From Flavitalea plasmicola (lineage in GTDB: Bacteria; Bacteroidota; Bacteroidia; Chitinophagales; Chitinophagaceae), in the NCBI RefSeq assembly GCF_030546645.1, contig NZ_JAUOTO010000001.1, positions 1,116,001-1,180,000 on the forward strand: 64,000 bases of DNA, written 5' to 3'. How positions within the stretch are numbered: the stretch's first letter is position 1; each line of letters starts with the position of its first letter. Shown one piece after another: positions 1 to 64,000 of the stretch. The notes beneath the pieces were generated by a model that did not search any database, was not told the DNA's origin, and saw only the letters and a program-made list of their open reading frames with translations. A program made the translations under genes and the position numbers.

Positions 1-129
1 ACATGGTTTATCTATATTTCATTTCTGACCATGGGTTCACCGCTGATCATTTATTTTATCCTGGCATTCTGGATGAACATCAAGCGATATATTTTTTCTG
101 CGCGCAGAAATCCCGTGAAATATCTTTAA
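1..129 (+). CDS. 3' end of a PspC-like small membrane protein (partial)
   Basis: Frame 1 is open from the first base to a TAA at 127-129 and gives 42 residues. It reads as a hydrophobic segment (residues 2-24) followed by a basic tail with KRYIF and RRNPVKYL. A Gly-Ser-Pro turn followed by IIYFILAFWM resembles the C-terminal membrane segment of PspC-domain proteins, which are small envelope-stress proteins. A terminator-like hairpin lies directly after the stop (129-156), which supports a real gene end. The 5' part is outside the window, so the family call is a resemblance only. Any other short helical membrane protein remains possible. Confidence 0.45.
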   Translation, partial: TWFIYISFLTMGSPLIIYFILAFWMNIKRYIFSARRNPVKYL

Positions 130-156
130 CGGCGGCCTCATTGCCTGCCGTTTTTT
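129..156 (+). terminator. Rho-independent terminator after the PspC-like gene
   Basis: An ACGGC arm at 129-133 pairs with GCCGT at 147-151, extendable by GG/CC, and six T residues follow (151-156). It starts at the stop codon of the partial upstream gene and separates it from the AraC-type regulator. Confidence 0.6.
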
Positions 157-189
157 CGTATCTTACTGTGGTGCCCATATCCCAGTCCG

Positions 190-1257
190 TTGTTAAATGA
201 CGATTCACTACTGAGAGCCTGGCCTGATCAGTGGCTAATTATTGTACAGATAAAACAACTGCCTTTGTTCCAGTTTGATTTTTCGTATACGGATTATGAG
301 CTGTTGCAGAATGATCTGGCTCAACGGCTGAATGTACGGGTGATAAACCATAAGCTGGTGTTTCCGGAGGCTATTGCAACCGGCAGCCTGACCTTTGTCC
401 GTCTGCCGAACGGGATTAATGTCAATGTCATCAATTGCAGGTTTAACCAGGACTGGTTCCTCCTTCGCAGGAAGATAAAAGAGGAATACTATACCCTCCG
501 TTTCCACGAGCTGACCATTCCAGATACTCTGGAGATACGCATCGGGAAGGAGCGGCTGAAGGAATCCAACACCACGCGGTCTATCGCCTATCTTACCAAT
601 ACGCTTTCCGAATGGGCCTACCTGGGAGCCCAGGGGACTGTTTATAAAGGGATCGATGTCCTCTTCGATGCAAAATGGCTGGCGGATTACCTGGGAGTGA
701 GCAATATCGATGATGTCCTCACCACGTATTTGTCCTTGCAGCTGGAAAACGTGCATACGGAACCGCTGGATAGCGAGTACCGGCGGCTTATACAGGAGAT
801 CATGGAGGTGGAGGATGATAATCCCATGCGGCTGGCCATTATTCAGAACAGGGTTATGTTCCTGATCGAGCGATTTTTCACGCGGGTGTATGAAAGACGT
901 AAGAATTCTCATTTCGATATTCCTTTGTCCAAGACGGATATCGACCGGATGATGCAGGTGGAGTCCGCATTGACCAGGGATATTTTTGAGCCGGCGCCTA
1001 CCATTAGCCAGCTGGCGAAAATGGTATCCATCAGTGAATCGAAGCTAAAGAAGGATTTTAAGCTCATATATGGACTTCCGGTATATGAATATTTTCAAAA
1101 GATAAGAATGCAGGCCGCCAAAGACAAGCTGTTGTCGGGCGATCACTCTGTAAAGGAGGTGGCCATGGAGCTGGGATACTCCAATCTCAGTAATTTTACG
1201 ATCGCTTTTAAGAAAGAGTTCGGGCTCCTGCCCAGCAAGCTGTTGAGTGCTTATTGA
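190..1257 (+). CDS. AraC-family transcriptional regulator
   Basis: A regulator with an N-terminal ligand-type region and a C-terminal AraC/XylS DNA-binding domain of two helix-turn-helix motifs (about residues 255-352). The second HTH carries the typical VKEVAMELGYSNLSNFTIAFKKEFG signature in two adjoining pieces. The N-terminal half (FPEAIATGSL, EEYYTLRF) looks like AraC proteins common in Chitinophagaceae. Its target is unknown. There is no in-frame ATG near the 5' end: the frame offers TTG at 190 and TTG at 265. I list the longer form, but the shorter fits where similarity appears to begin. A hairpin follows the gene at 1281-1300. Confidence 0.8.
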   Translation: MLNDDSLLRAWPDQWLIIVQIKQLPLFQFDFSYTDYELLQNDLAQRLNVRVINHKLVFPEAIATGSLTFVRLPNGINVNVINCRFNQDWFLLRRKIKEEYYTLRFHELTIPDTLEIRIGKERLKESNTTRSIAYLTNTLSEWAYLGAQGTVYKGIDVLFDAKWLADYLGVSNIDDVLTTYLSLQLENVHTEPLDSEYRRLIQEIMEVEDDNPMRLAIIQNRVMFLIERFFTRVYERRKNSHFDIPLSKTDIDRMMQVESALTRDIFEPAPTISQLAKMVSISESKLKKDFKLIYGLPVYEYFQKIRMQAAKDKLLSGDHSVKEVAMELGYSNLSNFTIAFKKEFGLLPSKLLSAY

Positions 1258-1280
1258 TCACAAGCGGCTGATTTCAAGAT

Positions 1281-1300
1281 TCCTGCAATCCCCTGCAGGA
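1281..1300 (+). terminator. Hairpin after the AraC gene
   Basis: A perfect 7-bp stem TCCTGCA (1281-1287) / TGCAGGA (1294-1300) with a 6-base loop, followed by GTATTTT. It lies 23 bases past the AraC stop. The short T run makes it a weak intrinsic terminator. Confidence 0.4.
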
Positions 1301-1352
1301 GTATTTTAATCTCAGAAAACATTTCCAGCTATTTTTATCACCTTTTCGGGTG

Positions 1353-1381
1353 TTGAATGGTAGGATTCGGGAGTACCTTTG
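1353..1381 (+). promoter_or_regulatory. Orphan Bacteroidota-type promoter with no obvious downstream gene
   Basis: TACCTTTG at 1374-1381 matches the -7 consensus TAnnTTTG. A TTG at 1353-1355 stands 18 bases upstream, the normal -33 spacing. Transcription would run rightward into 1385-1501 and then antisense to kdsA. A small hairpin (TTGCTT/AAGCAA, 1410-1427) lies in the predicted transcript. No convincing ORF follows. It could drive a small RNA, or be a chance match. Confidence 0.35.
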
Positions 1382-1501
1382 CATAGAGTTTGTACACAAC
1401 GCTGCGCAATTGCTTATTTGAAAGCAAGTTTGAATGTCCCGTTTTTAATTCCTCGTTTCCAGAAAGACCAGCCTCTATTCAGTACCCTTTTGAAAGTCGT
1501 T

Positions 1502-2326
1502 TTAAAACTCCGAAACAACTTTGCGGATCTTTACCAATTGTTCCAGAAGACCCTGAAGAAGATCCAATCTGAGCATATTCGCTCCGTCGCTTTTGGCAAT
1601 GGAAGGATTGGGGTGTGTCTCTATGAACAGGCCCTCGGCACCGGTGGCGATCGCAGCTTTTGCAATTGTGGCGATCAGTTGGGGATTGCCGCCGGTGATA
1701 CCGCTTGTCTGGTTGGGTTGTTGGAGCGCATGGGTGCAATCCATCACTACGGGAGCCTTGTGCTCCTGCATCCAGGGTATGTTGCGGTAGTCCACTACCA
1801 GGTCCTGGTAACCAAAGGTGGTGCCTCTTTCAGTGAGGATGATCTTTTCATTTCCCGCCCGGCGTATCTTTTCCACGGCGAACTTCATGGCTGGTCCACT
1901 AAGGAACTGGCCTTTTTTTACGTTGACCACTTTTCCTGTTTCGGCGGCTGCCAGGAGCAGGTCGGTCTGCCGGCAGAGGAAGGCGGGTATTTGCAATATG
2001 TCGATATATTCAGCTGCCACCGCGGCTTCCTCATGGGCATGTATGTCGGAGGTTGTAGGGACCTTATAGGTTGCCCCTGCCTTCCGGATAAGGGACATGC
2101 CATTGTCGTCCCCGATACCCGTGAAGGAGCCGGCGCTGGTACGGTTAGCTTTCCGGTAGGAGGCTTTGAAGATATAAGGTATACCCAGGTTGCGGCAGAT
2201 GGTGGAAACCTTGTCGGCTACCTCCATCACCAGCTCTTCGCTTTCCACTACACAGGGGCCGGCGATGAGGAAGAAGTTTTTCTTGTCGTACGATTGATGC
2301 TGAAATAGTTGATGTAAGAATTGCAT
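1502..2326 (-). CDS. kdsA: 3-deoxy-8-phosphooctulonate synthase (KdsA)
   Basis: Condenses phosphoenolpyruvate with arabinose-5-phosphate to Kdo-8-phosphate, the first committed step to the Kdo of lipid A inner core; cytoplasmic. The 274-residue length fits the family. Visible motifs are FKASYRKANRTS (PEP/A5P binding), PAFLCRQTDLL, NVKKGQF and FIETHPNPSIAKSDGANM. The N-terminal AGPCVVES carries Cys where the E. coli enzyme has Asn (GGMNVLES). In this family that Cys, with the later His, Glu and Asp, marks the metal-dependent class. It stands alone, divergent from the amylase gene. A TAATTTTG box ends only 5 bases before its ATG, suggesting a leaderless transcript. Confidence 0.95.
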   Translation of the reverse strand: MQFLHQLFQHQSYDKKNFFLIAGPCVVESEELVMEVADKVSTICRNLGIPYIFKASYRKANRTSAGSFTGIGDDNGMSLIRKAGATYKVPTTSDIHAHEEAAVAAEYIDILQIPAFLCRQTDLLLAAAETGKVVNVKKGQFLSGPAMKFAVEKIRRAGNEKIILTERGTTFGYQDLVVDYRNIPWMQEHKAPVVMDCTHALQQPNQTSGITGGNPQLIATIAKAAIATGAEGLFIETHPNPSIAKSDGANMLRLDLLQGLLEQLVKIRKVVSEF

Positions 2327-2331
2327 GGGGG

Positions 2332-2339
2332 CAAAATTA
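2332..2339 (-). promoter_or_regulatory. -7 box of kdsA, 5 bases from the start codon
   Basis: On the minus strand TAATTTTG is followed by five C residues and then the kdsA ATG. In Bacteroidota promoters transcription begins a few bases after this box, so the start codon would lie at or near the 5' end of the mRNA. Confidence 0.5.
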
Positions 2340-2399
2340 GGGCAATTGGCCGGTATAGATATTTTCTTTAGACGGAGGGTTTTGCTGGCTGAAATGTAT

Positions 2400-2416
2400 T
2401 GTGTATATTGTACACA
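2400..2416. promoter_or_regulatory. Dyad TGTGTA-N5-TACACA upstream of the amylase gene
   Basis: A perfect 6-bp inverted repeat with a 5-base spacer, in the divergent kdsA/amylase intergenic region, 30 bases before the amylase ATG. The symmetry and position suit an operator for a dimeric regulator. No TAnnTTTG box is obvious for the amylase. Confidence 0.35.
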
Positions 2417-2446
2417 TTAAGTACGTAACCATTAAACCATTGCTAT

Positions 2447-4870
2447 ATGAAAAGATCACTACGCTTCGGCCGGACCGGCCTATTCCTTATCAGCTTTTTT
2501 CTTATTGTATGCAGACCGCTGAATGCCCAGAACCCATGGAACGGCAAGGTCGTGCTGGAAGGATTCTGGTGGGATTATACCAACAACAATTATCCCAACG
2601 GGTGGAGCAATTACCTGACGGAACTGGGGCCGCGTCTCCGGTCGACCGGGGTCGACGCCGTCTGGGTGCCGCCTTGCATCAAGAATGCCGGTACTAACAG
2701 TGTGGGTTATGCTCCTTTTGATCAATATGACCTGGGAGATAAATACCAGAAAGGGAGTTTGAAGACCCGCATGGGCACCAAGGACGAGCTCCTGCGGATG
2801 GTAGCGGTGATGCATGCAAACGGTGTCGACGTGATACAGGACGCCGTATTGAATCATATGAGCGATGCGGGCTCGGTGACGGGCGCGGGCGGTCAGGATG
2901 GGAACAGCTATTCCCTCATGACGAACAGCGGGTACAAGAATTTCCGCTATGTGTGCTATGCAAGGCCTGCGGGCGACGAGACTTCCACGGATTATCTTGG
3001 CCGGACCGGTCGATGGCCCAAGAACTGGGAGAATTTCTATCCCAATGCATCCAACAATCATTACAACACCAATGACTGGGATGCTATTATGTTCGGCCCG
3101 GACATCAGCTATGAGTCCACGGCATATGGGACGAGCTCCAATGCCACGTATAATCCTGCGCAATCTTCGGACTATATGCGTGCGGGCGCGCGTAACTGGC
3201 TTATCTGGTTCAAGAAGCAGACGGGATCGGATGGCTTCCGGCTGGATGCGGCAAAGAATTATCCCTATTGGGCGGCGCAGGACTTTTTATGGAATGTGAA
3301 ATATAATGCCAGCTGGGCAAATGGCGGGGCGAATATGTTTGCGGTGGGTGAGGTAGTGGGCAGCACGGCGGATGAGGACACCTGGATCAATAATGTGAAA
3401 ACCAGCAATGGCGGTACGGAGGACCTGGTAGGGACATTCGATTTCGGATTCCGGAGTGAATTGAAGAATATGATCAGCGCCGGCGGGTCGTATGATCTGG
3501 GCAGTCTTCCCGGTAAGCAGCAGAGCAACCGGTACCGCACGGTGCCATTTGTAAATAACCACGATACTTACCGGCCCATCAAGGATGCAAATGGGTACAT
3601 AACGGGATGGGACAGTGGTAATGAGCTGGGAGGAGGCCATATCGATCCTAACGATGGACGGATAGCCGTGGCTTATGCGGCGGCTTTTGCTGTAGATGGC
3701 TCGCCACAGGTGTTCTTCGAGGATCTGTTCGACCTGGAGAATACGGGCAAGCGGTATACGCATTTACCTACCAGTGCTACCGATCTGCCGGTGCGGGACG
3801 CCATTGCGAATATCATCTGGTGCCACCAGAAACTGAACTTTAAAAAGGGTGCGTATAAGGTACGCTGGCAGGCGCAGGACCTGCTGATCATCGAGCGGGG
3901 GTATAATGCGGGCCCGGAGAACAGCTATGCCATCATTGGAATAAATGACAACTGGAATACCTGGCAGCATGCCACCATACAAACGGATTTTGGGGCGAAT
4001 GTCCAGCTGCATGACTATTCGGGCGCCAACAGCAGTGATATCTGGACGGATGGCACCGGGAAGGCTACCATCTATGTGCCGCCCTGCGACGGCAGCAATA
4101 CCCGCCGGGGCTATTGCATTTGGGGGCCAGCTGGTATTACGGGCAGCTTTTCTCCTTCCCAGCGGAGCACTACGCAGGAATGGGAGATGGCCGATGACCT
4201 GGGAGACGCACATGACAGCAGTCTGAAGCAGGGCGGAGCACTGCCGGCCAGCTCTACCGCCTGGCGGGTCGCAGGCGAGGTCTTTGACCAGGGCGGGAAG
4301 ACGATCACGGTCAATCTTTATCCTGCCAACACGAGTCCCAACCTGACAGTGAGCATTTACAACCACGCCGGCACTTCGGTGGCCACTACCAATGGGACGG
4401 GCAACCTAACCCTCTCCTATACGCCTGCGTCAGATGGCTTTTATACGGTGAAGGTGAAGAACACCAACAGCACCAATCCCGGACAAACGGCATATGTGAA
4501 AGTGACCTATACGGCGCCCATGACGGTGAGCACGTCCGCTTATCCTGCCGTTGCGGAACGGACGGCGGCTGAACGGACACCGTCGGACCTTGGCGGCGCT
4601 CCTCGACTACAATTGACGCTGTCTGTCTATCCGGATCCATCACCGGGCACATCGCAGGTGGTATTCGAGCTGCCGGTTGCTTCCAGGATCGAGCTGAGCA
4701 TCCTGGATCTGGCCGGACGACGCATCAGGAAACTGGCGGATGGAGCGATGCCGGCTGGGCGGCAGGTAGTAACTTTCAATGGCGCGGCGTTGCCTGCGGG
4801 CGTATATATTATTCATCTTAATACGTCTGCAGGAACGGAGACGAAGAAGATCGTGATCGCCAGGAAGTAG
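2447..4870 (+). CDS. Secreted alpha-amylase (GH13) with type IX sorting domain
   Basis: Hydrolyses alpha-1,4-glucans outside the cell or on its surface. Residues 1-27 form a signal peptide ending in LNAQ. The GH13 barrel shows region I DAVLNHM (132-138), region II GFRLDAAKN with nucleophile Asp267, region III FAVGEVV with acid/base Glu302, and region IV FVNNHD with Asp373. A beta-rich region of about 550-700 resembles a bacterial pre-peptidase C-terminal domain. The last 80 residues (SVYPDPSPG, LDLAGRRI, LPAGVYIIHL, KKIVI) are a type A T9SS C-terminal sorting domain, implying outer-membrane export and probable surface attachment. Region IV has Asn where many family members have Asp just before NHD; the catalytic Asp is intact. 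No SusC/D partner is adjacent. Confidence 0.93.
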   Translation: MKRSLRFGRTGLFLISFFLIVCRPLNAQNPWNGKVVLEGFWWDYTNNNYPNGWSNYLTELGPRLRSTGVDAVWVPPCIKNAGTNSVGYAPFDQYDLGDKYQKGSLKTRMGTKDELLRMVAVMHANGVDVIQDAVLNHMSDAGSVTGAGGQDGNSYSLMTNSGYKNFRYVCYARPAGDETSTDYLGRTGRWPKNWENFYPNASNNHYNTNDWDAIMFGPDISYESTAYGTSSNATYNPAQSSDYMRAGARNWLIWFKKQTGSDGFRLDAAKNYPYWAAQDFLWNVKYNASWANGGANMFAVGEVVGSTADEDTWINNVKTSNGGTEDLVGTFDFGFRSELKNMISAGGSYDLGSLPGKQQSNRYRTVPFVNNHDTYRPIKDANGYITGWDSGNELGGGHIDPNDGRIAVAYAAAFAVDGSPQVFFEDLFDLENTGKRYTHLPTSATDLPVRDAIANIIWCHQKLNFKKGAYKVRWQAQDLLIIERGYNAGPENSYAIIGINDNWNTWQHATIQTDFGANVQLHDYSGANSSDIWTDGTGKATIYVPPCDGSNTRRGYCIWGPAGITGSFSPSQRSTTQEWEMADDLGDAHDSSLKQGGALPASSTAWRVAGEVFDQGGKTITVNLYPANTSPNLTVSIYNHAGTSVATTNGTGNLTLSYTPASDGFYTVKVKNTNSTNPGQTAYVKVTYTAPMTVSTSAYPAVAERTAAERTPSDLGGAPRLQLTLSVYPDPSPGTSQVVFELPVASRIELSILDLAGRRIRKLADGAMPAGRQVVTFNGAALPAGVYIIHLNTSAGTETKKIVIARK

Positions 4871-4915
4871 TTCGGACAGTACAGGGGCGCGTTTGTCAAA
4901 AAAAGCCGTCCGTCT

Positions 4916-4947
4916 GCTTGCCGCTTGCAGGCCGAAGTGTAGATTTG
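4916..4947 (+). promoter_or_regulatory. Promoter of the threonine-dehydrogenase-like gene
   Basis: TAGATTTG at 4940-4947 is a good -7 element, and TTG at 4918-4920 gives a 19-base spacing. The gene begins at 4965, leaving a leader of about 12-15 bases. Two reverse heptamers (GCTTGCC, GCTTGCA at 4916-4929) overlap the -33 side and resemble the 7-base repeat family described elsewhere here, but two units are too few to be sure. Confidence 0.5.
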
Positions 4948-4964
4948 CGCCCTAAATCACTGTA

Positions 4965-5906
4965 ATGACGAAAGAAAAAGTCCTGGTCATCGGCGCCAGC
5001 GGTCAAATAGGGGTGGAGCTTACCCTGGCCTTGCGTAAGATATATGGCAATGCTAACGTAGTAGCTTCCGACCTCCGGGAGGAGAACGAGCTGCTGAAAG
5101 GCAGCGGGCCCTATGTATCCCTGGATGTTATGAACAAGGAAATGCTGCATGTGCAGGTGATCCGGCAGAATATTACGCAGATTTACCTGCTGGCGGCCAT
5201 TCTTTCCGCCACAGGGGAGAAGAATCCCAACCTGGCCTGGCACCTGAATATGCAGGGTTTGCTGAATGTGCTGGACATTGCCCGTGAGGAAAAATTGCAT
5301 AAGGTGTATTGGCCCAGCAGCATTGCCGTATTCGGGCCTACTTCGCCAAAGAAGAACTGCCCCCAGCGTACCATTATCGAACCCAGCACTGTGTATGGTA
5401 TCAGCAAGTATGCCGGGGAATTCTGGTGTAATTACTTTTTCGGACGGTATGGCGTCGATGTACGGAGCATCCGCTATCCCGGTCTGATCAGCTATAAATC
5501 TGCGCCGGGCGGCGGCACTACGGACTATGCCGTGGAGATCTTCCACGATGCGCTGGAGGATGGGAAATACAGCTGCTTTCTGCAGGAGGATACCTACCTG
5601 CCCATGATGTATATGCCGGATGCCATCCGTGCCACGATCGAGCTGATGGAAGCGCCATCAGACCGGCTGACTGTGCGCACTTCCTATAATGTGGCGGGTA
5701 TGAGCTTTTCTCCAAAGGAGATCGCTGCGGAGATCACGCAGCATATTCCCGGGTTTACCATCGACTATAAGCCGGATTACCGGCAGAACATTGCCAACAG
5801 CTGGCCGGAGAGCATCGATGACAGCGTGGCCGGGGCCGATTGGGGTTGGAAGCCGGAATATGATCTGGCGCGGATGACGAAGGACATGCTGACCAATTTA
5901 CGGTAG
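4965..5906 (+). CDS. NAD-dependent SDR, L-threonine 3-dehydrogenase-like
   Basis: An extended short-chain dehydrogenase of 313 residues. The Rossmann motif GASGQIG is at residues 10-16, and the active-site YGISKYAGE provides the Tyr-x-x-x-Lys pair. The sequence matches the SDR-type (UDP-galactose-epimerase-like) L-threonine 3-dehydrogenases, which convert threonine to 2-amino-3-oxobutyrate with NAD, in features such as RSIRYPGLIS, GGGTTDYAVEIF and TSYNVAGMSFSP. These differ from the zinc-dependent Tdh of E. coli. No kbl gene (the next pathway step) lies alongside. It is probably monocistronic with its own promoter. A related sugar epimerase is the alternative. Confidence 0.85.
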   Translation: MTKEKVLVIGASGQIGVELTLALRKIYGNANVVASDLREENELLKGSGPYVSLDVMNKEMLHVQVIRQNITQIYLLAAILSATGEKNPNLAWHLNMQGLLNVLDIAREEKLHKVYWPSSIAVFGPTSPKKNCPQRTIIEPSTVYGISKYAGEFWCNYFFGRYGVDVRSIRYPGLISYKSAPGGGTTDYAVEIFHDALEDGKYSCFLQEDTYLPMMYMPDAIRATIELMEAPSDRLTVRTSYNVAGMSFSPKEIAAEITQHIPGFTIDYKPDYRQNIANSWPESIDDSVAGADWGWKPEYDLARMTKDMLTNLR

Positions 5907-6024
5907 ATATGCCTGTTGTCACGGGAATGTTAAAAATAGGCGCTATAACCTACTAAAGAGGTAGACTTTTTGCCCCGAACCGTAATTTATATTAAATTGC
6001 TGTCTACTCAATTTCAGCATTATT

Positions 6025-7269
6025 ATGGTACGTGTTTACCTGGGCCTCATCCTCCTTTTATTTTCATGCTCAACGGAAAAAACTTTTGCAGGCCGTCCCG
6101 GACTTCCCAACGGTCAATGGCGTGCCGTATTGCAGCGTAAGGATGGACATTCCATTGTGTTTAATTTCGAATCAAAAGACAGCGCAGGGAAGAAGGTGCT
6201 CTACATCCGCAATGCGGCCGAACGTTTGCTGGTGGACAACATTGGCTACCAGGGCGATTCCGTGCTGATCCGCTTGCCCTTCTTCGAGTCGCAATTGCGG
6301 GCGGTGGTCACGCCCGAGGGCAATCTGAGGGGCGTATGGCTAAAACGGGGTGCCGACAATTACCAGGTGATGCCTTTTGAGGCTGCGTATAACAATGCAC
6401 AGCGATTTGCTGCTGGAAGCGGCGTTCCAAAGGGGGTGGCCGGGCGGTGGCGCGCGGTGTTCCGCAGCGCTCGCAACGAAGATAGTTCGCTGCGGGTGGG
6501 AGAGTTTCAGCAGGAAGGGGACCGGGTGACCGGTACATTCCTGGACCCTACGGGTGATTTCCGCTACCTGGAAGGCGTGATGGATGGTGATTCCCTACGG
6601 CTGTCCTGTTTTGACGGCGGGCATGCTTTCTATTTCACGGCCCGGCTGGAGGAAGATGGGAAACTATCCGGGGGGCAGTATTTTTCCGGTGCGGCAGGTT
6701 ATGAGACCTGGACGGCCGTGAAGGATGCATCGGCAGCGCTGCCGGATGAATTTACGCTGACGAAATGGAATAAGGACGCAGGGCCATTGGCTTTTACCTT
6801 TAAAGATATCGGGGGGCGTATGGTATCGTTGTCTGAAAAGCGATTTTCGGGCAAGGTAGTGCTGATACAAATAATGGGTTCCTGGTGTCCTAATTGCATG
6901 GATGAGACCAGGTTCCTCAGCGCCTTCTATAACGAGTATCATCCAAAAGGCGTAGAGATCATTGGGCTCGCGTATGAACGTACCACGGATTTTGCCCGCA
7001 GCCAGGCCAGTCTCCGGAGCTTCCAGCAACGTTTTCAGGTGAAATATCCCATGCTGATCACCGGCGTGGCGGTGGGCGATCCCAGGCGGGCAGAAAAGAC
7101 TTTGCCGCAGCTGCAGGAGATCGTCGGTTTTCCAACTACCATCTTTTTGGACAAGACGGGAAAGATATCCAGGATCCATACGGGGTTCAGCGGCCCTGGG
7201 ACGGGGAACCATTATGAGGAACAGCAGCAGGAGATCCGCCAGACGGTGGATGAATTGCTGAAGAACTAG
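6025..7269 (+). CDS. TlpA-family thioredoxin-like lipoprotein
   Basis: A 414-residue envelope protein. The N-terminus has a hydrophobic segment ending LLFSC, a lipoprotein signal with Cys15. The middle (about 25-255) is a beta-rich region of unknown role. From about residue 260 it becomes an AhpC/TSA-TlpA thioredoxin fold with FSGKVVLIQIMGSWCPNC. The WCPNC redox motif (about 287-291) and a cis-Pro region (VGFPTTIFLD) are present, so it should be a reductase or disulfide handler in the periplasm. The fusion of a large N-terminal region to TlpA is common in Bacteroidota. It is monocistronic as far as can be seen; a 149-base gap without further genes follows. Confidence 0.85.
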   Translation: MVRVYLGLILLLFSCSTEKTFAGRPGLPNGQWRAVLQRKDGHSIVFNFESKDSAGKKVLYIRNAAERLLVDNIGYQGDSVLIRLPFFESQLRAVVTPEGNLRGVWLKRGADNYQVMPFEAAYNNAQRFAAGSGVPKGVAGRWRAVFRSARNEDSSLRVGEFQQEGDRVTGTFLDPTGDFRYLEGVMDGDSLRLSCFDGGHAFYFTARLEEDGKLSGGQYFSGAAGYETWTAVKDASAALPDEFTLTKWNKDAGPLAFTFKDIGGRMVSLSEKRFSGKVVLIQIMGSWCPNCMDETRFLSAFYNEYHPKGVEIIGLAYERTTDFARSQASLRSFQQRFQVKYPMLITGVAVGDPRRAEKTLPQLQEIVGFPTTIFLDKTGKISRIHTGFSGPGTGNHYEEQQQEIRQTVDELLKN

Positions 7270-7406
7270 GCGTGTTTGCCTCTGCCGCCCTCGGTGCCCC
7301 CCATCATCATAATATCCCTGTCGAAAAGATAGAGGCCGCTCTTATCGTCTCCTATCAGCTAATGAACATATGGATAAATAATGAGGTTTCTATAATGAGA
7401 CTTCTG

Positions 7407-7413
7407 TAAATTG
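7407..7413 (+). promoter_or_regulatory. -7-like box 5 bases before thyA
   Basis: TAAATTG ends at 7413, exactly 5 bases (CAGCC) before the thyA ATG. It lacks one T of the TAnnTTTG consensus but keeps the spacing seen at kdsA, ftsK and the PaiB-like gene. This suggests a leaderless or nearly leaderless mRNA. Confidence 0.4.
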
Positions 7414-7418
7414 CAGCC

Positions 7419-8213
7419 ATGCAACAATATCTCGATCTATTGCAGCATATTTTGGATACGGGCGCCGCCAAGGCGGACAGGACGGGCACCGGGACGCTGA
7501 GCTGCTTTGGCTATCAGATGCGTTTCCAACTGTCAAAGGGTTTCCCGCTCGTGACGACGAAAAAATTACATCTGAAAAGCATTATTTATGAGTTGCTATG
7601 GTTCTTGCGGGGGGATACCAATACAGCCTACCTGAAAGAGCATGGCGTCAGCATCTGGGACGAATGGGCGGACGCCAATGGCGACCTGGGGCCTGTATAT
7701 GGCAAACAATGGCGTAGCTGGGAAGGTGCGGATGGGCAGGTGGTGGATCAGATCAGCCAGCTGATCCAGCAGATCAGGAAAACACCGGATAGCCGCCGGC
7801 TTATCGTGAGCGCCTGGAATGTCGCCGACCTGCCCAGGATGGCGCTGATGCCTTGTCACACTATCTTTCAATTCTATGTGGCGGATGGCAAGCTTAGCTG
7901 TCAACTGTACCAGCGCAGCGCGGACTCCTTTCTCGGGGTGCCGTTCAATATTGCATCTTATGCCTTACTGACCCTCATGGTGGCGCAGGTATGCGACCTG
8001 GAGCCAGGCGAATTCATACATACTTTCGGAGATGTGCATCTTTATAACAATCACATGGAACAGGCAAAGCTGCAATTGAGCAGGAAGCCTTATCCCTCGC
8101 CGGTGATGAAGCTCAACCCGGCTGTAAAGGACATCTTCGGGTTCCGCTTTGAGGATTTTACCCTGGAAAATTACCAGAGCCATCCTGCGATCAAAGCGCC
8201 AGTGGCGGTGTAA
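7419..8213 (+). CDS. thyA: Thymidylate synthase ThyA
   Basis: Methylates dUMP to dTMP with 5,10-methylene-tetrahydrofolate. The 264 residues equal the E. coli enzyme, with catalytic Cys146 in [10 protein letters not shown], the dUMP phosphate loop [10 protein letters not shown], the [18 protein letters not shown] block and the C-terminal IKAPVAV. Dihydrofolate reductase, which recycles the dihydrofolate made here, follows 10 bases downstream, so the two form a dTMP-cycle operon. Confidence 0.98.
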
Positions 8214-8223
8214 ACACCTTCTT

Positions 8224-8733
8224 ATGATCATAAGCTTAATCGTTGCAGCCAGCACTAATAACGTTATTGGAAAAGATAATAAGCTGCTCTGGCATTTACC
8301 GAATGACATGAAGTACTTCCGGAATACCACCTGGGGCATGCCTGTGATCATGGGCAGGAAAACGTATGATGCGCTGGCGGGCGAACCCTTACCGGGCCGA
8401 TTCAATTTTGTTATCACCCGTAATAGGGAATGGGACCCGCACAATGAGAAAGTGAAAGTAGTGGACAACCTGGCGGCCGCAGTAACGGCCGCCGGCGATA
8501 CGGATGCAAAGGAGGTGTTTGTCATCGGCGGTGGTGAAATATATCATCAGTCCATGTCTATTGCGGATAAGATCTATATGACCCGGGTGCATACTGAAGT
8601 GGAGGGAGATACGTATTTTCCCGTCATCGATGAAGGGAAATGGCGACTGACGAACAACCTGGATTTTCCTGTCGACGAAAAGCACGCATATGCCTACAGC
8701 TTCCAGGTATGGGAGCGGAAAAAAACTATTTGA
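8224..8733 (+). CDS. folA: Dihydrofolate reductase
   Basis: Reduces dihydrofolate to tetrahydrofolate with NADPH, closing the thymidylate cycle with the preceding thyA. The 169 residues start MIISLIVAAS at the ATG at 8224. An upstream in-frame extension would run into thyA and is not part of the protein. Family motifs are NVIGKDNKLLWHLPNDM with the active-site Asp, MGRKTYDAL, and FVIGGGEIYHQSM (NADPH binding). Its TGA overlaps the ATG of the next gene (TGATG), implying translational coupling to the methyltransferase. Confidence 0.97.
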   Translation: MIISLIVAASTNNVIGKDNKLLWHLPNDMKYFRNTTWGMPVIMGRKTYDALAGEPLPGRFNFVITRNREWDPHNEKVKVVDNLAAAVTAAGDTDAKEVFVIGGGEIYHQSMSIADKIYMTRVHTEVEGDTYFPVIDEGKWRLTNNLDFPVDEKHAYAYSFQVWERKKTI

Positions 8734-9596
8734 TGTATTCCCGCCTGCAGCTTGTCCGGAAATATATCCGGTATTATCTCACAGCCAGTAACGGCAAAGG
8801 CCATGGCATTCATTCCCCTTTTGTATACGACTTTATCAGGAACGTATTGAATGACGATCGCGTTTATGATGCTTATGTCCCGATCGGCACGCTGCGGGCA
8901 GGATTATTAAAAGATAAGACCTTGCTGGAGGTGGAAGATATGGGAGCGGGGTCTGCGGTAGGCGGAGGGCGGCAGCGCAGCGTGGGTGACATCGCCCGGA
9001 ATGCGGCAAAGCCTGAGAAGTTAGGGAGATTGTTGTACAGGATCGCGAGATATTATAAATGCACTGCGGTGGTGGAACTGGGGACTTCCCTGGGGTTGTC
9101 TACGGCCTATCTGGCTTTTGGGGCCTCAGGCTGCAAGCTACAAGCTACAAGCAATGAGCTGCAAGCTGCGAGCGAGGAAAAGAATGTCGACAAGCGCCCA
9201 TGGGTATGGACGATTGAGGGGGCCGGCGCCGTGGCCGCGGTGGCTGCAAAAAATTTCCACGAGCTGGGATTGGAAAATATAACATTGATCGTGGGGAATT
9301 TCGATGAAAAGCTGGGAGGCGTTCTGAAGCAAGCGGACAATATCGATCTCGCTTTCGTGGATGGCAATCACCGTCTGGAGCCTACATTACGGTATTTTCA
9401 TTTATTGATGAGCCGGTGCGCTCCTTCGTCGATCCTCATCTTTGACGATATTCACTGGAGTGCGGAAATGGAAGAGGCGTGGGCAAGGATCCAGGACGAT
9501 CCGAGAGTGTATATGACCATTGATCTTTTTTTCATAGGGTTGGTTGTCCTGCGGAACGAGTTCAAGGTAAAGCAACATTTTGTCATACGGGTTTGA
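8733..9596 (+). CDS. Class I SAM-dependent methyltransferase carrying a heptamer-repeat insertion
   Basis: A 287-residue methyltransferase of unknown substrate. It opens with LVRKYIRYYLTASNGKGHGIHSPFVYDF, a start common to Bacteroidota proteins of this type, written here as two adjoining motifs (LVRKYIRYYL, GHGIHSPFVYDF). Motif I is VVELGTSLGLSTAYLA (about 113-128) and IDLAFVDGNH is the acidic motif, resembling the O-methyltransferase/DUF-type fold. Residues about 133-148 (CKLQATSNELQAAS) are encoded by seven exact 7-base units (9128-9176). They sit between the first core strand-helix and the WVWTIEGAG motif, where family members have a short loop. The start at 8733 overlaps the folA stop. 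Confidence 0.8.
   Translation: MYSRLQLVRKYIRYYLTASNGKGHGIHSPFVYDFIRNVLNDDRVYDAYVPIGTLRAGLLKDKTLLEVEDMGAGSAVGGGRQRSVGDIARNAAKPEKLGRLLYRIARYYKCTAVVELGTSLGLSTAYLAFGASGCKLQATSNELQAASEEKNVDKRPWVWTIEGAGAVAAVAAKNFHELGLENITLIVGNFDEKLGGVLKQADNIDLAFVDGNHRLEPTLRYFHLLMSRCAPSSILIFDDIHWSAEMEEAWARIQDDPRVYMTIDLFFIGLVVLRNEFKVKQHFVIRV
9128..9176 (+). repeat. Heptamer repeat, in-frame in the methyltransferase gene
   Basis: Seven consecutive 7-base units: AGGCTGC, AAGCTAC, AAGCTAC, AAGCAAT, GAGCTGC, AAGCTGC, GAGCGAG. The period is exact. In the gene's frame it encodes an LQATS/LQAAS run without a stop. Confidence 0.85.
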
Positions 9597-9612
9597 CGGT
9601 CGGGTAATTTTG
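9580..9612 (+). promoter_or_regulatory. Promoter of the pnt operon
   Basis: TAATTTTG at 9605-9612 is a full -7 element and TTG at 9580-9582 lies 22 bases upstream. The first pnt ATG is at 9647, giving a leader of about 30 bases. Confidence 0.5.
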
Positions 9613-9646
9613 TGTAATTTGATAGAAATTCCATTAACCCATCTCT

Positions 9647-10768
9647 ATGATCGTTGGCGTACTGAAGGAACCGGCATTCGAATCAAGAGTTTCGCTACTG
9701 GCAGAAAGTGTGACAGCGCTGGTAAAGAAGAAGATCGAGGTTTGGATAGAAGCGGGCGCCGGGGTAAAGGCCTATTGCGGGGACGACGATTACATCAAGG
9801 CGGGGGCTGTCCTCCGGAGCCGGGAGGAATTGCTCGCTGGAGCGGATATACTGCTCAGTATACATTACAACGATATTCCCGCCACGTTCGGGCATAAGAT
9901 CCTCATCGGCGTTTATCAGCCATTATTCAATCACGCACACCTGCCTGTATGGGCCAAACAGCATATCACCAGCTTCAGCCTGGACATGTTGCCGCGTACC
10001 ACCCGTGCACAAAGCATGGATGTGCTGAGCTCACAGGCCAATATCGCGGGATACAAGGCCATCCTCCTGGCTGCCGAAAAGTCTCCCCGTTATTTTCCCA
10101 TGTTGATGACGGCCGCAGGCAGCATCGCTCCTGCGAAAGTCCTGATATTAGGGGCGGGCGTGGCAGGCTTGCAGGCCATCGCCACGGCAAGGCGGCTGGG
10201 GGCTGTCGTGGAAGTATTCGATACACGTCCGGCCGTAAAAGAGGAAGTAATGAGCCTGGGCGGGAAATTCATCGAAGTACCAGGCGCGGCGGATGCTTCG
10301 AAAGCAGGGGGCTATGCGGTGGAGCAGTCTGCTGATTTTCAATTACGGCAACAGGAAAAGATCGCCGAAAGCATTGCCAGGGCTGACGTCGTCATCACTA
10401 CCGCGCAGATTCCGGGCAAACGGGCGCCTGTGCTGGTAACTTCTTCCATGATCGGAGCAATGCGAAAAGGATCTGTCATCATTGATCTGGCTGCTGCCAC
10501 CGGTGGTAATACGGATGTGACGAAGAACAATGAGACGGTGGTTTATCATGGTGTGACCATCGTCGGAGATTCCTCCCTGCCATCCTCCATGCCATATGAC
10601 GCCAGCAAACTATATGGGAAGAACGTCCTGAATTTTTTGCAATTGATCACTGGCAAAGAAGGTCAGCTGAACCTGGATTTTTCTGATGACCTGGTGAAAG
10701 GATGTTGTATTACATATAATGGGGAGGTGGTGCATGAGAAGCTGCGGGCGGTGAGCGACAAGCCGTGA
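9647..10768 (+). CDS. pntA: NAD(P) transhydrogenase subunit alpha part 1 (PntAA)
   Basis: The NAD(H)-binding domain I of the proton-translocating transhydrogenase, which makes NADPH from NADH using the proton gradient. The 373 residues include an AlaDH/PNT N-terminal domain, a VLILGAGVAGLQAIATARRLGA dinucleotide fold written here as GAGVAGLQA plus ATARRLGA, and VFDTRPAVKEEV. It lacks the membrane segments, which are encoded by the next gene, so the alpha chain is split as in Rhodospirillum-type three-gene operons. The final residues (VSDKP) and the TGA stop fall inside a 7-base repeat that continues into the gap before pntAB. Confidence 0.95.
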   Translation: MIVGVLKEPAFESRVSLLAESVTALVKKKIEVWIEAGAGVKAYCGDDDYIKAGAVLRSREELLAGADILLSIHYNDIPATFGHKILIGVYQPLFNHAHLPVWAKQHITSFSLDMLPRTTRAQSMDVLSSQANIAGYKAILLAAEKSPRYFPMLMTAAGSIAPAKVLILGAGVAGLQAIATARRLGAVVEVFDTRPAVKEEVMSLGGKFIEVPGAADASKAGGYAVEQSADFQLRQQEKIAESIARADVVITTAQIPGKRAPVLVTSSMIGAMRKGSVIIDLAAATGGNTDVTKNNETVVYHGVTIVGDSSLPSSMPYDASKLYGKNVLNFLQLITGKEGQLNLDFSDDLVKGCCITYNGEVVHEKLRAVSDKP

Positions 10769-10806
10769 GCGACGAGTTGCAAGCTACAAGTTATAAGCTG
10801 CAAGTA
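10751..10806 (+). repeat. Heptamer repeat overlapping the pntA stop codon
   Basis: Eight units with exact 7-base period: GTGAGCG, ACAAGCC, GTGAGCG, ACGAGTT, GCAAGCT, ACAAGTT, ATAAGCT, GCAAGTA. The pntA TGA (10766-10768) is part of the third unit. The repeat thus forms the last codons of pntA and most of the pntA-pntAB gap, inside an operon. Confidence 0.8.
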
Positions 10807-10828
10807 AGGAATAATTAAATGCTGATGT

Positions 10829-11137
10829 ATGGAAAATATATTGAGCTGGATAAGCGCGCATCATGAGATGATCTATATCGTGATCCTTATGATCTTTCTC
10901 GGTATCGAGGTCATCGGCCGCGTGCCGGCCGTGCTGCATACGCCATTGATGAGCGGGGCCAATGCGATCCATGGCGTGGTGATCATCGGGGCCATCATCG
11001 TCATGGGCAAGGCGGAGAGTGATAATTATGTAGCCCTTGGGCTGGGATTCCTGGCTGTAGTGCTGGGAACCCTGAATGTGGTGGGCGGCTTTGTGGTGAC
11101 GGACAGGATGTTGGAAATGTTTAAGAAGAAGCGTTAA
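10829..11137 (+). CDS. NAD(P) transhydrogenase subunit alpha part 2 (PntAB)
   Basis: A 102-residue integral membrane subunit with three hydrophobic segments (about 12-33, 42-60 and 66-90). It carries the MSGANAIHGVVIIGAI motif typical of the alpha membrane part. It forms domain II together with PntB and contributes to the proton channel. The gene sits between pntA and pntB, 10 bases before pntB. Start ATG at 10829; the 60 bases before it are filled by the heptamer repeat. Confidence 0.93.
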   Translation: MENILSWISAHHEMIYIVILMIFLGIEVIGRVPAVLHTPLMSGANAIHGVVIIGAIIVMGKAESDNYVALGLGFLAVVLGTLNVVGGFVVTDRMLEMFKKKR

Positions 11138-11147
11138 AATCATTACT

Positions 11148-12686
11148 ATGGGTATTAGCCTGCTCACCGTCTGTTACCTTGTAGCTTCCGTAACGTTCAT
11201 TCTCGGACTGAAGATGCTGTCCGACCCGGCAACGGCACGGAGAGGCAATCTGATTGCTGCGGGTGGGATGATCCTGGCTATTGTGGGCACCATCTTCCTT
11301 TACGAGGCCAATGGGGAGCGATTGCATAATTACGGTTGGATCTTTGGCGGTATTTTTATTGGCGGCATTGCGGGAGCTTTAGCCGCGCGTAAGGTACAGA
11401 TGACGGCAATGCCGGAGATGGTGAGTCTTTTCAATGGGACCGGGGGCGCTTGTGCGGCATTGATATCGATCGCGGAGTTTAGGAGGCTGAGGCGGTGGCC
11501 AGATATTGATATAGAAGCATTGAAATCTTATCTTCCAAAGCTGGGGGAGTTCGTGCAAGATCAATTTAAGATTCAACTTGGACCGTCCGGCGGAGAGCTG
11601 CTGATCATTTTATTGGGCCTGATCATCGGGTCTGTTTCTTTTGCAGGCAGTATCATTGCCTGGGGCAAGCTGAACGGCCGGATAAAAGATGTGACGTTCA
11701 GGGGACAACATATTTTCAACTTACTGTTGCTCTCGGTAGTCCTGTTACTGGCAGGGTATATACTTTTTTCAATGGACAGAGGTGGTGGTAACATTGATAT
11801 TTCAGATCTGACGGTATCTATGAACAAGCCGGTGCCGGCGCATGTCCATGTCCTGTTCTACATTGTTTTATTACTTTCGGTCTTATACGGCGTGTGCTTC
11901 GTCCTCCCTATCGGCGGAGCCGATATGCCTGTCGTCATTTCTTTATTGAATTCGTTCACTGGCGTGGCGGCTGCATGCGGGGGCTTCCTGTACAATAATA
12001 AAGCAATGCTCACGGGCGGTATCCTGGTCGGCGCGGCAGGGACACTATTGACGATCCTCATGTGCAAGGCCATGAACCGCAGCCTGAAGAATGTGCTGAT
12101 CAGGTCTTTTGGAAGCATGGCAGCAGCAGCCGGCAGTGAGGCTAAAGAGCAGGGAGCATACAAGGAGATCTCGCTCAGTGATGCCGCTGTGATCCTCAGC
12201 TATGCCCATAAGGTGATGATCGTGCCTGGCTATGGTCTGGCGGTGGCGCAGGCGCAGCACGCCTGTCATGAGCTGGAAAAGCTGCTGACGGAGAAAGGGG
12301 TGGAAGTAAAATATGCTATTCATCCCGTGGCGGGACGTATGCCGGGACATATGAATGTATTGCTGGCGGAGGCGGATGTGAGCTATGACAACCTGCTGGA
12401 AATGGAGCAGGCCAATGAGCAGTTTCCCACGACGGATGTGGTCATTGTCCTGGGGGCAAACGATGTGGTCAATCCTGCCGCCAAGAGCGACCCAGCCTCC
12501 CCCATCTACGGAATGCCCATCCTCGAAGTGGAGCTGGCCAGGACCTGCATCGTCAACAAACGTAGTATGAAGCCGGGCTATGCCGGCATAGACAACGAGC
12601 TTTTCTTCCGCCCTAAAACCTCGATGTTGTTTGGCGATGCGAAAAAAGTGCTGCAGGACCTGCTCTCGGAAATCAAAAGTATTTGA
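11148..12686 (+). CDS. pntB: NAD(P) transhydrogenase subunit beta (PntB)
   Basis: The 512-residue beta subunit: about nine membrane helices (1-300) make up part of the proton path, then the NADP(H)-binding domain III. Family motifs are MPEMVSLFNGTGGACAAL, the second-half GADMPVVISLLNSFTGVAAA, VPGYGLAVAQAQH (nucleotide loop), HPVAGRMPGHMNVLLAEA and VVIVLGANDVVNPAA, each given here as landmarks. The C-terminal KRSMKPGYAGIDNELF is also typical. It completes the complex encoded with the two preceding genes. Confidence 0.96.
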   Translation: MGISLLTVCYLVASVTFILGLKMLSDPATARRGNLIAAGGMILAIVGTIFLYEANGERLHNYGWIFGGIFIGGIAGALAARKVQMTAMPEMVSLFNGTGGACAALISIAEFRRLRRWPDIDIEALKSYLPKLGEFVQDQFKIQLGPSGGELLIILLGLIIGSVSFAGSIIAWGKLNGRIKDVTFRGQHIFNLLLLSVVLLLAGYILFSMDRGGGNIDISDLTVSMNKPVPAHVHVLFYIVLLLSVLYGVCFVLPIGGADMPVVISLLNSFTGVAAACGGFLYNNKAMLTGGILVGAAGTLLTILMCKAMNRSLKNVLIRSFGSMAAAAGSEAKEQGAYKEISLSDAAVILSYAHKVMIVPGYGLAVAQAQHACHELEKLLTEKGVEVKYAIHPVAGRMPGHMNVLLAEADVSYDNLLEMEQANEQFPTTDVVIVLGANDVVNPAAKSDPASPIYGMPILEVELARTCIVNKRSMKPGYAGIDNELFFRPKTSMLFGDAKKVLQDLLSEIKSI

Positions 12687-12688
12687 AT

Positions 12689-12696
12689 TAGTTTTA
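12689..12696 (+). promoter_or_regulatory. -7-like box 5 bases before the gene at 12702
   Basis: TAGTTTTA followed by CTTTC and ATG. It differs from TAnnTTTG only in the last base and shows the same 5-base spacing as several other genes here. It starts 2 bases after the pntB stop, so the downstream gene may have its own leaderless transcript. Confidence 0.3.
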
Positions 12697-12701
12697 CTTT
12701 C

Positions 12702-13196
12702 ATGCTGCATAGGAAATTCACGGCTCCTTTTTGGTTTATGCTGGTCCTTGGGACCGTCGCTACCTGCCTGTCGATCTATGGATTACGTATGATCAGCGTT
12801 TATGCGCCCAGTTATGCGATGAGCGCGCTGAGCAAGATAGCCCTCTTCTTTTTGCCTGCCATTATTTTCATCGAGGCCATCATGTATTGGATGGTAAGAA
12901 AAAGAAATGTGTACAGGAGAGCGACATGGACCCATGTGATCTTATTCGCCATCGCTTATTTCACGCCATTTATAAAGGAGTTTTTGTTTATGTCCTATGC
13001 TGTATATGCCGGGGTCCGGGATGTGCGATCTTTTATGAGATCTGTCACCCTGGGACAGATCTGCCTTTTTTGGGGGCTGACGGTTATGGCGCACATCTAT
13101 TTTGCCCGGACGCTTATCAGGATCTTTTCCAAACAGCCGGCCAGTGAGGATGAGGCTGCTCAGCCTGAGAATATGCTGGATGATGTGCTGGGTTAA
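12702..13196 (+). CDS. Membrane protein of unknown function
   Basis: 164 residues with four hydrophobic segments (about 8-28, 40-62, 76-96 and 113-134) and an acidic soluble tail (PASEDEAAQPENMLDD). No known family is recognisable. It lies 15 bases after pntB in the same direction but has a promoter-like box of its own, so a link to the transhydrogenase is not implied. Its length and topology suggest a small inner-membrane protein. Confidence 0.65.
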   Translation: MLHRKFTAPFWFMLVLGTVATCLSIYGLRMISVYAPSYAMSALSKIALFFLPAIIFIEAIMYWMVRKRNVYRRATWTHVILFAIAYFTPFIKEFLFMSYAVYAGVRDVRSFMRSVTLGQICLFWGLTVMAHIYFARTLIRIFSKQPASEDEAAQPENMLDDVLG

Positions 13197-13225
13197 TAGA
13201 GGCAATGTTTGATAAAATTATCAAC

Positions 13226-13233
13226 TACCTTTG
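13226..13233 (+). promoter_or_regulatory. -7 box for the RsmF-like gene
   Basis: TACCTTTG matches the consensus. Transcription would start near 13238, which rules out the in-frame TTG at 13209 and supports the ATG at 13281 as the start. A TTTG at 13208-13211 is only 14 bases upstream, closer than the usual -33 spacing. Confidence 0.5.
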
Positions 13234-13280
13234 CGGATCGAAAAAGTTATAAGGAAGTGCCTGATCTACCAAAGTTATTA

Positions 13281-14666
13281 ATGGATTCTTTACAGGGGGC
13301 CGCGGGTTTTGACGCGGCGGCATTCGAAGCCGTCCATGCATCGGGTGCGCAGGTGACGTCTGTGCGGCTGAACCCTGCAAAATGGCCGGGAGACGGAGAG
13401 ACGCATGAGTGGAGCAGCGATGTGGGGATGGAAAAAATTCCCTGGTCGACCTGGGGGTATTACCTGAGCAAGCGGCCATCCTTTACTTTCGATCCATTGT
13501 TTCATGCCGGCGCTTATTATGTGCAGGAAGCTTCCAGCATGTTCCTTGAACAGGTGCTGCGGCAATCGGCGGACCTCTCGCGCCCGTTGCGGGTATTGGA
13601 CCTCTGTGCCGCCCCTGGTGGAAAATCCACATTGATACGAAGCCTGCTGCCGGAAGATAGTCTGCTGGTGAGCAACGAGGTGATCCGTAGCCGGGCAGGG
13701 ATACTGCAGGAAAATATGATCAAATGGGGCGCCGCGGGGGTGGTGGTCACGAACAATGATCCCCGTGACCTGGGGCGGCTGGAAAATTATTTCGATGTCA
13801 TTGTGGTGGATGCGCCTTGCAGCGGCAGCGGTCTTTTCCGCCGCGAACCGGAGGCTATCGATGAGTGGAGCCTGGATAATGTGCAGCTGTGTCATCAGCG
13901 CCAGCAAAGGATCCTGGCCGACATATGGCCCGCCTTGCGCAGCGACGGCCTGCTGATCTATTCCACCTGCTCGTATTCAAAGGAGGAGGATGAGGAGATA
14001 CTGGATTGGATGATGGAAGAGCTGCAAGCTACCAGCTGCAGGCTGCAAGTGGGGGCCGACTGGAATATTGTTGAGACACAGGGCGATAAGGGCGGGTATG
14101 GTTATCGCTTTTACCCGGACAAGGTGAAAGGGGAAGGATTTTTTATAGCCGCCGTACGAAAGAATGAAGGCAATACGTTCAGTTACCCCAGGAGCAAAAA
14201 ACAGGGATTCGAAAAATTACCCAGGAAAGAGGCGGACGCATTGGGGCCTTGGATAACAGAGCGCTCGCCGCTGTTATTATTCCGGCATGAGGAAATGGTA
14301 CGGGCCTTACCGGCCTCCATGGCGGAGGACCTGAATTACCTGCAATCTTATTGCTACCTGAAAAAGGCAGGTGTATTATTGGGGCAGCCGTCTGTGAAGG
14401 ATTTCATACCGGACCATGAACTGGCCCTGAGTGATTTGATCCATGAGCAGTTGCCTGCTATCGAGCTATCCAGAGAGGAGGCTATCAACTATCTGCGCAA
14501 AGAGGAGCTGCAAGCTGCAAGTGGCAGGCTGCAAGCCGTAAGAGAAGAAAGAAGGGGTTGGTCACTGGTACGCTATCAGGGACAGAACCTGGGCTGGGTA
14601 AAGGTCTTGCCCAATCGCGTGAATAATTATTATCCGAAGGAATGGAGGATCCTCAAGAGACCCTGA
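13281..14666 (+). CDS. RsmF/NOL1-NOP2-Sun family RNA m5C methyltransferase with two repeat insertions
   Basis: Probably methylates a cytosine of 16S rRNA using SAM. Of 461 residues, the core shows motif I LDLCAAPGGKST, motif IV DAPCSGSGLFRR and motif VI STCSYS; the two Cys are the release and catalytic residues of the family. The C-terminal part (WSLVRYQGQNLGWVKVLPNR in two overlapping landmarks, then VNNYYPKEWRI) is the RsmF-type RNA-binding domain. ATG 13281 is chosen because the promoter lies inside the longer frame. Two stretches (about residues 247-258 ELQATSCRLQV and 409-422 ELQAASGRLQAV) are encoded by 7-base repeats, each in a loop between conserved blocks. Confidence 0.88.
   Translation: MDSLQGAAGFDAAAFEAVHASGAQVTSVRLNPAKWPGDGETHEWSSDVGMEKIPWSTWGYYLSKRPSFTFDPLFHAGAYYVQEASSMFLEQVLRQSADLSRPLRVLDLCAAPGGKSTLIRSLLPEDSLLVSNEVIRSRAGILQENMIKWGAAGVVVTNNDPRDLGRLENYFDVIVVDAPCSGSGLFRREPEAIDEWSLDNVQLCHQRQQRILADIWPALRSDGLLIYSTCSYSKEEDEEILDWMMEELQATSCRLQVGADWNIVETQGDKGGYGYRFYPDKVKGEGFFIAAVRKNEGNTFSYPRSKKQGFEKLPRKEADALGPWITERSPLLLFRHEEMVRALPASMAEDLNYLQSYCYLKKAGVLLGQPSVKDFIPDHELALSDLIHEQLPAIELSREEAINYLRKEELQAASGRLQAVREERRGWSLVRYQGQNLGWVKVLPNRVNNYYPKEWRILKRP
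14019..14053 (+). repeat. Heptamer repeat 1 inside the RsmF-like gene
   Basis: Units GAGCTGC, AAGCTAC, CAGCTGC, AGGCTGC, AAGTGGG with exact 7-base period, in frame just after the motif VI helix. They encode ELQATSCRLQVG. Confidence 0.8.
14505..14546 (+). repeat. Heptamer repeat 2 inside the RsmF-like gene
   Basis: Units GAGCTGC, AAGCTGC, AAGTGGC, AGGCTGC, AAGCCGT, AAGAGAA, period 7, in frame before the C-terminal RNA-binding block. They encode ELQAASGRLQAVRE. The copy reads in the same LQA phase as the first. Confidence 0.8.
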
Positions 14667-14672
14667 AAAGTG

Positions 14673-14680
14673 TATATTTG
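14673..14680 (+). promoter_or_regulatory. -7 box for the LysM gene
   Basis: TATATTTG, a full match to TAnnTTTG, 35 bases before the ATG at 14716 and 6 bases after the preceding stop codon. No TTG stands at the ideal -33 distance. Confidence 0.45.
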
Positions 14681-14715
14681 CCTTTACCACGAACCCTATT
14701 TTAAAAAAATACGCT

Positions 14716-15867
14716 ATGCGATCAAAGGTTGTTGTAGTTTCTCTGATTAGCCTGCTTTTTATGAAGACGGTCCATGCCCAATCTGATGAACTCAATGTGC
14801 AAGGTCAGACGGGCAATCTCTACTTACAACATGCTGTGGTAGCGAAGGAAACCTGGTACAGCATCGGCAGGCTATATAATCTTCCCCCCGCAACGCTTGC
14901 GACCTATAATAAGCTTGCGATGACACAGCCGCTGTCGATCGGGCAGCAATTGCAGATCCCTCTCACTGCCGTCAATTTTTCCCAAAATGGGCTGAAGGCG
15001 GCAGGGGAGTCGTTGGTGCCCTTATATTATATCATCCAGGAAAAAGAATGGATGTACCGGATAAGTGTAAACCACAATAAAGTGCCCATTACCAGCCTGG
15101 AGAAATGGAATAATATCAACAAGGACCAGGTGCGCCCCGGTATGCATATTATTGTAGGCTATCTGAAAGTGAAGACGGCGCTATCGGCCCTGGCTACAAA
15201 AGCAGGAGGTGCGCCGGTGGCGGCAGGGACAGGGACGCTGGCAAAGCCGGCGGATAAGACGGAAAAGCCGGCGGAAAGTGCGGCGAAACAAGCGGAGAAA
15301 ACGACAGATAAAACAACCGATAAGACCGTTCAGAGAGTGGACAAGCCGGCTGAGAAGATGGCGGAAAAGGCGGCAGACAAAATGGACAAAGCGGCTGAGA
15401 AGACTGCAGATAAAATGGACAAGACCGCGGACAAGCAGGTGGAAAAGACAGAGAAGCCGGGCGGTACAACTATTGCACCACCAGCCACAACGAATGTTGC
15501 ACCTGCCATTACCAAGCCTGCTGCTACCACTACACCACCTGTATCCTCCAGCGGTAAGTCCTTCAACGGAGGATTTTTCAAATCGGACTTTTCCGACGGA
15601 GGTAAGTCCGCGGAAGGAGCTGCGGGGACCTTCAAAAGTTCCAGCGGCTGGCAGGACGGAAAATATTACGCTTTAATGAATAATGTACCTGTAGGCGCCA
15701 TCGTACGGGTAACCGTTAGTTCATCCGGCAAGATCGTGTATGCCAAAGTGCTGGGACAATTGCCGGATATGAAGGAGAGCGTAGGGCTCACCATTCGCAT
15801 CAGCAACGCGGCTGCCAGCGAGTTGGGAGAGGGGGATGGGAAATTCAACGTAACGGTGAGATATTGA
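14716..15867 (+). CDS. Secreted LysM protein with lysine-rich repeat linker
   Basis: 383 residues with a signal peptide (1-21, ending VHAQ). Two LysM-type modules lie at about 36-85 (ETWYSIGRLYNLPPATLATYN) and 100-152 (YYIIQEKEWMYRISVNHN), both landmarks trimmed to their cores; these bind glycan such as peptidoglycan. A linker of about 170-270 is built of EKPA/DKMDKAAEKTADK repeats, likely extended or coiled. The C-terminal 95 residues (NNVPVGAIVRVTVSSSGK, VYAKVLGQLPDM, GLTIRISNAAASELG) look like a double-psi beta-barrel. This suggests a periplasmic cell-wall protein. The catalytic Asp and His of RlpA were not identified, so enzymatic activity is not claimed. Confidence 0.8.
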   Translation: MRSKVVVVSLISLLFMKTVHAQSDELNVQGQTGNLYLQHAVVAKETWYSIGRLYNLPPATLATYNKLAMTQPLSIGQQLQIPLTAVNFSQNGLKAAGESLVPLYYIIQEKEWMYRISVNHNKVPITSLEKWNNINKDQVRPGMHIIVGYLKVKTALSALATKAGGAPVAAGTGTLAKPADKTEKPAESAAKQAEKTTDKTTDKTVQRVDKPAEKMAEKAADKMDKAAEKTADKMDKTADKQVEKTEKPGGTTIAPPATTNVAPAITKPAATTTPPVSSSGKSFNGGFFKSDFSDGGKSAEGAAGTFKSSSGWQDGKYYALMNNVPVGAIVRVTVSSSGKIVYAKVLGQLPDMKESVGLTIRISNAAASELGEGDGKFNVTVRY

Positions 15868-15955
15868 GGTCTTTGCAGGTGATGTTGCAATTCACGGGAG
15901 AATTGTACTATCTTAGGGATGAAATTACCAATTCAAAACTAACTGCTGTCTGCTC

Positions 15956-16555
15956 GTGCACACTTATCCTTCATATGATGAAAAAGCCCTGCTATCTCAG
16001 GTAGCGCAGGGCGACGAAGCAGCGTTCCGTATAATATTCCACTCCTACCACCATAAGCTGGGTGCTTATATCCTGAAACTTACGGAGTCCTTTCCCTTAA
16101 CAGAAGAGATAGTGCAGGATGTTTTCCTTGCCATCTGGCAGAACCGTGCAGGACTGGGTGCCATCAACCGGTTTGAATCCTATCTTTTCGTCATTGCACG
16201 CAACCGGGCTTTTAATTGTCTTAAACAAATAGCCCGGGAAAGGATGCGCAAGCAGGAGTGGGCCAACAACAGACGGGACGAACCGGAGGAACATGGCCCG
16301 CATATCGCCGTTGGCTACGATGGGCTGATCGAAAAGGCAGTGGACAGGCTTCCTCCTCAACAAAAAAAAGTATATCTTCTACATAATCAGCAAGGTATGG
16401 AATATGCGTCCATTGCGGTCCAAATGGGCCTATCGGCGACCACTGTAAAAAAGCATATGAGCCTTGCCCTTCGAAGCATCCGGGAATATGTCCATTCCCA
16501 TATGGACCCGGTGAGCATTCTTTTCGTGATTGTATTACGTTTTTTCCTTCTCTGA
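15956..16555 (+). CDS. ECF sigma factor (FecI/SigV-like)
   Basis: 199 residues with sigma-70 region 2 (about 25-90: FHSYHHKLGAYILKL, EEIVQDVFLAIWQNR) and region 4 (about 128-180: RLPPQQKKVYLLHNQQGMEY, ASIAVQMGLSATTVKKHM). The C-terminus ends in a hydrophobic tail (ILFVIVLRFFLL), common in Bacteroidota ECF factors. The frame begins at GTG 15956; no upstream ATG is in frame. The FecR gene at 16626 and the SusC/SusD pair follow, so it should activate that locus when released by FecR. Confidence 0.9.
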   Translation: MHTYPSYDEKALLSQVAQGDEAAFRIIFHSYHHKLGAYILKLTESFPLTEEIVQDVFLAIWQNRAGLGAINRFESYLFVIARNRAFNCLKQIARERMRKQEWANNRRDEPEEHGPHIAVGYDGLIEKAVDRLPPQQKKVYLLHNQQGMEYASIAVQMGLSATTVKKHMSLALRSIREYVHSHMDPVSILFVIVLRFFLL

Positions 16556-16625
16556 TAAAAAAAAATGCTGCGGGTATTACTCTCTCCGGGGGATCGTGTT
16601 GTCATTGAACAGGGAGACTACACAT

Positions 16626-17855
16626 ATGTCAGAACAAAGACTGCGCTTTCTATTCCATCGCTATTTCGATAAGACCGCTTCCGCGGAGGAACGTGCCGAA
16701 CTGATGGCCTTGTTGGGAGATCCGCGGCATGATGAAGAGACCGGTGCTTTATTGGAGGAGGCCTGGCAGCGAATGGAAAACGGGGAGATTGTTTTCAGCG
16801 GGGCGCAGAGTGAAGCGATGCTTCGCCATGTGTTGGATGCAAGGCCTGCGACCGGTGAGGCGGCTGTGATATATAATAAGGATGCCAGGCGGCCTGTCAT
16901 CACCTTGCGGAGAGTCATGGCGGCAGCGGTTGTGCTGCTGGTAGCCGGCATCGGCACTTATTTTCAGTTCTTTCGACATGCTGGCATACGGCAGTCTGCC
17001 GCACCGGTGGCTATAAGCAATAAGGAAGAGATCGATGTGCCGGCTCCCTGCGGGAACAATGCTGTACTTACCCTGGCGGATGGATCAACGGTAGTATTGG
17101 ACAGTGCCAGGAACGGAACCCTTACGCAACAGGGGGATGCGCAGGTGTCAAAAGCCAATGCGGGTAGGTTGGAATATAATGTCCTGAGCCGGCAGCCGGC
17201 TGCAATTGTTTACAATACTGTTTCTACGCGGAAGGGTGGGCAATACCAGATAGTATTGCCGGATGGCAGTAAGGCATGGCTGAATACGATGTCGTCGCTG
17301 AGGTTTCCTACGGCGTTCGCTGGCACTGAGCGCGTGGTGGAACTGACGGGCGAAGCCTATTTTGAAGTGGAGAAGCAGCATAACATGCCTTTCCGGGTGC
17401 ATGTCAACGTTCCGGGGGATAAAGGCATGGATGTGCGCGTGCTGGGAACGCATTTCAATGTAATGGCATATGATAATGAAGCGGAAATAAAAACGACTTT
17501 ACTGGAAGGGGCTGTGAAAGTAGTCGAGGGGGATAAAAGCTCCATACTGGCGCCTGGTCAACAGGTGAAACTGGATAAGCATGGGGGATTCAAGCTGGAC
17601 GAAAATGCGGATGTCGACCTGGCCATGGCCTGGAAAAATGGTTTTACTTCTTTTAAAAGCGCGGATATAAAGAGCGTTTTGCGGCAAGTGGAAAGATGGT
17701 ATGATATTGACGTGATGTATGAGGGGGATATCCCTGAACGAAAATTCAGCGGCGGCATATCCAGGGACGCCAATCTTTCGGATGTAATAAGATTACTGGA
17801 AGTCAGTAAAATTCATTTTAAGATAAAAGGAAGAAAATTGACCGTTACACCGTAA
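16626..17855 (+). CDS. FecR-family anti-sigma factor
   Basis: 409 residues: a cytoplasmic N-terminal sigma-binding part (RFLFHRYFDKTASAEERAEL region), one membrane helix at about 98-117, and a periplasmic FecR domain from about 195 (TRKGGQYQIVLPDGSKAWLN, with LNTMSSLRFP, ELTGEAYFEVEK and RVLGTHFNVMAYD). A C-terminal DUF4974-like domain (KSVLRQVERWYDIDV, RLLEVSKIHFKI) contacts the receptor's signalling domain. It passes the substrate signal from the SusC-type receptor to the sigma factor. ATG 16626 is preferred to an in-frame start overlapping the sigma gene, since MSEQRLRFLF begins the conserved part. Confidence 0.92.
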   Translation: MSEQRLRFLFHRYFDKTASAEERAELMALLGDPRHDEETGALLEEAWQRMENGEIVFSGAQSEAMLRHVLDARPATGEAAVIYNKDARRPVITLRRVMAAAVVLLVAGIGTYFQFFRHAGIRQSAAPVAISNKEEIDVPAPCGNNAVLTLADGSTVVLDSARNGTLTQQGDAQVSKANAGRLEYNVLSRQPAAIVYNTVSTRKGGQYQIVLPDGSKAWLNTMSSLRFPTAFAGTERVVELTGEAYFEVEKQHNMPFRVHVNVPGDKGMDVRVLGTHFNVMAYDNEAEIKTTLLEGAVKVVEGDKSSILAPGQQVKLDKHGGFKLDENADVDLAMAWKNGFTSFKSADIKSVLRQVERWYDIDVMYEGDIPERKFSGGISRDANLSDVIRLLEVSKIHFKIKGRKLTVTP

Positions 17856-17896
17856 CAGGAAATAGCACATAGTGTAATATGGTTTCCCAAAAGAAA

Positions 17897-17923
17897 GCCG
17901 GAAGTGTTCGCACCACTCCCGGC
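17897..17923 (+). terminator. Hairpin between fecR and susC (attenuator-like)
   Basis: A 10-bp stem with one mismatch, GCCGGAAGTG (17897-17906) / CACTCCCGGC (17914-17923), loop TTCGCAC. No clean T tract follows. It may partly terminate sigma-fecR transcripts so that susC/susD is expressed mainly from a sigma-dependent promoter after it. Confidence 0.45.
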
Positions 17924-17996
17924 CGGGTGTTTGGGCAAACTTTTAAATACAATCATCGGGACTGTACAATTGTTTAACCTAAACTAAAGCGAAGTT

Positions 17997-20900
17997 ATGT
18001 TTTTGAAAGCTCTTTTCAAACTCCTGCCGACCAGGCGGGAGAGCCCGTTTTACGGACATTTAACCAAAACGCTGTTGATAATGAGACTAACAGCCATCTT
18101 TCTACTAGCGGCCTGTCTCCAGGCAAATGCAAGAAGCTATGGGCAGGCTATCACCCTTAGCGAGACGAATACCTCCCTCGAAAAGGTGTTTAAGCAGATC
18201 AAAAAACAGAGCGGTTATGAATTCTGGTATGAGGACAAGCTCATGCAAAAAGCGAAGCTGGTGAGCATCCATGTGGAGAATGCCCCCTTGGAACAGGTGC
18301 TGGGTATGTTGTTCAAAGACCAGGCTTTGAGCTATGAGATCATCGGCAAAACGGTGGCCATCCGGGAGAAGGAGGTCGTCGTACGTGATCGGCCGCTGCC
18401 GCCGCCCCCGCTGGATATACACGGGCGGGTGCTTAATGAGAAAGGGGAGCCTGTGGCCGGCGCTACCATTACGGTGAAGGGAACGAAAAAAGCAGTGGTC
18501 TCCAATGACAATGGAGAGTTTACCATCCAGGCGGATAAGGGACAGGTGCTGGTGATCTCCTCTATTGGTTATGGTGCGCGGGAGGTGCCGGTCAGAGATA
18601 ATAATGACCGTCTCTCCATCAGTCTTATCATTGCCAACCAGGTGATCAATGAGGTGGTGGTCACTGCCCTCGGGATCAAAAAGGAAAGGAAGGCGGTTGG
18701 ATATTCCGTCACGGAAGTGAAAGGCGAAGAGCTGACGAAGGCCAGGGAGGTAAATGTCATGAATGCCCTGGAAGGAAAGGTCGCCGGTCTCAACGTGAAT
18801 ACGGTCGCAGGCGGCCCGGGCGCTTCCAGCAACGTGATCATCAGGGGGGTATCCAGTCTTTCGCAGACCAATCAGCCCTTATATGTCGTCAATGGCGTAC
18901 CGATGGATAGCAAGCCCAATGGTAATATGGGCACGCAGTATGACAATGCTCCGGACCTGGGTGATGCCATCGGCAATCTCAACCCGGACGATATCGAGAG
19001 CGTGTCTGTTTTAAAAGGCGCTGCGGCTACTGCATTATATGGTTATCGCGGCAAGGCAGGTGTCATTCTCATCACGACCAAGAGCGCGAAGAACAATAAC
19101 ATCGAGTTCAATTCCAATTATGTAGCAGAACGGATTATGAACCCCACAGACTGGCAATATGTATATGGACAGGGATCCAATACGCATAAGCCCGACAGTG
19201 GAAAAGTGGCCTTTGACAACGGTCAATACAGCTATGGGGCCAAGCTGGATGGCCAGCCCGTGGCGCAATTCGACGGGGTTGCCCGTCCCTATGTTGCGCA
19301 AAAGGATAATCTTGGCAGGTTCTATCGTACAGGGGGAACCTTCACCAATACGGTGGCTTTCAACAGGTTGTTCGAAGGAGGTGCCATCCGTTTTTCCGCC
19401 AGCGATCTGACGAATAAGTCCATAGTACCCAACTCCGGATTGAACCGTCAATCTTTCAACCTGGCCGTCAATTTCAGTCCTTATAAGAATCTGACAGTGG
19501 ATGCAAGGGCGAATTATATCCTGGAGCAGGCGAAAAACCGGCCCTTCCTGTCCGACGGTCCGGGAAACTCCAACTTCAATGTCATGTTCCTGCCTACCAG
19601 CGTGGATGTAAATACGCTGAAAAAGGCGACCAATCCTGACGGCTCTGAATTCGGATATTCCAACAATGCCTATGCCACCAATCCCTGGTTTGCAGCTGAA
19701 AAGTTCATCAACAATACGGATCGCGACCGTCTGATCACTTCGGTGAATGCTCGCTATACTTTTGACAACGGGCTTTTCCTGCAGGGGCGGGTAGGCCGGG
19801 ATGCCTATACGGATACCTATACGGGAGTCGTGCCTAACGGAACTGCCTACCGTGTGAATGGCTCGATCACAACGCAGAGCACTACGTTCACGGATATGAA
19901 TGTGGACGGGCTGGCCGGGATCACGCTCAAAACGGGGGATCTCTCCATCACTCCAACGCTTGGCGGCAGCTATAGAAGGACCCGGTCGTCGATGACCACT
20001 AACAACGGATCTACTTTTGCGGTGCCCTACGTGTATAACATCGGCAATGCGATTGACAAGTCTGTCGGGCTTACCCCTTATGACCTGGAGGTTCAATCCC
20101 TTTATGGCAACCTGGAACTGGCTTACAGAGGGCTGCTTTACCTGAATGGCTCGACGCGGAACGATTGGTTCTCTTCGCTGGCCACACCTGGCAAATCCAA
20201 TAGCCTGAACATCCTTTATCCTTCCGTCAGCGGCTCGTTTGTGTTCTCACAGGTGTGGCATCCGGGCTGGCTGAACTTTGGAAAGCTGAGGGCGGGCTAT
20301 GCGGTGGTTGGTCAGGCAACGGACCCTTACCAGACATTGCTGAGCTATTCGTTGTATAGCCCGACGTTGAATGGCCGTCCTTTGGGGTCCATATCGAACA
20401 CCAGCGTTCCGAACAGCAGTCTGATCGGTTCGAAAGCATCGGAGGTAGAAGTGGGGACTGAAATGAAGCTCTTCAACAATATGGTGTCTGTCGATATCAG
20501 TGCGTATATCAAAAAATCCAGCAATGAGATCGTATCGGCTCCGGCCTCTATTTCATCGGGCTACCTGGGTGCAGTGCTGAATATCGGGCAATTGCAGAAC
20601 AAAGGCATCGAAGCCCTGGTTTCCATCACGCCTGTCAAAGGCCAAAATTTTAGCTGGACCAGTTCGGTGAATGGCTCGATCAACGCCAATAAGGTGGTGG
20701 CCCTGGCCGGGGGGCAGTCGTCCCTGTCTGTAGGGACCTCCCGTACGGGAAATGGCTTTACCCAAAATATTGTCGGGCTTGCCGCGGGCCAGATCGTGGC
20801 ATTCGATTATAAATACGATGCTGCGGGGAAGATCGTGGTCGATGGTAGTGGCATACCGGTGTCAGGCGATCTGAAGCCTTATGGCTCAGGTTATGCCAAA

Positions 20901-21368
20901 TGGGTGGCCGGCTGGAACAATGAGTTTACTTTCGGGAGGGTAAACCTGTCTTTCCTCATCGATGGCAAATTCGGCGGGAAGATATTTTCTGCCACGGACT
21001 ACTATGGCTACCTGTTCGGCCTGCACAAGGCTACACTCGTGAACAGGGAGGGGAAATTTGGCAACGACCTGAATGCGCAGACTTACTACGCAGGGCTCGC
21101 CAACAATATATCAAAACTGTTCGTACAGGATGCCAGCTTTATCAAGTTCAGGCAACTGGTGATCGGGTATTCTTTCCCTGGTAAATTATTCGGCAATGTG
21201 GTGAAAGGCGCGACGCTGAGCCTGGTGGCGCGCAACCTGTTCACGCTGATGAAGAAGACGGATAATATCGATCCTGAAGCGAATTATGCCGCGGCCGCTC
21301 AGGGTCTTGAACTGGGTGGTGTGCCTCCCAGCAGGACGTTCGGCGCCAACCTGAGCTTTAAATTGTAA
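17997..21368 (+). CDS. SusC/RagA-type TonB-dependent receptor with STN domain
   Basis: The outer-membrane import channel of a SusCD pair, 1123 residues. A long N-terminal region with a signal segment (about 27-47) is followed by an STN signalling domain (about 52-115, ITLSETNTSLEKVFKQIKKQ), a carboxypeptidase-D-like regulatory domain (137-215, GRVLNEKGEPVAGATITVKG), the plug (220-345, with VVVTALGIKKERKAVGY and NVIIRGVSSL) and a 22-strand barrel ending in NLSFKL. The STN domain and the upstream sigma/FecR pair indicate transenvelope signalling. No glycosidase or peptidase is encoded next to it, so the substrate cannot be inferred. Confidence 0.95.
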   Translation: MFLKALFKLLPTRRESPFYGHLTKTLLIMRLTAIFLLAACLQANARSYGQAITLSETNTSLEKVFKQIKKQSGYEFWYEDKLMQKAKLVSIHVENAPLEQVLGMLFKDQALSYEIIGKTVAIREKEVVVRDRPLPPPPLDIHGRVLNEKGEPVAGATITVKGTKKAVVSNDNGEFTIQADKGQVLVISSIGYGAREVPVRDNNDRLSISLIIANQVINEVVVTALGIKKERKAVGYSVTEVKGEELTKAREVNVMNALEGKVAGLNVNTVAGGPGASSNVIIRGVSSLSQTNQPLYVVNGVPMDSKPNGNMGTQYDNAPDLGDAIGNLNPDDIESVSVLKGAAATALYGYRGKAGVILITTKSAKNNNIEFNSNYVAERIMNPTDWQYVYGQGSNTHKPDSGKVAFDNGQYSYGAKLDGQPVAQFDGVARPYVAQKDNLGRFYRTGGTFTNTVAFNRLFEGGAIRFSASDLTNKSIVPNSGLNRQSFNLAVNFSPYKNLTVDARANYILEQAKNRPFLSDGPGNSNFNVMFLPTSVDVNTLKKATNPDGSEFGYSNNAYATNPWFAAEKFINNTDRDRLITSVNARYTFDNGLFLQGRVGRDAYTDTYTGVVPNGTAYRVNGSITTQSTTFTDMNVDGLAGITLKTGDLSITPTLGGSYRRTRSSMTTNNGSTFAVPYVYNIGNAIDKSVGLTPYDLEVQSLYGNLELAYRGLLYLNGSTRNDWFSSLATPGKSNSLNILYPSVSGSFVFSQVWHPGWLNFGKLRAGYAVVGQATDPYQTLLSYSLYSPTLNGRPLGSISNTSVPNSSLIGSKASEVEVGTEMKLFNNMVSVDISAYIKKSSNEIVSAPASISSGYLGAVLNIGQLQNKGIEALVSITPVKGQNFSWTSSVNGSINANKVVALAGGQSSLSVGTSRTGNGFTQNIVGLAAGQIVAFDYKYDAAGKIVVDGSGIPVSGDLKPYGSGYAKWVAGWNNEFTFGRVNLSFLIDGKFGGKIFSATDYYGYLFGLHKATLVNREGKFGNDLNAQTYYAGLANNISKLFVQDASFIKFRQLVIGYSFPGKLFGNVVKGATLSLVARNLFTLMKKTDNIDPEANYAAAAQGLELGGVPPSRTFGANLSFKL

Positions 21369-21397
21369 AACTATTATTAATGACAATCTTCCTACAG

Positions 21398-23011
21398 ATG
21401 AAAAAAATATTTACCGGCGCCGGCCTGAGCCTGTTGATCCTGACGCTTATGCCAGGCTGCACTAAAAATTTCGACTCCATCAATACCAATCCGGTGGCAT
21501 ACAGCAAAACCAATTTTCAACCGAATTATATCCTGACCACCGTCCAGCAGGCGTATACGGGCAGCACGGATTTCAGTTATGAGACATGGCGGGGCAATCT
21601 CATCTATTGCAGCACGATGATGCAGGGGTTCTCCTCCGTGGTTGGCTATTGGGTGGGAGATAAGTATATTCTCAATCCCAACTATACGGCTGCTTACTGG
21701 GGCTTTGGCGCGACGCAGGGGCCCCCTTTGGGTAATGGCGGTGATGGGGCCTATCCCGAGCAGGTGAAGCCAGTGGTCGATCTTATCCAATTCACCAGAG
21801 ATGACCCGAAATATAAGAACCTCTACCAGATTGCACGGATCATGCGCGCCCTGGTAATGGAGCGTATCACCGATCTATATGGCGACTGTCCTTATTCCCA
21901 GGCGGGGATGGGTTATTATGATAAGGCCTTTTTTCCAAAGTATGATAAGCAGCAGGATATTTATACGGATCTGTTGAAAGAACTGGAGGATGCTACAGCC
22001 AAATTGGATCCGGCCGCCGATGCGCCTACAGGGGATGTATTTTACAACGGCAATATCCCTCAATGGCAGCGCTTTGGGAATACCCTGATGCTGCGGGTGG
22101 CCATGCGGCTGGTAAAAGTGGATGCAGCTACGGCGCAATCCTATGCCCAGAAAGCGGTGGGACATACAATGACGGGGAATGGGGACAATGCTTTTGTAAA
22201 GGCGGATGCTACAGGTGGCAGGACGACGATCAACCGGAACAGCCAGATACTAACGGGAGACGGAGGGCCAGAGAACGTCTATACCAAATGGTCCAAGACT
22301 TTCATCGATATGCTTAAGGCCGTGGACGACCCCCGGCTGGCCAAGATTGCTATTACGCATCCAACCTGGGACGCCAAGCACAACCCCACCGGTGGAAATG
22401 CCGATCCTGCCGTTCAAAAAGGAATGCCCAATGGAAAGGACCTGAGCGGTATTCCTGCCCAGGATATCTCCAAAGATCCTACTTACACTACGATCGAGGA
22501 TTATTCCTCTCCCAGCCAATACCTGACCAAACGGGATGGGCTTACGTTCATATTGACCTATGCCGAGTCGGAGTTGCTGCTGGCTGAAGCCGCAGAAAGG
22601 TGGGGCATCGGCGGATCTGCCGCCCAGCATTATCATGACGGCGTGAAAGCGGCCATTACCTATCTCGGTCAGTATGATGCGGATGCGGCCATCGGCGACG
22701 GGGATGCAGAGACCTTTGTGACGGCCCATCCGTACAATGCAGCCAATGGATTGGAGATGATCAATACGCAATACTGGATCCATACCAATACGATGCTGGA
22801 TTTTTACGAATCCTGGTCGAACTGGAGGCGTAGCGGGTTCCCTGTGCTCGTTCCTGTCGTGTATCCGAACAATAATACGAATGGGACTATTCCGCGTCGT
22901 TTCCCATATCCGGTGGACGAGGCGAATACCAACCCGGTGAATTACAAGCCGGCGCATGATGCGGTGCCCGGGGGCGACAACCTGACGGGAAGGGTATGGT
23001 GGGATAAATAA
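21398..23011 (+). CDS. SusD/RagB-family substrate-binding lipoprotein
   Basis: The surface lipoprotein that caps the preceding SusC channel and binds its ligand. It has 537 residues, with a lipoprotein signal ending MPGC (Cys20) then TKNFDSINTNP. The pattern (FQPNYILTTVQQAY, ERITDLYGDCPYSQA, AESELLLAEAAERW, RRFPYPVDEANTN) matches the SusD_2 branch rather than classical starch-binding SusD. ATG 21398 gives a normal signal peptide; an in-frame ATG at 21380 would add six residues. A bidirectional terminator follows. Confidence 0.93.
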   Translation: MKKIFTGAGLSLLILTLMPGCTKNFDSINTNPVAYSKTNFQPNYILTTVQQAYTGSTDFSYETWRGNLIYCSTMMQGFSSVVGYWVGDKYILNPNYTAAYWGFGATQGPPLGNGGDGAYPEQVKPVVDLIQFTRDDPKYKNLYQIARIMRALVMERITDLYGDCPYSQAGMGYYDKAFFPKYDKQQDIYTDLLKELEDATAKLDPAADAPTGDVFYNGNIPQWQRFGNTLMLRVAMRLVKVDAATAQSYAQKAVGHTMTGNGDNAFVKADATGGRTTINRNSQILTGDGGPENVYTKWSKTFIDMLKAVDDPRLAKIAITHPTWDAKHNPTGGNADPAVQKGMPNGKDLSGIPAQDISKDPTYTTIEDYSSPSQYLTKRDGLTFILTYAESELLLAEAAERWGIGGSAAQHYHDGVKAAITYLGQYDADAAIGDGDAETFVTAHPYNAANGLEMINTQYWIHTNTMLDFYESWSNWRRSGFPVLVPVVYPNNNTNGTIPRRFPYPVDEANTNPVNYKPAHDAVPGGDNLTGRVWWDK

Positions 23012-23020
23012 TATTTCAGG

Positions 23021-23047
23021 ATAGAGGGTAGCATAGCTGCCCTCTAT
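23021..23047. terminator. Bidirectional terminator between susD and fmt
   Basis: A near-perfect hairpin: ATAGAGGGTAGC (23021-23032) pairs with GCTGCCCTCTAT (23036-23047) through one G-T wobble, loop ATA. It is flanked by an AT-rich tail on the right and overlaps the last bases of the convergent fmt gene, so it can end both transcripts. Confidence 0.7.
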
Positions 23048-23958
23048 TTATATCCTCTCAGAAAATCTTCTACAGGCATTTTCTTTTTCCCCTCCAACTG
23101 GATCTCTTTTACATGGATATAGCCATCGGCGGCGGCAAAACGGAGGTAGGTCTTTTTGTCGGTGTCGGATTCGCCAGGCGTGTGGGTCGGAATGGTGATC
23201 TCTTTTTCTGCACGATAGATCTTCAGTAATTTACCGTCCAGCTGCGTGAAGGCAGTAGGGAAGGGGGATAGTCCCCGGATGAGGTTGTATATTCCATCCA
23301 CCGGCCTGTTCCAATCAATACGGCACGTGTCAGTAAAGATCTTGGGCGCATGTTGCAGCGTGCCGTCGGAAGGTTGCGGCTTTTCTTCTAGCGTTCCGGC
23401 GACGAGACCTTCGATGGTCTTTACCACCAACCGGGCGCCTATTTCTTTCATTCTGTCATGTACTTCACCGGCTGTTTCCTGTTCCCCGATGGGGAAGCTT
23501 TCCTGCAGGAGAATATTGCCGGTGTCGATGTCGTGCTGTAATTTAAAAGTGGTAACACCCGTTTGTTTTTCCCCATTGATCACCGCCCAGTTGATAGGCG
23601 CGGCGCCGCGGTACTGGGGCAGGAGGGATCCGTGCAGGTTGACAGTACCCATGGGAGGCATATTCCATACCAGCTCGGGCAGCATACGGAAGGCTACGAC
23701 GATCTGCAGGTCTGCGTGAAGGGATTGCAGTTCTTCCAGGAACTGCGGGTTCTTCAATTTTTCCGGCTGGAGGATATTTAACCCTTTTTCCAGGGCATAT
23801 TTTTTTACGGCGCTGACGCTGAGCTGCATGCCTCGTCCGGCGGGTTTGTCCGGCGCCGTAATGACGGCCACGATGGGATATCCTGCCTGCAGGATAGCGT
23901 CCAGGGATGCGACAGCAAATTCGGGTGTTCCCATAAATACAATGCGTGGCCTCTGCAT
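23044..23958 (-). CDS. fmt: Methionyl-tRNA formyltransferase
   Basis: Formylates initiator Met-tRNA with 10-formyl-tetrahydrofolate. 304 residues: the N-terminal hydrolase fold starts RIVFMGTPEFAVASL, with TAPDKPAGRG, the catalytic-site block LHGSLLPQYRGAAPINWAVI (shown as HGSLLPQYRGAAP), VTTFKLQHDIDTGNIL, and a C-terminal OB-like domain (ICNL-type landmark YNLIRGLSPFPTAFT). It is a single gene opposite the FKBP gene; def is not nearby. Confidence 0.96.
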   Translation of the reverse strand: MQRPRIVFMGTPEFAVASLDAILQAGYPIVAVITAPDKPAGRGMQLSVSAVKKYALEKGLNILQPEKLKNPQFLEELQSLHADLQIVVAFRMLPELVWNMPPMGTVNLHGSLLPQYRGAAPINWAVINGEKQTGVTTFKLQHDIDTGNILLQESFPIGEQETAGEVHDRMKEIGARLVVKTIEGLVAGTLEEKPQPSDGTLQHAPKIFTDTCRIDWNRPVDGIYNLIRGLSPFPTAFTQLDGKLLKIYRAEKEITIPTHTPGESDTDKKTYLRFAAADGYIHVKEIQLEGKKKMPVEDFLRGYK

Positions 23959-24031
23959 ATGCGTTTTTTTAATTTAAAATCCTACCTTGCGGGTGTCCGC
24001 ATTTCAGCGGAAGCGTAAAATTAACGGAAAT

Positions 24032-24490
24032 ATGCAGCAAGTTAAAGCGGGTGATACTGTAAAGGTGCACTATCATGGTCGTCTCACGAATGGAGAGACC
24101 TTCGACTCTTCTGAAGGCCGCGCACCCCTGGAGTTTGAAGTAGGTAGTGGAATGGTGATCAGGGGATTTGACGATGGAGTGATGGGAATGACGATCGGTC
24201 AGAAAAAGACTATCGAGATACCTGTAGATGACGCTTATGGCCCTAAAGACCCGGAAGCAATTATAGAGTTCCCCATTGCCAACTTTCCTCCCGGAATGAC
24301 GCCAGCGGTGGGTATGCAGCTTGCCATGTCGGATCAGTCAGGCAGGCAGATACCTGTAACGATTGTGGACGTTAAGCCGGATATTGTCGTCCTGGACGCC
24401 AATCATCAACTGGCAGGTCAGGATCTGATATTCGACCTGGAACTGGTGGAGATCGTCGGTGGCGCCGGCAACCGGATCATTATGCCGTAA
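24032..24490 (+). CDS. FKBP-type peptidyl-prolyl isomerase, SlyD-like
   Basis: 152 residues. An FKBP core (VKVHYHGRLTNGETFDSSEG in its two halves, FEVGSGMVIRGFDDGVMGM) is split by an insert-in-flap domain (about 70-125: AYGPKDPEAIIEFP, VVLDANHQLAGQDLIFDLEL). This is the SlyD architecture: a cytoplasmic prolyl isomerase with chaperone activity. There is no His-rich metal-binding tail. ATG 24032 starts MQQVKAGDTV; a longer in-frame start would reach the promoter region. The 3' end overlaps the convergent protease gene by 11 bases. Confidence 0.93.
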   Translation: MQQVKAGDTVKVHYHGRLTNGETFDSSEGRAPLEFEVGSGMVIRGFDDGVMGMTIGQKKTIEIPVDDAYGPKDPEAIIEFPIANFPPGMTPAVGMQLAMSDQSGRQIPVTIVDVKPDIVVLDANHQLAGQDLIFDLELVEIVGGAGNRIIMP

Positions 24491-25388
24491 CACGGGCGTT
24501 ATATTTTCTTTCAAATGCCATGGCCAGTATCAGAATGGCGATGAGGGAGAGGGCTGTATTCAGTACGGAGCCCTCCAGCCCGAATTCTCCTCCGGTGATC
24601 AGCCAATCGCCTTTCATCTCTGTCTGTAACAGGGTAGGCATGCTGAGGCCACTGACATGTGAGCCCAATAAAGGCCCCTGAAAAAAGTTCCAGCCAAGGT
24701 GCAGGAAAATGGAGAACCACAGGTTGCGGGTATAGATATAGTTTATTCCCAGTAATACACCGGCCAGGAATAGATTGGCGAATGCCAGGGCATTGATGCC
24801 GGGGCCGCCGAAATGAAAGATGGCAAAGCAAAGCGCCGAGAGTAGCAGGGCTATCCATTTGTTATTAAAGGATTCCAGCAAGTTATTCAGTATATAACCC
24901 CGGAATACCAACTCTTCGCTGAATGCGATGAGCACTACCATGCCTAAGGAAATGAAAAGGGTATTGGCGTCGGGAGTGATGTCCACCCATCGCAGGTGGC
25001 CGGTAACCATCAATAAGAGGGAAAGGAGACCCAGCAGCGCTGGTCCCACGAAGAAGCCAATCACGGACTCCTGTCCATACCCATCCGGCTTTAGTCCCAG
25101 ACTGGCCAGGCTGCTGCGGTCGATGAATATGCGAAACACCCACACGGTGACGAGCGAGACGACAAATTCCAGCAGGACCATCATCCAAAGGTTCGTCCCC
25201 TGCAAGAGCCCGGAGAGGAATTGCAGGGGATTGGACTTCAACTGATCCATATTGCCCGCGACTAAACCTATCAGGGCAGAAAAAAAGATGAGCAGGGTGA
25301 CGACAATATAGGCCAGCCCGAAAAGGATCACCCTCAGCCAGCCTTGTTTTATCCTCGGATTTTTTATAGTTTGATCGGTCATAGTCAT
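24480..25388 (-). CDS. CPBP family intramembrane metalloprotease
   Basis: 302 residues with about eight membrane segments. The Abi/CAAX-protease signature is complete: EELVFRGYILNNLL (EExxxR), FAIFHFGGPG and FLHLGWNFFQG, giving the Glu and His residues of the active site. In bacteria the family covers CAAX-like proteases and immunity proteins; the substrate is unknown. I chose the start at 25388 (MTMTDQT) because longer in-frame starts would cross the 15-base dyad and overlap pepT's start. Confidence 0.85.
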   Translation of the reverse strand: MTMTDQTIKNPRIKQGWLRVILFGLAYIVVTLLIFFSALIGLVAGNMDQLKSNPLQFLSGLLQGTNLWMMVLLEFVVSLVTVWVFRIFIDRSSLASLGLKPDGYGQESVIGFFVGPALLGLLSLLLMVTGHLRWVDITPDANTLFISLGMVVLIAFSEELVFRGYILNNLLESFNNKWIALLLSALCFAIFHFGGPGINALAFANLFLAGVLLGINYIYTRNLWFSIFLHLGWNFFQGPLLGSHVSGLSMPTLLQTEMKGDWLITGGEFGLEGSVLNTALSLIAILILAMAFERKYNARVTA

Positions 25389-25397
25389 TACATTCGT

Positions 25398-25412
25398 TTT
25401 GTAATTTACAAA
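25398..25412. promoter_or_regulatory. Dyad TTTGTAA-T-TTACAAA between CPBP gene and pepT
   Basis: Perfect 7-bp inverted arms (25398-25404 and 25406-25412) around a single base, filling most of the 25-base gap between the two divergent start codons and ending one base before the pepT ATG. It could be an operator shared by both genes, or the overlap of two divergent promoters. Confidence 0.4.
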
Positions 25413-25413
25413 C

Positions 25414-26661
25414 ATGTTTGAACACCACCTATTCACTGTAGCGGAAAGATTTATCCGCTATGCACAGATCGATACGCAAAGCGACCCCCAATCCAAGAGC
25501 CATCCTTCGACAGAAAAACAGAAAGACCTGGGCAGGTTGCTGGTGCAGGAGCTCCAGGCGATGGGCCTTATGGACGCCTTCCTGGATGAGTACGGCTATG
25601 TATATGCTACCATCCCCGCCAATACTACCAAACAGGTGCCTGTAATCTGTTTTTGCGCGCATATGGACACCGCTCCGGATTGCAGCGGGAAAGGCGTCAA
25701 GCCGCTGCGGCACAAAGGGTATGACGGTGGCGACATCATACTGCCGGATGACCCGTCTGTAGTCATTTCCCCCCGGGATCATCCCTACCTGCTGGAAAAA
25801 AAGGGCGAGGATCTCATTACGGCATCGGGCACCACTTTATTGGGCGCAGACGATAAGGCGGGAGTAGCTGTCATCATGGATATGGCGCAATACCTGCTGC
25901 AGCACCCGGAGTTTAAGCATGGTAAGATCCGGCTGTTGTTCACTCCGGACGAAGAGATCGGGCGGGGCGTTGATAAAGTGGACCTGCAGCGGCTGGGCGC
26001 CGACTTTGGCTATACGCTGGATGCGGGGGAAAGAGGGACATTCGAGGATGAGACCTTCTCGGCCGACGGGGTCAAGATCACTTTTTATGGTGTGAGCGCC
26101 CATCCTGGCTATGCGCGGGGGAAAATGATCAATGCGCTGAAGCTGGCCGCTCATTTCTTGGATTCCCTGCCAAAGGACGAATGGTCGCCGGAGACAACGG
26201 AGGGACGTTATGGTTTTGTTCACCCGGTGAGGATGGAAGGGCTGGCGGAAAAGGCCGTGGTGGAGTTTATTGTCCGTGATTTTGTTACGGCGAAGTTGGG
26301 TGCTTATGAAGAGCATTTACGCGGGCTTGTGGAAGACGCTGTGCGGGCTTTTCCGGGTGCGCGCGCGGATTTTGAGATATACGAGCAGTATAGGAATATG
26401 AAGGAGGTGCTGGATCTGCACCCGCAGGTGTCGGAATATGCGATGGAGGCCATCGGCCGGGCAGGAATTGATGCACGGCAGAGCAGCGCAAGGGGCGGTA
26501 CGGATGGGTCAAGGCTTTCGTTCATGGGGTTGCCCTGTCCGAATATCTTTACGGGAGAGATGGCTTTTCATGGGAAGCAGGAATATGTGAGTGTGCAGGA
26601 CATGGAGAAGGCGGTGCAGGCGATTGTGCATTTGGCTGGGATTTGGGAAGAGAGGAGTTAG
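25414..26661 (+). CDS. pepT: Peptidase T (tripeptidase)
   Basis: Removes the N-terminal residue of tripeptides; cytoplasmic M20 zinc metallopeptidase of 415 residues. Metal-site motifs are FCAHMDTAPD, TTLLGADDKAGVAV and FTPDEEIGRG, followed by SARGGTDGSRLSFMGLPCPN near the C-terminus (landmarks GGTDGSRLSF and MGLPCPN). The dimerisation domain (FYGVSAHPGYARGKM) is intact. It is divergent from the CPBP protease gene and convergent with ypdA across a structured 276-base gap. Confidence 0.96.
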   Translation: MFEHHLFTVAERFIRYAQIDTQSDPQSKSHPSTEKQKDLGRLLVQELQAMGLMDAFLDEYGYVYATIPANTTKQVPVICFCAHMDTAPDCSGKGVKPLRHKGYDGGDIILPDDPSVVISPRDHPYLLEKKGEDLITASGTTLLGADDKAGVAVIMDMAQYLLQHPEFKHGKIRLLFTPDEEIGRGVDKVDLQRLGADFGYTLDAGERGTFEDETFSADGVKITFYGVSAHPGYARGKMINALKLAAHFLDSLPKDEWSPETTEGRYGFVHPVRMEGLAEKAVVEFIVRDFVTAKLGAYEEHLRGLVEDAVRAFPGARADFEIYEQYRNMKEVLDLHPQVSEYAMEAIGRAGIDARQSSARGGTDGSRLSFMGLPCPNIFTGEMAFHGKQEYVSVQDMEKAVQAIVHLAGIWEERS

Positions 26662-26937
26662 GTGTTTGTTGTTTGTTTAGGTGCTTTAAGATTTTGCTTC
26701 TACCCATCGCCGGCAGTTATAACCGAGCGAAGCGAAGGTTACGAAGGAGTTGGAGCGTGTCGAAGCAGCTCCGACGAAGTTCCTTCCGTCGCTGTACATT
26801 CGGTACCACTGAACATTTGTTGGTTATTGAGCGGCGTAGGCAACTGGCCGAGCCGCCAGGGCGACTTGCATTACAGCGGCGGAAGGGTTAGGGCCGCCGA
26901 AAGCAGAAGAGAAAAACCTAAACAAACCTAAAACTTT
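26662..26937. repeat. Structured intergenic element bounded by 12-bp inverted repeats
   Basis: GTTTGTTTAGGT (26671-26682) and ACCTAAACAAAC (26916-26927) are perfect inverted copies. Between them lie nested complementarities: ACCGA (26722-26726)/TCGGT (26800-26804), GCGAAGG-type (26727-26738)/CCTTCCGTCGC (26782-26792), and GGAGC (26752-26756)/GCTCC (26768-26772). A second GC-rich part holds GAGCGGC and GCCGCC motifs (26829-26898). There is no convincing ORF. The architecture suits a small non-autonomous mobile element or a structured RNA; the position between convergent genes also allows simple termination. Confidence 0.45.
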
Positions 26938-27909
26938 CTAGCGCCTCCGCGAAACGATATCCCGCACGATCATTTCCGCATGAATACGCGAATTCTCGAT
27001 GAACCACACATGCGTATTCATACCACCGCAAACCACTCCCGCAAGATAAACCCCCTTGACATTCGTTTCCATGGTAGCAGGATCATAAAAAGGCAACAGG
27101 TTCTCATCTTCGGAGAGGCGGATCCCGGCCTGGCGGAGAAATTCAAAATTCGGCTGATAGCCGGTTAAGGCGATGACATAGTCATTGGGAACGGTCTCGA
27201 CGCCATCGGGGGTAAGGATGTCTACTTCATCCGCGCGTATCGCCTGGAGCGTGGAATGAGTGTAGGCTTTGATGCTCCCTTCCTTTATCCGGTTCTCGAT
27301 ATCGGGCTTGACCCAATACTTGACCCGGCGACCGATGCCTTCCCCGCGGATGACCATGGTCACTTCCGCACCTTTGCGCCAGGTCTCCAGGGCCGCATCC
27401 ACGGCGGAATTGCTGGCGCCTACCACGATGACTTTCTGCATGGCATAGAAATGGGGATCCTTATAGTAGTGGACTACCTTGGGGAGGTCTTCGCCGGGTA
27501 TATTCAGAAGGACCGGCAGGTCATAGAAGCCGGTGGCGATGATGATATGGCTGGCGGAATAGGCCCGGCGGGAGCTGGTGATCTCGAATTTCCTGTTGAT
27601 GGGGCGGATGGACAATACCTTTTCCTGGAGGTGAAGGTTCAGCCGATGGGATACGGCCACACGGCGATAGTATTCCAGGGCTTCGGCACGGACGGGCTTG
27701 ACGTTGTTGCTTACGAAGGGGATACCTCCTATCTCTATGCGCTCCGACGTGGAAAAAAAGGTCATATTGGCCGGGTAATTGTACAGGGAGTTGACCAGGC
27801 AGCCTTTTTCCAGGATGAGATAGGACAGGCCGGCGCGTTGGGCCTCCAGGCCGCAGGCGATGCCGATGGGACCTCCACCGACGATGATGATGTCATAGTT
27901 TGTGCTCAT
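26938..27909 (-). CDS. ypdA: YpdA-family bacillithiol disulfide reductase-like oxidoreductase
   Basis: A flavoprotein oxidoreductase of 323 residues. FAD fold DIIIVGGGPIGIACGLEAQR; NADPH fold VIVVGASNSAVDAALE; then GVYLAGVVCGGMNTHVWFIE, typical of YpdA (landmarks shortened where needed). The family reduces bacillithiol disulfide with NADPH, and many Bacteroidota make bacillithiol. It lacks the CxxC of thioredoxin reductases, as YpdA does. ATG 27909 (MSTNYDIIIV) is preferred to a longer start that adds an unconserved basic extension. Divergent from the SPFH gene; a TACCTTTA box lies 17 bases before the ATG. Confidence 0.85.
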   Translation of the reverse strand: MSTNYDIIIVGGGPIGIACGLEAQRAGLSYLILEKGCLVNSLYNYPANMTFFSTSERIEIGGIPFVSNNVKPVRAEALEYYRRVAVSHRLNLHLQEKVLSIRPINRKFEITSSRRAYSASHIIIATGFYDLPVLLNIPGEDLPKVVHYYKDPHFYAMQKVIVVGASNSAVDAALETWRKGAEVTMVIRGEGIGRRVKYWVKPDIENRIKEGSIKAYTHSTLQAIRADEVDILTPDGVETVPNDYVIALTGYQPNFEFLRQAGIRLSEDENLLPFYDPATMETNVKGVYLAGVVCGGMNTHVWFIENSRIHAEMIVRDIVSRRR

Positions 27910-27987
27910 GGTTGTTTTCCGCGGCGTAAAGGTAAGACTTTGCCGGAGAGGATGATTTATGTACATTCACTGCCAAAAACCTCCCGT

Positions 27988-28911
27988 ATGGACGCCCTTT
28001 ACCACTATTGGTGGATCATTATTGTCATAGCATTTGTCTTCAGCGGCCTGGTCACCGTCAACCAGGGCTATATTAATGTACTTACCATGTTCGGTAAATA
28101 CCAGCGGATATTGAAGCCGGGATTGAATTTTAAGATACCGTTCCTGGAACAGATCTATAAACGCATCTCTATTCAAAACCGGAGCGTGGAACTGGAGTTC
28201 CAGGCCGTTACGGCGGATCAGGCAAATGTCTACTTCAAGAGCATGCTGCTATATGCGGTGCAGAATGCGGATGAGGAGACCATCAAAAGAGTAGCGTTCA
28301 AATTCATCAGTGACCGGGATCTTATGCAGGCGCTTACCCGTACCATCGAAGGCAGTATCCGGTCTTTTGTGGCGACCAAACGGCAGGCGGAGATCCTGGG
28401 ATTGCGCAAGGAGATCGTCGAGTTCGTCAAGGACCAGATCGACCATTCGCTGGAAGAGTGGGGCTATCACCTGCTGGACCTTCAGATCAATGATATCACA
28501 TTCGACCAGGCCATCATCGACAGTATGAGCAAAGTGGTGGCCAGTAATAACCTGAAGGCGGCTGCCGAGAATGAGGGACAGGCCTTGCTCATCACCAAGA
28601 CCAAAGCCGCGGAGGCGGAAGGGAATGCGATCAAGATATCGGCTGAAGCGGAAAAAGAAGCCGCCCGTCTGCGCGGACAGGGAGTGGCATTGTTCCGCCA
28701 GGAAGTGGCGCATGGTATGAGCGAGGCAGCCGAGGAGATGAAACGGGCTAATCTGGATACCAATGTGATCCTTTTCAGTATGTGGACGGAGGCTATCAAG
28801 AATTTTGCAGAGGTGGGAAAGGGCAATATCATTTTCCTGGATGGCAGCAGTGAAGGTATGCAGAATACCATGCGGCAGATACAGGCGCTCATGGTGAAGC
28901 AGGGCACTTAG
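27988..28911 (+). CDS. SPFH/Band 7 (stomatin-like) membrane protein
   Basis: 307 residues: one N-terminal membrane segment (about 5-24), an SPFH domain (VTVNQGYINVLTMFGKYQRI, in landmarks VNQGYINVLTMFG and LKPGLNFKIPF), a long coiled coil of about 190-235 rich in Ala/Glu (TKAAEAEGNAIKISAEAEKE) and a C-terminal region. Such proteins oligomerise at the inner membrane and scaffold proteases or lipid domains. No NfeD partner is adjacent. The frame is open far upstream, but that part is only antisense to ypdA; ATG 27988 begins the conserved region. ATG 27952 is possible. Confidence 0.85.
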   Translation: MDALYHYWWIIIVIAFVFSGLVTVNQGYINVLTMFGKYQRILKPGLNFKIPFLEQIYKRISIQNRSVELEFQAVTADQANVYFKSMLLYAVQNADEETIKRVAFKFISDRDLMQALTRTIEGSIRSFVATKRQAEILGLRKEIVEFVKDQIDHSLEEWGYHLLDLQINDITFDQAIIDSMSKVVASNNLKAAAENEGQALLITKTKAAEAEGNAIKISAEAEKEAARLRGQGVALFRQEVAHGMSEAAEEMKRANLDTNVILFSMWTEAIKNFAEVGKGNIIFLDGSSEGMQNTMRQIQALMVKQGT

Positions 28912-29008
28912 GGCTGCAAGCGGCAAGCTACAAGCTGCAAGCTAGGTGTGAGCTAAAAGCTGTTAGCTGGGGCCTTACTCGTCGCTTGTCGCTTGCAGCT
29001 TGTAGCTA
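28911..29008. repeat. Heptamer repeat, inverted pair, downstream of the SPFH gene
   Basis: The left arm (28911-28945) reads GGGCTGC, AAGCGGC, AAGCTAC, AAGCTGC, AAGCTAG and resumes after a 4-base slip (AGCT at 28951, 28958, 28965). The right arm (28981-29008) reads GTCGCTT, GTCGCTT, GCAGCTT, GTAGCTA. The 17-mer AGCTACAAGCTGCAAGC at 28926-28942 is exactly inverted at 28991-29007, so the RNA can fold into a long hairpin. It fills the 193-base gap before exbB. Confidence 0.85.
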
Positions 29009-29104
29009 TAATTGGCCTAACTTTAGCATTTTGTTAAAAAATAGGACAGAGCTAGTAGCGTTATAGGGGTGAAATCTCATATTTTTACCAAAATCATATA
29101 GTTG

Positions 29105-29809
29105 ATGAACATATTTTTTCTACAGGTTTTGATAGATTCCGCAAAGATCAAGGACAGTCTGGCCAGGGCCGCGGCAATGTTAACTCCTCAGAAAGAGAAT
29201 TTATGGGATACGCTCAGCAAAGGGGGCATATTGATGATTCCGCTTGCCCTGCTGCTGGTAATTGCCATTTTCGTCTTTATCGAACGGTACATTGCCATCA
29301 AAAAGGCGTCCAGGGTGGACGATAACTTCATGAGCATTATCCGGGACCATATTATCACTGGCAACCTGACGGCGGCCAGGAGCCTGGCGAAAAATACACC
29401 GACGGCGGTGGCAAGGCTCATCGACAAAGGTCTGCAGCGGGTGGGCAAGGAAATAGCAGCCATCGAGCGCAGCATGGAGAACGTGGCCAAACTGGAGCTC
29501 TATAAGATGGAAAAGAATGTATCCATCCTTTCGGTGGTGGGATATATTGCCCCTTTATTCGGCTTCCTCGGAACGATCTTCGGGATGTTCCAGCTGTTCT
29601 ATAGCATCGCGTCCACGGGGGAGTATAGCATTTCCAATATTGCCGGAGGTATCTACGTAAAGATGATCTCCTCGGCCTCCGGACTGATCATCGGTATCAT
29701 AGCCTATATCGGCTATCGCTATCTGAACTCACAGATCGATAAGACCACCCACAAGATGGAGGCTGCGGCTAACGAGTTCATCGATGTTTTACAGGAACCG
29801 ACAAGATAA
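29105..29809 (+). CDS. exbB: ExbB/TolQ-family proton channel
   Basis: The inner-membrane motor subunit that, with ExbD, energises TonB. 234 residues; three membrane helices at about 39-60, 140-163 and 185-205, with LFGFLGTIFGMFQLFYSIA and the GLIIGIIAYIGYRYL block in the last helices. A periplasmic N-terminal amphipathic stretch precedes the first helix. ATG 29105 chosen; the frame has a TTG one codon earlier. It is followed 4 bases later by exbD. No tonB gene lies in the window. Confidence 0.92.
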   Translation: MNIFFLQVLIDSAKIKDSLARAAAMLTPQKENLWDTLSKGGILMIPLALLLVIAIFVFIERYIAIKKASRVDDNFMSIIRDHIITGNLTAARSLAKNTPTAVARLIDKGLQRVGKEIAAIERSMENVAKLELYKMEKNVSILSVVGYIAPLFGFLGTIFGMFQLFYSIASTGEYSISNIAGGIYVKMISSASGLIIGIIAYIGYRYLNSQIDKTTHKMEAAANEFIDVLQEPTR

Positions 29810-29813
29810 GTAA

Positions 29814-30218
29814 ATGAATTTAAGAAGAAGATATAAGGAAGATGCGGAAGTGCACACGGGGCCATTGAATGATATTTTGTTCATCCTGCTGCTGTTCTTT
29901 CTCATTGTGTCTACGCTGGCGAATCCCAACGTGGTGAAGCTCTCCCAGCCTAAATCCAAGAGCGATACGAAGGCGAAACAAACGGTGGTAGTCTCCATCG
30001 ATGCGAATAAGCAATTTTATGTAGGCACCACCAAGGTTACCATCGATGAACTAAAGCTGAAGCTACAGCCTTTCCTGGCGAAGGAAACGGAGCAGCCGTC
30101 CATCGTGATCAACGCGGATAAGACGGTGCCTATTGAAGATATCGTAGCCGTCATGCGGGTGGCACGTGACCTGGGGGCGCGCACTGTGCTGGCGGTGGAT
30201 AAGAATGGAGTGAAATGA
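29814..30218 (+). CDS. exbD: ExbD/TolR-family biopolymer transport protein
   Basis: 134 residues with one membrane helix (about 16-37: NDILFILLLFFLIVSTLANP, Asp17 as the expected proton-carrying residue) and a periplasmic domain (QFYVGTTKVTIDELKLKLQP, IVINADKTVPIEDIVAVMRV as landmarks). Partner of the preceding ExbB. Its stop codon overlaps the start of the next gene (ATGA at 30215-30218), so the sigma factor is translationally coupled to the TonB motor genes. Confidence 0.93.
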   Translation: MNLRRRYKEDAEVHTGPLNDILFILLLFFLIVSTLANPNVVKLSQPKSKSDTKAKQTVVVSIDANKQFYVGTTKVTIDELKLKLQPFLAKETEQPSIVINADKTVPIEDIVAVMRVARDLGARTVLAVDKNGVK

Positions 30219-30802
30219 GTCCAATCGAAGAAAAAATATGGAGGTCCATACAAAAAAGGGACGGTCAGGCATTTGAACATTACTACAAGGAACATTACAG
30301 AACTTTTCTCCTCGCAGCTTGCAACTATCTCAAAGATCCCGGCCTGGCGCAGGAAGTCGTCAACGATGTGTTCCTCAGGCTTTGGGAGGATGCGGGCAGC
30401 ATCACCATCCAGTCTTCCCTGAAAGCCTATATCTACCGTGCCGTCGTTAACAGGAGCCTCAATGAGCTGGATAAGCACAAAAGAGAACGTGCGCATCAGG
30501 CTGAATTGAGGCACAGGCCGGAAGAGACTTTTGAGTTAAAGGAAATGGAAGAAAATGAGCTGAAGATCAGGCTTTACAAGGCGATCGATCAGTTACCGGA
30601 ACAATGTCTTAGGGTCTTCAGGATGAGCCGGTTTGAAGAATTAAAGCAGCAGGAGATCGCCGACAGGCTGGGCATTTCCATCAAAACCGTCAAAAATCAT
30701 ATCACCCATGCATTGAAACAGCTCAACCGCGTCCTGAGCGACTGGAACTCCCTACCGGTGTGGCTGCTGATGATAAAATATTTTTTTTGGCATTTTAACT
30801 AG
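30215..30802 (+). CDS. ECF sigma factor
   Basis: 195 residues, regions 2 (AFEHYYKEHYRTFLLAACNY, AQEVVNDVFLRLWEDAG) and 4 (QLPEQCLRVFRMSRFEELKQ, QEIADRLGISIKTVKNHI) are clear. It ends in hydrophobic LLMIKYFFWHFN. It starts within the exbD stop (ATGA). FecR and a TonB receptor follow, so it belongs to a self-contained signalling cassette. Confidence 0.92.
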   Translation: MSPIEEKIWRSIQKRDGQAFEHYYKEHYRTFLLAACNYLKDPGLAQEVVNDVFLRLWEDAGSITIQSSLKAYIYRAVVNRSLNELDKHKRERAHQAELRHRPEETFELKEMEENELKIRLYKAIDQLPEQCLRVFRMSRFEELKQQEIADRLGISIKTVKNHITHALKQLNRVLSDWNSLPVWLLMIKYFFWHFN

Positions 30803-30839
30803 GTCCCTTTGCACTTTTTTTTGTCTTATAACTGAAACT

Positions 30840-31880
30840 ATGGATCCGCAGTCTACAAATAATGATATTCCCTGGGAGCTGATCGTCTCGGCCTTGCAGG
30901 GGGACCTGTCTCCGGAGGAGGACCTCCGGTTCCGGGAATGGCTGGCTTCTTCCCGGAGCAACCAGGAAAAATACGATCAGCTGCTGCGGCTCTGGAAGGA
31001 TGGAATGGCTGATTATGCCGTTTACCGGGAAGCAGACGAAGGCAAGGCCTGGGAAGACCTGCAAGGAAAAATGGGGGAGAAGGGAAGAACGGAGGATCAG
31101 GATAGATTGGGAGAAGAGAGAAAGAATGGGAACGGGGTAATACCGATCAAACGGTGGATGGCTGCGGCGGCTGCGGCGGTACTTTTATTGGTATCCGGGG
31201 CCGGCTGGTGGTATATGTCCGGAAGGAGTCGCGCCATTCAATATGAGACGGCCAATGAACAGAAGAAGATATCCTTGCCGGATGGTTCGACAGTGGTCCT
31301 GCAGCCGCAAACCCATATACAGCTTGCCCGAAACTACAACACCAGCGCCAGGACAGTGATATTGATCAGCGGGAAGGCGCATTTTGACGTATCCCACCAG
31401 GCAAAGCGGCCTTTTATGGTAGACATGGATGCCGCCAGCGTCAAGGACATAGGGACAAGCTTTATCGTGGAAAAAACGATGGACAGCATTAAGGTCACGG
31501 TATCCGAGGGTAAGATCGCCTTTATTAAGAAAGATCATGGGGAATCCCGGGAAATAGCGGCAGGCGGCGCCATCTGTCTGTACACCGGCGCCTATCGCAG
31601 CGGAGAAATAAGGGCTACGTATCCGTCCGGCAGCAACACGGATTCCCTCCGATTTGACAACGCGCCTTTGTCGGAGGTGATCGCTGCGCTGCAAAAAATA
31701 TCCGGCAAAAATATCCGGCTGAGCGATACGCTGATCGGGCATAAAAGGCTGACTGTCCATTTGGCCGGGGAATCCTTTGACGATGCCTTAAAGATCATTT
31801 GCGCTTCACTAAACCTTGCATACACCGGTGGGAACGGGGAGTATATTTTAAAGAACAGGGACACCACTACCCATAATTAG
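30840..31880 (+). CDS. FecR-family anti-sigma factor
   Basis: 346 residues: a cytoplasmic N-terminal part, one membrane helix at about 102-124 (MAAAAAAVLLLVSGAGWWYM), a periplasmic FecR domain (ISLPDGSTVVLQPQTHIQLA, LISGKAHFDVSHQ, DIGTSFIVE) and a C-terminal domain (LSEVIAALQKISGKNIRL) that docks on the receptor. It controls the sigma factor encoded just upstream in answer to the TonB receptor downstream. Confidence 0.92.
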   Translation: MDPQSTNNDIPWELIVSALQGDLSPEEDLRFREWLASSRSNQEKYDQLLRLWKDGMADYAVYREADEGKAWEDLQGKMGEKGRTEDQDRLGEERKNGNGVIPIKRWMAAAAAAVLLLVSGAGWWYMSGRSRAIQYETANEQKKISLPDGSTVVLQPQTHIQLARNYNTSARTVILISGKAHFDVSHQAKRPFMVDMDAASVKDIGTSFIVEKTMDSIKVTVSEGKIAFIKKDHGESREIAAGGAICLYTGAYRSGEIRATYPSGSNTDSLRFDNAPLSEVIAALQKISGKNIRLSDTLIGHKRLTVHLAGESFDDALKIICASLNLAYTGGNGEYILKNRDTTTHN

Positions 31881-31925
31881 GGAATATACTCATATATAAT
31901 AACTTCTCTCTTATTTGCGTTTACG

Positions 31926-31933
31926 TAGCTTTG
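31926..31933 (+). promoter_or_regulatory. -7 box before the TonB receptor
   Basis: TAGCTTTG matches TAnnTTTG, 23 bases before the receptor ATG at 31957. No TTG at the usual -33 distance was seen, so it may be read only with help or by an ECF sigma factor. Confidence 0.35.
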
Positions 31934-31956
31934 CCCATGTAAACTACCCGTTTGGA

Positions 31957-34650
31957 ATGAACCGGATAACTGCATATCCCTATAGATGGCCGCGCCTGGT
32001 TCCGGTGATCCTTTTCATCCTTTCTTTTTTTATCCTTACACCATCCGCCGCACAGGAAAAAAGCCTGGCGGAAATCCTTGTTACAGTCGATGTAAGAGAC
32101 AGGCCATTCCAGGAAGCATTAACGATCATTGAAGCCAGGATTCCTTTTAAATTCGCCTATAGCACGGAATTGGCTTCCCGGCAGAAAAATATATCGGTAA
32201 AAGCCGATGGCCTGCCCTTACCCGATCTTTTAACGACCATATTCAGGGGGACTTCGCTGACCTACCATGTCATTGGCCACCAGATCGTCGTGCAGGAAAT
32301 GGTCTCGCCGTCCAGGGTCACTCTTAGCGGCTATATAAAGGACTCCCGGACAGGGGAATTACTGATTGGCGCCAGCATCTATGTCCCTGCGACCGGAACA
32401 GGTATTTTGTCCAACAATTATGGATTTTACTCCATCACCGTTCCCGCCGCCGACACGATGGAACTGGAGATCTCCTATGTAGGCTATAAAAGCCTGCTCA
32501 GCCGGGTAAATGCAAATGAAAGCCAGACGCTTTCTTTTGGGCTGGAAGTCAAATATGACCAGGAGGACAGCAATAAATTGATCATCGTCAATGATAGGAG
32601 AGAGGATAATGTAAAGAAGAACCAGACAGCGCTGGTCGACATGTCGGGCGATATGATCATTGCCGCCCCTTCCGTGAATGGCAGCGGGGACCTGATCGGC
32701 TCCCTGGAGATGCTGCCGGGCGTCCAGACGGGGATAGATGGAACACCGGGCTACTTTGTCAGAGGCGGAAATGCGGGACAGAACCTGATCCTGCTGGACG
32801 ACGCCACTTTGTATAATCCCAGCCACATATTCGGGCTGGTAAGCGTTTTTAACCCGCCGGCTATCAAGCATGCCAGCCTGATGAAAGGAGGCTTTCCCGC
32901 GTCGTTCGGCGATCACATCAGCTCGGTGCTTGATGTTGCCATGAAGGACGGAAGCAATCTCCAGTCCGGCGGGAGCGTTCAAATGGGAAGCATTTCATCC
33001 GGCGTTTCCCTTTATGGTCCCCTTCAACCCGGTAAATCGTCCTTTCTTATCTCAGGGCGCAGAAGCACAACCGACCTATTGCTCCAGCCATTCCTTCATA
33101 AGAATTATTTCAGCAATTATTATTTCTATGATGTGAATGCCAAGCTGAACTTTCAGCTCTCGCCGAAGGATCGTCTTTTCCTGAGTTTTTACAATGGCAG
33201 GGACAACAACAACTATTCCAGGGATTCCTCGGATGTCGCGGGGATCGAATATTCCATGCATTTCGGTAATACGGCCTTCACGTTGCGATGGAACCATCAG
33301 TATTCAGGAAAACTATTTTCCAATACTTCCCTGGAATACAACCGGTATCATCAGTGGCTATCCGCCACACAGGAAGGCTATTTCGCACAGTTGTATTCCG
33401 GTATCAGGGATATTCATGGAAAAACAAACCTCACCTGGTATCTCTCCGCTGCCCACAAGATCAACATGGGCGCCGACTATTTGTATCAGACGCTGTATCC
33501 TGCATCGTTGTCAGGAAAAATTGCGTCCCCGGATTCTTCCGGCGCGATCGTTCCTTCGGGGATACCTCCGAAATCGGCCACCCGGCTGGCCGTCTATGGC
33601 AGCGACGATATAAAGATAGGTAGTCGGGTACAGGCATACATCGGGTTGAGGGCTCCTTACTATTTTAAGCCGGGCGTGCAATACTTTACACTTGAACCCC
33701 GGCTGTCCCTGCTGTATATGATCGATCGGTCCACCAGCGTGAAGGTCGCTTATGCCAGCATGCACCAGTATATTCACCTGGTGCAAAGCTACAATGCCGC
33801 GTTCCCGGCGGAAATATGGATCGGCAGCAGCAATGTTGTCCGGCCGCAGGCATCCCAGGATATCTCGGCGGGACTGTATAAGAATTTTTCGGAGAATATT
33901 TTTCAGACCAGCGTGGAGTTCTATTACCGGCGCATGAAAGATCAATTGTTGTTTGGAGCAGGAGGGGACAGCGCCGCCATTGACAATACGATCGAGAAGC
34001 AATTGATATTCGGAAAAGCATGGAGCTATGGCGCCGAGCTTTTTATCCGGAAGAACAAGGGCAGATGGACAGGATGGCTGGCTTATTCGTTTGCTTATGC
34101 TTATCAACAGTTTGATTCGCTGAACGAGAGCCAGACATTTCCTTTTGCATACGACAGAAGGCATATGCTGAATATTTCCACAGCCTACGCCTTGAACAGG
34201 CACTGGAAGATCGCCGCCAATTTTCTGATCGCCAGCGGTCGGGCATTTTCATTGAGCCCCGATTCGACCTATATCCCCGCACTGGGCGGCAATCCCCTGT
34301 TCACCAATCCCGGCAGGGGGCTGGGGAGAGGGCGGGGAAGAGGCCAGGGGCAGGGTCAGGGCCAGGGACAGGGCCAGGGGCAGGAAAAGGGCTCATGGGA
34401 CATCGTGGCCAATAATTACCGGCTGAGCCCTTACAACCGGCTGGACCTGAGCATACACTATATAAAAAGCAGGAATACGGGCCGCAGGATCCTGGAGACG
34501 GAATGGATCTTTTCCGTATATAACATTTACGCTCGCCAAAATAATTCGTTCGTTTACAGGACCATCGATCCCTCCACCGGGCGGGTAGTGGCAAAAGAGT
34601 TGCCATTTATTCCTGTCATACCGAGTATTACGTATAGTCTTAAATTTTAA
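31957..34650 (+). CDS. TonB-dependent receptor with STN signalling domain
   Basis: 897-residue outer-membrane receptor. Signal peptide about 1-33 (ends SAAQ), STN domain about 35-110, a carboxypeptidase-D-like domain (GYIKDSRTGELLIGASIYVP), a plug with LPGVQTGIDGTPGYFVRGGN, and a barrel ending in SITYSLKF. Unlike SusC it has no SusD partner; it is closer to the FecA-like receptors found with sigma/FecR pairs. Between late barrel strands (about 786-810) lies a Gly-Arg/Gly-Gln repeat encoded by a 6-base CAGGGN tandem, in what should be a surface loop. ATG 31957 starts MNRITAYPYR. Confidence 0.92.
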   Translation: MNRITAYPYRWPRLVPVILFILSFFILTPSAAQEKSLAEILVTVDVRDRPFQEALTIIEARIPFKFAYSTELASRQKNISVKADGLPLPDLLTTIFRGTSLTYHVIGHQIVVQEMVSPSRVTLSGYIKDSRTGELLIGASIYVPATGTGILSNNYGFYSITVPAADTMELEISYVGYKSLLSRVNANESQTLSFGLEVKYDQEDSNKLIIVNDRREDNVKKNQTALVDMSGDMIIAAPSVNGSGDLIGSLEMLPGVQTGIDGTPGYFVRGGNAGQNLILLDDATLYNPSHIFGLVSVFNPPAIKHASLMKGGFPASFGDHISSVLDVAMKDGSNLQSGGSVQMGSISSGVSLYGPLQPGKSSFLISGRRSTTDLLLQPFLHKNYFSNYYFYDVNAKLNFQLSPKDRLFLSFYNGRDNNNYSRDSSDVAGIEYSMHFGNTAFTLRWNHQYSGKLFSNTSLEYNRYHQWLSATQEGYFAQLYSGIRDIHGKTNLTWYLSAAHKINMGADYLYQTLYPASLSGKIASPDSSGAIVPSGIPPKSATRLAVYGSDDIKIGSRVQAYIGLRAPYYFKPGVQYFTLEPRLSLLYMIDRSTSVKVAYASMHQYIHLVQSYNAAFPAEIWIGSSNVVRPQASQDISAGLYKNFSENIFQTSVEFYYRRMKDQLLFGAGGDSAAIDNTIEKQLIFGKAWSYGAELFIRKNKGRWTGWLAYSFAYAYQQFDSLNESQTFPFAYDRRHMLNISTAYALNRHWKIAANFLIASGRAFSLSPDSTYIPALGGNPLFTNPGRGLGRGRGRGQGQGQGQGQGQGQEKGSWDIVANNYRLSPYNRLDLSIHYIKSRNTGRRILETEWIFSVYNIYARQNNSFVYRTIDPSTGRVVAKELPFIPVIPSITYSLKF
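34313..34385 (+). repeat. CAGGGN hexamer tandem inside the TonB receptor gene
   Basis: A run of GGGGCN then CAGGGN hexamers encodes alternating Gly-Arg and Gly-Gln (GRGRGRGQGQGQGQGQ). Because the unit is 6 bases, copy-number changes by slippage would keep the frame and only lengthen or shorten the loop. Confidence 0.75.
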
Positions 34651-34670
34651 TTTGAATATTTAAAAAAACT

Positions 34671-34700
34671 GCCCACCTATAGGACCAAGGGGCGTTTTTT
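34671..34700 (+). terminator. Possible terminator after the TonB receptor
   Basis: GCCC (34671-34674) can pair with GGGC (34690-34693) around a CCTATAGG core, and six T residues follow (34695-34700). The stem is short, so the call is tentative. Confidence 0.35.
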
Positions 34701-34768
34701 CTGTCTTCTATGTGAAGCCCGGGAACTTATGACGTATAATGTGCGTCTCCCGAAAAAAATCAATACTC

Positions 34769-35572
34769 ATGAAAAAATCAATCGCAAGACGATCTTCATT
34801 GTTTTTAGTAGCCCTGGCGGCAGGGGTCTTTATTTTCCTCTCCTGTAATAAAAGCAGCAGCGGCACCGGTCACCTGGAAGTAAGACTGACGGACGACCCT
34901 TCGGCATATGATGCGGTCTACATCGATGTCCAGAAAGTAGAAGTCAATGTCTCCTCGGACGCGGAAGCGAGCTCAGGATGGCAGACAGTACCTTTGCTCA
35001 AGCCCGGGATCTACAACCTGCTGGATTTCAGAAATGGCATTGACACGGTGCTGGCTGCGGCGGATCTTCCCGCGGGTAAGCTGTCCCAGATGCGCCTGGT
35101 CCTTGGCGACAATAACTCCGTAGTGATAAATGGCCAATCTTATCACCTCTCCACTCCTTCCTCACAACAATCCGGATTAAAGTTCAATATTCATACGACA
35201 CTGACAAGCGGCATCGTGTATCGTCTCTGGATAGACTTTGACGCCGGTCGCTCCATTGTGTCATCGGGCAACGGCGGATACTCGTTGAAGCCTGTGATCA
35301 GAACCTATACAGAAGCCATTGGGGGAAGTATCAAGGGATATGTTCTTCCTGCGGGGATCAAACCACAGGTTTGGGCCGTACAGGGCACTGATTCCCTGTT
35401 GGCATTACCGGATTCGGCCACCGGTTATTATTTCATCGGGGGCGTGAATGCCGGCGCCTGGAGCTTATCGTTCCACGCGCAGGATCTCACTTATACGGAC
35501 ACTGCTTTCGCAGTGACGGTGAATACAGGTGTAGTGACTGATGCCGGAATGGTGACCCTGCAAAAGAAGTAG
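34769..35572 (+). CDS. DUF4382-type lipoprotein
   Basis: 267 residues. The signal peptide ends FIFLSC (lipid-modified Cys) and is followed by NKSSSGTGHLEVRLTDDPSA; GHLEVRLTDDP with YDAVYIDVQKVEVNVS is the DUF4382 signature. A second beta-rich domain at about 190-267 (GGSIKGYVLPAGIKPQV) resembles a carboxypeptidase-like regulatory fold. Function unknown. Its position after the sigma/FecR/receptor cassette suggests an envelope role, but a terminator-like structure separates them. ATG 34769 gives a normal lipoprotein signal. Confidence 0.8.
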   Translation: MKKSIARRSSLFLVALAAGVFIFLSCNKSSSGTGHLEVRLTDDPSAYDAVYIDVQKVEVNVSSDAEASSGWQTVPLLKPGIYNLLDFRNGIDTVLAAADLPAGKLSQMRLVLGDNNSVVINGQSYHLSTPSSQQSGLKFNIHTTLTSGIVYRLWIDFDAGRSIVSSGNGGYSLKPVIRTYTEAIGGSIKGYVLPAGIKPQVWAVQGTDSLLALPDSATGYYFIGGVNAGAWSLSFHAQDLTYTDTAFAVTVNTGVVTDAGMVTLQKK

Positions 35573-35592
35573 GTCCGTTTTTAGATCCGACT

Positions 35593-35629
35593 GGTCCGGG
35601 CGCGAATGTTTTCATTCGGCGCCCGGACC
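35593..35629. terminator. Strong GC-rich hairpin after the DUF4382 gene
   Basis: GGTCCGGGCGC-GAATG (35593-35608) pairs with CATTCGGCGCCCGGACC (35613-35629) with one bulged base and a TTTT loop. It has no T tract on the plus strand, so it may terminate or protect the 3' end of the transcript. Confidence 0.6.
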
Positions 35630-35681
35630 TATCCTGTGAAAAGTAAATGATGTGCTGAAAGATCTAATTAAATCCGTGGCT

Positions 35682-37937
35682 ATGAAATACATTTCTACCC
35701 TCTTCCTGCTTGCGATGAGCTCGCTCATTTCGCCGGCTTTTGCCCAATTGAACAATGGCGGTCTCAACGCCGGTTTCGGCGTTGACGCTGATACGCGTGC
35801 CAACTACATGAAATATGGTATGACGACGGGAGCCGTCATCAGTGATGACTGGTTTTCCCCCTCCCTTTCCGGTAATAACGTGATCGATACGTCGAACGCG
35901 GCTTATTATCTGTCGTTACTGCAGGGAGGCGCCAATATGGGCTTTTCCAAAAGGATGTCCGCGCTCCTTTATGCGAGGGTGAGCGGGAGGCTGTGGCTGG
36001 ATGCTGTATATGGCAGGGATTACGTCGCAACCAACCCTTTGACGGATTCGACTGCCTTTACTATTGCCAGCAAGAATGGGGACAACCCCGGCGTTTGGGC
36101 GGGAGGGAGCACCAATTTTCCGGACAAGAACGATCTCGTGGATGCTTTTGCCCATATGCGCAGGAACGGCACCAGCGTTTATGATTCACTATGGCTTTTC
36201 ACCGGCGTGTCCACCGTCGGCGTTTCCGGATCGAGATATTTTGATATAGAGCTGTACAAAAAGAATTTCAGCTACAACGGGACCACCGGCGCTTTTTCCA
36301 GCGCGGGAACTGAAGCCGGCCATACGCAATGGCTATTCGATGCCAGCGGGAATATTACGCAAACGGGGGACCTGATCCTTGCCGTCAACTATTCTCCCGG
36401 AGCGCCACCCGTGGTGGATGTACGCATTTGGGTAAGCAGCACGACCTTTACGACGGTTGTTCCCGCCTACTTTAATTTTGGGGCGAGCTTCGACGGCGCC
36501 AGTGCGTCTCCTGCCTATGGGTATGCTTCTATCTTATCCAAGACGGGCGCCACGAACTTTGGTTCCGGCATTGCAAATTATTCGGCCACGGCCGCACAGG
36601 ACACGACCTATGCCACGCCCTGGGGGACGGAGCTCTCGACCAAGAACTGGGGGACGCAATACCAAACCTTACAGCTGATTGAAATGGGCTTAAACCTGAC
36701 CAGGATCGGGGTGGATCCGGCATTGTATACCGCATCCGGATTAAGCCCCTGTCAACCCTTATTTTCCGATATTTTTTTCAAATCCCGGTCATCCAATTCC
36801 TTTACATCCAATATGCAGGATTTCATCGTACCCCTGGTGTTCGTACAGAACCCTGTGATGGATTATTCTTTAAAACCTGACACCTTGCGGTGCAATCACA
36901 CGGCGGGCAGCATTCAGATCACCAATAACAGCACGGCCGGGTATTATACCTGGCAGACGGCCAATGGAGCTATTTCCGGCGCGAACACGGACAGCTCGCA
37001 GATCAATGTCACCAAGCCAGGCACCTATATCGTATCGGCTTCTCCTGCATTGGGATGTCCTGCCACCCGGAAAGACACCGTGGTCATACCGATCGATACT
37101 TTTCCACCAGTGGCTTCTATTGCTGTTGCGCCCGGTAGCAGCTTGTCTTACCTGCAATTCTATGGGGGAAATACCAGCGCCAGCAACTATTCCACTCCTT
37201 TTGGCGGCAGCAATGGATTGCTGTGGAATTGGAGCGGTCCGCAGAGCTTCGCATCTACCATCCAGAATCCCCGCACGGTGGATACCGCCGGCGTTTGGGG
37301 CACTTACCAGCTGATCGTGACGGAAAAGAGAAACGGATGTAAGGATACTGCCATTAAAACCATCTCTATGTACGATTTTATTGTTCTGTCCACAGATGAT
37401 CTGAAAGTTAAGGGCGTCTACAGCGATCATTCGATCGTCGTGACCTGGGAGGACCATAGCCAGGACGGGGCCGGCGCTTACGAGATAGAAAGGTATACGG
37501 GGAATGATGGATATAAGGCGATCGGCACTGTATTGAATGGTGGCGGAAATGCGGGACAATTTTCATTCACGGACAATGATCCTTTGCAAGGCAATAACAG
37601 GTACAGGATCAAGGCTACCGGCAAAAATGGACAGATCTACTATTCAGGTGTGGTGACTGTGGCCGCAGGAAGGTCCGGATTGCAAAGCATTTACCTGGCA
37701 GGCAGCGCACCCGGCAAGGGTGTGATGACGTTGATCGTTAATGCGGATGCGGACTCCCGGGCCGAGATCCTCCTGTATAATCTTTCGGGTCAGCGTCTGT
37801 GGGATAAACCTGTTCAGTTTGGCAAGGGAATGAATACTTTCGGCCTATCTACGGCAGGGGCCCAGGTGGGAAGCGTACAGGTAATTTTCATACTTGTCGA
37901 AGGCCGCGTGGCTTATTCGCAGAAGATAATGTTTTGA
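35682..37937 (+). CDS. Large secreted protein with C-terminal sorting-like domain
   Basis: 751 residues. A signal peptide (1-22, ending PAFA) leads a long beta-rich region with no recognised family (FGVDADTRANYMKYGMTTGA is a typical start in Bacteroidota surface proteins, shown as VDADTRANYMKYG). An Ig/PKD-like part follows at about 405-560 (CNHTAGSIQITNNSTAGYYTW in landmark form ITNNSTAGYYTW, ATRKDTVVIP), then a fibronectin-like segment (VTWEDHSQDGAGAYEIERYT region). The end (EILLYNLSGQRLW, MNTFGLSTAG, KIMF) is a degenerate type IX sorting domain. A cell-surface adhesin or scaffold is the best guess. ATG 35682 is preferred to GTG 35652. Confidence 0.75.
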   Translation: MKYISTLFLLAMSSLISPAFAQLNNGGLNAGFGVDADTRANYMKYGMTTGAVISDDWFSPSLSGNNVIDTSNAAYYLSLLQGGANMGFSKRMSALLYARVSGRLWLDAVYGRDYVATNPLTDSTAFTIASKNGDNPGVWAGGSTNFPDKNDLVDAFAHMRRNGTSVYDSLWLFTGVSTVGVSGSRYFDIELYKKNFSYNGTTGAFSSAGTEAGHTQWLFDASGNITQTGDLILAVNYSPGAPPVVDVRIWVSSTTFTTVVPAYFNFGASFDGASASPAYGYASILSKTGATNFGSGIANYSATAAQDTTYATPWGTELSTKNWGTQYQTLQLIEMGLNLTRIGVDPALYTASGLSPCQPLFSDIFFKSRSSNSFTSNMQDFIVPLVFVQNPVMDYSLKPDTLRCNHTAGSIQITNNSTAGYYTWQTANGAISGANTDSSQINVTKPGTYIVSASPALGCPATRKDTVVIPIDTFPPVASIAVAPGSSLSYLQFYGGNTSASNYSTPFGGSNGLLWNWSGPQSFASTIQNPRTVDTAGVWGTYQLIVTEKRNGCKDTAIKTISMYDFIVLSTDDLKVKGVYSDHSIVVTWEDHSQDGAGAYEIERYTGNDGYKAIGTVLNGGGNAGQFSFTDNDPLQGNNRYRIKATGKNGQIYYSGVVTVAAGRSGLQSIYLAGSAPGKGVMTLIVNADADSRAEILLYNLSGQRLWDKPVQFGKGMNTFGLSTAGAQVGSVQVIFILVEGRVAYSQKIMF

Positions 37938-37950
37938 TCCCGGCAGTAAA

Positions 37951-38028
37951 TAGCTACAAGCTGCAAGCGGTAAGCTTCAAGTCATGCTTAAATAACGCTG
38001 ATAGCTTGCAGCTTGGGGCTTGCAGCTA
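37951..38028. repeat. Heptamer repeat, inverted pair, between convergent genes
   Basis: Left arm TAGCTAC, AAGCTGC, AAGCGGT, AAGCTTC, AAGTCAT (37951-37985); right arm ATAGCTT, GCAGCTT, GGGGCTT, GCAGCTA (38001-38028). The 17-mer AGCTACAAGCTGCAAGC at 37952-37968 is identical to the one at 28926. The last right-arm unit supplies the TAG stop of the convergent porin gene. It could serve as a two-way terminator. Confidence 0.85.
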
Positions 38029-39372
38029 AAATTCGATATGCGCCCGTGCGGAAAATACATGCACGGGACCTCTGTCCTGGTTGTAAGCGGGATGATCGAC
38101 GAACTGATAATCCAGGGTAGCATAGAGATTGTAGAACAGCTTGCATTGATAGAACACTTCCGCAATATTCTCCCGGCTGTAATGGGGCAGCTGGCCATCG
38201 CCGATCATGAAGCCGTATCCTCCAATGGCGAGAAAGGCACGATGCTCTTCGGAAATTCCATTGGACAACAGGGCGATGCCGATATTGTCTGCCGATCTTT
38301 TCCAGCTTTTACCGTAGATACGGATACCTCCGCTGATGGTGTTGTCGATCTCCGCGAATGCCCAGGAGGCATTCTTTCCATCATTCCAGCCCAGCCGGAA
38401 GAAGGCGTTGATGTTATTGCCCAGCTCCTGCTCGGCGTTGACGCCCAAGCCATATTTCTTTCCATCATATGCTTTGCCGTAGATGACATCGAGGGTGGTG
38501 TCGGAGCCGTTCTCTTTGGCGGAGATGGCATTCTTATACCGGGGACTTTTATTGACGTTGTAGAAGGCCAGCAGCCGGAGAACGCCTTTGCGCTGATGCA
38601 GTGCATACCTTTTCTCCCATTCCAGGTTTTCGCTGCTGGTATGCGTATAATGCCAGTCCAGTTCGGGGCCATTGGCGTATTTAGGTTCCAATGCCGTACC
38701 CAGCCGCAGCGTCCAGCCTGGCTTGACGTATTCGGCCACAAAACCGCAGGTATAGCCGCGGGTATTGGCGGCATAGTCGTAGGCGCCATTGTTCATTAAA
38801 GCCCAGTTCATGAAGTCGGAACGGGGGTCGTGGCTGACATTGCTGTTGTCGAAGAAGTCGCCCAGTGAAAATTTGCCGGCTGTGAGGGTGATCCTGGACG
38901 TGGATACCCGTTCCTTCACCTGGTTGGCCTCATCGGAGATATCCTCATAATGATCTTTATCCAGGGTGATGTGCTGGCGAAGGAAGACACGCGCCACATA
39001 TACGGTCGGCTCCGGATTGCCTATGCGGAACGTCTCGCCATTGGGGAAGCCTGCAATACCGAGGGTGCTGCCGAAGCCTTTGCCGCCGGCCATCTCGGGG
39101 TTGAAATAGATGGCCGCTCCCTGCCAGAGGCGTCGTCCCAGATAGGCGGTGGTGGTGACGGAATAGGCGCGTTCATGCGCAGGCGTCAGGCTGTTCTGCC
39201 CGCTGTAGGGGGCGTGGAAGGTAGGGTGTCCCTGCAGGATGCCGGTAAACTGGAGGTGATAGGTCCAGCCGGAATCCTCCAACAGGGGATCTCCGTTCTG
39301 CGCCGACGTTTGCAGGATCAGCAGGGAAAATGTTACGATCAGCAGGAATGATGAATAAAGTCTTTTGAGCAT
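38026..39372 (-). CDS. OprB-family carbohydrate-selective porin
   Basis: 448 residues, signal peptide 1-24 (ends TSAQ), then an outer-membrane barrel of OprB type: GNPEPTVYVARVFLRQHI, LTAGKFSLGDFFDNSNVSHD, DFMNWALMNNGAYDYAANTR, and a C-terminal aromatic residue (AHIEF). OprB porins pass sugars across the outer membrane. It stands alone. ATG 39372 (MLKRLYSSFL) gives a clean signal peptide. The stop codon is inside the adjacent heptamer repeat. Confidence 0.85.
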   Translation of the reverse strand: MLKRLYSSFLLIVTFSLLILQTSAQNGDPLLEDSGWTYHLQFTGILQGHPTFHAPYSGQNSLTPAHERAYSVTTTAYLGRRLWQGAAIYFNPEMAGGKGFGSTLGIAGFPNGETFRIGNPEPTVYVARVFLRQHITLDKDHYEDISDEANQVKERVSTSRITLTAGKFSLGDFFDNSNVSHDPRSDFMNWALMNNGAYDYAANTRGYTCGFVAEYVKPGWTLRLGTALEPKYANGPELDWHYTHTSSENLEWEKRYALHQRKGVLRLLAFYNVNKSPRYKNAISAKENGSDTTLDVIYGKAYDGKKYGLGVNAEQELGNNINAFFRLGWNDGKNASWAFAEIDNTISGGIRIYGKSWKRSADNIGIALLSNGISEEHRAFLAIGGYGFMIGDGQLPHYSRENIAEVFYQCKLFYNLYATLDYQFVDHPAYNQDRGPVHVFSARAHIEF

Positions 39373-39436
39373 GGCCGGTTGAATAAACACGGCGCAAAAC
39401 TAAAGGGGATGGAGTAAGCGATAAAATAATTTAATG

Positions 39437-40297
39437 CTACCGTGTTGCTTTTACCATCCTGTTCTTACCCTGCATGTCTTTTCTGACCGTGACCGTCTGG
39501 TAGCCGGCCCCTTTGAAGATGCTTTCCACGAGACCGGCCAGATCTTCATGGATCTCTGCATATATGGCCCCTTGCATGGAGAGCCTTTCCTGTCCCAGCC
39601 GGGCTATTGCCTGGTAGAAGACGACGGGGTTTTCGTCTTTGACGAAAAGCGCCAGGTGCGGCTCGTGGTTGACCACATGGGGGGACATCGTAGATTTGTC
39701 TTTCAGGGGAATATAGGGCGGGTTGCTGACGATGAGATCGAGGGGGGGCAGCTGTTCCCGCTGACTGCTGTCCAGGATATCCAGCAACAGGAAGTCGACT
39801 TCGGCTCCCAGGGTAGTGGCATTGCGGCGGGCGACTGCCAGGGCTTCGGGACTGATATCACAGGCATGTACAAGAGCGTCGGGGAGTCGTTTTTTCAGGG
39901 AGATGGCGATGCATCCGCTGCCCGTGCCTATGTCCAGGATCACGGGGGAGGTCGGGACCGGCGTCGCGGCGGTCGTTGTTGTTACCCATTCCACCAACTC
40001 TTCCGTCTCGGGCCGGGGGATCAGGACATGTTCGTCCACATAAAATTTCATCCCGCAGAACCAGCTTTCCTGCAGTACATATTGCACGGGCTGGAGCTTT
40101 GAAAGGCCGAAGATATACTGGTGAAAGATATCCGTCTGAACGGGGCTCAGCAGCACGTCCTTGTTCAGGAGACGGTCTATTTTTCTTTTGCCTGTAATAT
40201 TCTCCAAAACGAGGTCGCCGATCTGGGCGGCTTCCCTTTCACCATAGAGGGGTGTTAATCGGGAGAGTAATTCCCTTTGGGCCTGTGTGATATCCAT
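39437..40297 (-). CDS. prmC: Peptide chain release factor N5-glutamine methyltransferase
   Basis: Methylates the GGQ glutamine of release factors with SAM. 286 residues: an N-terminal helical domain (LQPVQYVLQESWFCGMKFYV region), then the methyltransferase with VLIPRPETEELVEW, DIGTGSGCIAISLKK and the substrate motif IVSNPPYIPL. ATG 40297 starts MDITQAQREL; the longer frame is antisense to ribD. It is divergent from ribD, 25 bases apart. prfA is not in the window. Confidence 0.95.
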   Translation of the reverse strand: MDITQAQRELLSRLTPLYGEREAAQIGDLVLENITGKRKIDRLLNKDVLLSPVQTDIFHQYIFGLSKLQPVQYVLQESWFCGMKFYVDEHVLIPRPETEELVEWVTTTTAATPVPTSPVILDIGTGSGCIAISLKKRLPDALVHACDISPEALAVARRNATTLGAEVDFLLLDILDSSQREQLPPLDLIVSNPPYIPLKDKSTMSPHVVNHEPHLALFVKDENPVVFYQAIARLGQERLSMQGAIYAEIHEDLAGLVESIFKGAGYQTVTVRKDMQGKNRMVKATR

Positions 40298-40310
40298 ACC
40301 TAAAAATAAG

Positions 40311-40318
40311 TAAATTTG
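40311..40318 (+). promoter_or_regulatory. -7 box of ribD, 4 bases from its start
   Basis: TAAATTTG matches TAnnTTTG and is followed by CGGC and the TTG start codon of ribD. This points to a leaderless mRNA with a non-ATG start. Confidence 0.45.
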
Positions 40319-40322
40319 CGGC

Positions 40323-41363
40323 TTGAATCCCCCTGAATTATACGTACATCGTTGTTTGGAGCTGGCCCGGCTGGGAGCCGGCCATGTTGCCCCCAATCCC
40401 ATGGTAGGGGCTGTGCTGGTATTTGAGGACAGGATCATAGGAGAAGGCTATCACATGAAGTATGGCCAGGCGCATGCGGAGGTCAACTGTATTGCGGCTG
40501 TAAAAGACGAGGACAAGGGACTCATCCCGCAATCCACCATCTATGTATCGCTGGAGCCCTGCGCTCATTTTGGTAAGACGCCCCCATGTGCCGACCTGAT
40601 CATCCGGCAGCGGATACCAAGGGTAGTGGTGGGTTGCCGTGACCCTTTTCCCCTGGTGGATGGGAAAGGCATCGAGAAAATGAGGGCGGCGGGTATTTCC
40701 GTCGAGGTCGGGGTATTGGAGAAGGAATGCAAAGGTTTGAACAGGCGCTTTTTCACTTTTAATACGCAGCACCGTCCTTACATCGTGCTGAAATGGGCGC
40801 AGAGCATGGACGGAAAAATGGGGGCCGGGAGCGGGAAACGGGTCCTTATCTCCAATGAATATACGAACCGGCTGGTGCACAAATGGCGGTCTGAAGAGGC
40901 GGCCATCCTGGTGGGAACGAATACGGCTTTGCTGGATGATCCGGCATTGACGGTGAGATTATGGAAAGGGCCGGATCCTGTCCGGCTGGTGATCGATAAA
41001 GACCTGAGCCTGCCTGTATCCCTCCGGCTTTTTGACGGAAAGGTGAGGACGGTGGTATTTAACCTGCAAAAGCATGAGGAACAGGGGAACCTGCAATATT
41101 ATCAACTGGCGGAGGATAGCAGCCTGGTACATCAACTGGTGGTGGCCTTGCACCAGCTGAAGATACAGAGCGTGCTGGTAGAAGGTGGGGCTGCCTTGCT
41201 TCAATCTTTCATTGATGAGGGATATTGGGACGAGGCGCGCATCATAACCAACGAGACCTTACAGATCCCAGGCGGGCTGGCTTCGCCGGTATTACCAGGG
41301 GGAAGCCTGGTTTTCCAGGAAAAGCTCTTTTCGGACGTAATCAGCCATTACCAAAAGACATGA
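40323..41363 (+). CDS. ribD: Bifunctional riboflavin biosynthesis protein RibD
   Basis: Deaminates and then reduces the pyrimidine intermediate of riboflavin synthesis. 346 residues: the deaminase domain has zinc motifs HAEVNCI and EPCAHFGKTPPCADLI; the reductase domain from about 150 has WAQSMDGKMGAGSGKRVLIS (landmarks WAQSMDGK and RVLIS) and LVEGGAALLQSFI. The only early start in frame is TTG 40323, giving MNPPELYVHR, which aligns with the usual RibD N-terminus. Its stop overlaps the next gene's ATG. Confidence 0.95.
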   Translation: MNPPELYVHRCLELARLGAGHVAPNPMVGAVLVFEDRIIGEGYHMKYGQAHAEVNCIAAVKDEDKGLIPQSTIYVSLEPCAHFGKTPPCADLIIRQRIPRVVVGCRDPFPLVDGKGIEKMRAAGISVEVGVLEKECKGLNRRFFTFNTQHRPYIVLKWAQSMDGKMGAGSGKRVLISNEYTNRLVHKWRSEEAAILVGTNTALLDDPALTVRLWKGPDPVRLVIDKDLSLPVSLRLFDGKVRTVVFNLQKHEEQGNLQYYQLAEDSSLVHQLVVALHQLKIQSVLVEGGAALLQSFIDEGYWDEARIITNETLQIPGGLASPVLPGGSLVFQEKLFSDVISHYQKT

Positions 41364-41977
41364 CGGAACAAGATTTTTACTATACGATCGAGAAGGAAGC
41401 GACGGCAGAGTTCAAAGACAGGGGCAGCAAGTTCATCGGCTATGCGTTCCCGGTAAACAGCGTGGAAAGCTTTAAGGAAAAGCTGAATGAAGTGAAGAAG
41501 CTGCATCCAAAGGCCACGCATCATTGCTTTGCTTACCGTCTGGGGTTGGATGGCAATACTTATCGTGTCAGCGATGACGGCGAACCATCCGGATCGGCAG
41601 GGAGGCCCATATTGGGCCAGATCGACAGCAAGGAGCTGGTGAATGTACTGGTGGTAGTGGTCCGTTATTTCGGCGGAACGTTGCTGGGTGTGCCGGGCCT
41701 CATCAATGCATATAAGTCGGCGGCCGCCCTGGCATTGCAGACGACTCCCCTGGTGCAGCGACAGGTGGAGCAGGAGCTGATCGTGCAATTCGACTACACG
41801 CAGCTGAATGAGATCATGCGGGTCGTAAAGCAATACAACGGACGCGTCATCAGCCAGGAAATGCAGCTATTCTGCAGTATGAAGCTGGCTGTTCCCAGGA
41901 ATCGTTGTACTGAAATCAACTACATATTAAAGGAATTGCGCAATGTGGAAGTGTCGCTGGTAAAGGCCGCGGGATGA
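41360..41977 (+). CDS. IMPACT/YigZ-family protein
   Basis: 205 residues. The N-terminal UPF0029 domain carries RGSKFIGYAFPVNSVE, THHCFAYRLG, SDDGEPSGSAGRPIL and VVRYFGGTLLGVPGLINAY, the hallmark of IMPACT proteins. A C-terminal ferredoxin-like part (YTQLNEIMRVVKQY) follows. Bacterial YigZ is of unknown function; eukaryotic IMPACT restrains Gcn2. It starts inside the ribD stop codon (ATGA), so the two are coupled. An in-frame upstream extension would lie within ribD and is rejected. Confidence 0.9.
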   Translation: MTEQDFYYTIEKEATAEFKDRGSKFIGYAFPVNSVESFKEKLNEVKKLHPKATHHCFAYRLGLDGNTYRVSDDGEPSGSAGRPILGQIDSKELVNVLVVVVRYFGGTLLGVPGLINAYKSAAALALQTTPLVQRQVEQELIVQFDYTQLNEIMRVVKQYNGRVISQEMQLFCSMKLAVPRNRCTEINYILKELRNVEVSLVKAAG

Positions 41978-42106
41978 CGGGTCTGGGATTAGGATAAAGT
42001 TTAATGAAAGCTTTGGTAAAGGACTTTTCTTGTGGAAAATGTATGCAGCCATGGCTTTTTTTCGTTTATTACGGTGACTATTATCCGAAATCTAAAGAAA
42101 ACCCTT

Positions 42107-43888
42107 ATGCGCAAATTACTCCTACTCCTGACCTTTCCCATTATTTTACTGACTGTATTTATCGCCTGCAATAAATACAAGGACTCGCTGCCACCTCCCT
42201 CCTCCGGCAATGAATTGCCGGAAGAGAAAACCGTCACCGCCAGCCTGCAAGGTAAAGTGGTGGATGAAAACGGCCAGGCAGTGGCCGATGCCACTGTCAC
42301 CAGCGGTGATGCCAGCACTTCTACGGATGATCATGGTATTTTTAATTTCACCAACATCAAATTATCCAGCCGCTTCGGCTACGTCAAGGTAGTCAAGACC
42401 GGTTATTTTGCCGGATCGCGGAGCATCCTGGCAACCCCGGGCAGTGAGAACTTTGTCTCTATCAAGCTGCTGCCCAGGACCTCCAAAGGCAGCTTTTCCG
42501 CGTCGGGCGGCGGTGTTGTCACCGTGCAGGCGGGTACTACGGTGACCTTTGAAGGGGCTTCGGTTGTGATTGCCGCTACGAATGCCGCCTACGGTGGTAC
42601 CGTCCATGTATATGCGTCGTACCTGGACCAGACGACCGCGGATGTTGCGGTCCGTATGCCGGGTGATCTGCGTGGCATCGGCAGTGATGGTAAAGAAACA
42701 TTGCTGCAGTCCTTCGGGATGATGGTGGTGGAGCTTGAAGGCGACGGAGGCGAGAAGCTGCAGATCGCCGGCGGTAAGAAAGCTACATTATCGATGAAGA
42801 TACCAGATGCGGAAAAGGCCAGCGCTCCTGCCACCATTCCTTTGTGGTATTTCAATGACACCACGGGAAGATGGATCGAGCAGGGCGTGGCTACCCGTAA
42901 AGGTGACCTGTATGTGGGAGAGACGACACACTTCAGCTGGTGGAATTGTGATGCGCCTGTAGGGACGGTGACCTTCCATGTACGGCTGAAAGATGCGCAC
43001 GGCACTCCCCTGTCATATACTTATCTGCGGTTCACTTCCCCTACGCTGGGCACACGGGGCGGTTTTACAGATGCCGATGGTTATGCGTCGGGGCTGATAC
43101 CCAAAGGTGAGGTATTAAAGATGGAGGCGATGAATAGTTGCGGTTCTGCTTATTTCGGGGTGAACATCGGACCTGCATTGGGCGACCAGGAACTGGGTAC
43201 GTTGACGGTGACGGATGACAGGGCGACCCTCGCCCTGACGGGTACGGTGGTCAATTGTAACGGCGGCGCCGTAGACAGCGGTTATGTAGAAGCCAGGGTG
43301 GATGGGTTGTCCTACCGGATAAAAGTAGTAAAAGGAGCTTTTTCCCTGGCGATACCCCGGTGCGGTGATGTGCCTGCGAACGCGGCGTTGGTAGTGGGGG
43401 ATTATAAGACGCAACAGCAAAGCAATTCTATTTCCGTACCCGTGACTTCGGGCAGCGTCGATGCAGGAAAGCTGAGCGCCTGTGGCAGCGAAATCAACCA
43501 GTATTTCAATATCACTTTCAAAGGGCAGACCTACAATATAACGGTGCCCCCGGACTTAATTTGCTATTCCGAGCAACCTGCCGATACCAGCAGGTGGTAC
43601 CTCTTTTCGGTGGATCAAGACTATAACAACTATGGCTTAACCTATATCTGGTGGATCCAAGGGAAAGAGTTCAAAGGCGTCGGGACCTATCGGACATCCG
43701 GCTATATGACGATCAACGACGTCTATTACATACACCCGCAAGCCGATGACACTAGTCCGAAGTGTACCATCAAAACATTTGGAGCTGTGAATGAATTTAT
43801 TACGGGGTCCATCAGCGGACAATATAAGGATTCGACGGATACCTGGTTCCCGCTGACCTGCGATTTCAAGGTGAAGAGGAGGCGCTAG
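42107..43888 (+). CDS. Large lipoprotein with carboxypeptidase-like domain, tandem paralogue A
   Basis: 593 residues. The signal ends TVFIAC, then NKYKDSLPP. An Ig-like carboxypeptidase regulatory domain (LQGKVVDENGQAVADATVTS) is followed by a beta-rich central domain (SKGSFSASGGG, MPGDLRGIGSDGKETLLQSF, GMMVVELEGDGGEKLQ, PLWYFNDTTGRW) and a further Ig-like repeat (LTGTVVNCNGGAVDSGYVEA). No enzyme motif is seen. A surface-exposed or periplasmic structural lipoprotein is likely. The next gene is its close paralogue with the same layout, so the pair arose by tandem duplication. ATG 42107 gives a proper lipobox. Confidence 0.8.
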   Translation: MRKLLLLLTFPIILLTVFIACNKYKDSLPPPSSGNELPEEKTVTASLQGKVVDENGQAVADATVTSGDASTSTDDHGIFNFTNIKLSSRFGYVKVVKTGYFAGSRSILATPGSENFVSIKLLPRTSKGSFSASGGGVVTVQAGTTVTFEGASVVIAATNAAYGGTVHVYASYLDQTTADVAVRMPGDLRGIGSDGKETLLQSFGMMVVELEGDGGEKLQIAGGKKATLSMKIPDAEKASAPATIPLWYFNDTTGRWIEQGVATRKGDLYVGETTHFSWWNCDAPVGTVTFHVRLKDAHGTPLSYTYLRFTSPTLGTRGGFTDADGYASGLIPKGEVLKMEAMNSCGSAYFGVNIGPALGDQELGTLTVTDDRATLALTGTVVNCNGGAVDSGYVEARVDGLSYRIKVVKGAFSLAIPRCGDVPANAALVVGDYKTQQQSNSISVPVTSGSVDAGKLSACGSEINQYFNITFKGQTYNITVPPDLICYSEQPADTSRWYLFSVDQDYNNYGLTYIWWIQGKEFKGVGTYRTSGYMTINDVYYIHPQADDTSPKCTIKTFGAVNEFITGSISGQYKDSTDTWFPLTCDFKVKRRR

Positions 43889-43929
43889 GTATCACAGGAT
43901 ATAAATAGCAATTTAGGTGTATATATAAA

Positions 43930-43970
43930 AGGGGAATGCCGTCGAAATAACCAGTTTTCGCCATTCCCCT
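43930..43970 (+). terminator. Terminator between the tandem lipoprotein genes
   Basis: AGGGGAATG (43930-43938) pairs perfectly with CATTCCCCT (43962-43970) and is followed by ATACTTTT. It suggests that the two paralogues are transcribed separately. Confidence 0.65.
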
Positions 43971-44024
43971 ATACTTTTGGGCAGGGTTTGATCGTTGTAA
44001 ACTCCTATATCAAATCAATATCCC

Positions 44025-45776
44025 TTGAGAAGCTACCGCCTACCCCTGATCTTTGCTGTATTGTCCTCATTTACAATTTTTTATGCCTGTAATAAGTATA
44101 AGGACACCCCTCTTCCCTCCAATGAATTGCCTGAAGAAAAGACCGTGACTGCCAGCGTGCAGGGCAGAGTGCTGGATGAGAATGGCCTCCCGGTGCAGGG
44201 CGCTGCGGTTACCAGCGGTACGGCCAGCACGACGACGGACGTGAATGGCGTGTTCAGTTTTACTGATATTTCGTTGTCTTCCCGGTTTGGCTTTGTAAAG
44301 GTCGTCAAGCAGGGATATTTTATAGGATCCCGCAGCATACTGACCAGTGCGGGAAGCTCCAATTATGTTTCTATCACGTTGATACCACGTACTTCCAAAG
44401 GAAGTTTTTCCGCGTCCGGCGGCGGGAGTGTTGTGGTGGAGACCGGAGATACCGTGGCTTTTGACGGGTCCTCCTTTGTGAATGCCGCCACCAACGCTGC
44501 CTATTCCGGGACGGTACATGTATATGCGGCTTACCTGGATCCTTTGTCGCTGAACGCAGCCGGGCAAATGCCCGGCGACCTGCGGGGTATTGGCGCCGAT
44601 GGGAAGGAGACGATGTTACGATCTTTTGGGATGATGGTGGTCGAACTGGAAGGAGACGGCGGCGAGAAATTGCAGCTGGCGTCGGGAAAGCTGGCGAACA
44701 TCACGATGAAGATCCCGGATGCATTGAAGGCGACCGCAGCAGCAACTATTCCCTTATGGTATTTCAACGACACCACCGGCAGATGGATCCAGCAAGGTTC
44801 GGGTGTCCGTAAGGGTGACTCCTATTGCGGTCAGACGGCGCATTTCACCTGGTGGAACTATGATGCGCCAATGGGCGCTGTCAATCTCAAATTGCAGCTG
44901 AAGGATCAGCATGGCGTTCCCCTGACCTATACGCGCGTGGATATGACTTCTCCGACTCTAGGCACAAAATCAGGCTATACGGATGTCACTGGCTATATCT
45001 CCGGACTTATTCCAAAGGGAGAGACCCTGCAGCTGAAGGTGATGAGCTCCTGCGGAACTTTATTGGCAGGAGCCAATGTCGGCCCCACGCTGGCCGACCA
45101 GGATCTGGGAACGCTGACGGTGAATAGTGAGATCGCATCCCTTACACTTTCAGGTACGGTGGTGAATTGCAATGGTGGCATCGTCGACAGCGGATATGTC
45201 AATGTAGTAGTGGAAGGGTTGAACTACCGGAGCGCCGTATCGAAAGGTGCTTTTACCGTGAATGTGACCAGGTGCGCTACTGCGACTACATCAGTCTCGC
45301 TATTGGCGGGTGATTATAAGACGCTGGAGCAGGGGAGCAGTATTTCATTGTCTGCCGACACGGGGAAAAATGATGCGGGGCAACTGACAGCCTGCGGCAC
45401 TGCTATCGAACAGTACGTCAGCGTTACGGTGGATGGCAAGACTTATACGGTCAACTACCCGGTGGATAGCATCGGCTATTGGGTGCAAAATAACACGAGC
45501 AATTTCCAGTCACTGCCTGTAACCGGCAGTGCGGGATATTCGTTGGGATGGCAGACGCAAGCGCTCTCGGGAACGGGAACTTTTCCGGCCAACTATTTTT
45601 ATCTGAATACCACTGTCCGTGGATTTTACCAAAGCGGAGCCATTCAGTGCACGATCTCCCAGTTTGGCAACATTAATGAATATATCGTGGGCGGCTTCAG
45701 CGGAAATCTGAAGGATTCCGTGAGCCAGGTGATTTACCCAATGACGGGGAATTTCAAGGTAAGGAGGGATGAGTAG
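44025..45776 (+). CDS. Large lipoprotein, tandem paralogue B
   Basis: 583 residues, same order as paralogue A: signal ending IFYAC, NKYKDTPLP, then NELPEEKTVTASVQGRV, SASGGGSVVVETGD, MPGDLRGIGADGKETMLRSF, PLWYFNDTTGRW and TVVNCNGGIVDSGYVNV. Identity by eye is high in the first 290 residues and drops in the C-terminal quarter, which is the part likely to differ in binding. The start is TTG 44025, since no ATG is in frame before the signal peptide. Function unknown. Confidence 0.8.
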   Translation: MRSYRLPLIFAVLSSFTIFYACNKYKDTPLPSNELPEEKTVTASVQGRVLDENGLPVQGAAVTSGTASTTTDVNGVFSFTDISLSSRFGFVKVVKQGYFIGSRSILTSAGSSNYVSITLIPRTSKGSFSASGGGSVVVETGDTVAFDGSSFVNAATNAAYSGTVHVYAAYLDPLSLNAAGQMPGDLRGIGADGKETMLRSFGMMVVELEGDGGEKLQLASGKLANITMKIPDALKATAAATIPLWYFNDTTGRWIQQGSGVRKGDSYCGQTAHFTWWNYDAPMGAVNLKLQLKDQHGVPLTYTRVDMTSPTLGTKSGYTDVTGYISGLIPKGETLQLKVMSSCGTLLAGANVGPTLADQDLGTLTVNSEIASLTLSGTVVNCNGGIVDSGYVNVVVEGLNYRSAVSKGAFTVNVTRCATATTSVSLLAGDYKTLEQGSSISLSADTGKNDAGQLTACGTAIEQYVSVTVDGKTYTVNYPVDSIGYWVQNNTSNFQSLPVTGSAGYSLGWQTQALSGTGTFPANYFYLNTTVRGFYQSGAIQCTISQFGNINEYIVGGFSGNLKDSVSQVIYPMTGNFKVRRDE

Positions 45777-45781
45777 GCCGG

Positions 45782-46675
45782 CTATGCATCAAATCTGCTG
45801 CTGACCACCAGGTCCTTGCTTCCGGCGGTATATGTATAAAATCCTTCGCCGGATTTAACACCGAGGTATCCTGCCGTCACCATATTGGTCAGGAGGGGAC
45901 ATGGGGCATATTTCGGGTTGCCGAAGCCGTCATGCAGCACTTTCAGTATGGAATGGCAGACATCCAGCCCGATGAAGTCGGCCAGTTGCAAGGGCCCCAT
46001 CGGATGGGCCATCCCTAATTTCATTACCGTGTCGATCTCCTGCACGCCAGCGACGCCCTCGTAGAGGCTGAAGATAGCTTCATTGATCATGGGCATCAGG
46101 ATACGGTTGGCTATAAAACCGGGATAATCATTCACCACGCAGGGGATCTTTCCCAATTGTCCGGCGATGTCCACCATTTGGCGGGTGACGGCTTTGTCCG
46201 TTGCATAGCCGTTGATGATCTCTATGAGCTTCATGACGGGAACGGGGTTCATAAAGTGCAGGCCGATGACGGATGCGGGTCGCCGGGTTACGGAAGCGAT
46301 CTTTGTAATGGAAATGGAGGACGTATTGGAAGCGAGCAGGCATCCTTCGGGACAAAGCTGGTCCAGCTGCCGGAAAATGGAAAGCTTCACTTCCAGGTTC
46401 TCGGTGGCTGCCTCTACGACCAATTGAACGTCTTTTACACCCGTTTCCAACCCCGTATGGGTAGTAATAGCCTGAAGGGTAGCGCTTTTACCTTCTTCGG
46501 TCAGGAGATTCTTAGCCACTTGCCTGTCCAGGTTGCGCGAAATGGTCTGCAGGGCTTTGTCGAGCTGGGGGCTACTGGTGTCTATAAGATTGACAATGAA
46601 TCCATTCTGAGCAAAAACGTGCGCGATGCCATTACCCATGGTGCCGGCGCCGACGACTGCTATTCTTTTTATCAT
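45782..46675 (-). CDS. 3-hydroxyacyl-CoA (3-hydroxybutyryl-CoA) dehydrogenase
   Basis: Oxidises 3-hydroxyacyl-CoA to the 3-keto form with NAD, in fatty-acid or butyrate-type pathways. 297 residues: N-terminal NAD fold (IAVVGAGTMGNGIAHVFAQN), SNTSSISIT, HFMNPVPVMKLIEII with the catalytic His, then the C-terminal dimer domain (DYPGFIANRILMPMINEAIF, KLGMAHPMGPLQLADFIGLD as landmarks). ATG 46675 begins the conserved N-terminus; a longer frame overlaps the next gene antisense-free but unconserved. 46 bases separate it from the upstream gene on the same strand. Confidence 0.93.
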   Translation of the reverse strand: MIKRIAVVGAGTMGNGIAHVFAQNGFIVNLIDTSSPQLDKALQTISRNLDRQVAKNLLTEEGKSATLQAITTHTGLETGVKDVQLVVEAATENLEVKLSIFRQLDQLCPEGCLLASNTSSISITKIASVTRRPASVIGLHFMNPVPVMKLIEIINGYATDKAVTRQMVDIAGQLGKIPCVVNDYPGFIANRILMPMINEAIFSLYEGVAGVQEIDTVMKLGMAHPMGPLQLADFIGLDVCHSILKVLHDGFGNPKYAPCPLLTNMVTAGYLGVKSGEGFYTYTAGSKDLVVSSRFDA

Positions 46676-46721
46676 ATGGTTAGTTAGCTTGACTGAAGGC
46701 CAGACAACTGGAAAAAGGGGA

Positions 46722-47357
46722 TCAATTGTTATTTCTGAAATCACCCCGTTTCCAGGCCTGGATGAAATCGGCCCAGGCGACAGGGTTGAAGATATTTTGT
46801 GGCGGCGCCTGCCCCTGGTAATAATACCGGGTAGCCTGTTGCGATAAATAGCGGCTGGCGGCTTCGCCTGCGCTGGCCGGGAGGGTACGGGCCAATATTC
46901 GCCGTTTGGCTGCATCGGTGTTCTGGCGGGCGATCTCGATATTGTCGTCCGGGACAGGCGTATTGACGAAATCCCGTTCAAACTGCTCCCTGGTGGGCCT
47001 TGGCTTGATGATGGTGGCCGGCAGGTACTGGGCGTCATTGACCATGAACTGGATGATACTGTATTGATTACCATGGAAGGTATCCGGAATGTTCAGGAGG
47101 ACGGGCTTATAGCCTATGCTGGTGAACTCGATCTGATCTCCTTTGAGCACTACGATGGAGAATACCCCCTGATCGTTGGAATAAGTGCCCTGGTTGCGCC
47201 CTTTTACGACAATACTTACGGCGGGAATGCCTTTCAGGCTATCACCCGTCACGACGATGCCGTAGAACTGGACCACGGAATCCTTGAGTTTATCGAACTG
47301 GGCATGCACTGCAAAAGGTGCGGAAAGGAATAAGAAGTATAGTAAAAATTTTTTCAT
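46722..47357 (-). CDS. Secreted protein with carboxypeptidase-like regulatory domain
   Basis: 211 residues. Signal peptide 1-19 (ends VHAQ). A single Ig-like regulatory domain (FYGIVVTGDSLKGIPAVSIV, QGTYSNDQGVFSIVV, EFTSIGYKPVLLNIPD) occupies about 30-115. The C-terminal half is polar and helix-prone (AKRRILARTLPASAGEAASR region). No catalytic motif. Such small proteins occur widely in Bacteroidota with unknown role. It lies upstream of the hydroxyacyl-CoA dehydrogenase on the same strand, and divergent from the Mrp gene. Confidence 0.75.
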   Translation of the reverse strand: MKKFLLYFLFLSAPFAVHAQFDKLKDSVVQFYGIVVTGDSLKGIPAVSIVVKGRNQGTYSNDQGVFSIVVLKGDQIEFTSIGYKPVLLNIPDTFHGNQYSIIQFMVNDAQYLPATIIKPRPTREQFERDFVNTPVPDDNIEIARQNTDAAKRRILARTLPASAGEAASRYLSQQATRYYYQGQAPPQNIFNPVAWADFIQAWKRGDFRNNN

Positions 47358-47475
47358 TCAGCGATCTTTTGACTTCAGTACATGCTTTTGGCTTCAGTAC
47401 ATGCCCTTGTGACACAAGGATTTCAAAATTAAACTTTAAACCTTAAATCGTAAACAAAGTAAGGCCGTCATTGGT

Positions 47476-47483
47476 TAATTTTG
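47476..47483 (+). promoter_or_regulatory. -7 box of the Mrp-type ATPase gene
   Basis: TAATTTTG, a full match. The ATG at 47517 is 33 bases downstream. A longer in-frame start at 47481 would overlap this box, which argues against it. Confidence 0.5.
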
Positions 47484-47516
47484 TCTCAAATTAGAGTTTT
47501 TAACAAAATCTTGCGC

Positions 47517-48623
47517 ATGACCCAGGAAAAAGTTTTAGCGGCTTTAAGCAACGTACAAGAACCTGATCTTGGGAAAGACATTGTTACGTTGAACATGGTG
47601 AAAGACGTGGAGATCGACGGGAATTATGTTTCATTTACAGTAGTGCTGACTACGCCTGCCTGTCCCATGAAGGATCATATTAAAAATGCATGTATCAATG
47701 CAGTACGGCTGCTGGTGAATAAAGAAGCTACGGTGAACGTAAAGTTCACCGCCAATACGAGCACGAACCGGAAGGATATACAATCTCAGTCCCCGTTGCC
47801 CAAAGTGAAGAATGTGATCGCCGTTGTCAGCGGCAAAGGCGGGGTTGGAAAAAGCACAGTGGCTGCCAATTTTGCATTGGCCCTGGCCAGGGGAGGCGCT
47901 TCTGTGGGCCTGATGGATGCGGACATCTATGGTCCCAGCGTACCGATCATGTTCGGTGTGAGAGGAGAGCGGCCTATGATGACGGGTGGCAACGACGGCG
48001 GCAAGGGGATGATCGTGCCGCTGGAAAAATACGGCATCAGGCTGATGAGCATCGGGCTGTTGGTGGATGAAAAGAATGCTGTAGTATGGCGGGGGCCGAT
48101 GGCCAGCAGCGCCATACGTCAGTTCATCACCGATGTGGCCTGGGAAGAGTTGGATTACCTGGTGATCGATATGCCGCCGGGCACGGGGGATATTCATCTG
48201 ACGCTGCTGCAGACCGCGCCGGTGACGGGTGTGATCGTTGTTACGACGCCCCAGGATGTGGCGTTGGCCGATGCCAAAAAGGGGATTGCCATGTTTGGTC
48301 AGGCGCAATTGAAGATCCCTATCATCGGGCTGGTGGAGAACATGAGCTATTTCACGCCGGCGGAATTACCGGAGAACAAATATTATATTTTCGGCAAGGA
48401 TGGTGGAAAAAGGCTGGCAGAAGAATATGATATTCCTTTTTTGGGACAGATCCCGCTTGTACAGAGCATACGCGAAGGTGGCGACTCGGGTGTACCTATC
48501 ATGATGAGCGACGATGCGGTGACCAAAAAGGCGTTTTTCGACTTTGCCGGCAATGCGGCCCGCAGCATCGCCATGCTGAATGCCAACATGCGGTCTGAGC
48601 GTGTGGCGGAGGTGGTGGCGTAA
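47517..48623 (+). CDS. apbC: Mrp/ApbC-type iron-sulfur carrier ATPase
   Basis: 368 residues. An N-terminal MIP18/DUF59 domain (ALSNVQEPDLGKDIVTLNMV) precedes a P-loop ATPase with deviant Walker A VVSGKGGVGKSTVAANFALA, MDADIYGPSVPIMFG, and VIDMPPGTGDIHLTL. The family delivers Fe-S clusters to target proteins. The CxxC that E. coli-type Mrp carries after ENMS is absent (here ENMSYFTPAELPENKYYIFG), as in other Bacteroidota as far as I recall, so cluster binding must use other residues or be transient. Confidence 0.9.
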   Translation: MTQEKVLAALSNVQEPDLGKDIVTLNMVKDVEIDGNYVSFTVVLTTPACPMKDHIKNACINAVRLLVNKEATVNVKFTANTSTNRKDIQSQSPLPKVKNVIAVVSGKGGVGKSTVAANFALALARGGASVGLMDADIYGPSVPIMFGVRGERPMMTGGNDGGKGMIVPLEKYGIRLMSIGLLVDEKNAVVWRGPMASSAIRQFITDVAWEELDYLVIDMPPGTGDIHLTLLQTAPVTGVIVVTTPQDVALADAKKGIAMFGQAQLKIPIIGLVENMSYFTPAELPENKYYIFGKDGGKRLAEEYDIPFLGQIPLVQSIREGGDSGVPIMMSDDAVTKKAFFDFAGNAARSIAMLNANMRSERVAEVVA

Positions 48624-48640
48624 TTTTCTGCCGAATGTAG

Positions 48641-48647
48641 TAATTTG
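48641..48647 (+). promoter_or_regulatory. -7-like box 5 bases before the PaiB-like gene
   Basis: TAATTTG ends 5 bases (CCGCC) before the ATG at 48653. It is one base short of TAnnTTTG. The spacing equals that at kdsA, thyA and ftsK. Confidence 0.4.
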
Positions 48648-48652
48648 CCGCC

Positions 48653-49273
48653 ATGTACATCCCACGGCGATACGAAGAAAAAGACAAGGAAAAGATCCAT
48701 TCATTTATACAGGAAAACGCCTTCGGGCTCCTCATTAGTGTAAAGGAAGGCACCCCTGCCGGCACACATATTCCTCTCTTATTAGAAAAAGACGCTGAAG
48801 GTCGGGATATCCTCATGGGACATATCTCCAGGGGCAATGAACAGAAGTATGCCCTGCAGGATGGGGCGAAGGTGCTGGTGGTCTTTACAGGGCCGCATGC
48901 CTACATTTCTCCCCGATGGTATACGCAGATGACTGTTCCTACCTGGAATTATATTGCCGTGCATGTGTACGGGACGGTGAAGATCGTGGAAGGGGATGAA
49001 TTGCATGCGGCACTTCGCAGGCTGGTGGATCATTTTGAACATCCGATGCCTCAGCCGGTGAAAGTAGAGGAGATCCCGGAAAAGCCATATAATGAAAATT
49101 TCCGGGGTATTATAGGTTTTAAGATATACATTGACGAAATGCAGGCTGCCTATAAGCTCAGCCAGAACAGGGATGAGGAAAGCTATCACCATGTGGTCCG
49201 GGAACTGGAAAAGGGGGATGATGTCGCCAGGGGTGTGGCGGAAGAAATGAAGAAAAAAACTAATTTTGAGTAA
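48653..49273 (+). CDS. FMN-binding PaiB-family protein
   Basis: 206 residues of the PaiB/FMN-binding split-barrel family: MYIPRRYEEKDKEKIHSFIQ, GTHIPLLLEKD, GHISRGNEQ, VVFTGPHAYISPRWY and VPTWNYIAVHVYG are its hallmarks. In Bacillus PaiB is a negative regulator of sporulation and protease genes, but the fold binds FMN and most members have unknown roles. Its stop codon overlaps the pyrF start. Confidence 0.85.
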   Translation: MYIPRRYEEKDKEKIHSFIQENAFGLLISVKEGTPAGTHIPLLLEKDAEGRDILMGHISRGNEQKYALQDGAKVLVVFTGPHAYISPRWYTQMTVPTWNYIAVHVYGTVKIVEGDELHAALRRLVDHFEHPMPQPVKVEEIPEKPYNENFRGIIGFKIYIDEMQAAYKLSQNRDEESYHHVVRELEKGDDVARGVAEEMKKKTNFE

Positions 49274-50073
49274 TGACACGCCAGGAACTTATTCAGCAAA
49301 TCAGGAAAAAGAGATCTTATTTATGTGTTGGCCTGGATACGGATCGTACAAAAATCCCGTCTCATTTACTTTCTTTGCCTGACCCCGTCTTTGAGTTCAA
49401 CAGACAGATCATCGATGCTACAAAGGACCATTGCGTGGCGTATAAGATCAATACGGCCTTTTACGAAGCCGATGGGGTGAAAGGCTGGGCGGCGATGGAG
49501 CGGACGGTGAATTATATCTCCCAGGATCATTTTAAGATCGCAGATGCCAAGCGGGGGGACATCGGGAATACCTCTTCCCAGTATGCGAAGGCATTTTTTG
49601 AAACCCTTTCTTTCGACGCGATTACGGTGGCGCCTTATATGGGATCGGACAGCATACGGCCTTTCCTGGAATACAAGGACAAATGGACCATCCTGCTGGG
49701 GTTGACTTCCAATGCGGGGGCGGCGGATTTTGAGCTGCAGCCGGCGGGAGAAGGATTGTTATATGAGAAAGTTTTGCGGACGGCTAGTGGATGGGGGAAC
49801 CCGGAGAACCTGATGTTTGTGGTGGGTGCTACGCAGCCGGAATGGTTTGAAAATATTCGCCTGCTGACGCCGGATCATTTTTATCTCGTGCCGGGTGTAG
49901 GAACGCAGGGAGGCTCTCTGCGGGAGATCTCTGTGAAAGCAATGAACAAGGAGGTGGGATTGCTGGTGAATGTAGGACGGGATATTATTTTTGCGGCGAA
50001 GGGAGCCGACTTTGCGGCGGCGGCGGGGACTAAGGCGCGGGAGTATGCGGAGGAGATGGGCAGGTATTTGTAA
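49273..50073 (+). CDS. pyrF: Orotidine 5'-phosphate decarboxylase (type 2)
   Basis: Last step of UMP synthesis. 266 residues, the longer type 2 form. It shows LCVGLDTDRTKIP, KINTAFYEADGVKGW, the catalytic block IADAKRGDIGNTSSQYAKAF and VPGVGTQGGS at the phosphate site. ATG at 49273 shares one base with the preceding stop (TAATG), so it is coupled to the PaiB-like gene. Confidence 0.95.
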   Translation: MTRQELIQQIRKKRSYLCVGLDTDRTKIPSHLLSLPDPVFEFNRQIIDATKDHCVAYKINTAFYEADGVKGWAAMERTVNYISQDHFKIADAKRGDIGNTSSQYAKAFFETLSFDAITVAPYMGSDSIRPFLEYKDKWTILLGLTSNAGAADFELQPAGEGLLYEKVLRTASGWGNPENLMFVVGATQPEWFENIRLLTPDHFYLVPGVGTQGGSLREISVKAMNKEVGLLVNVGRDIIFAAKGADFAAAAGTKAREYAEEMGRYL

Positions 50074-50155
50074 CCTTTTATTAAAAGGTAGTTAAAAGGA
50101 GATACAAAATTGCACTAATTGCCGGTTGCGATATACCTTTCGCAAAACCCTACTT

Positions 50156-50476
50156 ATGACACGTTTTCTCAAGACCCTTTTCTTCTTTCTTTTGACCCTG
50201 GCTCTATTTTCATCCTGTAAAAAGACGAATGCGCCGACAGACGGGCAGCTGGTGGCCGCCCGGATAAGAGCGCTATTGGGTGATCCGGCAGGCAAACAAG
50301 TGTATATCTATAGTGTCAGCACGGGTCAGATGCTGGGTGCAGGCCCCATTGCGGAGCTCGGAGGGGATGGGCAGCTAATCTTGCAGGCAGGCTCTGGTGA
50401 AACACGTGTATTCAACCTGGAAACCTTGATATCCTATACTTTCGATAGTAACGGAAATTTAACCCTGTATTTCTAA
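50156..50476 (+). CDS. Small lipoprotein of unknown function
   Basis: 106 residues. Signal peptide with lipobox ALFSSC and KKTNAPTDGQL after it. The mature part is short and beta-rich (VYIYSVSTGQMLG, TRVFNLETLISYTF). No family recognised. ATG 50156 is preferred over an in-frame ATG at 50126. Its 3' end overlaps the convergent dctA-like gene by 18 bases. Confidence 0.65.
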   Translation: MTRFLKTLFFFLLTLALFSSCKKTNAPTDGQLVAARIRALLGDPAGKQVYIYSVSTGQMLGAGPIAELGGDGQLILQAGSGETRVFNLETLISYTFDSNGNLTLYF

Positions 50477-51682
50477 AGTTTTTTCATTGAATTCTTTCTC
50501 AGACTTTGAGATCACCAGCGTCGCCACCCCATTCCCAATGATATTCGTGATAGCGCGTGCCTCGCTCATGAATTTGTCGACGGCCAGCAGAACGGCCAGG
50601 CCCTCCACGGGAATTTTTTGAATAGCGGTGAGGGTGGAGGCGAGTACGGTAAAACCGCTGCCGGTGACGCCTGCCGCCCCTTTTGAGGTGACCATGAGTA
50701 TGCCGAGAATGGTAAGCATTTCTCCTGTCGTCAGCTGTACATTATATAATTGGGCCAGGAAAATGGCTGCCATGGAAAGGTAGATGGAAGTTCCGTCCAG
50801 GTTGAAGGAATAGCCGGTGGGAACGACGAGCCCTACTACGGACCTGCTGCAACCCATTTTTTCCAGCTTGTTCATCAGGGAAGGGAGGGCGGCCTCGGAG
50901 GAAGAGGTGCCGAGTACGATGAGGATCTCTTCCTTAATATTTTTCAGATAGGTGAAGATGCTGAGCTTGAAATAACGAAGGATCAGTCCCAGCACCACCA
51001 CGATGAAGATGGCCATGGTGCCGTACATGGTCAGCATCAGCTTGCCGAGGGGCACCAGCGTCCTGATGCCGTATTTCCCGATGGTGGAGGCCATGCCTCC
51101 GAACGCACCCAGAGGGGCCAGCAGCATGACGATCTTTAAAAGCCAAAAGATCCATTGGGTAACAGGTTCCATATACGCCAGGATCTTCTCCCGCCTGCGG
51201 CTGAGACTTACGATAATGCCCACGATGATGGCCAGCACGAGGACCTGTAGCGTGAGGTTTGATAGAAAGAACTCTTTCCAATTAATATGCGCTGCGCCTT
51301 TGGTGTACTTTGATGCATCCTGGATGGGCAGGCCGCTCTTATCTATTTTGCCCGGCTGGATGAACAGCGCCAGCAGGATGCCGATGGCCAGGGAGATCGT
51401 GGTAATAACCTCAAAATATAAAAGGGATTTGATCCCGATGCGTCCTACTTTCTTCAGGTTGCTCATGCCGCTGATGCCGGGAACAATGGTGAAAAAGATG
51501 ACAAAGGGTATGAAGACCTTGATAATGGCGATGAACCAGTCGCCCATCCATTTGGTCCCGATGGCCGTGGCGGGATAAAAATATCCCAACAGCACGGCGC
51601 CCACCAGGGCAACGGCTACCAGCAGGGTAAGATGAGCGGTGAAATTAAGCCGTGGAGGTTTCGGCAGGGTGGGTGTATTCAT
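50459..51682 (-). CDS. Dicarboxylate/amino acid:cation symporter (DctA/GltP family)
   Basis: 407 residues with eight or more membrane segments. Hairpin motif GTSSSEAALPSLMNK and the substrate helix GYSFNLDGTSIYLSMAAIFL identify the DAACS family; VTSKGAAGVTGSGFTVLAST is the second hairpin. It imports C4-dicarboxylates or glutamate/aspartate with H+ or Na+. Its start overlaps the kynU stop (ATGA), so transport is co-expressed with kynureninase. Substrate not resolved. Confidence 0.9.
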   Translation of the reverse strand: MNTPTLPKPPRLNFTAHLTLLVAVALVGAVLLGYFYPATAIGTKWMGDWFIAIIKVFIPFVIFFTIVPGISGMSNLKKVGRIGIKSLLYFEVITTISLAIGILLALFIQPGKIDKSGLPIQDASKYTKGAAHINWKEFFLSNLTLQVLVLAIIVGIIVSLSRRREKILAYMEPVTQWIFWLLKIVMLLAPLGAFGGMASTIGKYGIRTLVPLGKLMLTMYGTMAIFIVVVLGLILRYFKLSIFTYLKNIKEEILIVLGTSSSEAALPSLMNKLEKMGCSRSVVGLVVPTGYSFNLDGTSIYLSMAAIFLAQLYNVQLTTGEMLTILGILMVTSKGAAGVTGSGFTVLASTLTAIQKIPVEGLAVLLAVDKFMSEARAITNIIGNGVATLVISKSEKEFNEKTLEIQG

Positions 51683-53025
51683 GCGACTTGCTGAAAATTG
51701 GCTAATATATGATAAAACCTGTGGACGTCCTCAAAGGAGTTATACAGGGGCGCCGGGGCTACCCTGATGACACCCGGTTCGCGATAATCTACGATGATGC
51801 CGGCTGCGATCATTTTATCATGAATGGCCTTGCCATGCTCCTTAAAATAAAGGGAGAGCTGGGCGCCTCTTTTTGCCGGATCGATGGGGGTGATGATGTC
51901 AAAGCTGATATTGGTTAGTTGTTGTAGCAAAAAGGACAGGTAAGCGGTTAGCTCCAGGCTTTTGGCTCTTAGCCGATCCATCCCCGCCTCATCGAAAAGC
52001 CGGAGGGAGGCTTTGAGGGCCACCATGTTGAAGACCTGTGAGGTGCTCATATTCCATCCGGAGGCATTGGGTTTGGGAACAAACCCTTTCTCCATTTTAA
52101 AACGGGTGGCTTCATCGTTTCCCCACCAGCCGCCCAGCCGGACGTAGTCCCTGTTATGGGCGTACCGTTCATGCACATAGGCGCCGCCGACGGCTCCCGG
52201 TCCCCCATTCAGGTATTTGTAGGAGCACCATACGGCGAAGTCGACGTCCCAGTCATGCAATTGCAGGGGAACATTGCCGACGACGTGTGCGAGGTCGAAT
52301 CCTGCGATGGCTCCCACTTTGTGTGCGGCCGCCGTAATGCCACCGATATCGAACAGCTGGCCCGTGTAATAGTTGATGCCGCCGAATAACACGATGGCCA
52401 GGGTATCACGGTGCTGATGAATGGCGGCGAGGATATCTTCTTCCCTGATGAGCTTTTCGCCTTCGCGGGGACTGATCTCTATAATAGTCTTATCCGGATC
52501 AAGACCATGCCATTTTGCCTGTGTTTCCAGCGCATATTGATCGGAGGGGAAGGCGCCGGCTTCCATGATGATCTTATACCGTGCGGCATTGGGCCTGTAA
52601 AAAGAAAGGAGAAGCAGGTGCAGGTTGACGGTGAGGGCATTCATAACGGTGAGCTCCATTTCCCGTGCACCGGTCAGCTTTGACAGCGTGCCTTTAAAAG
52701 GTTCCTGGTAAGTCAGCCAGGGATTTTTTGCCTGTAGATAGCCTCCTACGCCCAGGTCCTGCCAGTCTTTCAGTTCCTGCTGAACAGCAGGAGCTACGTC
52801 CCTGGGCTGCAATCCCAGTGAGTTGCCGCAGAAATAGATGGCGTCTTCCTCAGCTGTCGGCAGCGAGCGGTCAGTTACAAGTGGTGAGCTTTGAGTTTCG
52901 AGCGGAGGGTTTCCGGCTACCATCGGTTTGCGGGGAAAATAAAACCGGGAGCGAAAGCTTTGCAGCTCATCCTCCCGGTCTTTTCGTTGTGCAAATTCCA
53001 ACGTGGTATCGAATGGTTCCTGCAT
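51679..53025 (-). CDS. kynU: Kynureninase with N-terminal repeat insertion
   Basis: Cleaves kynurenine to anthranilate and alanine with PLP. 448 residues: IYFCGNSLGLQPRDV, FPSDQYALETQAKWHGL, AGFDLAHVVGNVPLQLHDWD, then the PLP lysine in WCSYKYLNGGPGAVG, and GWWGNDEATRFKMEKGFVP (landmarks trimmed). Around residues 41-55 (PLETQSSPLVTDRSL) there is an insertion before IYFCGNSLG; its DNA shows a 7-base period on the opposite strand. No other kyn genes are adjacent. ATG 53025 is preferred to the in-frame TTG at 53043. Confidence 0.93.
   Translation of the reverse strand: MQEPFDTTLEFAQRKDREDELQSFRSRFYFPRKPMVAGNPPLETQSSPLVTDRSLPTAEEDAIYFCGNSLGLQPRDVAPAVQQELKDWQDLGVGGYLQAKNPWLTYQEPFKGTLSKLTGAREMELTVMNALTVNLHLLLLSFYRPNAARYKIIMEAGAFPSDQYALETQAKWHGLDPDKTIIEISPREGEKLIREEDILAAIHQHRDTLAIVLFGGINYYTGQLFDIGGITAAAHKVGAIAGFDLAHVVGNVPLQLHDWDVDFAVWCSYKYLNGGPGAVGGAYVHERYAHNRDYVRLGGWWGNDEATRFKMEKGFVPKPNASGWNMSTSQVFNMVALKASLRLFDEAGMDRLRAKSLELTAYLSFLLQQLTNISFDIITPIDPAKRGAQLSLYFKEHGKAIHDKMIAAGIIVDYREPGVIRVAPAPLYNSFEDVHRFYHILANFQQVA
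52863..52904 (+). repeat. Divergent heptamer repeat inside kynU
   Basis: Six units on the plus strand with AG at the same place: GCGAGCG, GTCAGTT, ACAAGTG, GTGAGCT, TTGAGTT, TCGAGCG. AG falls at 52866, 52873, 52880, 52887, 52894 and 52901, an exact 7-base step. It lies antisense to kynU and is stop-free in kynU's frame. Units are more diverged than AAGCTRC. Confidence 0.65.
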
Positions 53026-53090
53026 GTTATGACTTTCATGCAAGATAATGTAAAAGCTAATGTCTGTAGCCTTCGGTTCTGGTCAGCCGC

Positions 53091-54131
53091 TCAGGTGGTT
53101 TTCTCGTCGTCGTCCTTGTCCTCGTCTTTGTCTCCCTTGTCTTTGTCTTTTTTGTCTTTGTCCTTGCTGCCGGGTGCAGCGCCCGTGTAGCTGACCCTCA
53201 CCGTGCCAAAGCTGCTCTTGATCTTGATCCTGGCCTTGCCATCGCCGGCCTGTCCACTGTAATCCTTGTCGAAATGAGGGCCGGAATCTTCGTTGTCCCT
53301 TTTTTCCTTTATGTTGAACTCGCTGTCATTGTGGAAGCTGCCGAAGCTGGTATGGACATCGAACTGGGCGGAAAGGCTTTTGGTGACTACCATCCTCACG
53401 GTGGAATAGGATTCGGATACGGCCAGGTCCTGGATATTGTCGGCCACGATGAATTGAACGTTGTGGGAGAATTCGCTGTTGATCCTCACATTGCCATTGA
53501 CCTTGCCGATCCGGGATTCCTTACAGAACTTGAAGACCAGCTTCCCATTGGCGACTTCGGCGATATAGGCTTTTCCGAACTCGACGTCCACGACATCCAC
53601 ATTATCCAGCCGCCCTGTGTTCAGGCTTCCGAACTTGCTGGTGAGGGAGACCAGGCCTTTGAAATCGCCCATTTCCGTCTTACCGAAGCTGTTCTCAACG
53701 ACCAGCCTGTTGGCTGCCGGCATGTGGACAATGTAATCGATGTAAAAGGATCTGTCATCGTCTTCCTTGCCATGGTGTTTGCCGTCATTATTGTGGATCT
53801 CGCCCACCTTTGTCTTGAAGGAGATGATATGACCACTCTGTACTTCTTTCACATCCAGCTCATCCATGATGTCCTTTGCCTTTTCTTCCGAAGAGGCGCG
53901 AACGCCGATCTCGATGTCGACGGTGATCTGATTTTGATCCCAGGTCGCGACCCGCACGTTGCCAAATTGGTTTTCGATCTCCAGTTTATCATCGGGGCCT
54001 ACATTGTAGGACCTGTTGATCGTCTTCTTCTTCCTTACATCGTCGTCGCCATTTGCGGCCCTGGTTATTACAGGCTGAGATAAGACAAGAAAAAGGGATA
54101 TAGAACTAAGCAGTTTTATATGCTTTTTCAT
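53091..54131 (-). CDS. Secreted beta-solenoid (DUF4097-like) protein with acidic-basic tail
   Basis: 346 residues. Signal peptide about 1-26 (ends TRAA). Repeated beta-strand units (LEIENQFGNVRVATWDQNQI, LVVENSFGKTEMGDFKGLVS, VKINS-type FGTVRVSYTGA) match the putative auto-transporter adhesin/DUF4097 fold. The last 30 residues are almost all Lys and Asp (SKDKDKKDKDKGDKDEDK), a likely disordered tail. It is the third gene of a sigma/anti-sigma operon, overlapping the anti-sigma gene by 26 bases, so it may be sensed or secreted under that system. Confidence 0.75.
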   Translation of the reverse strand: MKKHIKLLSSISLFLVLSQPVITRAANGDDDVRKKKTINRSYNVGPDDKLEIENQFGNVRVATWDQNQITVDIEIGVRASSEEKAKDIMDELDVKEVQSGHIISFKTKVGEIHNNDGKHHGKEDDDRSFYIDYIVHMPAANRLVVENSFGKTEMGDFKGLVSLTSKFGSLNTGRLDNVDVVDVEFGKAYIAEVANGKLVFKFCKESRIGKVNGNVRINSEFSHNVQFIVADNIQDLAVSESYSTVRMVVTKSLSAQFDVHTSFGSFHNDSEFNIKEKRDNEDSGPHFDKDYSGQAGDGKARIKIKSSFGTVRVSYTGAAPGSKDKDKKDKDKGDKDEDKDDDEKTT

Positions 54132-54816
54132 ACGCTGTTTTTTTAGAATGATTGATCTGTTTAATGATGTCTAGCTGATGATTCAGGAGCCCCATCTGCA
54201 GCTGAAGGTTCTGTAGCATCGCTTCTAATAGTTGTTCTTTATTCGGATTTTTAGGTAGCTGTTGTTGTAAGCCGTGATAGACGCTATCAAGCTTGTTGAC
54301 ATCAGAAGCAAATTGCCTGTAGAGCAGGGGCTCGTCCTTTTCGATGACCTTCAGCTCTTTGTGCTTCAGCTCCACCAGCCGGGCATAATGGACCATCTCT
54401 TCCTTTACGATGGACTCCTGTGTAGCCGGGGCGGCGTTCTTATCGCCACCTTTGTCATCCTTCGACTCCGTCGTCTTAGCTAGCTGTTCTTTTTCCTGCA
54501 TGCTCTGCGGGGTATCCACGGACGGGTTAGTCCCGCTGGCGGAAGGCTGCTTACCGGCCGGGGGGGCCTGGACGACTTCCGGCGTTTGGCTGCCAGGAGT
54601 ACGGTGACTGCTGAGGTACCAGATGCCGGCGGCTATGACCAACAGGACTGCTGCCGCAACGCTGAGGGAGGTCCTGGTAAGCCGGACGACGATGGACTTC
54701 TTTTCTTTGGGAGGATCCATCTCCAGCCGGATCTTATCCCAGAGCTTTTTCCCCGGCTCTTCGGAGTCGAATTCCTCGCGGTGATCGCTGACGAATTGTT
54801 CTAACCGGTGACTCAT
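54106..54816 (-). CDS. Membrane anti-sigma-like protein with coiled coil
   Basis: 236 residues: a short cytoplasmic part (MSHRLEQFVSDHREEFDSEE), one membrane helix at about 50-68 (LSVAAAVLLVIAAGIWYLS), a Pro/Ser/Lys linker and a C-terminal helical coiled coil (LQNLQLQMGLLNHQLDIIKQ). It lies between an ECF sigma gene (ATGA overlap) and the DUF4097-like gene; this position and topology indicate an anti-sigma factor. It is not a FecR protein. Confidence 0.75.
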   Translation of the reverse strand: MSHRLEQFVSDHREEFDSEEPGKKLWDKIRLEMDPPKEKKSIVVRLTRTSLSVAAAVLLVIAAGIWYLSSHRTPGSQTPEVVQAPPAGKQPSASGTNPSVDTPQSMQEKEQLAKTTESKDDKGGDKNAAPATQESIVKEEMVHYARLVELKHKELKVIEKDEPLLYRQFASDVNKLDSVYHGLQQQLPKNPNKEQLLEAMLQNLQLQMGLLNHQLDIIKQINHSKKTAYEKAYKTA

Positions 54817-55391
54817 GATAATTCTCCTTGTTTTATATACAGTAATAACTTTTGTTTGGCTCTCATATACTGGGTCCTGACAGTGGCATGGGTCACCCCC
54901 AGGATCTCGGCTATCTCTTCCTGGTCGTAGCCTTCAAACAGGTAGAGTGTAAGCACCGTACGGTAGCCGTTGGGCAGTAGCCGGACTGCCTTTTTTATGT
55001 CTTCCACTTTCATCTGGACCTCTTTTTCATCCAGCGAATCTTCTTCGGGCAGGTGGCCGACATTGGTCTTTTCGATGTCGATCAGGTCCATTTTTCTCTT
55101 TCGCAGCTGGTTGATGGATTTGTTGATGACGATCCTTTTCAGCCAGGCCCCGAAAGTGGATTTATGATGAAAGTCTTCCAAAGATCTGAATGCATCCACG
55201 AACGCTTCCTGCAGGACGTCTTCAGCGTCCCCGGTGTGATTGACGATACGCAGGCTGGTGTTGTACATGGCTTTGCTGTATTTATTGTACAGTTCAGCGA
55301 AACCCCGGGAATCCCCGCGTTTGCACCTTTCCACCAGCTCATCATGTATTATTGGTTCTGTCAGTTCCAATCCAGCAGCTTTAGCGTTCAT
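54813..55391 (-). CDS. ECF sigma factor
   Basis: 192 residues, regions 2 (FAELYNKYSKAMYNTSLRIV, DAEDVLQEAFVDAFRSLEDF) and 4 (LLPNGYRTVLTLYLFEGYDQ, EEIAEILGVTHATVRTQYMR) are complete. It begins the minus-strand operon sigma, anti-sigma, DUF4097-like protein, with start/stop overlaps that couple the first two. A GGCCTGAGGCC palindrome lies in its upstream region. Confidence 0.92.
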   Translation of the reverse strand: MNAKAAGLELTEPIIHDELVERCKRGDSRGFAELYNKYSKAMYNTSLRIVNHTGDAEDVLQEAFVDAFRSLEDFHHKSTFGAWLKRIVINKSINQLRKRKMDLIDIEKTNVGHLPEEDSLDEKEVQMKVEDIKKAVRLLPNGYRTVLTLYLFEGYDQEEIAEILGVTHATVRTQYMRAKQKLLLYIKQGELS

Positions 55392-55524
55392 GATACTATA
55401 AGTACACGGCCTCAGGCCTCATGTTGCATAATTATGAAATATTTCGGGAAAAAATTCCGGAGGAATGAGTTTAGTCGTTCATAATCAGGCTTTTTCTTAC
55501 TTTAGTAGCTTAAACCGCACATCC

Positions 55525-56709
55525 ATGGCCGCAAAAACAGACGTCTTTCAAAGTCCGGATTATTACCTGCTGGATGATCTATTGACGGAAGAGCAAAAGC
55601 TGATCCGTGAGTCGGTGAGGGCTTATGTCAGGAAATCCATCTCTCCCATTATCGAAGATTATGCGCAAAAGGCGGAATTCCCGCAGCAAATCGTCCGTGA
55701 GCTGGGGGATTTGGGGTGTTTTGGGCCCACGATCCCTGTGGATTATGGTGGCGGCGGGCTGGATTATATCAGCTATGGGCTGATGATGCAGGAACTGGAG
55801 AGGGGAGACAGCGGGGTACGTTCCACGGCCTCGGTCCAGGGGTCGCTGGTCATGTTCCCGATCTATGAATATGGCAGCGAGGAGCAGCGTAGGAAATTCT
55901 TACCCAGGCTGGCCAGCGGGGAATGGCTGGGCTGTTTTGGCCTGACGGAGCCGGATCATGGCAGCGACCCCGGCGGTATGCTGAGTAATTTCAAAGATGC
56001 GGGAGACCATGTGATCCTCAACGGCAGTAAAATGTGGATCAGCAACGCGCCGTTTTCGCAGGTGGCGGTGGTATGGGCAAAGGATGAGCAAGGAGAAGTG
56101 AGGGGATTGATCGTAGAGCGGGGTATGGAGGGCTTCAGCACGCCCACGACACATGGTAAATGGAGCCTGCGGGCTTCGGCAACGGGTGAGCTGGTATTTG
56201 ACCATGTGAAGGTGCCAAAATCGAATATCCTTCCGAATATAAAGGGGTTGAAAGGGCCGTTGAGCTGTCTGACGAAGGCCCGTTTTGGCATCGCCTGGGG
56301 AGTCGTTGGGGCTGCCATGGATTGTTACGACGCGGCATTACGGTATAGTAAGGAGCGGGTGCAATTCGACCGTCCCATCGGCGGATTCCAGCTGCAGCAG
56401 AAAAAACTGGCGGAGATGATCACGGAGATCACGAAGGCCCAACTGTTGAACTGGCGCCTGGGTTCGCTGATGAATGAGAAGCGGGCTACCCCCGCCCAGG
56501 TGTCCATGGCTAAGCGAAATGGATGCGAGATAGCGGCGCAGATCACCAGGGATGCCCGCCAGATGCTGGGTGGCATGGGTATCACGGGGGAATATCCCAT
56601 TATGCGCCATATGATGAATATCGAAAGTGTTATCACCTACGAAGGCACGCATGACGTACATTTGCTGATCACCGGAATGGATGTCACCGGTCTGAATGCT
56701 TTTAAATAA
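55525..56709 (+). CDS. gcdH: Glutaryl-CoA dehydrogenase-like acyl-CoA dehydrogenase
   Basis: 394 residues. FAD-dependent oxidation of glutaryl-CoA to crotonyl-CoA in lysine and tryptophan breakdown. Motifs: ELGDLGCFGPTIPVDYGG, GLTEPDHGSDPGGM, WISNAPFSQVAVVWAK, FGIAWGVVGAAMDCYDAALR and the active-site Glu region ITYEGTHDVHLLITG typical of GcdH. It is followed at once by aroK (TAATG overlap), a pairing with no obvious pathway link. ATG 55525 begins the conserved part; the longer frame would add a hydrophobic, unconserved stretch. Confidence 0.9.
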   Translation: MAAKTDVFQSPDYYLLDDLLTEEQKLIRESVRAYVRKSISPIIEDYAQKAEFPQQIVRELGDLGCFGPTIPVDYGGGGLDYISYGLMMQELERGDSGVRSTASVQGSLVMFPIYEYGSEEQRRKFLPRLASGEWLGCFGLTEPDHGSDPGGMLSNFKDAGDHVILNGSKMWISNAPFSQVAVVWAKDEQGEVRGLIVERGMEGFSTPTTHGKWSLRASATGELVFDHVKVPKSNILPNIKGLKGPLSCLTKARFGIAWGVVGAAMDCYDAALRYSKERVQFDRPIGGFQLQQKKLAEMITEITKAQLLNWRLGSLMNEKRATPAQVSMAKRNGCEIAAQITRDARQMLGGMGITGEYPIMRHMMNIESVITYEGTHDVHLLITGMDVTGLNAFK

Positions 56710-57218
56710 TGAAAATTTTTTTGATAGGATTTATGGGTTCCGGTAAGACGCACTGGGGTAAGCTCCTTTCAGCCAAGCTGCAGCTGCCTTTCCGTGACCT
56801 GGACACCCTCATCGTAGAGAAGGAGCAAAAGTCTATTGCGGATGTCTTCTCTGAAAAGGGGGAGGAATATTTCCGTTACCAGGAAAAACAGACGCTGGAG
56901 GAGCTGATCAACGAAGAGGAGAGCTTCGTCCTCTCCTGCGGTGGAGGGACGCCTTGCTTTTTCAACAATATCGAGCTCATGAAAAAAAGCGGGAAGGTGT
57001 TGTGGCTGAATACTTCGATAGATGTGCTGAAACAGCGTCTCATGAAGGAGCGGATGAGCCGTCCGCTCATACGGGACGTCAGCGAGGAGGAGCTGAGGAG
57101 ATATATTATCCGTAAGCTGACGGAGCGAAAAATGTATTACGAGCAGGCGGATGCGATGGTGAATGAGGAGTCAATAACTTTGGAAGAGCTAATCAGATCA
57201 TTATTACAAAATGAATAA
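56709..57218 (+). CDS. aroK: Shikimate kinase
   Basis: Phosphorylates shikimate in aromatic amino-acid synthesis. 169 residues with Walker A GFMGSGKTHWGK, RDLDTLIVEKEQKSIADVF with shikimate-binding Asp, LSCGGGTPCF, and the lid/arginine segment MSRPLIRDV. It overlaps the gcdH stop by one base and the DUF423 gene by 8 bases, so the three form one transcript. Confidence 0.95.
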   Translation: MKIFLIGFMGSGKTHWGKLLSAKLQLPFRDLDTLIVEKEQKSIADVFSEKGEEYFRYQEKQTLEELINEEESFVLSCGGGTPCFFNNIELMKKSGKVLWLNTSIDVLKQRLMKERMSRPLIRDVSEEELRRYIIRKLTERKMYYEQADAMVNEESITLEELIRSLLQNE

Positions 57219-57603
57219 GAGTTTTCTTTCCGTCGCTGCCCTGCTGGGTGCATTGTCCGTAGTTCTGGGAGCTTTTGCCGCGCACAAGCTGAAACAGATA
57301 GCGGCGGTCGAAACGGTAGCTGTTTTTGAAACAGGCGTTCGTTATCAATTTTACCATGTTTTTGCCCTGCTGATAGTGGCCTTGCTGTCGGAAAAGTTTT
57401 CCAATCGGTGGATGATCTGGGCGGGTAATTGTTTTATTACGGGGATCATCCTGTTCTCCGGCTCGTTGTACCTGCTGACGGCCCTCAAGATCGCGGAGAG
57501 TACCCATGGGCAGCTGGCGGGTGTCATCACGCCGGTGGGGGGATTGTTCTTTATTGCCGGGTGGATCTTTTTATGGCTGGGGGTGTCGCAGAAGAACAAG
57601 TAA
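57211..57603 (+). CDS. DUF423 membrane protein
   Basis: 130 residues with four membrane segments. The N-terminus (AALLGALSVVLGAFAAHKLK) and YQFYHVFALLIVALL are the DUF423/YwdK signature. The C-terminal GVITPVGGLFFIAGWIFLWL also fits. Function unknown. It overlaps the aroK 3' end by 8 bases. Confidence 0.9.
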   Translation: MNKSFLSVAALLGALSVVLGAFAAHKLKQIAAVETVAVFETGVRYQFYHVFALLIVALLSEKFSNRWMIWAGNCFITGIILFSGSLYLLTALKIAESTHGQLAGVITPVGGLFFIAGWIFLWLGVSQKNK

Positions 57604-57617
57604 AAATAGCATGCTAA

Positions 57618-59576
57618 TCATAAAGTCAGGCCGAAGGTGGTCCGGGTACCCTGGTGATTGGCTATCTCAAACTCCCCGTCGATGGAGGTCATCCGTTTCT
57701 TCATATTGTGCAGCCCGTTGCCGAATTTGCGCAGCTTCTCCATATTGATACCGACGCCATCGTCCTGGATCTGGATGATGAGCTTGTCGCTCACGGTGAC
57801 ATTGATCTTTACTACAGAACTCTGTGAATGTTTCAGTACATTGTTCAGGGCCTCTTTTACGGAAAGGAACATATTCCTTCTTTTTTCTCCATTGATCTCC
57901 CGGTGGGGAATGGAAGCGGGCATGCTGAAATAACAGTCGATGCTGGTATTTTCGAAGAACTCCACGGCATAGGAGCGGATATAGGCCACCAGGTTCTCCA
58001 CAGAGTCATTGGAGCTGGTCATGGTCCAGATGATGGTGTTCATTTTATTCAGCAGCTCGTTGGCGGAATGGGAGATCTTTTCTATTTCAGGTAAGACCTG
58101 GTCTTTCATCTTGCTTTTAACGATCTCGCTCATGAGGCGGATGGCTGTCACGCCGGAGCCCAGCTCATCGTGCATGTCGGCGGAGATACGGTTCCGTTCG
58201 TCCTGTTTGGCGGCAAGGACGGCAACTTGTTTTTCCAATTCTTTTCTTTCGGTCTCGAGCTTCAGCTTTTCTTCCTTTTGGATGCTCAGGATGATCTCCA
58301 TCTTATTCTTATAGGTGAGGGCGAAAAGGAAGAACAGCAGCTCGATGGTGATGCCTACTTCGTAATAGAAAAGGGCCAGGTTCAGCACGGAAACGCTTTT
58401 CACCAGGTGAAAGTTGGTCGCGATGATGACCTGGGAGAGGATGGATAGGGCGAAAAGGCTGATATTTCCCATTACGATGTAGTTCATCAGCTGGTTGCGA
58501 TAGCTGAGCCCCTTGACGATGAAAACAAGGGAAACGGTCATCAGAACGTACTTGGTGTAGTCCTCGATGGAATTCGCCACGGTGAAATCGGGGATGAGGA
58601 ACCAGGTGACGATGTACAGGATCATCAGCAGGCCGATGGCGGCGGCGCCCCAGAACAGGTAGCGGTCCAGGCTTTTGTAATTCTTCCGGGTCTCCAGGAA
58701 CATCCGGTGAAAAACGATATAGGAAATATGGCCCAGGCAAAAGATGATATTGTCGAGAAAGCCTTCGAAAAAGAAATTAAAGGAGGTGGTGGCATTGTGC
58801 AGGATAGACTTCAGGAACAGCAGGGTGCTGATGAAGAAGCAATAGCCCGCGTAGTAGAGGAATTCCGGTTTGGCCGTCTGCAGGTATTCACTCACCCCAT
58901 AAAAGATCATCATCAGCATGATACCTGCGAAGAGGTTGGTCATGATGTCGATGCTGGTCTTGTTCTTATGATTGTAAAGAATGCCATGGGTGATGAGGTC
59001 CTCCCTGGTAAGGCTGGGGTTGATGGAATTGGTCGGACTTCGGATAAAGGTCAGCAGGGCGTAGTAGACGGCGGTATCATGGGGGGCGAGAGTGATCTTC
59101 CGATAGCCCAGGCTGTCCGGATCATCGGGGAAAATATCCGGCAAAGCTGTCACGGTGACTGTATGGGGAGCCTGACGAAAAAGCCGGATAGAATCGTAAT
59201 AGAAGCCGGGACAAAAGAAGGAGCTTTGCTCCCGGGCGCTGCTGTTGGTGAGGGTGAATCTCAGCACGGCCTTGTAGTTCACCCGCTCGGGGGTAATAAA
59301 GTGCTCGTATTTTTTTGTTCCTTTGATAGGATAGTCAAGGTTGGGCAGCTGCTGCGGGGAAATCGTCTTCAAATGGGAAAAACAGAGCCAGGTGCTGGCG
59401 GAAATATCGTCGGATACGCCGTTCGTGGCCAGGTCGACAGGCTTTTCCAAAGCCGGTGTTGGTGAGAGACCAGGCTGGGCCAGCGTATGCTGCAGGCAGG
59501 TGAACAGCAGGATCAGCAAAATGATTGGTGTGACCCTTATATATGTGGATAAGTTAGAATAGGAACGCCCTGACAT
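57618..59576 (-). CDS. 7TMR-DISM sensor histidine kinase (HisKA_3 type)
   Basis: 652 residues. Signal/membrane anchor about 12-30, a periplasmic 7TMR-DISM beta-sandwich of about 40-200, seven membrane helices of about 210-405, a coiled coil (KLETERKELEKQVAVLAAKQ), then a HisKA_3 dimerisation domain with DERNRISADMHDELGSG (phospho-acceptor His469) and an HATPase with N box EALNNVLKHS, G1 QDDGVGINM and G2 GNGLHNMKKR. It senses an extracellular, probably carbohydrate, signal. No response regulator lies beside it, so its partner is elsewhere. ATG 59576 is chosen; the longer frame crosses ftsK antisense. Confidence 0.9.
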   Translation of the reverse strand: MSGRSYSNLSTYIRVTPIILLILLFTCLQHTLAQPGLSPTPALEKPVDLATNGVSDDISASTWLCFSHLKTISPQQLPNLDYPIKGTKKYEHFITPERVNYKAVLRFTLTNSSAREQSSFFCPGFYYDSIRLFRQAPHTVTVTALPDIFPDDPDSLGYRKITLAPHDTAVYYALLTFIRSPTNSINPSLTREDLITHGILYNHKNKTSIDIMTNLFAGIMLMMIFYGVSEYLQTAKPEFLYYAGYCFFISTLLFLKSILHNATTSFNFFFEGFLDNIIFCLGHISYIVFHRMFLETRKNYKSLDRYLFWGAAAIGLLMILYIVTWFLIPDFTVANSIEDYTKYVLMTVSLVFIVKGLSYRNQLMNYIVMGNISLFALSILSQVIIATNFHLVKSVSVLNLALFYYEVGITIELLFFLFALTYKNKMEIILSIQKEEKLKLETERKELEKQVAVLAAKQDERNRISADMHDELGSGVTAIRLMSEIVKSKMKDQVLPEIEKISHSANELLNKMNTIIWTMTSSNDSVENLVAYIRSYAVEFFENTSIDCYFSMPASIPHREINGEKRRNMFLSVKEALNNVLKHSQSSVVKINVTVSDKLIIQIQDDGVGINMEKLRKFGNGLHNMKKRMTSIDGEFEIANHQGTRTTFGLTL

Positions 59577-59630
59577 ATATCCCGTAGGCAGTTTTTTTAA
59601 AGGTAAAGTAAATAAATATAATGTCTCACG

Positions 59631-59638
59631 TATCTTTA
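59631..59638 (+). promoter_or_regulatory. -7-like box 5 bases before ftsK
   Basis: TATCTTTA, then CATTC, then the ftsK ATG at 59644. The last base differs from TAnnTTTG. The 5-base spacing repeats that at several other genes in the window. Confidence 0.35.
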
Positions 59639-59643
59639 CATTC

Positions 59644-62229
59644 ATGGCAAACCGACTGAAGTCTAAGAAGAGCCAGGCGCCTGCTTCAGATAAGCTGAAA
59701 CCTGAAAAGGACCCGCAGGTTACAGTCAAACAGATCGTAAAGGACGAACGTACCCATAAGATCACGGGGGCTGTCTTTCTGTTGCTCGCTGTCTTTCTTT
59801 TTATAGCGTTCACCTCCTATTTGTTCACCTGGAAAGAGGACCAGGATAAGGTGTTCCATGGAGCATCCATCCTTTTGCCTTCCTCAGAAGTAAAGGTAGC
59901 TAATCTGCTGGGCAATCTCGGCGCACTGATAGCCCACCAGTTTTTCTTCAAGGGTTTCGGGCTGGCTTCTTACCTGTTTTGTTCCTTCTTCTTTATCGTG
60001 GGGGTCAACCTGCTGTTTACCCGGAAGGTCTTTTCCATCGGACGGAACCTTCGCTATGTGCTGGCAGGCTTGCTGTTCTTTTCCGTTGCGCTGGCATTCG
60101 TCACCCGGGGCAATGGTTTCCCTTGGGGCGGCGCCGTGGGGGATATGATCAGTGACTGGCTGGTGAAGTTCCTGGGGTGGCTGGGGACGGCGGCATTGTT
60201 GCTGGTGGCGGGATTGGCCTACTTTATATGGCGATTCAACCCTGTCTTTAAGGTGCCCGCTCTGCCTGTCCGCGAGCGGAAGCCTGCCATTGCAGGAGTG
60301 GGTGAAGAAGAAATGGAGGAGCAGGAAGAAAAGAGCGTGCCGGTGAAGGGTGGGGCGCGGCTATTCGTGGACGAGGGCTTCAGCAGCATGAAAGGCAATA
60401 TACTGAAAGAGGACGGCGGCGTAGTAGTGATTGCGCCGGAAGAGGAGGCGGAAGAAGTGGAAGGTCCCGAGCTGACACTGGTGGAAAAGGAAGAAGACGA
60501 TGAACCTCCTTTTGAAATAACGCCTTCACGGAAAGAAGAACCGGAGGTGCTGTCAACCATTCCTCCCCTGACCATCCCTCCCGTGGTGACACCGCCGGCA
60601 GCGAAAAATAAATTTGCCGACGCCGAACTGGAGCTGGAGATCAAGGGCCAGCCGGATGGGGATGAAAAGCCTGAAGCGCCGGTGGAAGGAGAGGAGACTG
60701 CCGGGGAAGGCGCCAGCGGGCTGCCGCTGCCGGATTATGAGCCAACGCTGGATTTGCGGGACTATAAGTATCCTTCCCTGGATCTGCTGGAGGCGCACGG
60801 GAGTGAAAAGATCGTACAGGATGCCTCGGAGCTGGAAGCCAATAAGAACCAGATCATCAACACGCTGAAGAACTACGATATCGCAATTTCCAAGATCAGC
60901 GCCACGGTGGGGCCCACGGTGACCTTGTATGAGATCGTGCCGGCAGCGGGCGTGCGGATCTCCCGGATCAAGAACCTGGAGGATGACATTGCCCTTAGCC
61001 TTGCGGCGCTGGGCATACGTATCATCGCGCCGATACCCGGGAAAGGCACCATCGGTATCGAGGTGCCCAATGTTAAGAAAACGGTGGTCAGCATGCGGAC
61101 GCTGCTGTCGTCCGATAAATTCCAGCATAGCAATTTTCATCTTCCTATCGCCATCGGCAAAAAGATCGACAACGAGAATTTTATCGTGGACCTGGCGGCT
61201 ATGCCGCACCTGCTGATGGCCGGCGCGACCGGTCAGGGTAAATCTGTCGGTCTGAATGCTATCCTGGTGTCCTTATTGTATAAGAAGCATCCCTCTCAAT
61301 TGAAGCTGGTGCTGGTGGATCCCAAAAAAGTGGAGCTGAGCATTTACCGGACGATAGAAAAGCATTTTCTTGCCAAGCTGCCGGGTGAAGAAGAGGCGAT
61401 CATCACCGATACGAAGAAAGTGATCCATACGCTGAATGCCTTGTGTATCGAAATGGACAACAGGTATGACCTGCTGAAGGAGGCGAATGCCCGCAATATC
61501 AAGGAATACAATGACAAGTTCATCAAGCGCAGGCTGAATCCCCAAAAGGGGCATCAGTACCTGCCTTTCATCGTGCTGGTGGTGGATGAGTTTGCCGATC
61601 TGATCATGACGGCGGGCAAGGAGGTGGAAATGCCGATCGCCCGGTTGGCGCAGCTGGCCCGTGCGGTGGGGATCCATCTTATCATTGCCACGCAGCGCCC
61701 TTCGGTGAACATTATCACGGGCACCATAAAGGCGAACTTCCCCGCCCGCATCGGTTTCAAAGTGTCTTCCAAGATCGACAGCCGGACCATCCTGGATGCA
61801 GGCGGTGCAGATCAGCTGATCGGGAAGGGGGATATGCTTATCTCTTATAATGGAGAGATCACCCGGCTGCAGTGTGCATTTGTGGATACGCCGGAGGTGG
61901 AGCAGATCACCGAGTTCATCGGAAAGCAGCGGGGCTATCCCGAGGCATACAAATTGCCGGAGTATATAGATGAGAAAGATCCGGAGGCAAGGGAGCTTGA
62001 GCTGGGCGACAGGGACCCGTTGTTTGGGGAAGCTGCGCGGCTCATCGTACAAAACCAGCTGGGGTCTACGTCCCTGATCCAGCGAAGGATGAAGCTGGGT
62101 TACAACCGGGCAGGCCGGCTGATGGATCAGCTGGAAGCTGCGGGGGTAGTAGGGCCGGGAATGGGCAGCAAGCCGCGGGATGTCCTAATCAAAAGTGAAA
62201 TGGAGCTGGATCAGTACCTGAATCCGTGA
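59644..62229 (+). CDS. ftsK: DNA translocase FtsK
   Basis: The division-site DNA pump that clears the septum and aligns chromosome dimers for XerCD. 861 residues: four membrane segments at about 40-195, an acidic Glu/Pro-rich linker of about 215-375, the alpha/beta motor with Walker A GATGQGKS (528-535) and Walker B VLVVDEFADLI (about 642-653), RARQ-type loop IIATQRPSVNIITG, and a C-terminal gamma winged helix (STSLIQRRMKLGYNRAGRLM) that reads the KOPS orientation sites. It is divergent from the sensor kinase; ATG 59644 has a short-spaced promoter box. Confidence 0.96.
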   Translation: MANRLKSKKSQAPASDKLKPEKDPQVTVKQIVKDERTHKITGAVFLLLAVFLFIAFTSYLFTWKEDQDKVFHGASILLPSSEVKVANLLGNLGALIAHQFFFKGFGLASYLFCSFFFIVGVNLLFTRKVFSIGRNLRYVLAGLLFFSVALAFVTRGNGFPWGGAVGDMISDWLVKFLGWLGTAALLLVAGLAYFIWRFNPVFKVPALPVRERKPAIAGVGEEEMEEQEEKSVPVKGGARLFVDEGFSSMKGNILKEDGGVVVIAPEEEAEEVEGPELTLVEKEEDDEPPFEITPSRKEEPEVLSTIPPLTIPPVVTPPAAKNKFADAELELEIKGQPDGDEKPEAPVEGEETAGEGASGLPLPDYEPTLDLRDYKYPSLDLLEAHGSEKIVQDASELEANKNQIINTLKNYDIAISKISATVGPTVTLYEIVPAAGVRISRIKNLEDDIALSLAALGIRIIAPIPGKGTIGIEVPNVKKTVVSMRTLLSSDKFQHSNFHLPIAIGKKIDNENFIVDLAAMPHLLMAGATGQGKSVGLNAILVSLLYKKHPSQLKLVLVDPKKVELSIYRTIEKHFLAKLPGEEEAIITDTKKVIHTLNALCIEMDNRYDLLKEANARNIKEYNDKFIKRRLNPQKGHQYLPFIVLVVDEFADLIMTAGKEVEMPIARLAQLARAVGIHLIIATQRPSVNIITGTIKANFPARIGFKVSSKIDSRTILDAGGADQLIGKGDMLISYNGEITRLQCAFVDTPEVEQITEFIGKQRGYPEAYKLPEYIDEKDPEARELELGDRDPLFGEAARLIVQNQLGSTSLIQRRMKLGYNRAGRLMDQLEAAGVVGPGMGSKPRDVLIKSEMELDQYLNP

Positions 62230-62237
62230 TTTTCGAA

Positions 62238-62245
62238 TATATTTG
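62238..62245 (+). promoter_or_regulatory. -7 box for the LolA-like gene
   Basis: TATATTTG, full match to TAnnTTTG, 8 bases after the ftsK stop. The leader to the ATG at 62322 would be about 70 bases, the longest seen here, so there is room for regulation. Confidence 0.45.
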
Positions 62246-62321
62246 CGGCCGTTGAACCAACATTGGGTCTTTTAACACAGGAGGGCTTTAAACCTATGGA
62301 GCCTGACTAAATCAAAAAAAC

Positions 62322-62999
62322 ATGCGTTCGAATACTAAGAAGTTCATTGTATCAATATTACTCTCAGGCGTTTTTCTAATGGGGAAGGCCCAGAATAACT
62401 CCCTGGGAAAGAATGACCCTGAGGCCAAGAAAGTGCTGGATGGGTTGAGCGCAAAGCTGAAATCCTATAAGGCGGTGCAGTCCAACTTCACCCTGAAGGT
62501 GGAGGATGCCAAGGGTAAGCTGCAGGGCACCAAGAGCGGGATCGTATATGTGAAAGGCAGCCGGTACCACATCAGCATTACGGGCCAGGAGGTCTTCAGC
62601 GATGGAAAGGATGTGTGGACATACGATAAATCTTCCAATGAGGTGACGATCACCAAGAGCGATCCTTCCGTAGCGACCATCAGTCCGGAAAAGTTCTTCA
62701 CTAATTTTTATGATAAGGATTTCCTCTACAAGCTGAATGGAGAGGCTAAAGTAGGCGGACGGGTTGTGCAGGAGATTGAGCTGACGCCCGTAGACAAGAC
62801 CAAATCTTTTTACAAAGCGCTGCTGTACATTGACAAGGCGCAGCACTCGCTGGTAAGCGTCAAATGGTTTGACAAAGGTGGAAATCACTATACGCTGGAT
62901 ACCAGTAAGTTGAATGGGAATGCACCGCTTACGGACGCCCAGCTGGCTTTCAACAAGGCTAAGTACCCCGGGGTGGAGGAAGTGGACCTGAGGAACTAG
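62322..62999 (+). CDS. lolA: LolA-like outer-membrane lipoprotein carrier
   Basis: 225 residues with signal peptide 1-23 (ends GKAQ). The LolA fold is visible as VLDGLSAKLKSYKAVQSNFT, IVYVKGSRYHISITGQEVFS, DGKDVWTYDKSSNEVTI and LYIDKAQHSLVSVKWFDKGG. It should carry lipoproteins across the periplasm to the outer membrane; family members in Bacteroidota may have other periplasmic roles. Its TAG stop is formed in an ACTAGCT unit of the following repeat. Confidence 0.85.
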   Translation: MRSNTKKFIVSILLSGVFLMGKAQNNSLGKNDPEAKKVLDGLSAKLKSYKAVQSNFTLKVEDAKGKLQGTKSGIVYVKGSRYHISITGQEVFSDGKDVWTYDKSSNEVTITKSDPSVATISPEKFFTNFYDKDFLYKLNGEAKVGGRVVQEIELTPVDKTKSFYKALLYIDKAQHSLVSVKWFDKGGNHYTLDTSKLNGNAPLTDAQLAFNKAKYPGVEEVDLRN

Positions 63000-63071
63000 C
63001 TGTGAGCCGGGAGAAGCTTTGAGCCGGCCTAATAAAACGCTCGCAGCTCGTGGCTGGAAGCTCGCAGCTGT
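62995..63071. repeat. Heptamer repeat between convergent lolA and ubiX
   Basis: The left part has AG at 62998, 63005 and 63012 (ACTAGCT, GTGAGCC, GGGAGAA). The right part has GCT at 63039, 63046, 63053, 63060 and 63067, an exact 7-base step over five units. lolA's TAG lies in the first unit, and ubiX's TAG (63073-63075 on the minus strand) lies just past the last. Units are diverged from the core. Confidence 0.7.
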
Positions 63072-63072
63072 T

Positions 63073-63630
63073 CTAGGCGCCCCACCGGAAGGTGGATATA
63101 TCCAGTCCCGCCAGGTCGAGGACCCTGTCTACGACAGTGGCGGCCACCTCTTCGATGGTGGTTGGTTTGCTGTAGAAGGAGGGAGTAGCGGGACAGATGA
63201 CACCACCTGCCAGGGTCAGGGTCTCCATGTTCCGGATATGGATCAGGTTATAAGGGGTATCTCTCACCACACAGATCAATTTTCTTCTTTCTTTAAGGAT
63301 GACGTCGGCAGCCCTGGTAATAAGGTCCGAGGATACGCCTGTGGCGATGCGGCCCAGGGTGCCCATGGAGCAGGGGACGATGATCATAGTATTGTATTTT
63401 CCTGAGCCGGAGGCGAAGGGGGCCGAAAAGTCACGCTGGGAAAAAAAGGGAATGGCATAGCCGGTGTAATCTTCGTTGTCCAGCTCTGTCTTCCACACTT
63501 CTTTTGCATTCTCCGTCATTACGACTGCCAGGGATTGCCATTGATCTTTCAATGCGAGAAGCTTATTCAGCAGCAGCCGGGCATAGATAGAGCCGCTTGC
63601 GCCTGTCACAGCAACGACAATTTTGTGCAT
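63073..63630 (-). CDS. ubiX: UbiX-family flavin prenyltransferase
   Basis: Makes prenylated FMN, the cofactor of UbiD-type decarboxylases. 185 residues: IVVAVTGASGSIYARLLLNK (FMN site), VVMTENAKEVW, VPCSMGTLGRIATGVSSDLI, RAADVILKERRKLICVVRDT and TLAGGVICPATPSFYSKP. Bacteroidota use it in menaquinone-related or aromatic acid decarboxylation; no ubiD is in the window. It is convergent with lolA. Confidence 0.93.
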   Translation of the reverse strand: MHKIVVAVTGASGSIYARLLLNKLLALKDQWQSLAVVMTENAKEVWKTELDNEDYTGYAIPFFSQRDFSAPFASGSGKYNTMIIVPCSMGTLGRIATGVSSDLITRAADVILKERRKLICVVRDTPYNLIHIRNMETLTLAGGVICPATPSFYSKPTTIEEVAATVVDRVLDLAGLDISTFRWGA

Positions 63631-63686
63631 GTTAATTCGTTAGATTTAGAGTGATCCGGACCTGGATAATTTAAAACAAAAGTACT

Positions 63687-64000
63687 ATGAACAGATTGAA
63701 AGGTAGCTTTTTATTAAGCGCGGTTGGATTGGTGCTGGTATGCGGGCTATCGGCATGGAAGAGCTTCAGGCTACAAGCTGATAGCTGCAAGCACCTCCCA
63801 ATAGACTCGCTTGTGGCTTGTGGCTTGCCGCCTGCAGCTAACAACAGCTCGGAGCTGAATTGGATGAGCATCGAAGAGGCTGCAGGCAAGCTGAAACAGG
63901 AGCAGCGGCCTGTCCTGATCGATTTGTATACCACCTGGTGCGGCTGGTGCAAACAGATGGATAAAAAGACCTATTCCAATAAGCAGGTGGCGCAATACCT
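63687..64000 (+). CDS. Thioredoxin-fold secreted protein (5' part) with repeat insertion
   Basis: The window ends inside this gene; 104 codons are visible. A signal peptide (about 1-23: LLSAVGLVLVCGLSAW) is followed by a stretch of about 28 residues (FRLQADSCKH, DSLVACGLPPAANN) encoded by 7-base repeats, then a thioredoxin domain with WMSIEEAAGKLKQEQRPVLI and the redox motif TTWCGWCKQMDKKTY. CGWCK resembles DsbD-gamma or YyaL-like thioredoxins. ATG 63687 is divergent from ubiX, 56 bases away. The function probably is periplasmic thiol reduction. Confidence 0.85.
   Translation, partial: MNRLKGSFLLSAVGLVLVCGLSAWKSFRLQADSCKHLPIDSLVACGLPPAANNSSELNWMSIEEAAGKLKQEQRPVLIDLYTTWCGWCKQMDKKTYSNKQVAQY
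63761..63839 (+). repeat. Heptamer repeat, both orientations, inside the thioredoxin-like gene
   Basis: Forward units GAGCTTC, AGGCTAC, AAGCTGA, TAGCTGC, AAGCACC (63761-63795); reverse part with GCTT at 63809, 63816 and 63823, GCCT at 63830 and GCT at 63837. In the reverse part GCTTGTG replaces the GCTTGTA form, so the TAG that the latter would create is avoided and the frame stays open. Confidence 0.8.

What the first reader, a model, noticed from the sequence alone, without database searches (positions are those of the whole stretch)
9128..63839. A dispersed repeat family with an exact 7-base period at nine loci
Runs of degenerate heptamers (core AAGCTRC, wider consensus NNRAGYN) occur at 9128, 10751, 14019, 14505, 28911, 37951, 52863, 62995 and 63761. 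Each keeps an exact 7-base step for 4-8 units, apart from one or two slips. Nine sites in 64 kb implies hundreds per genome. Heptamer short tandem repeats (STRR) are known from heterocystous cyanobacteria; I know of no such description for Chitinophagaceae. The mechanism of spread is unknown: no transposase is near any copy.
Basis: partly seen in the sequence, partly recalled or inferred. Interest (0 to 1): 0.85.

Follow-up and report, generated by a model that had tools for sequence, protein, structure and literature searches.

The report
Seven-base repeat hairpins at gene ends
This bacterium carries many short runs of a loose seven-letter DNA repeat that often start at a gene's stop signal and are often mirrored by a second run to form a hairpin; the same design is seen in some distant bacteria, and at the places tested there part of the word is kept by selection.

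Summary
The window has degenerate heptamer arrays (unit YRAGCNN, mostly CAAGCTG/CAAGCTA) at all nine sites, above shuffled DNA; one site (14019) is probably only coding resemblance. Four of nine sites are convergent inverted pairs: a sense arm of about 31 nt, a loop, an antisense arm. The sense arm often begins at a stop codon: 25 of 58 intergenic arrays lie within 7 nt, against 1.6 expected. The window genome (Chitinophagaceae) has 408 strict matches; 26 of 32 congeners have none. The same element with the same geometry is dense in some Pseudomonas, Halomonas and Alcanivorax. Among Pseudomonas species it is present or absent at the same gene ends, twice around hisA; a REPIN-like palindrome replaces it once. 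Three of four tested in-gene arrays are in-frame insertions. At three Pseudomonas loci the AGC core is strongly conserved while NN evolves about as fast as the loop; the two arms do not covary. The closest known kind is the Xanthomonas/Nostoc GGGNATC heptamer repeat: about four units, stop-codon placement, inverted pairs, discussed there with G-quadruplexes, which AAGCNNC should not form. I call it a new variant of a known kind, probably a slippage-grown 3'-end stem-loop. Its function is unproven.

The parts
9123..9173 (+). heptamer array inside a Methyltransf_24 ORF (8640-9596), sense strand
   Evidence: profile score 61.3; Pfam domain aa 145-271 spans 127 residues for a 105-position profile; insertion not tested against relatives
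10739..10804 (+). heptamer array running through the 3' end and stop codon of an alanine dehydrogenase-like gene (9647-10768)
   Evidence: score 66.3; stop at 10768 lies in the array; Pfam AlaDh_PNT
14019..14049 (+). array-like stretch inside an RsmF-like gene; probably coding resemblance, not an inserted array
   Evidence: score 41.0; 19 of 19 relatives align without an insertion here, and the same stretch of G017 (L313) scores 31.1
14505..14542 (+). array in the same RsmF-like gene; overlaps an in-frame insertion in the PUA domain
   Evidence: score 43.7; 18 of 19 relatives lack 8 residues here, one lacks 2
28913..28943 (+). sense arm starting 2 nt after the stop of a Band_7 gene (27256-28911)
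   Evidence: (called there as 28913-28969)
28984..29007 (-). antisense arm of the same inverted pair
   Evidence: called there as 28951-29007
37952..37981 (+). sense arm 15 nt after the stop of the 761-aa ORF (35652-37937)
   Evidence: score 41.6; context
37997..38027 (-). antisense arm; its outer end overlaps the stop of the convergent gene
   Evidence: score 37.1
52852..52903 (+). weak array antisense inside a kynureninase gene (51679-53043 -)
   Evidence: score 29.3; overlaps 9 extra residues relative to a solved kynureninase, 7s3v
62998..63024 (+). sense arm overlapping the stop of ORF 62322-62999
   Evidence: score 22.7, weakest site
63039..63069 (-). antisense arm of the pair
   Evidence: score 38.7
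63761..63792 (+). plus arm of an inverted pair with no stop codon called nearby
   Evidence: score 36.2
63809..63856 (-). minus arm of the same pair
   Evidence: score 41.4

Best explanation
Each site is one arm or both arms of a heptamer-armed gene-end element: stop codon, then about four or five YRAGCNN units on the mRNA sense strand, a short loop (in some Pseudomonadota an intrinsic terminator), then the inverted array. Shown: the geometry, the stop-codon anchoring, lineage-specific presence and absence at fixed gene ends, some coding insertions, and constraint on the AGC core at three Pseudomonas loci. Inferred: arrays grow and shrink by 7-base (or 14/21-base) slippage; they survive mainly just after stop codons because insertions there harm neither protein nor promoter; once present, many are kept as 3' stem-loops in the transcript, with the CAAGC/GCUUG blocks carrying the pairing and the NN bases free. 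The likely effect is on mRNA 3'-end formation or stability, as proposed for REP/BIME hairpins (recalled).
For: Stop anchoring: sense 5' end within 7 nt of a stop in 25 of 58 intergenic arrays of the own genome (null mean 1.6, max 7) and 70 of 177 in named genomes (null mean 6.6, max 19); the antisense counterpart is 1 and 15. Pairing: plus-then-minus neighbours 21 against 1 the other way in the own genome, 43 against 4 in named loci. RNA folding: mean z -4.3 for 20 own and -5.0 for 35 named elements. Core constraint at three loci: 0.72 changes per site in AGC/GCT (72 sites), 4.33 in NN (48), 3.78 in the loop (80); core below NN P=3e-13, core below loop P=5e-15, NN versus loop P=0.34. Presence and absence around hisA and next to a terminator. 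Coding insertions. Period 7 is the commonest period in four samples.
Against: Cognate arms pair no better than swapped arms (68 percent of permutations as good in own, 63 percent in named), and NN shows no consistent excess of cognate complementarity, so selection for a perfect hairpin is not seen. Core identity is kept more strictly than pairing alone would need. The wobble test is inconclusive. Only 9 of 34 named loops and 0 of 20 own loops look like intrinsic terminators. Many arrays have no partner arm. In 200 kb of G238 and G281, two relatives with many matches, 15 AAGC arrays show no inverted pair and only 3 within 7 nt of a sense stop. The core-constraint test is from Pseudomonas only, at three loci, two in one gene cluster, on loci chosen for good alignment; ectopic conversion between arrays could mimic part of it. 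No expression data were seen.
Confidence: 0.45

Rival explanations
1. The arms are binding sites for a sequence-specific DNA- or RNA-binding protein that reads AGC every 7 bases; the hairpin is a by-product.
For: AGC is nearly invariant while NN evolves like the loop; no arm-arm covariation; inverted symmetry.
Against: Other Chitinophagaceae genomes use other heptamers near gene stops, which would need other readers. No candidate protein was found or sought.
Confidence: 0.22
2. Neutral or selfish period-7 slippage arrays, tolerated after stop codons; core conservation reflects turnover of units or conversion between hundreds of similar arrays.
For: Period 7 is commonest with several different units; 7-nt indels and a 21-nt block duplication are seen; extreme patchiness.
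Against: NN rate is about the loop rate while the core is about five times slower; strong sense orientation at stops; consistent plus-then-minus pairing.
Confidence: 0.23
3. A mobile element (MITE or REPIN-like) moved by a transposase.
For: Present or absent at the same gene ends in Pseudomonas; a REPIN-like palindrome sits at one of the same sites; a Clostridia MAG has 78 matches, many with the same unit order, and two of its loci share much of the loop.
Against: No conserved ends or clean target-site duplication seen by eye at the hisA sites; NN order differs between copies. No transposase search was made.
Confidence: 0.1

Closest known systems
GGGNATC / GGGGA(C/T)T heptamer repeats of Xanthomonas and Nostoc (Rehm et al. 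2015, PMC4692102; passages of the abstract and results, and the Discussion, seen)
   Same: Degenerate heptamer, four units commonest, 186 and 183 arrays in two Xanthomonas genomes, downstream repeats mostly on the coding strand within 50 bp of or overlapping a stop codon, convergent inverted pairs (70 and 75 cases), few between divergent genes.
   Different: The unit here is unrelated and has no G-runs, so no G-quadruplex is expected; found in other lineages; core constraint, empty sites and coding insertions examined here.
TAACTGA direct repeats of Beggiatoaceae, cyanobacteria and some Bacteroidetes (PMC4679880; abstract passages, introduction and other passages seen)
   Same: Heptamer direct repeats, mostly intergenic, patchy across phyla, no known transfer mechanism.
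REP / REPIN / BIME palindromes
   Same: Intergenic stem-loops (general properties recalled); one REPIN-like palindrome occupies the same hisA-hisF site in one species (by eye).
   Different: Arms here are tandem heptamers with unmatched NN; no REP head seen; no TnpA-REP link tested.
STRR / long simple sequence repeats with heptanucleotide units (Mrazek 2007, seen only as cited in PMC4679880 and PMC4692102)
   Same: Excess of 7-nt units.
   Different: Here the unit is degenerate, often paired and often anchored at stops.

Membership tests
Xanthomonas/Nostoc heptamer repeats (as an architecture) | tandem 7-nt unit, about four copies | tested here: met
   own paired arms median 31.5 nt; 29 of 40 have 4 or 5 cores
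Xanthomonas/Nostoc heptamer repeats (as an architecture) | sense strand at or near a stop codon | tested here: met
   25 of 58 and 70 of 177 within 7 nt; not so in G238/G281, 3 of 15
Xanthomonas/Nostoc heptamer repeats (as an architecture) | convergent inverted pairs | tested here: met
   21 against 1 own; 43 against 4 named; none among 15 arrays of G238/G281
Xanthomonas/Nostoc heptamer repeats (as a sequence family) | GGGNATC unit able to form a G-quadruplex | tested here: not met
   unit YRAGCNN has no G-run; quadruplex formation itself not measured
REP/REPIN | short palindrome with GTAG/CGTC-type head | tested here: inconclusive
   no shared head seen by eye in 20 own and 35 named element alignments; no pattern search made; head motif from the title of PMC3733652
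REP/REPIN | associated TnpA-REP (RAYT) gene | not tested
   no search made
MITE | conserved terminal repeats and target-site duplication | tested here: inconclusive
   occupied and empty hisA-hisF sites differ too much to read a junction
Rho-independent terminator | GC-rich hairpin followed by a T-run | tested here: inconclusive
   0 of 20 own loops and 9 of 34 named loops; the stretch after the far arm was only looked at by eye
Rfam families | covariance-model match at the gathering score | tested here: not met
   0 in the window; 12 array loci give only one match, sRNA P31 at L109:7305-7377, away from the arrays
DNA uptake sequences | uptake bias in a competent host | not testable with these tools
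   needs an experiment

The most novel reading that the evidence does not exclude
A general class of gene-end elements exists whose hallmark is a 7-nt period, not a sequence: each lineage writes its own heptamer (AAGCNNC, GGGNATC, CGTTNAA and others) in inverted arms anchored at stop codons. A 7-nt-measuring process makes them, and a factor that reads the lineage's core keeps them. G-quadruplex formation would then be incidental in Xanthomonas.
Probability: 0.25. Interest if true: 0.85.

Novelty: new variant of a known kind. Interest (0 to 1): 0.6.

Why it matters
A heptamer without G-runs that has much the same copy number, stop-codon placement and inverted pairing as the Xanthomonas repeats argues that G-quadruplexes are not the common cause, and makes the question of why bacterial long simple repeats favour 7-nt units testable. 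The element can add C-terminal tails and internal loops to proteins and alters gene ends inside a biosynthetic gene cluster. It gave no Rfam match in the window or in 12 array loci, and my ten literature searches listed no description of it. If the core is read by a factor, that factor is unknown.

Tried and rejected
Hairpin covariation was tested twice and not found. A wobble-asymmetry test gave P=0.015 for CA versus other YR in 38 elements with one sense gene (125/48 against 154/31), but the excess comes partly from edge units and I do not rely on it. Loop lengths show no clear quantisation modulo 7. The idea that the stop codon seeds the core (TAGC, TRAGC) was dropped: those offsets hold 11 of 32 own and 17 of 89 named cases, about 2 in 7 or fewer. 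A shared loop motif in the own genome scored above shuffles, but the motif took in array letters, so I do not claim it. Terminator function as the sole explanation was dropped because two elements lie before hisA and between hisA and hisF; that these genes are co-transcribed is inferred from their order. In 12 other genomes of the genus, none has an array near the 3' end of the homologue of the 761-aa gene, but four of those ends had no stop located and identities range from 56 to 79 percent. Literature: a search for AAGCNNC strings (two of six strings required) listed one unrelated mosquito paper; the other nine searches had capped listings in which the only titles on bacterial heptamer repeats were PMC4679880 and PMC4692102. 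Only open-licence PMC papers are covered. PMC2267715 and PMC2718517 were looked at in passages only.
Full report
Observation. The nine sites are period-7 arrays. A model-free count finds 10 runs of three or more RAGY at step 7 (100 shuffles: mean 0.33, maximum 2) and 6 runs of four or more (shuffles: 0); other steps give 0 or 1 except step 14. A profile trained on the own genome gives the unit YRAGCNN, with A, G and C of the core at 95 to 99 percent and the rest variable. The nine sites score 22.7 to 66.3; six shuffled windows reach 21.4.

Missed anatomy. At 28913, 37952, 62998 and 63761 the plus array is followed within a few dozen bases by an array on the minus strand. In 664 kb of the own genome (16-216, 236-436 and 976-1240 kb of contig C11, partly chosen because hits were listed there) I called 70 arrays, 58 intergenic and 12 in ORFs; of the 12, 8 are sense and 4 antisense to the ORF. 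Plus-then-minus neighbours within 150 nt number 21, minus-then-plus 1. Loops are 14-21 nt (14 cases) or 31-37 nt (6 cases); one further pair overlaps. Paired arms have a median of 31.5 nt; 29 of 40 have 4 or 5 cores.

Position. With genes called by my own simple codon-usage caller, the 5' end of 25 of 58 intergenic arrays lies within 7 nt of the stop codon of a gene on the same strand; 1000 random intergenic placements give a mean of 1.6 and a maximum of 7. The mirror case, array 3' end at an antisense gene's stop, occurs once. By eye the array often overlaps the stop codon.

Distribution. In the genus 7 of 33 genomes, the own one included, have any match to AAGCNNCAAGCNNCAAGC: 408 in the own genome, 11, 9 and 6 in three others, 1 each in three, none in 26. 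In the family 33 of 294 genomes drawn and 24 of 101 genera have a match; those with 20 or more are G000 408, G238 287, G281 151, G315 76, G051 36 and G234 21. One family member (G091) has the same match coordinates as G327, the genome of Deminuibacter soli, which the NCBI taxonomy places in Chitinophagaceae. In the phylum draw 19 of 247 have a match, several of them perfect simple repeats such as AAGCACC. In the phylum of a Pseudomonas genome 29 of 299 have a match; only two are dense, 296 and 179. Some outside the Gammaproteobacteria are single perfect AAGCTCC arrays and may be ordinary simple repeats. Alcanivorax sp. S6407 has 460 matches, Pseudomonas dryadis 386, Halomonas beimenensis 221.

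Same geometry elsewhere. In the 119 loci of that scan (928 kb) I called 189 arrays, 182 of them intergenic: 43 plus-minus against 4 minus-plus neighbours, and 70 of 177 intergenic arrays within 7 nt of a sense stop, null mean 6.6, mirror case 15. Five of the 182 fell out because their loci had no called gene. In 9 of 34 loops of 12 nt or more a hairpin with a T-run lies between the arms, against 0 of 20 in the own genome, so in some Pseudomonadota the order is stop, array, terminator, array. Against this, two array-rich relatives do not share the geometry: in 200 kb of G238 and G281, 15 AAGC arrays include no inverted pair and only 3 within 7 nt of a sense stop, and they are mixed with other repeats.

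Presence and absence. At the L106 locus the 30 best-matching of 149 Pseudomonas genomes all keep the first arm, and 29 keep the second (L192 lost it). Twenty others, chosen because their alignment broke at the array, have an unrelated spacer there; 19 of 20 give no array call at score 18, and L207 gives one weak call of 22.0. At the L074 locus 5 of 30 fetched loci (of 147 genomes matched) have an array call; in four of them it lies beside a terminator-like hairpin, with different unit numbers. Two have a terminator straight after the stop and no array; the other 23 have no array, and several show other terminator- or REP-like palindromes by eye. Around hisA (HisA and HisF named by NCBIfam) one element lies before hisA and one between hisA and hisF. 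Of the 30 best of 99 matched genomes, 26 carry the first, some decayed, and 4 do not; 22 carry the second, 7 do not, and one (L277) has a REPIN-like palindrome instead. HisA of L110 ends in array-encoded residues and an array stop codon.

Coding insertions. An ATP-dependent DNA ligase has a 148-nt array where G018, its nearest relative by identity, lacks 42 residues; the place is a linker of variable length, and G017 fills it with a similar length of unrelated residues. G018 has no strict match in its genome. The second array of the window's RsmF-like gene overlaps 8 residues absent from 18 of 19 relatives (one lacks 2). The kynureninase array overlaps 9 residues absent from a solved kynureninase. 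So three of four arrays tested are insertions.

Selection. Fitch changes per site on trees from the flanks: L106 locus (30 species) core 0.83, NN 3.88, loop 3.81; first hisA element (26) 0.67, 4.94, 5.88; second (22) 0.67, 4.07, 2.73, where NN is faster than the loop (P=0.04). Pooled: core 0.72 (72 sites), YR 2.31 (48), NN 4.33 (48), loop 3.78 (80); core below NN P=3e-13; core below loop P=5e-15; NN against loop P=0.34. Sites are not independent, and two loci are in one gene cluster. The 26 and 22 are the loci passing my length filter.

Hairpin or not. Elements fold better than shuffled (mean z -4.3 and -5.0), but cognate arms pair no better than swapped ones. Paired NN bases, cognate against non-cognate, of 2: 1.14 and 0.89 (first hisA element), 1.19 and 1.20 (second), 1.14 and 1.11 (L106), 1.07 and 1.30 (own), 1.04 and 1.02 (named).

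Generality of the period. With no sequence given, period 7 is the commonest in four samples: own 34, G238+G281 45 (period 8: 18), G313 21, a Pseudomonas (G445) 14; period 14 echoes it, and shuffles give none at period 7. By consensus 29 of 34 own and 14 of 14 G445 segments are AAGCNNC; in the other two samples the units vary. Intergenic arrays within 10 nt of a stop against a start: own 17 and 3 of 37, G238 16 and 1 of 40, G313 6 and 1 of 28, G445 12 and 3 of 23; no null model was run for these.

Known kinds. Rehm et al. 2015 describe GGGNATC-type repeats in Xanthomonas and Nostoc with four units commonest, stop-codon proximity or overlap on the coding strand and, in two Xanthomonas genomes, 70 and 75 convergent inverted pairs; they relate four units to the quadruplex and say a functional role remains to be elucidated. 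The AAGCNNC family shares that architecture without G-runs. I therefore file it as a new variant of that kind, and commit, at moderate confidence, to slippage-grown 3'-end stem-loops under core selection.

Noticed in passing
G313 (L350-L359), for example joined coordinates 66933-67054: Another Chitinophagaceae genome carries period-7 arrays of different units (CGTTNAA, CAACGAA, ACTAACA), some in inverted pairs by eye.
   Followed up: partly
G313, G164, G603, G706, G803: The backwards control pattern (CGAANNC x3) is itself frequent in a few genomes (65+59 in G313), hinting at further heptamer families.
   Followed up: partly
G000 contig C11, about 49-237 kb and 386-639 kb: Listed strict matches are regionally clustered with long gaps, reminiscent of the 'repeat deserts' of P. 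fluorescens SBW25.
   Followed up: no
L032, L035 (Clostridia MAG, G331): Two similar heptamer-armed elements that share much of the loop; many matches in that genome lie at contig ends, as expected of a true repeated element.
   Followed up: no
G000 whole genome: Matches are uneven between listed strands (236 against 172; 456 against 249 for the loose pattern), perhaps only contig orientation.
   Followed up: no
L109:7305-7377: Rfam match to Pseudomonas sRNA P31, away from the arrays.
   Followed up: no
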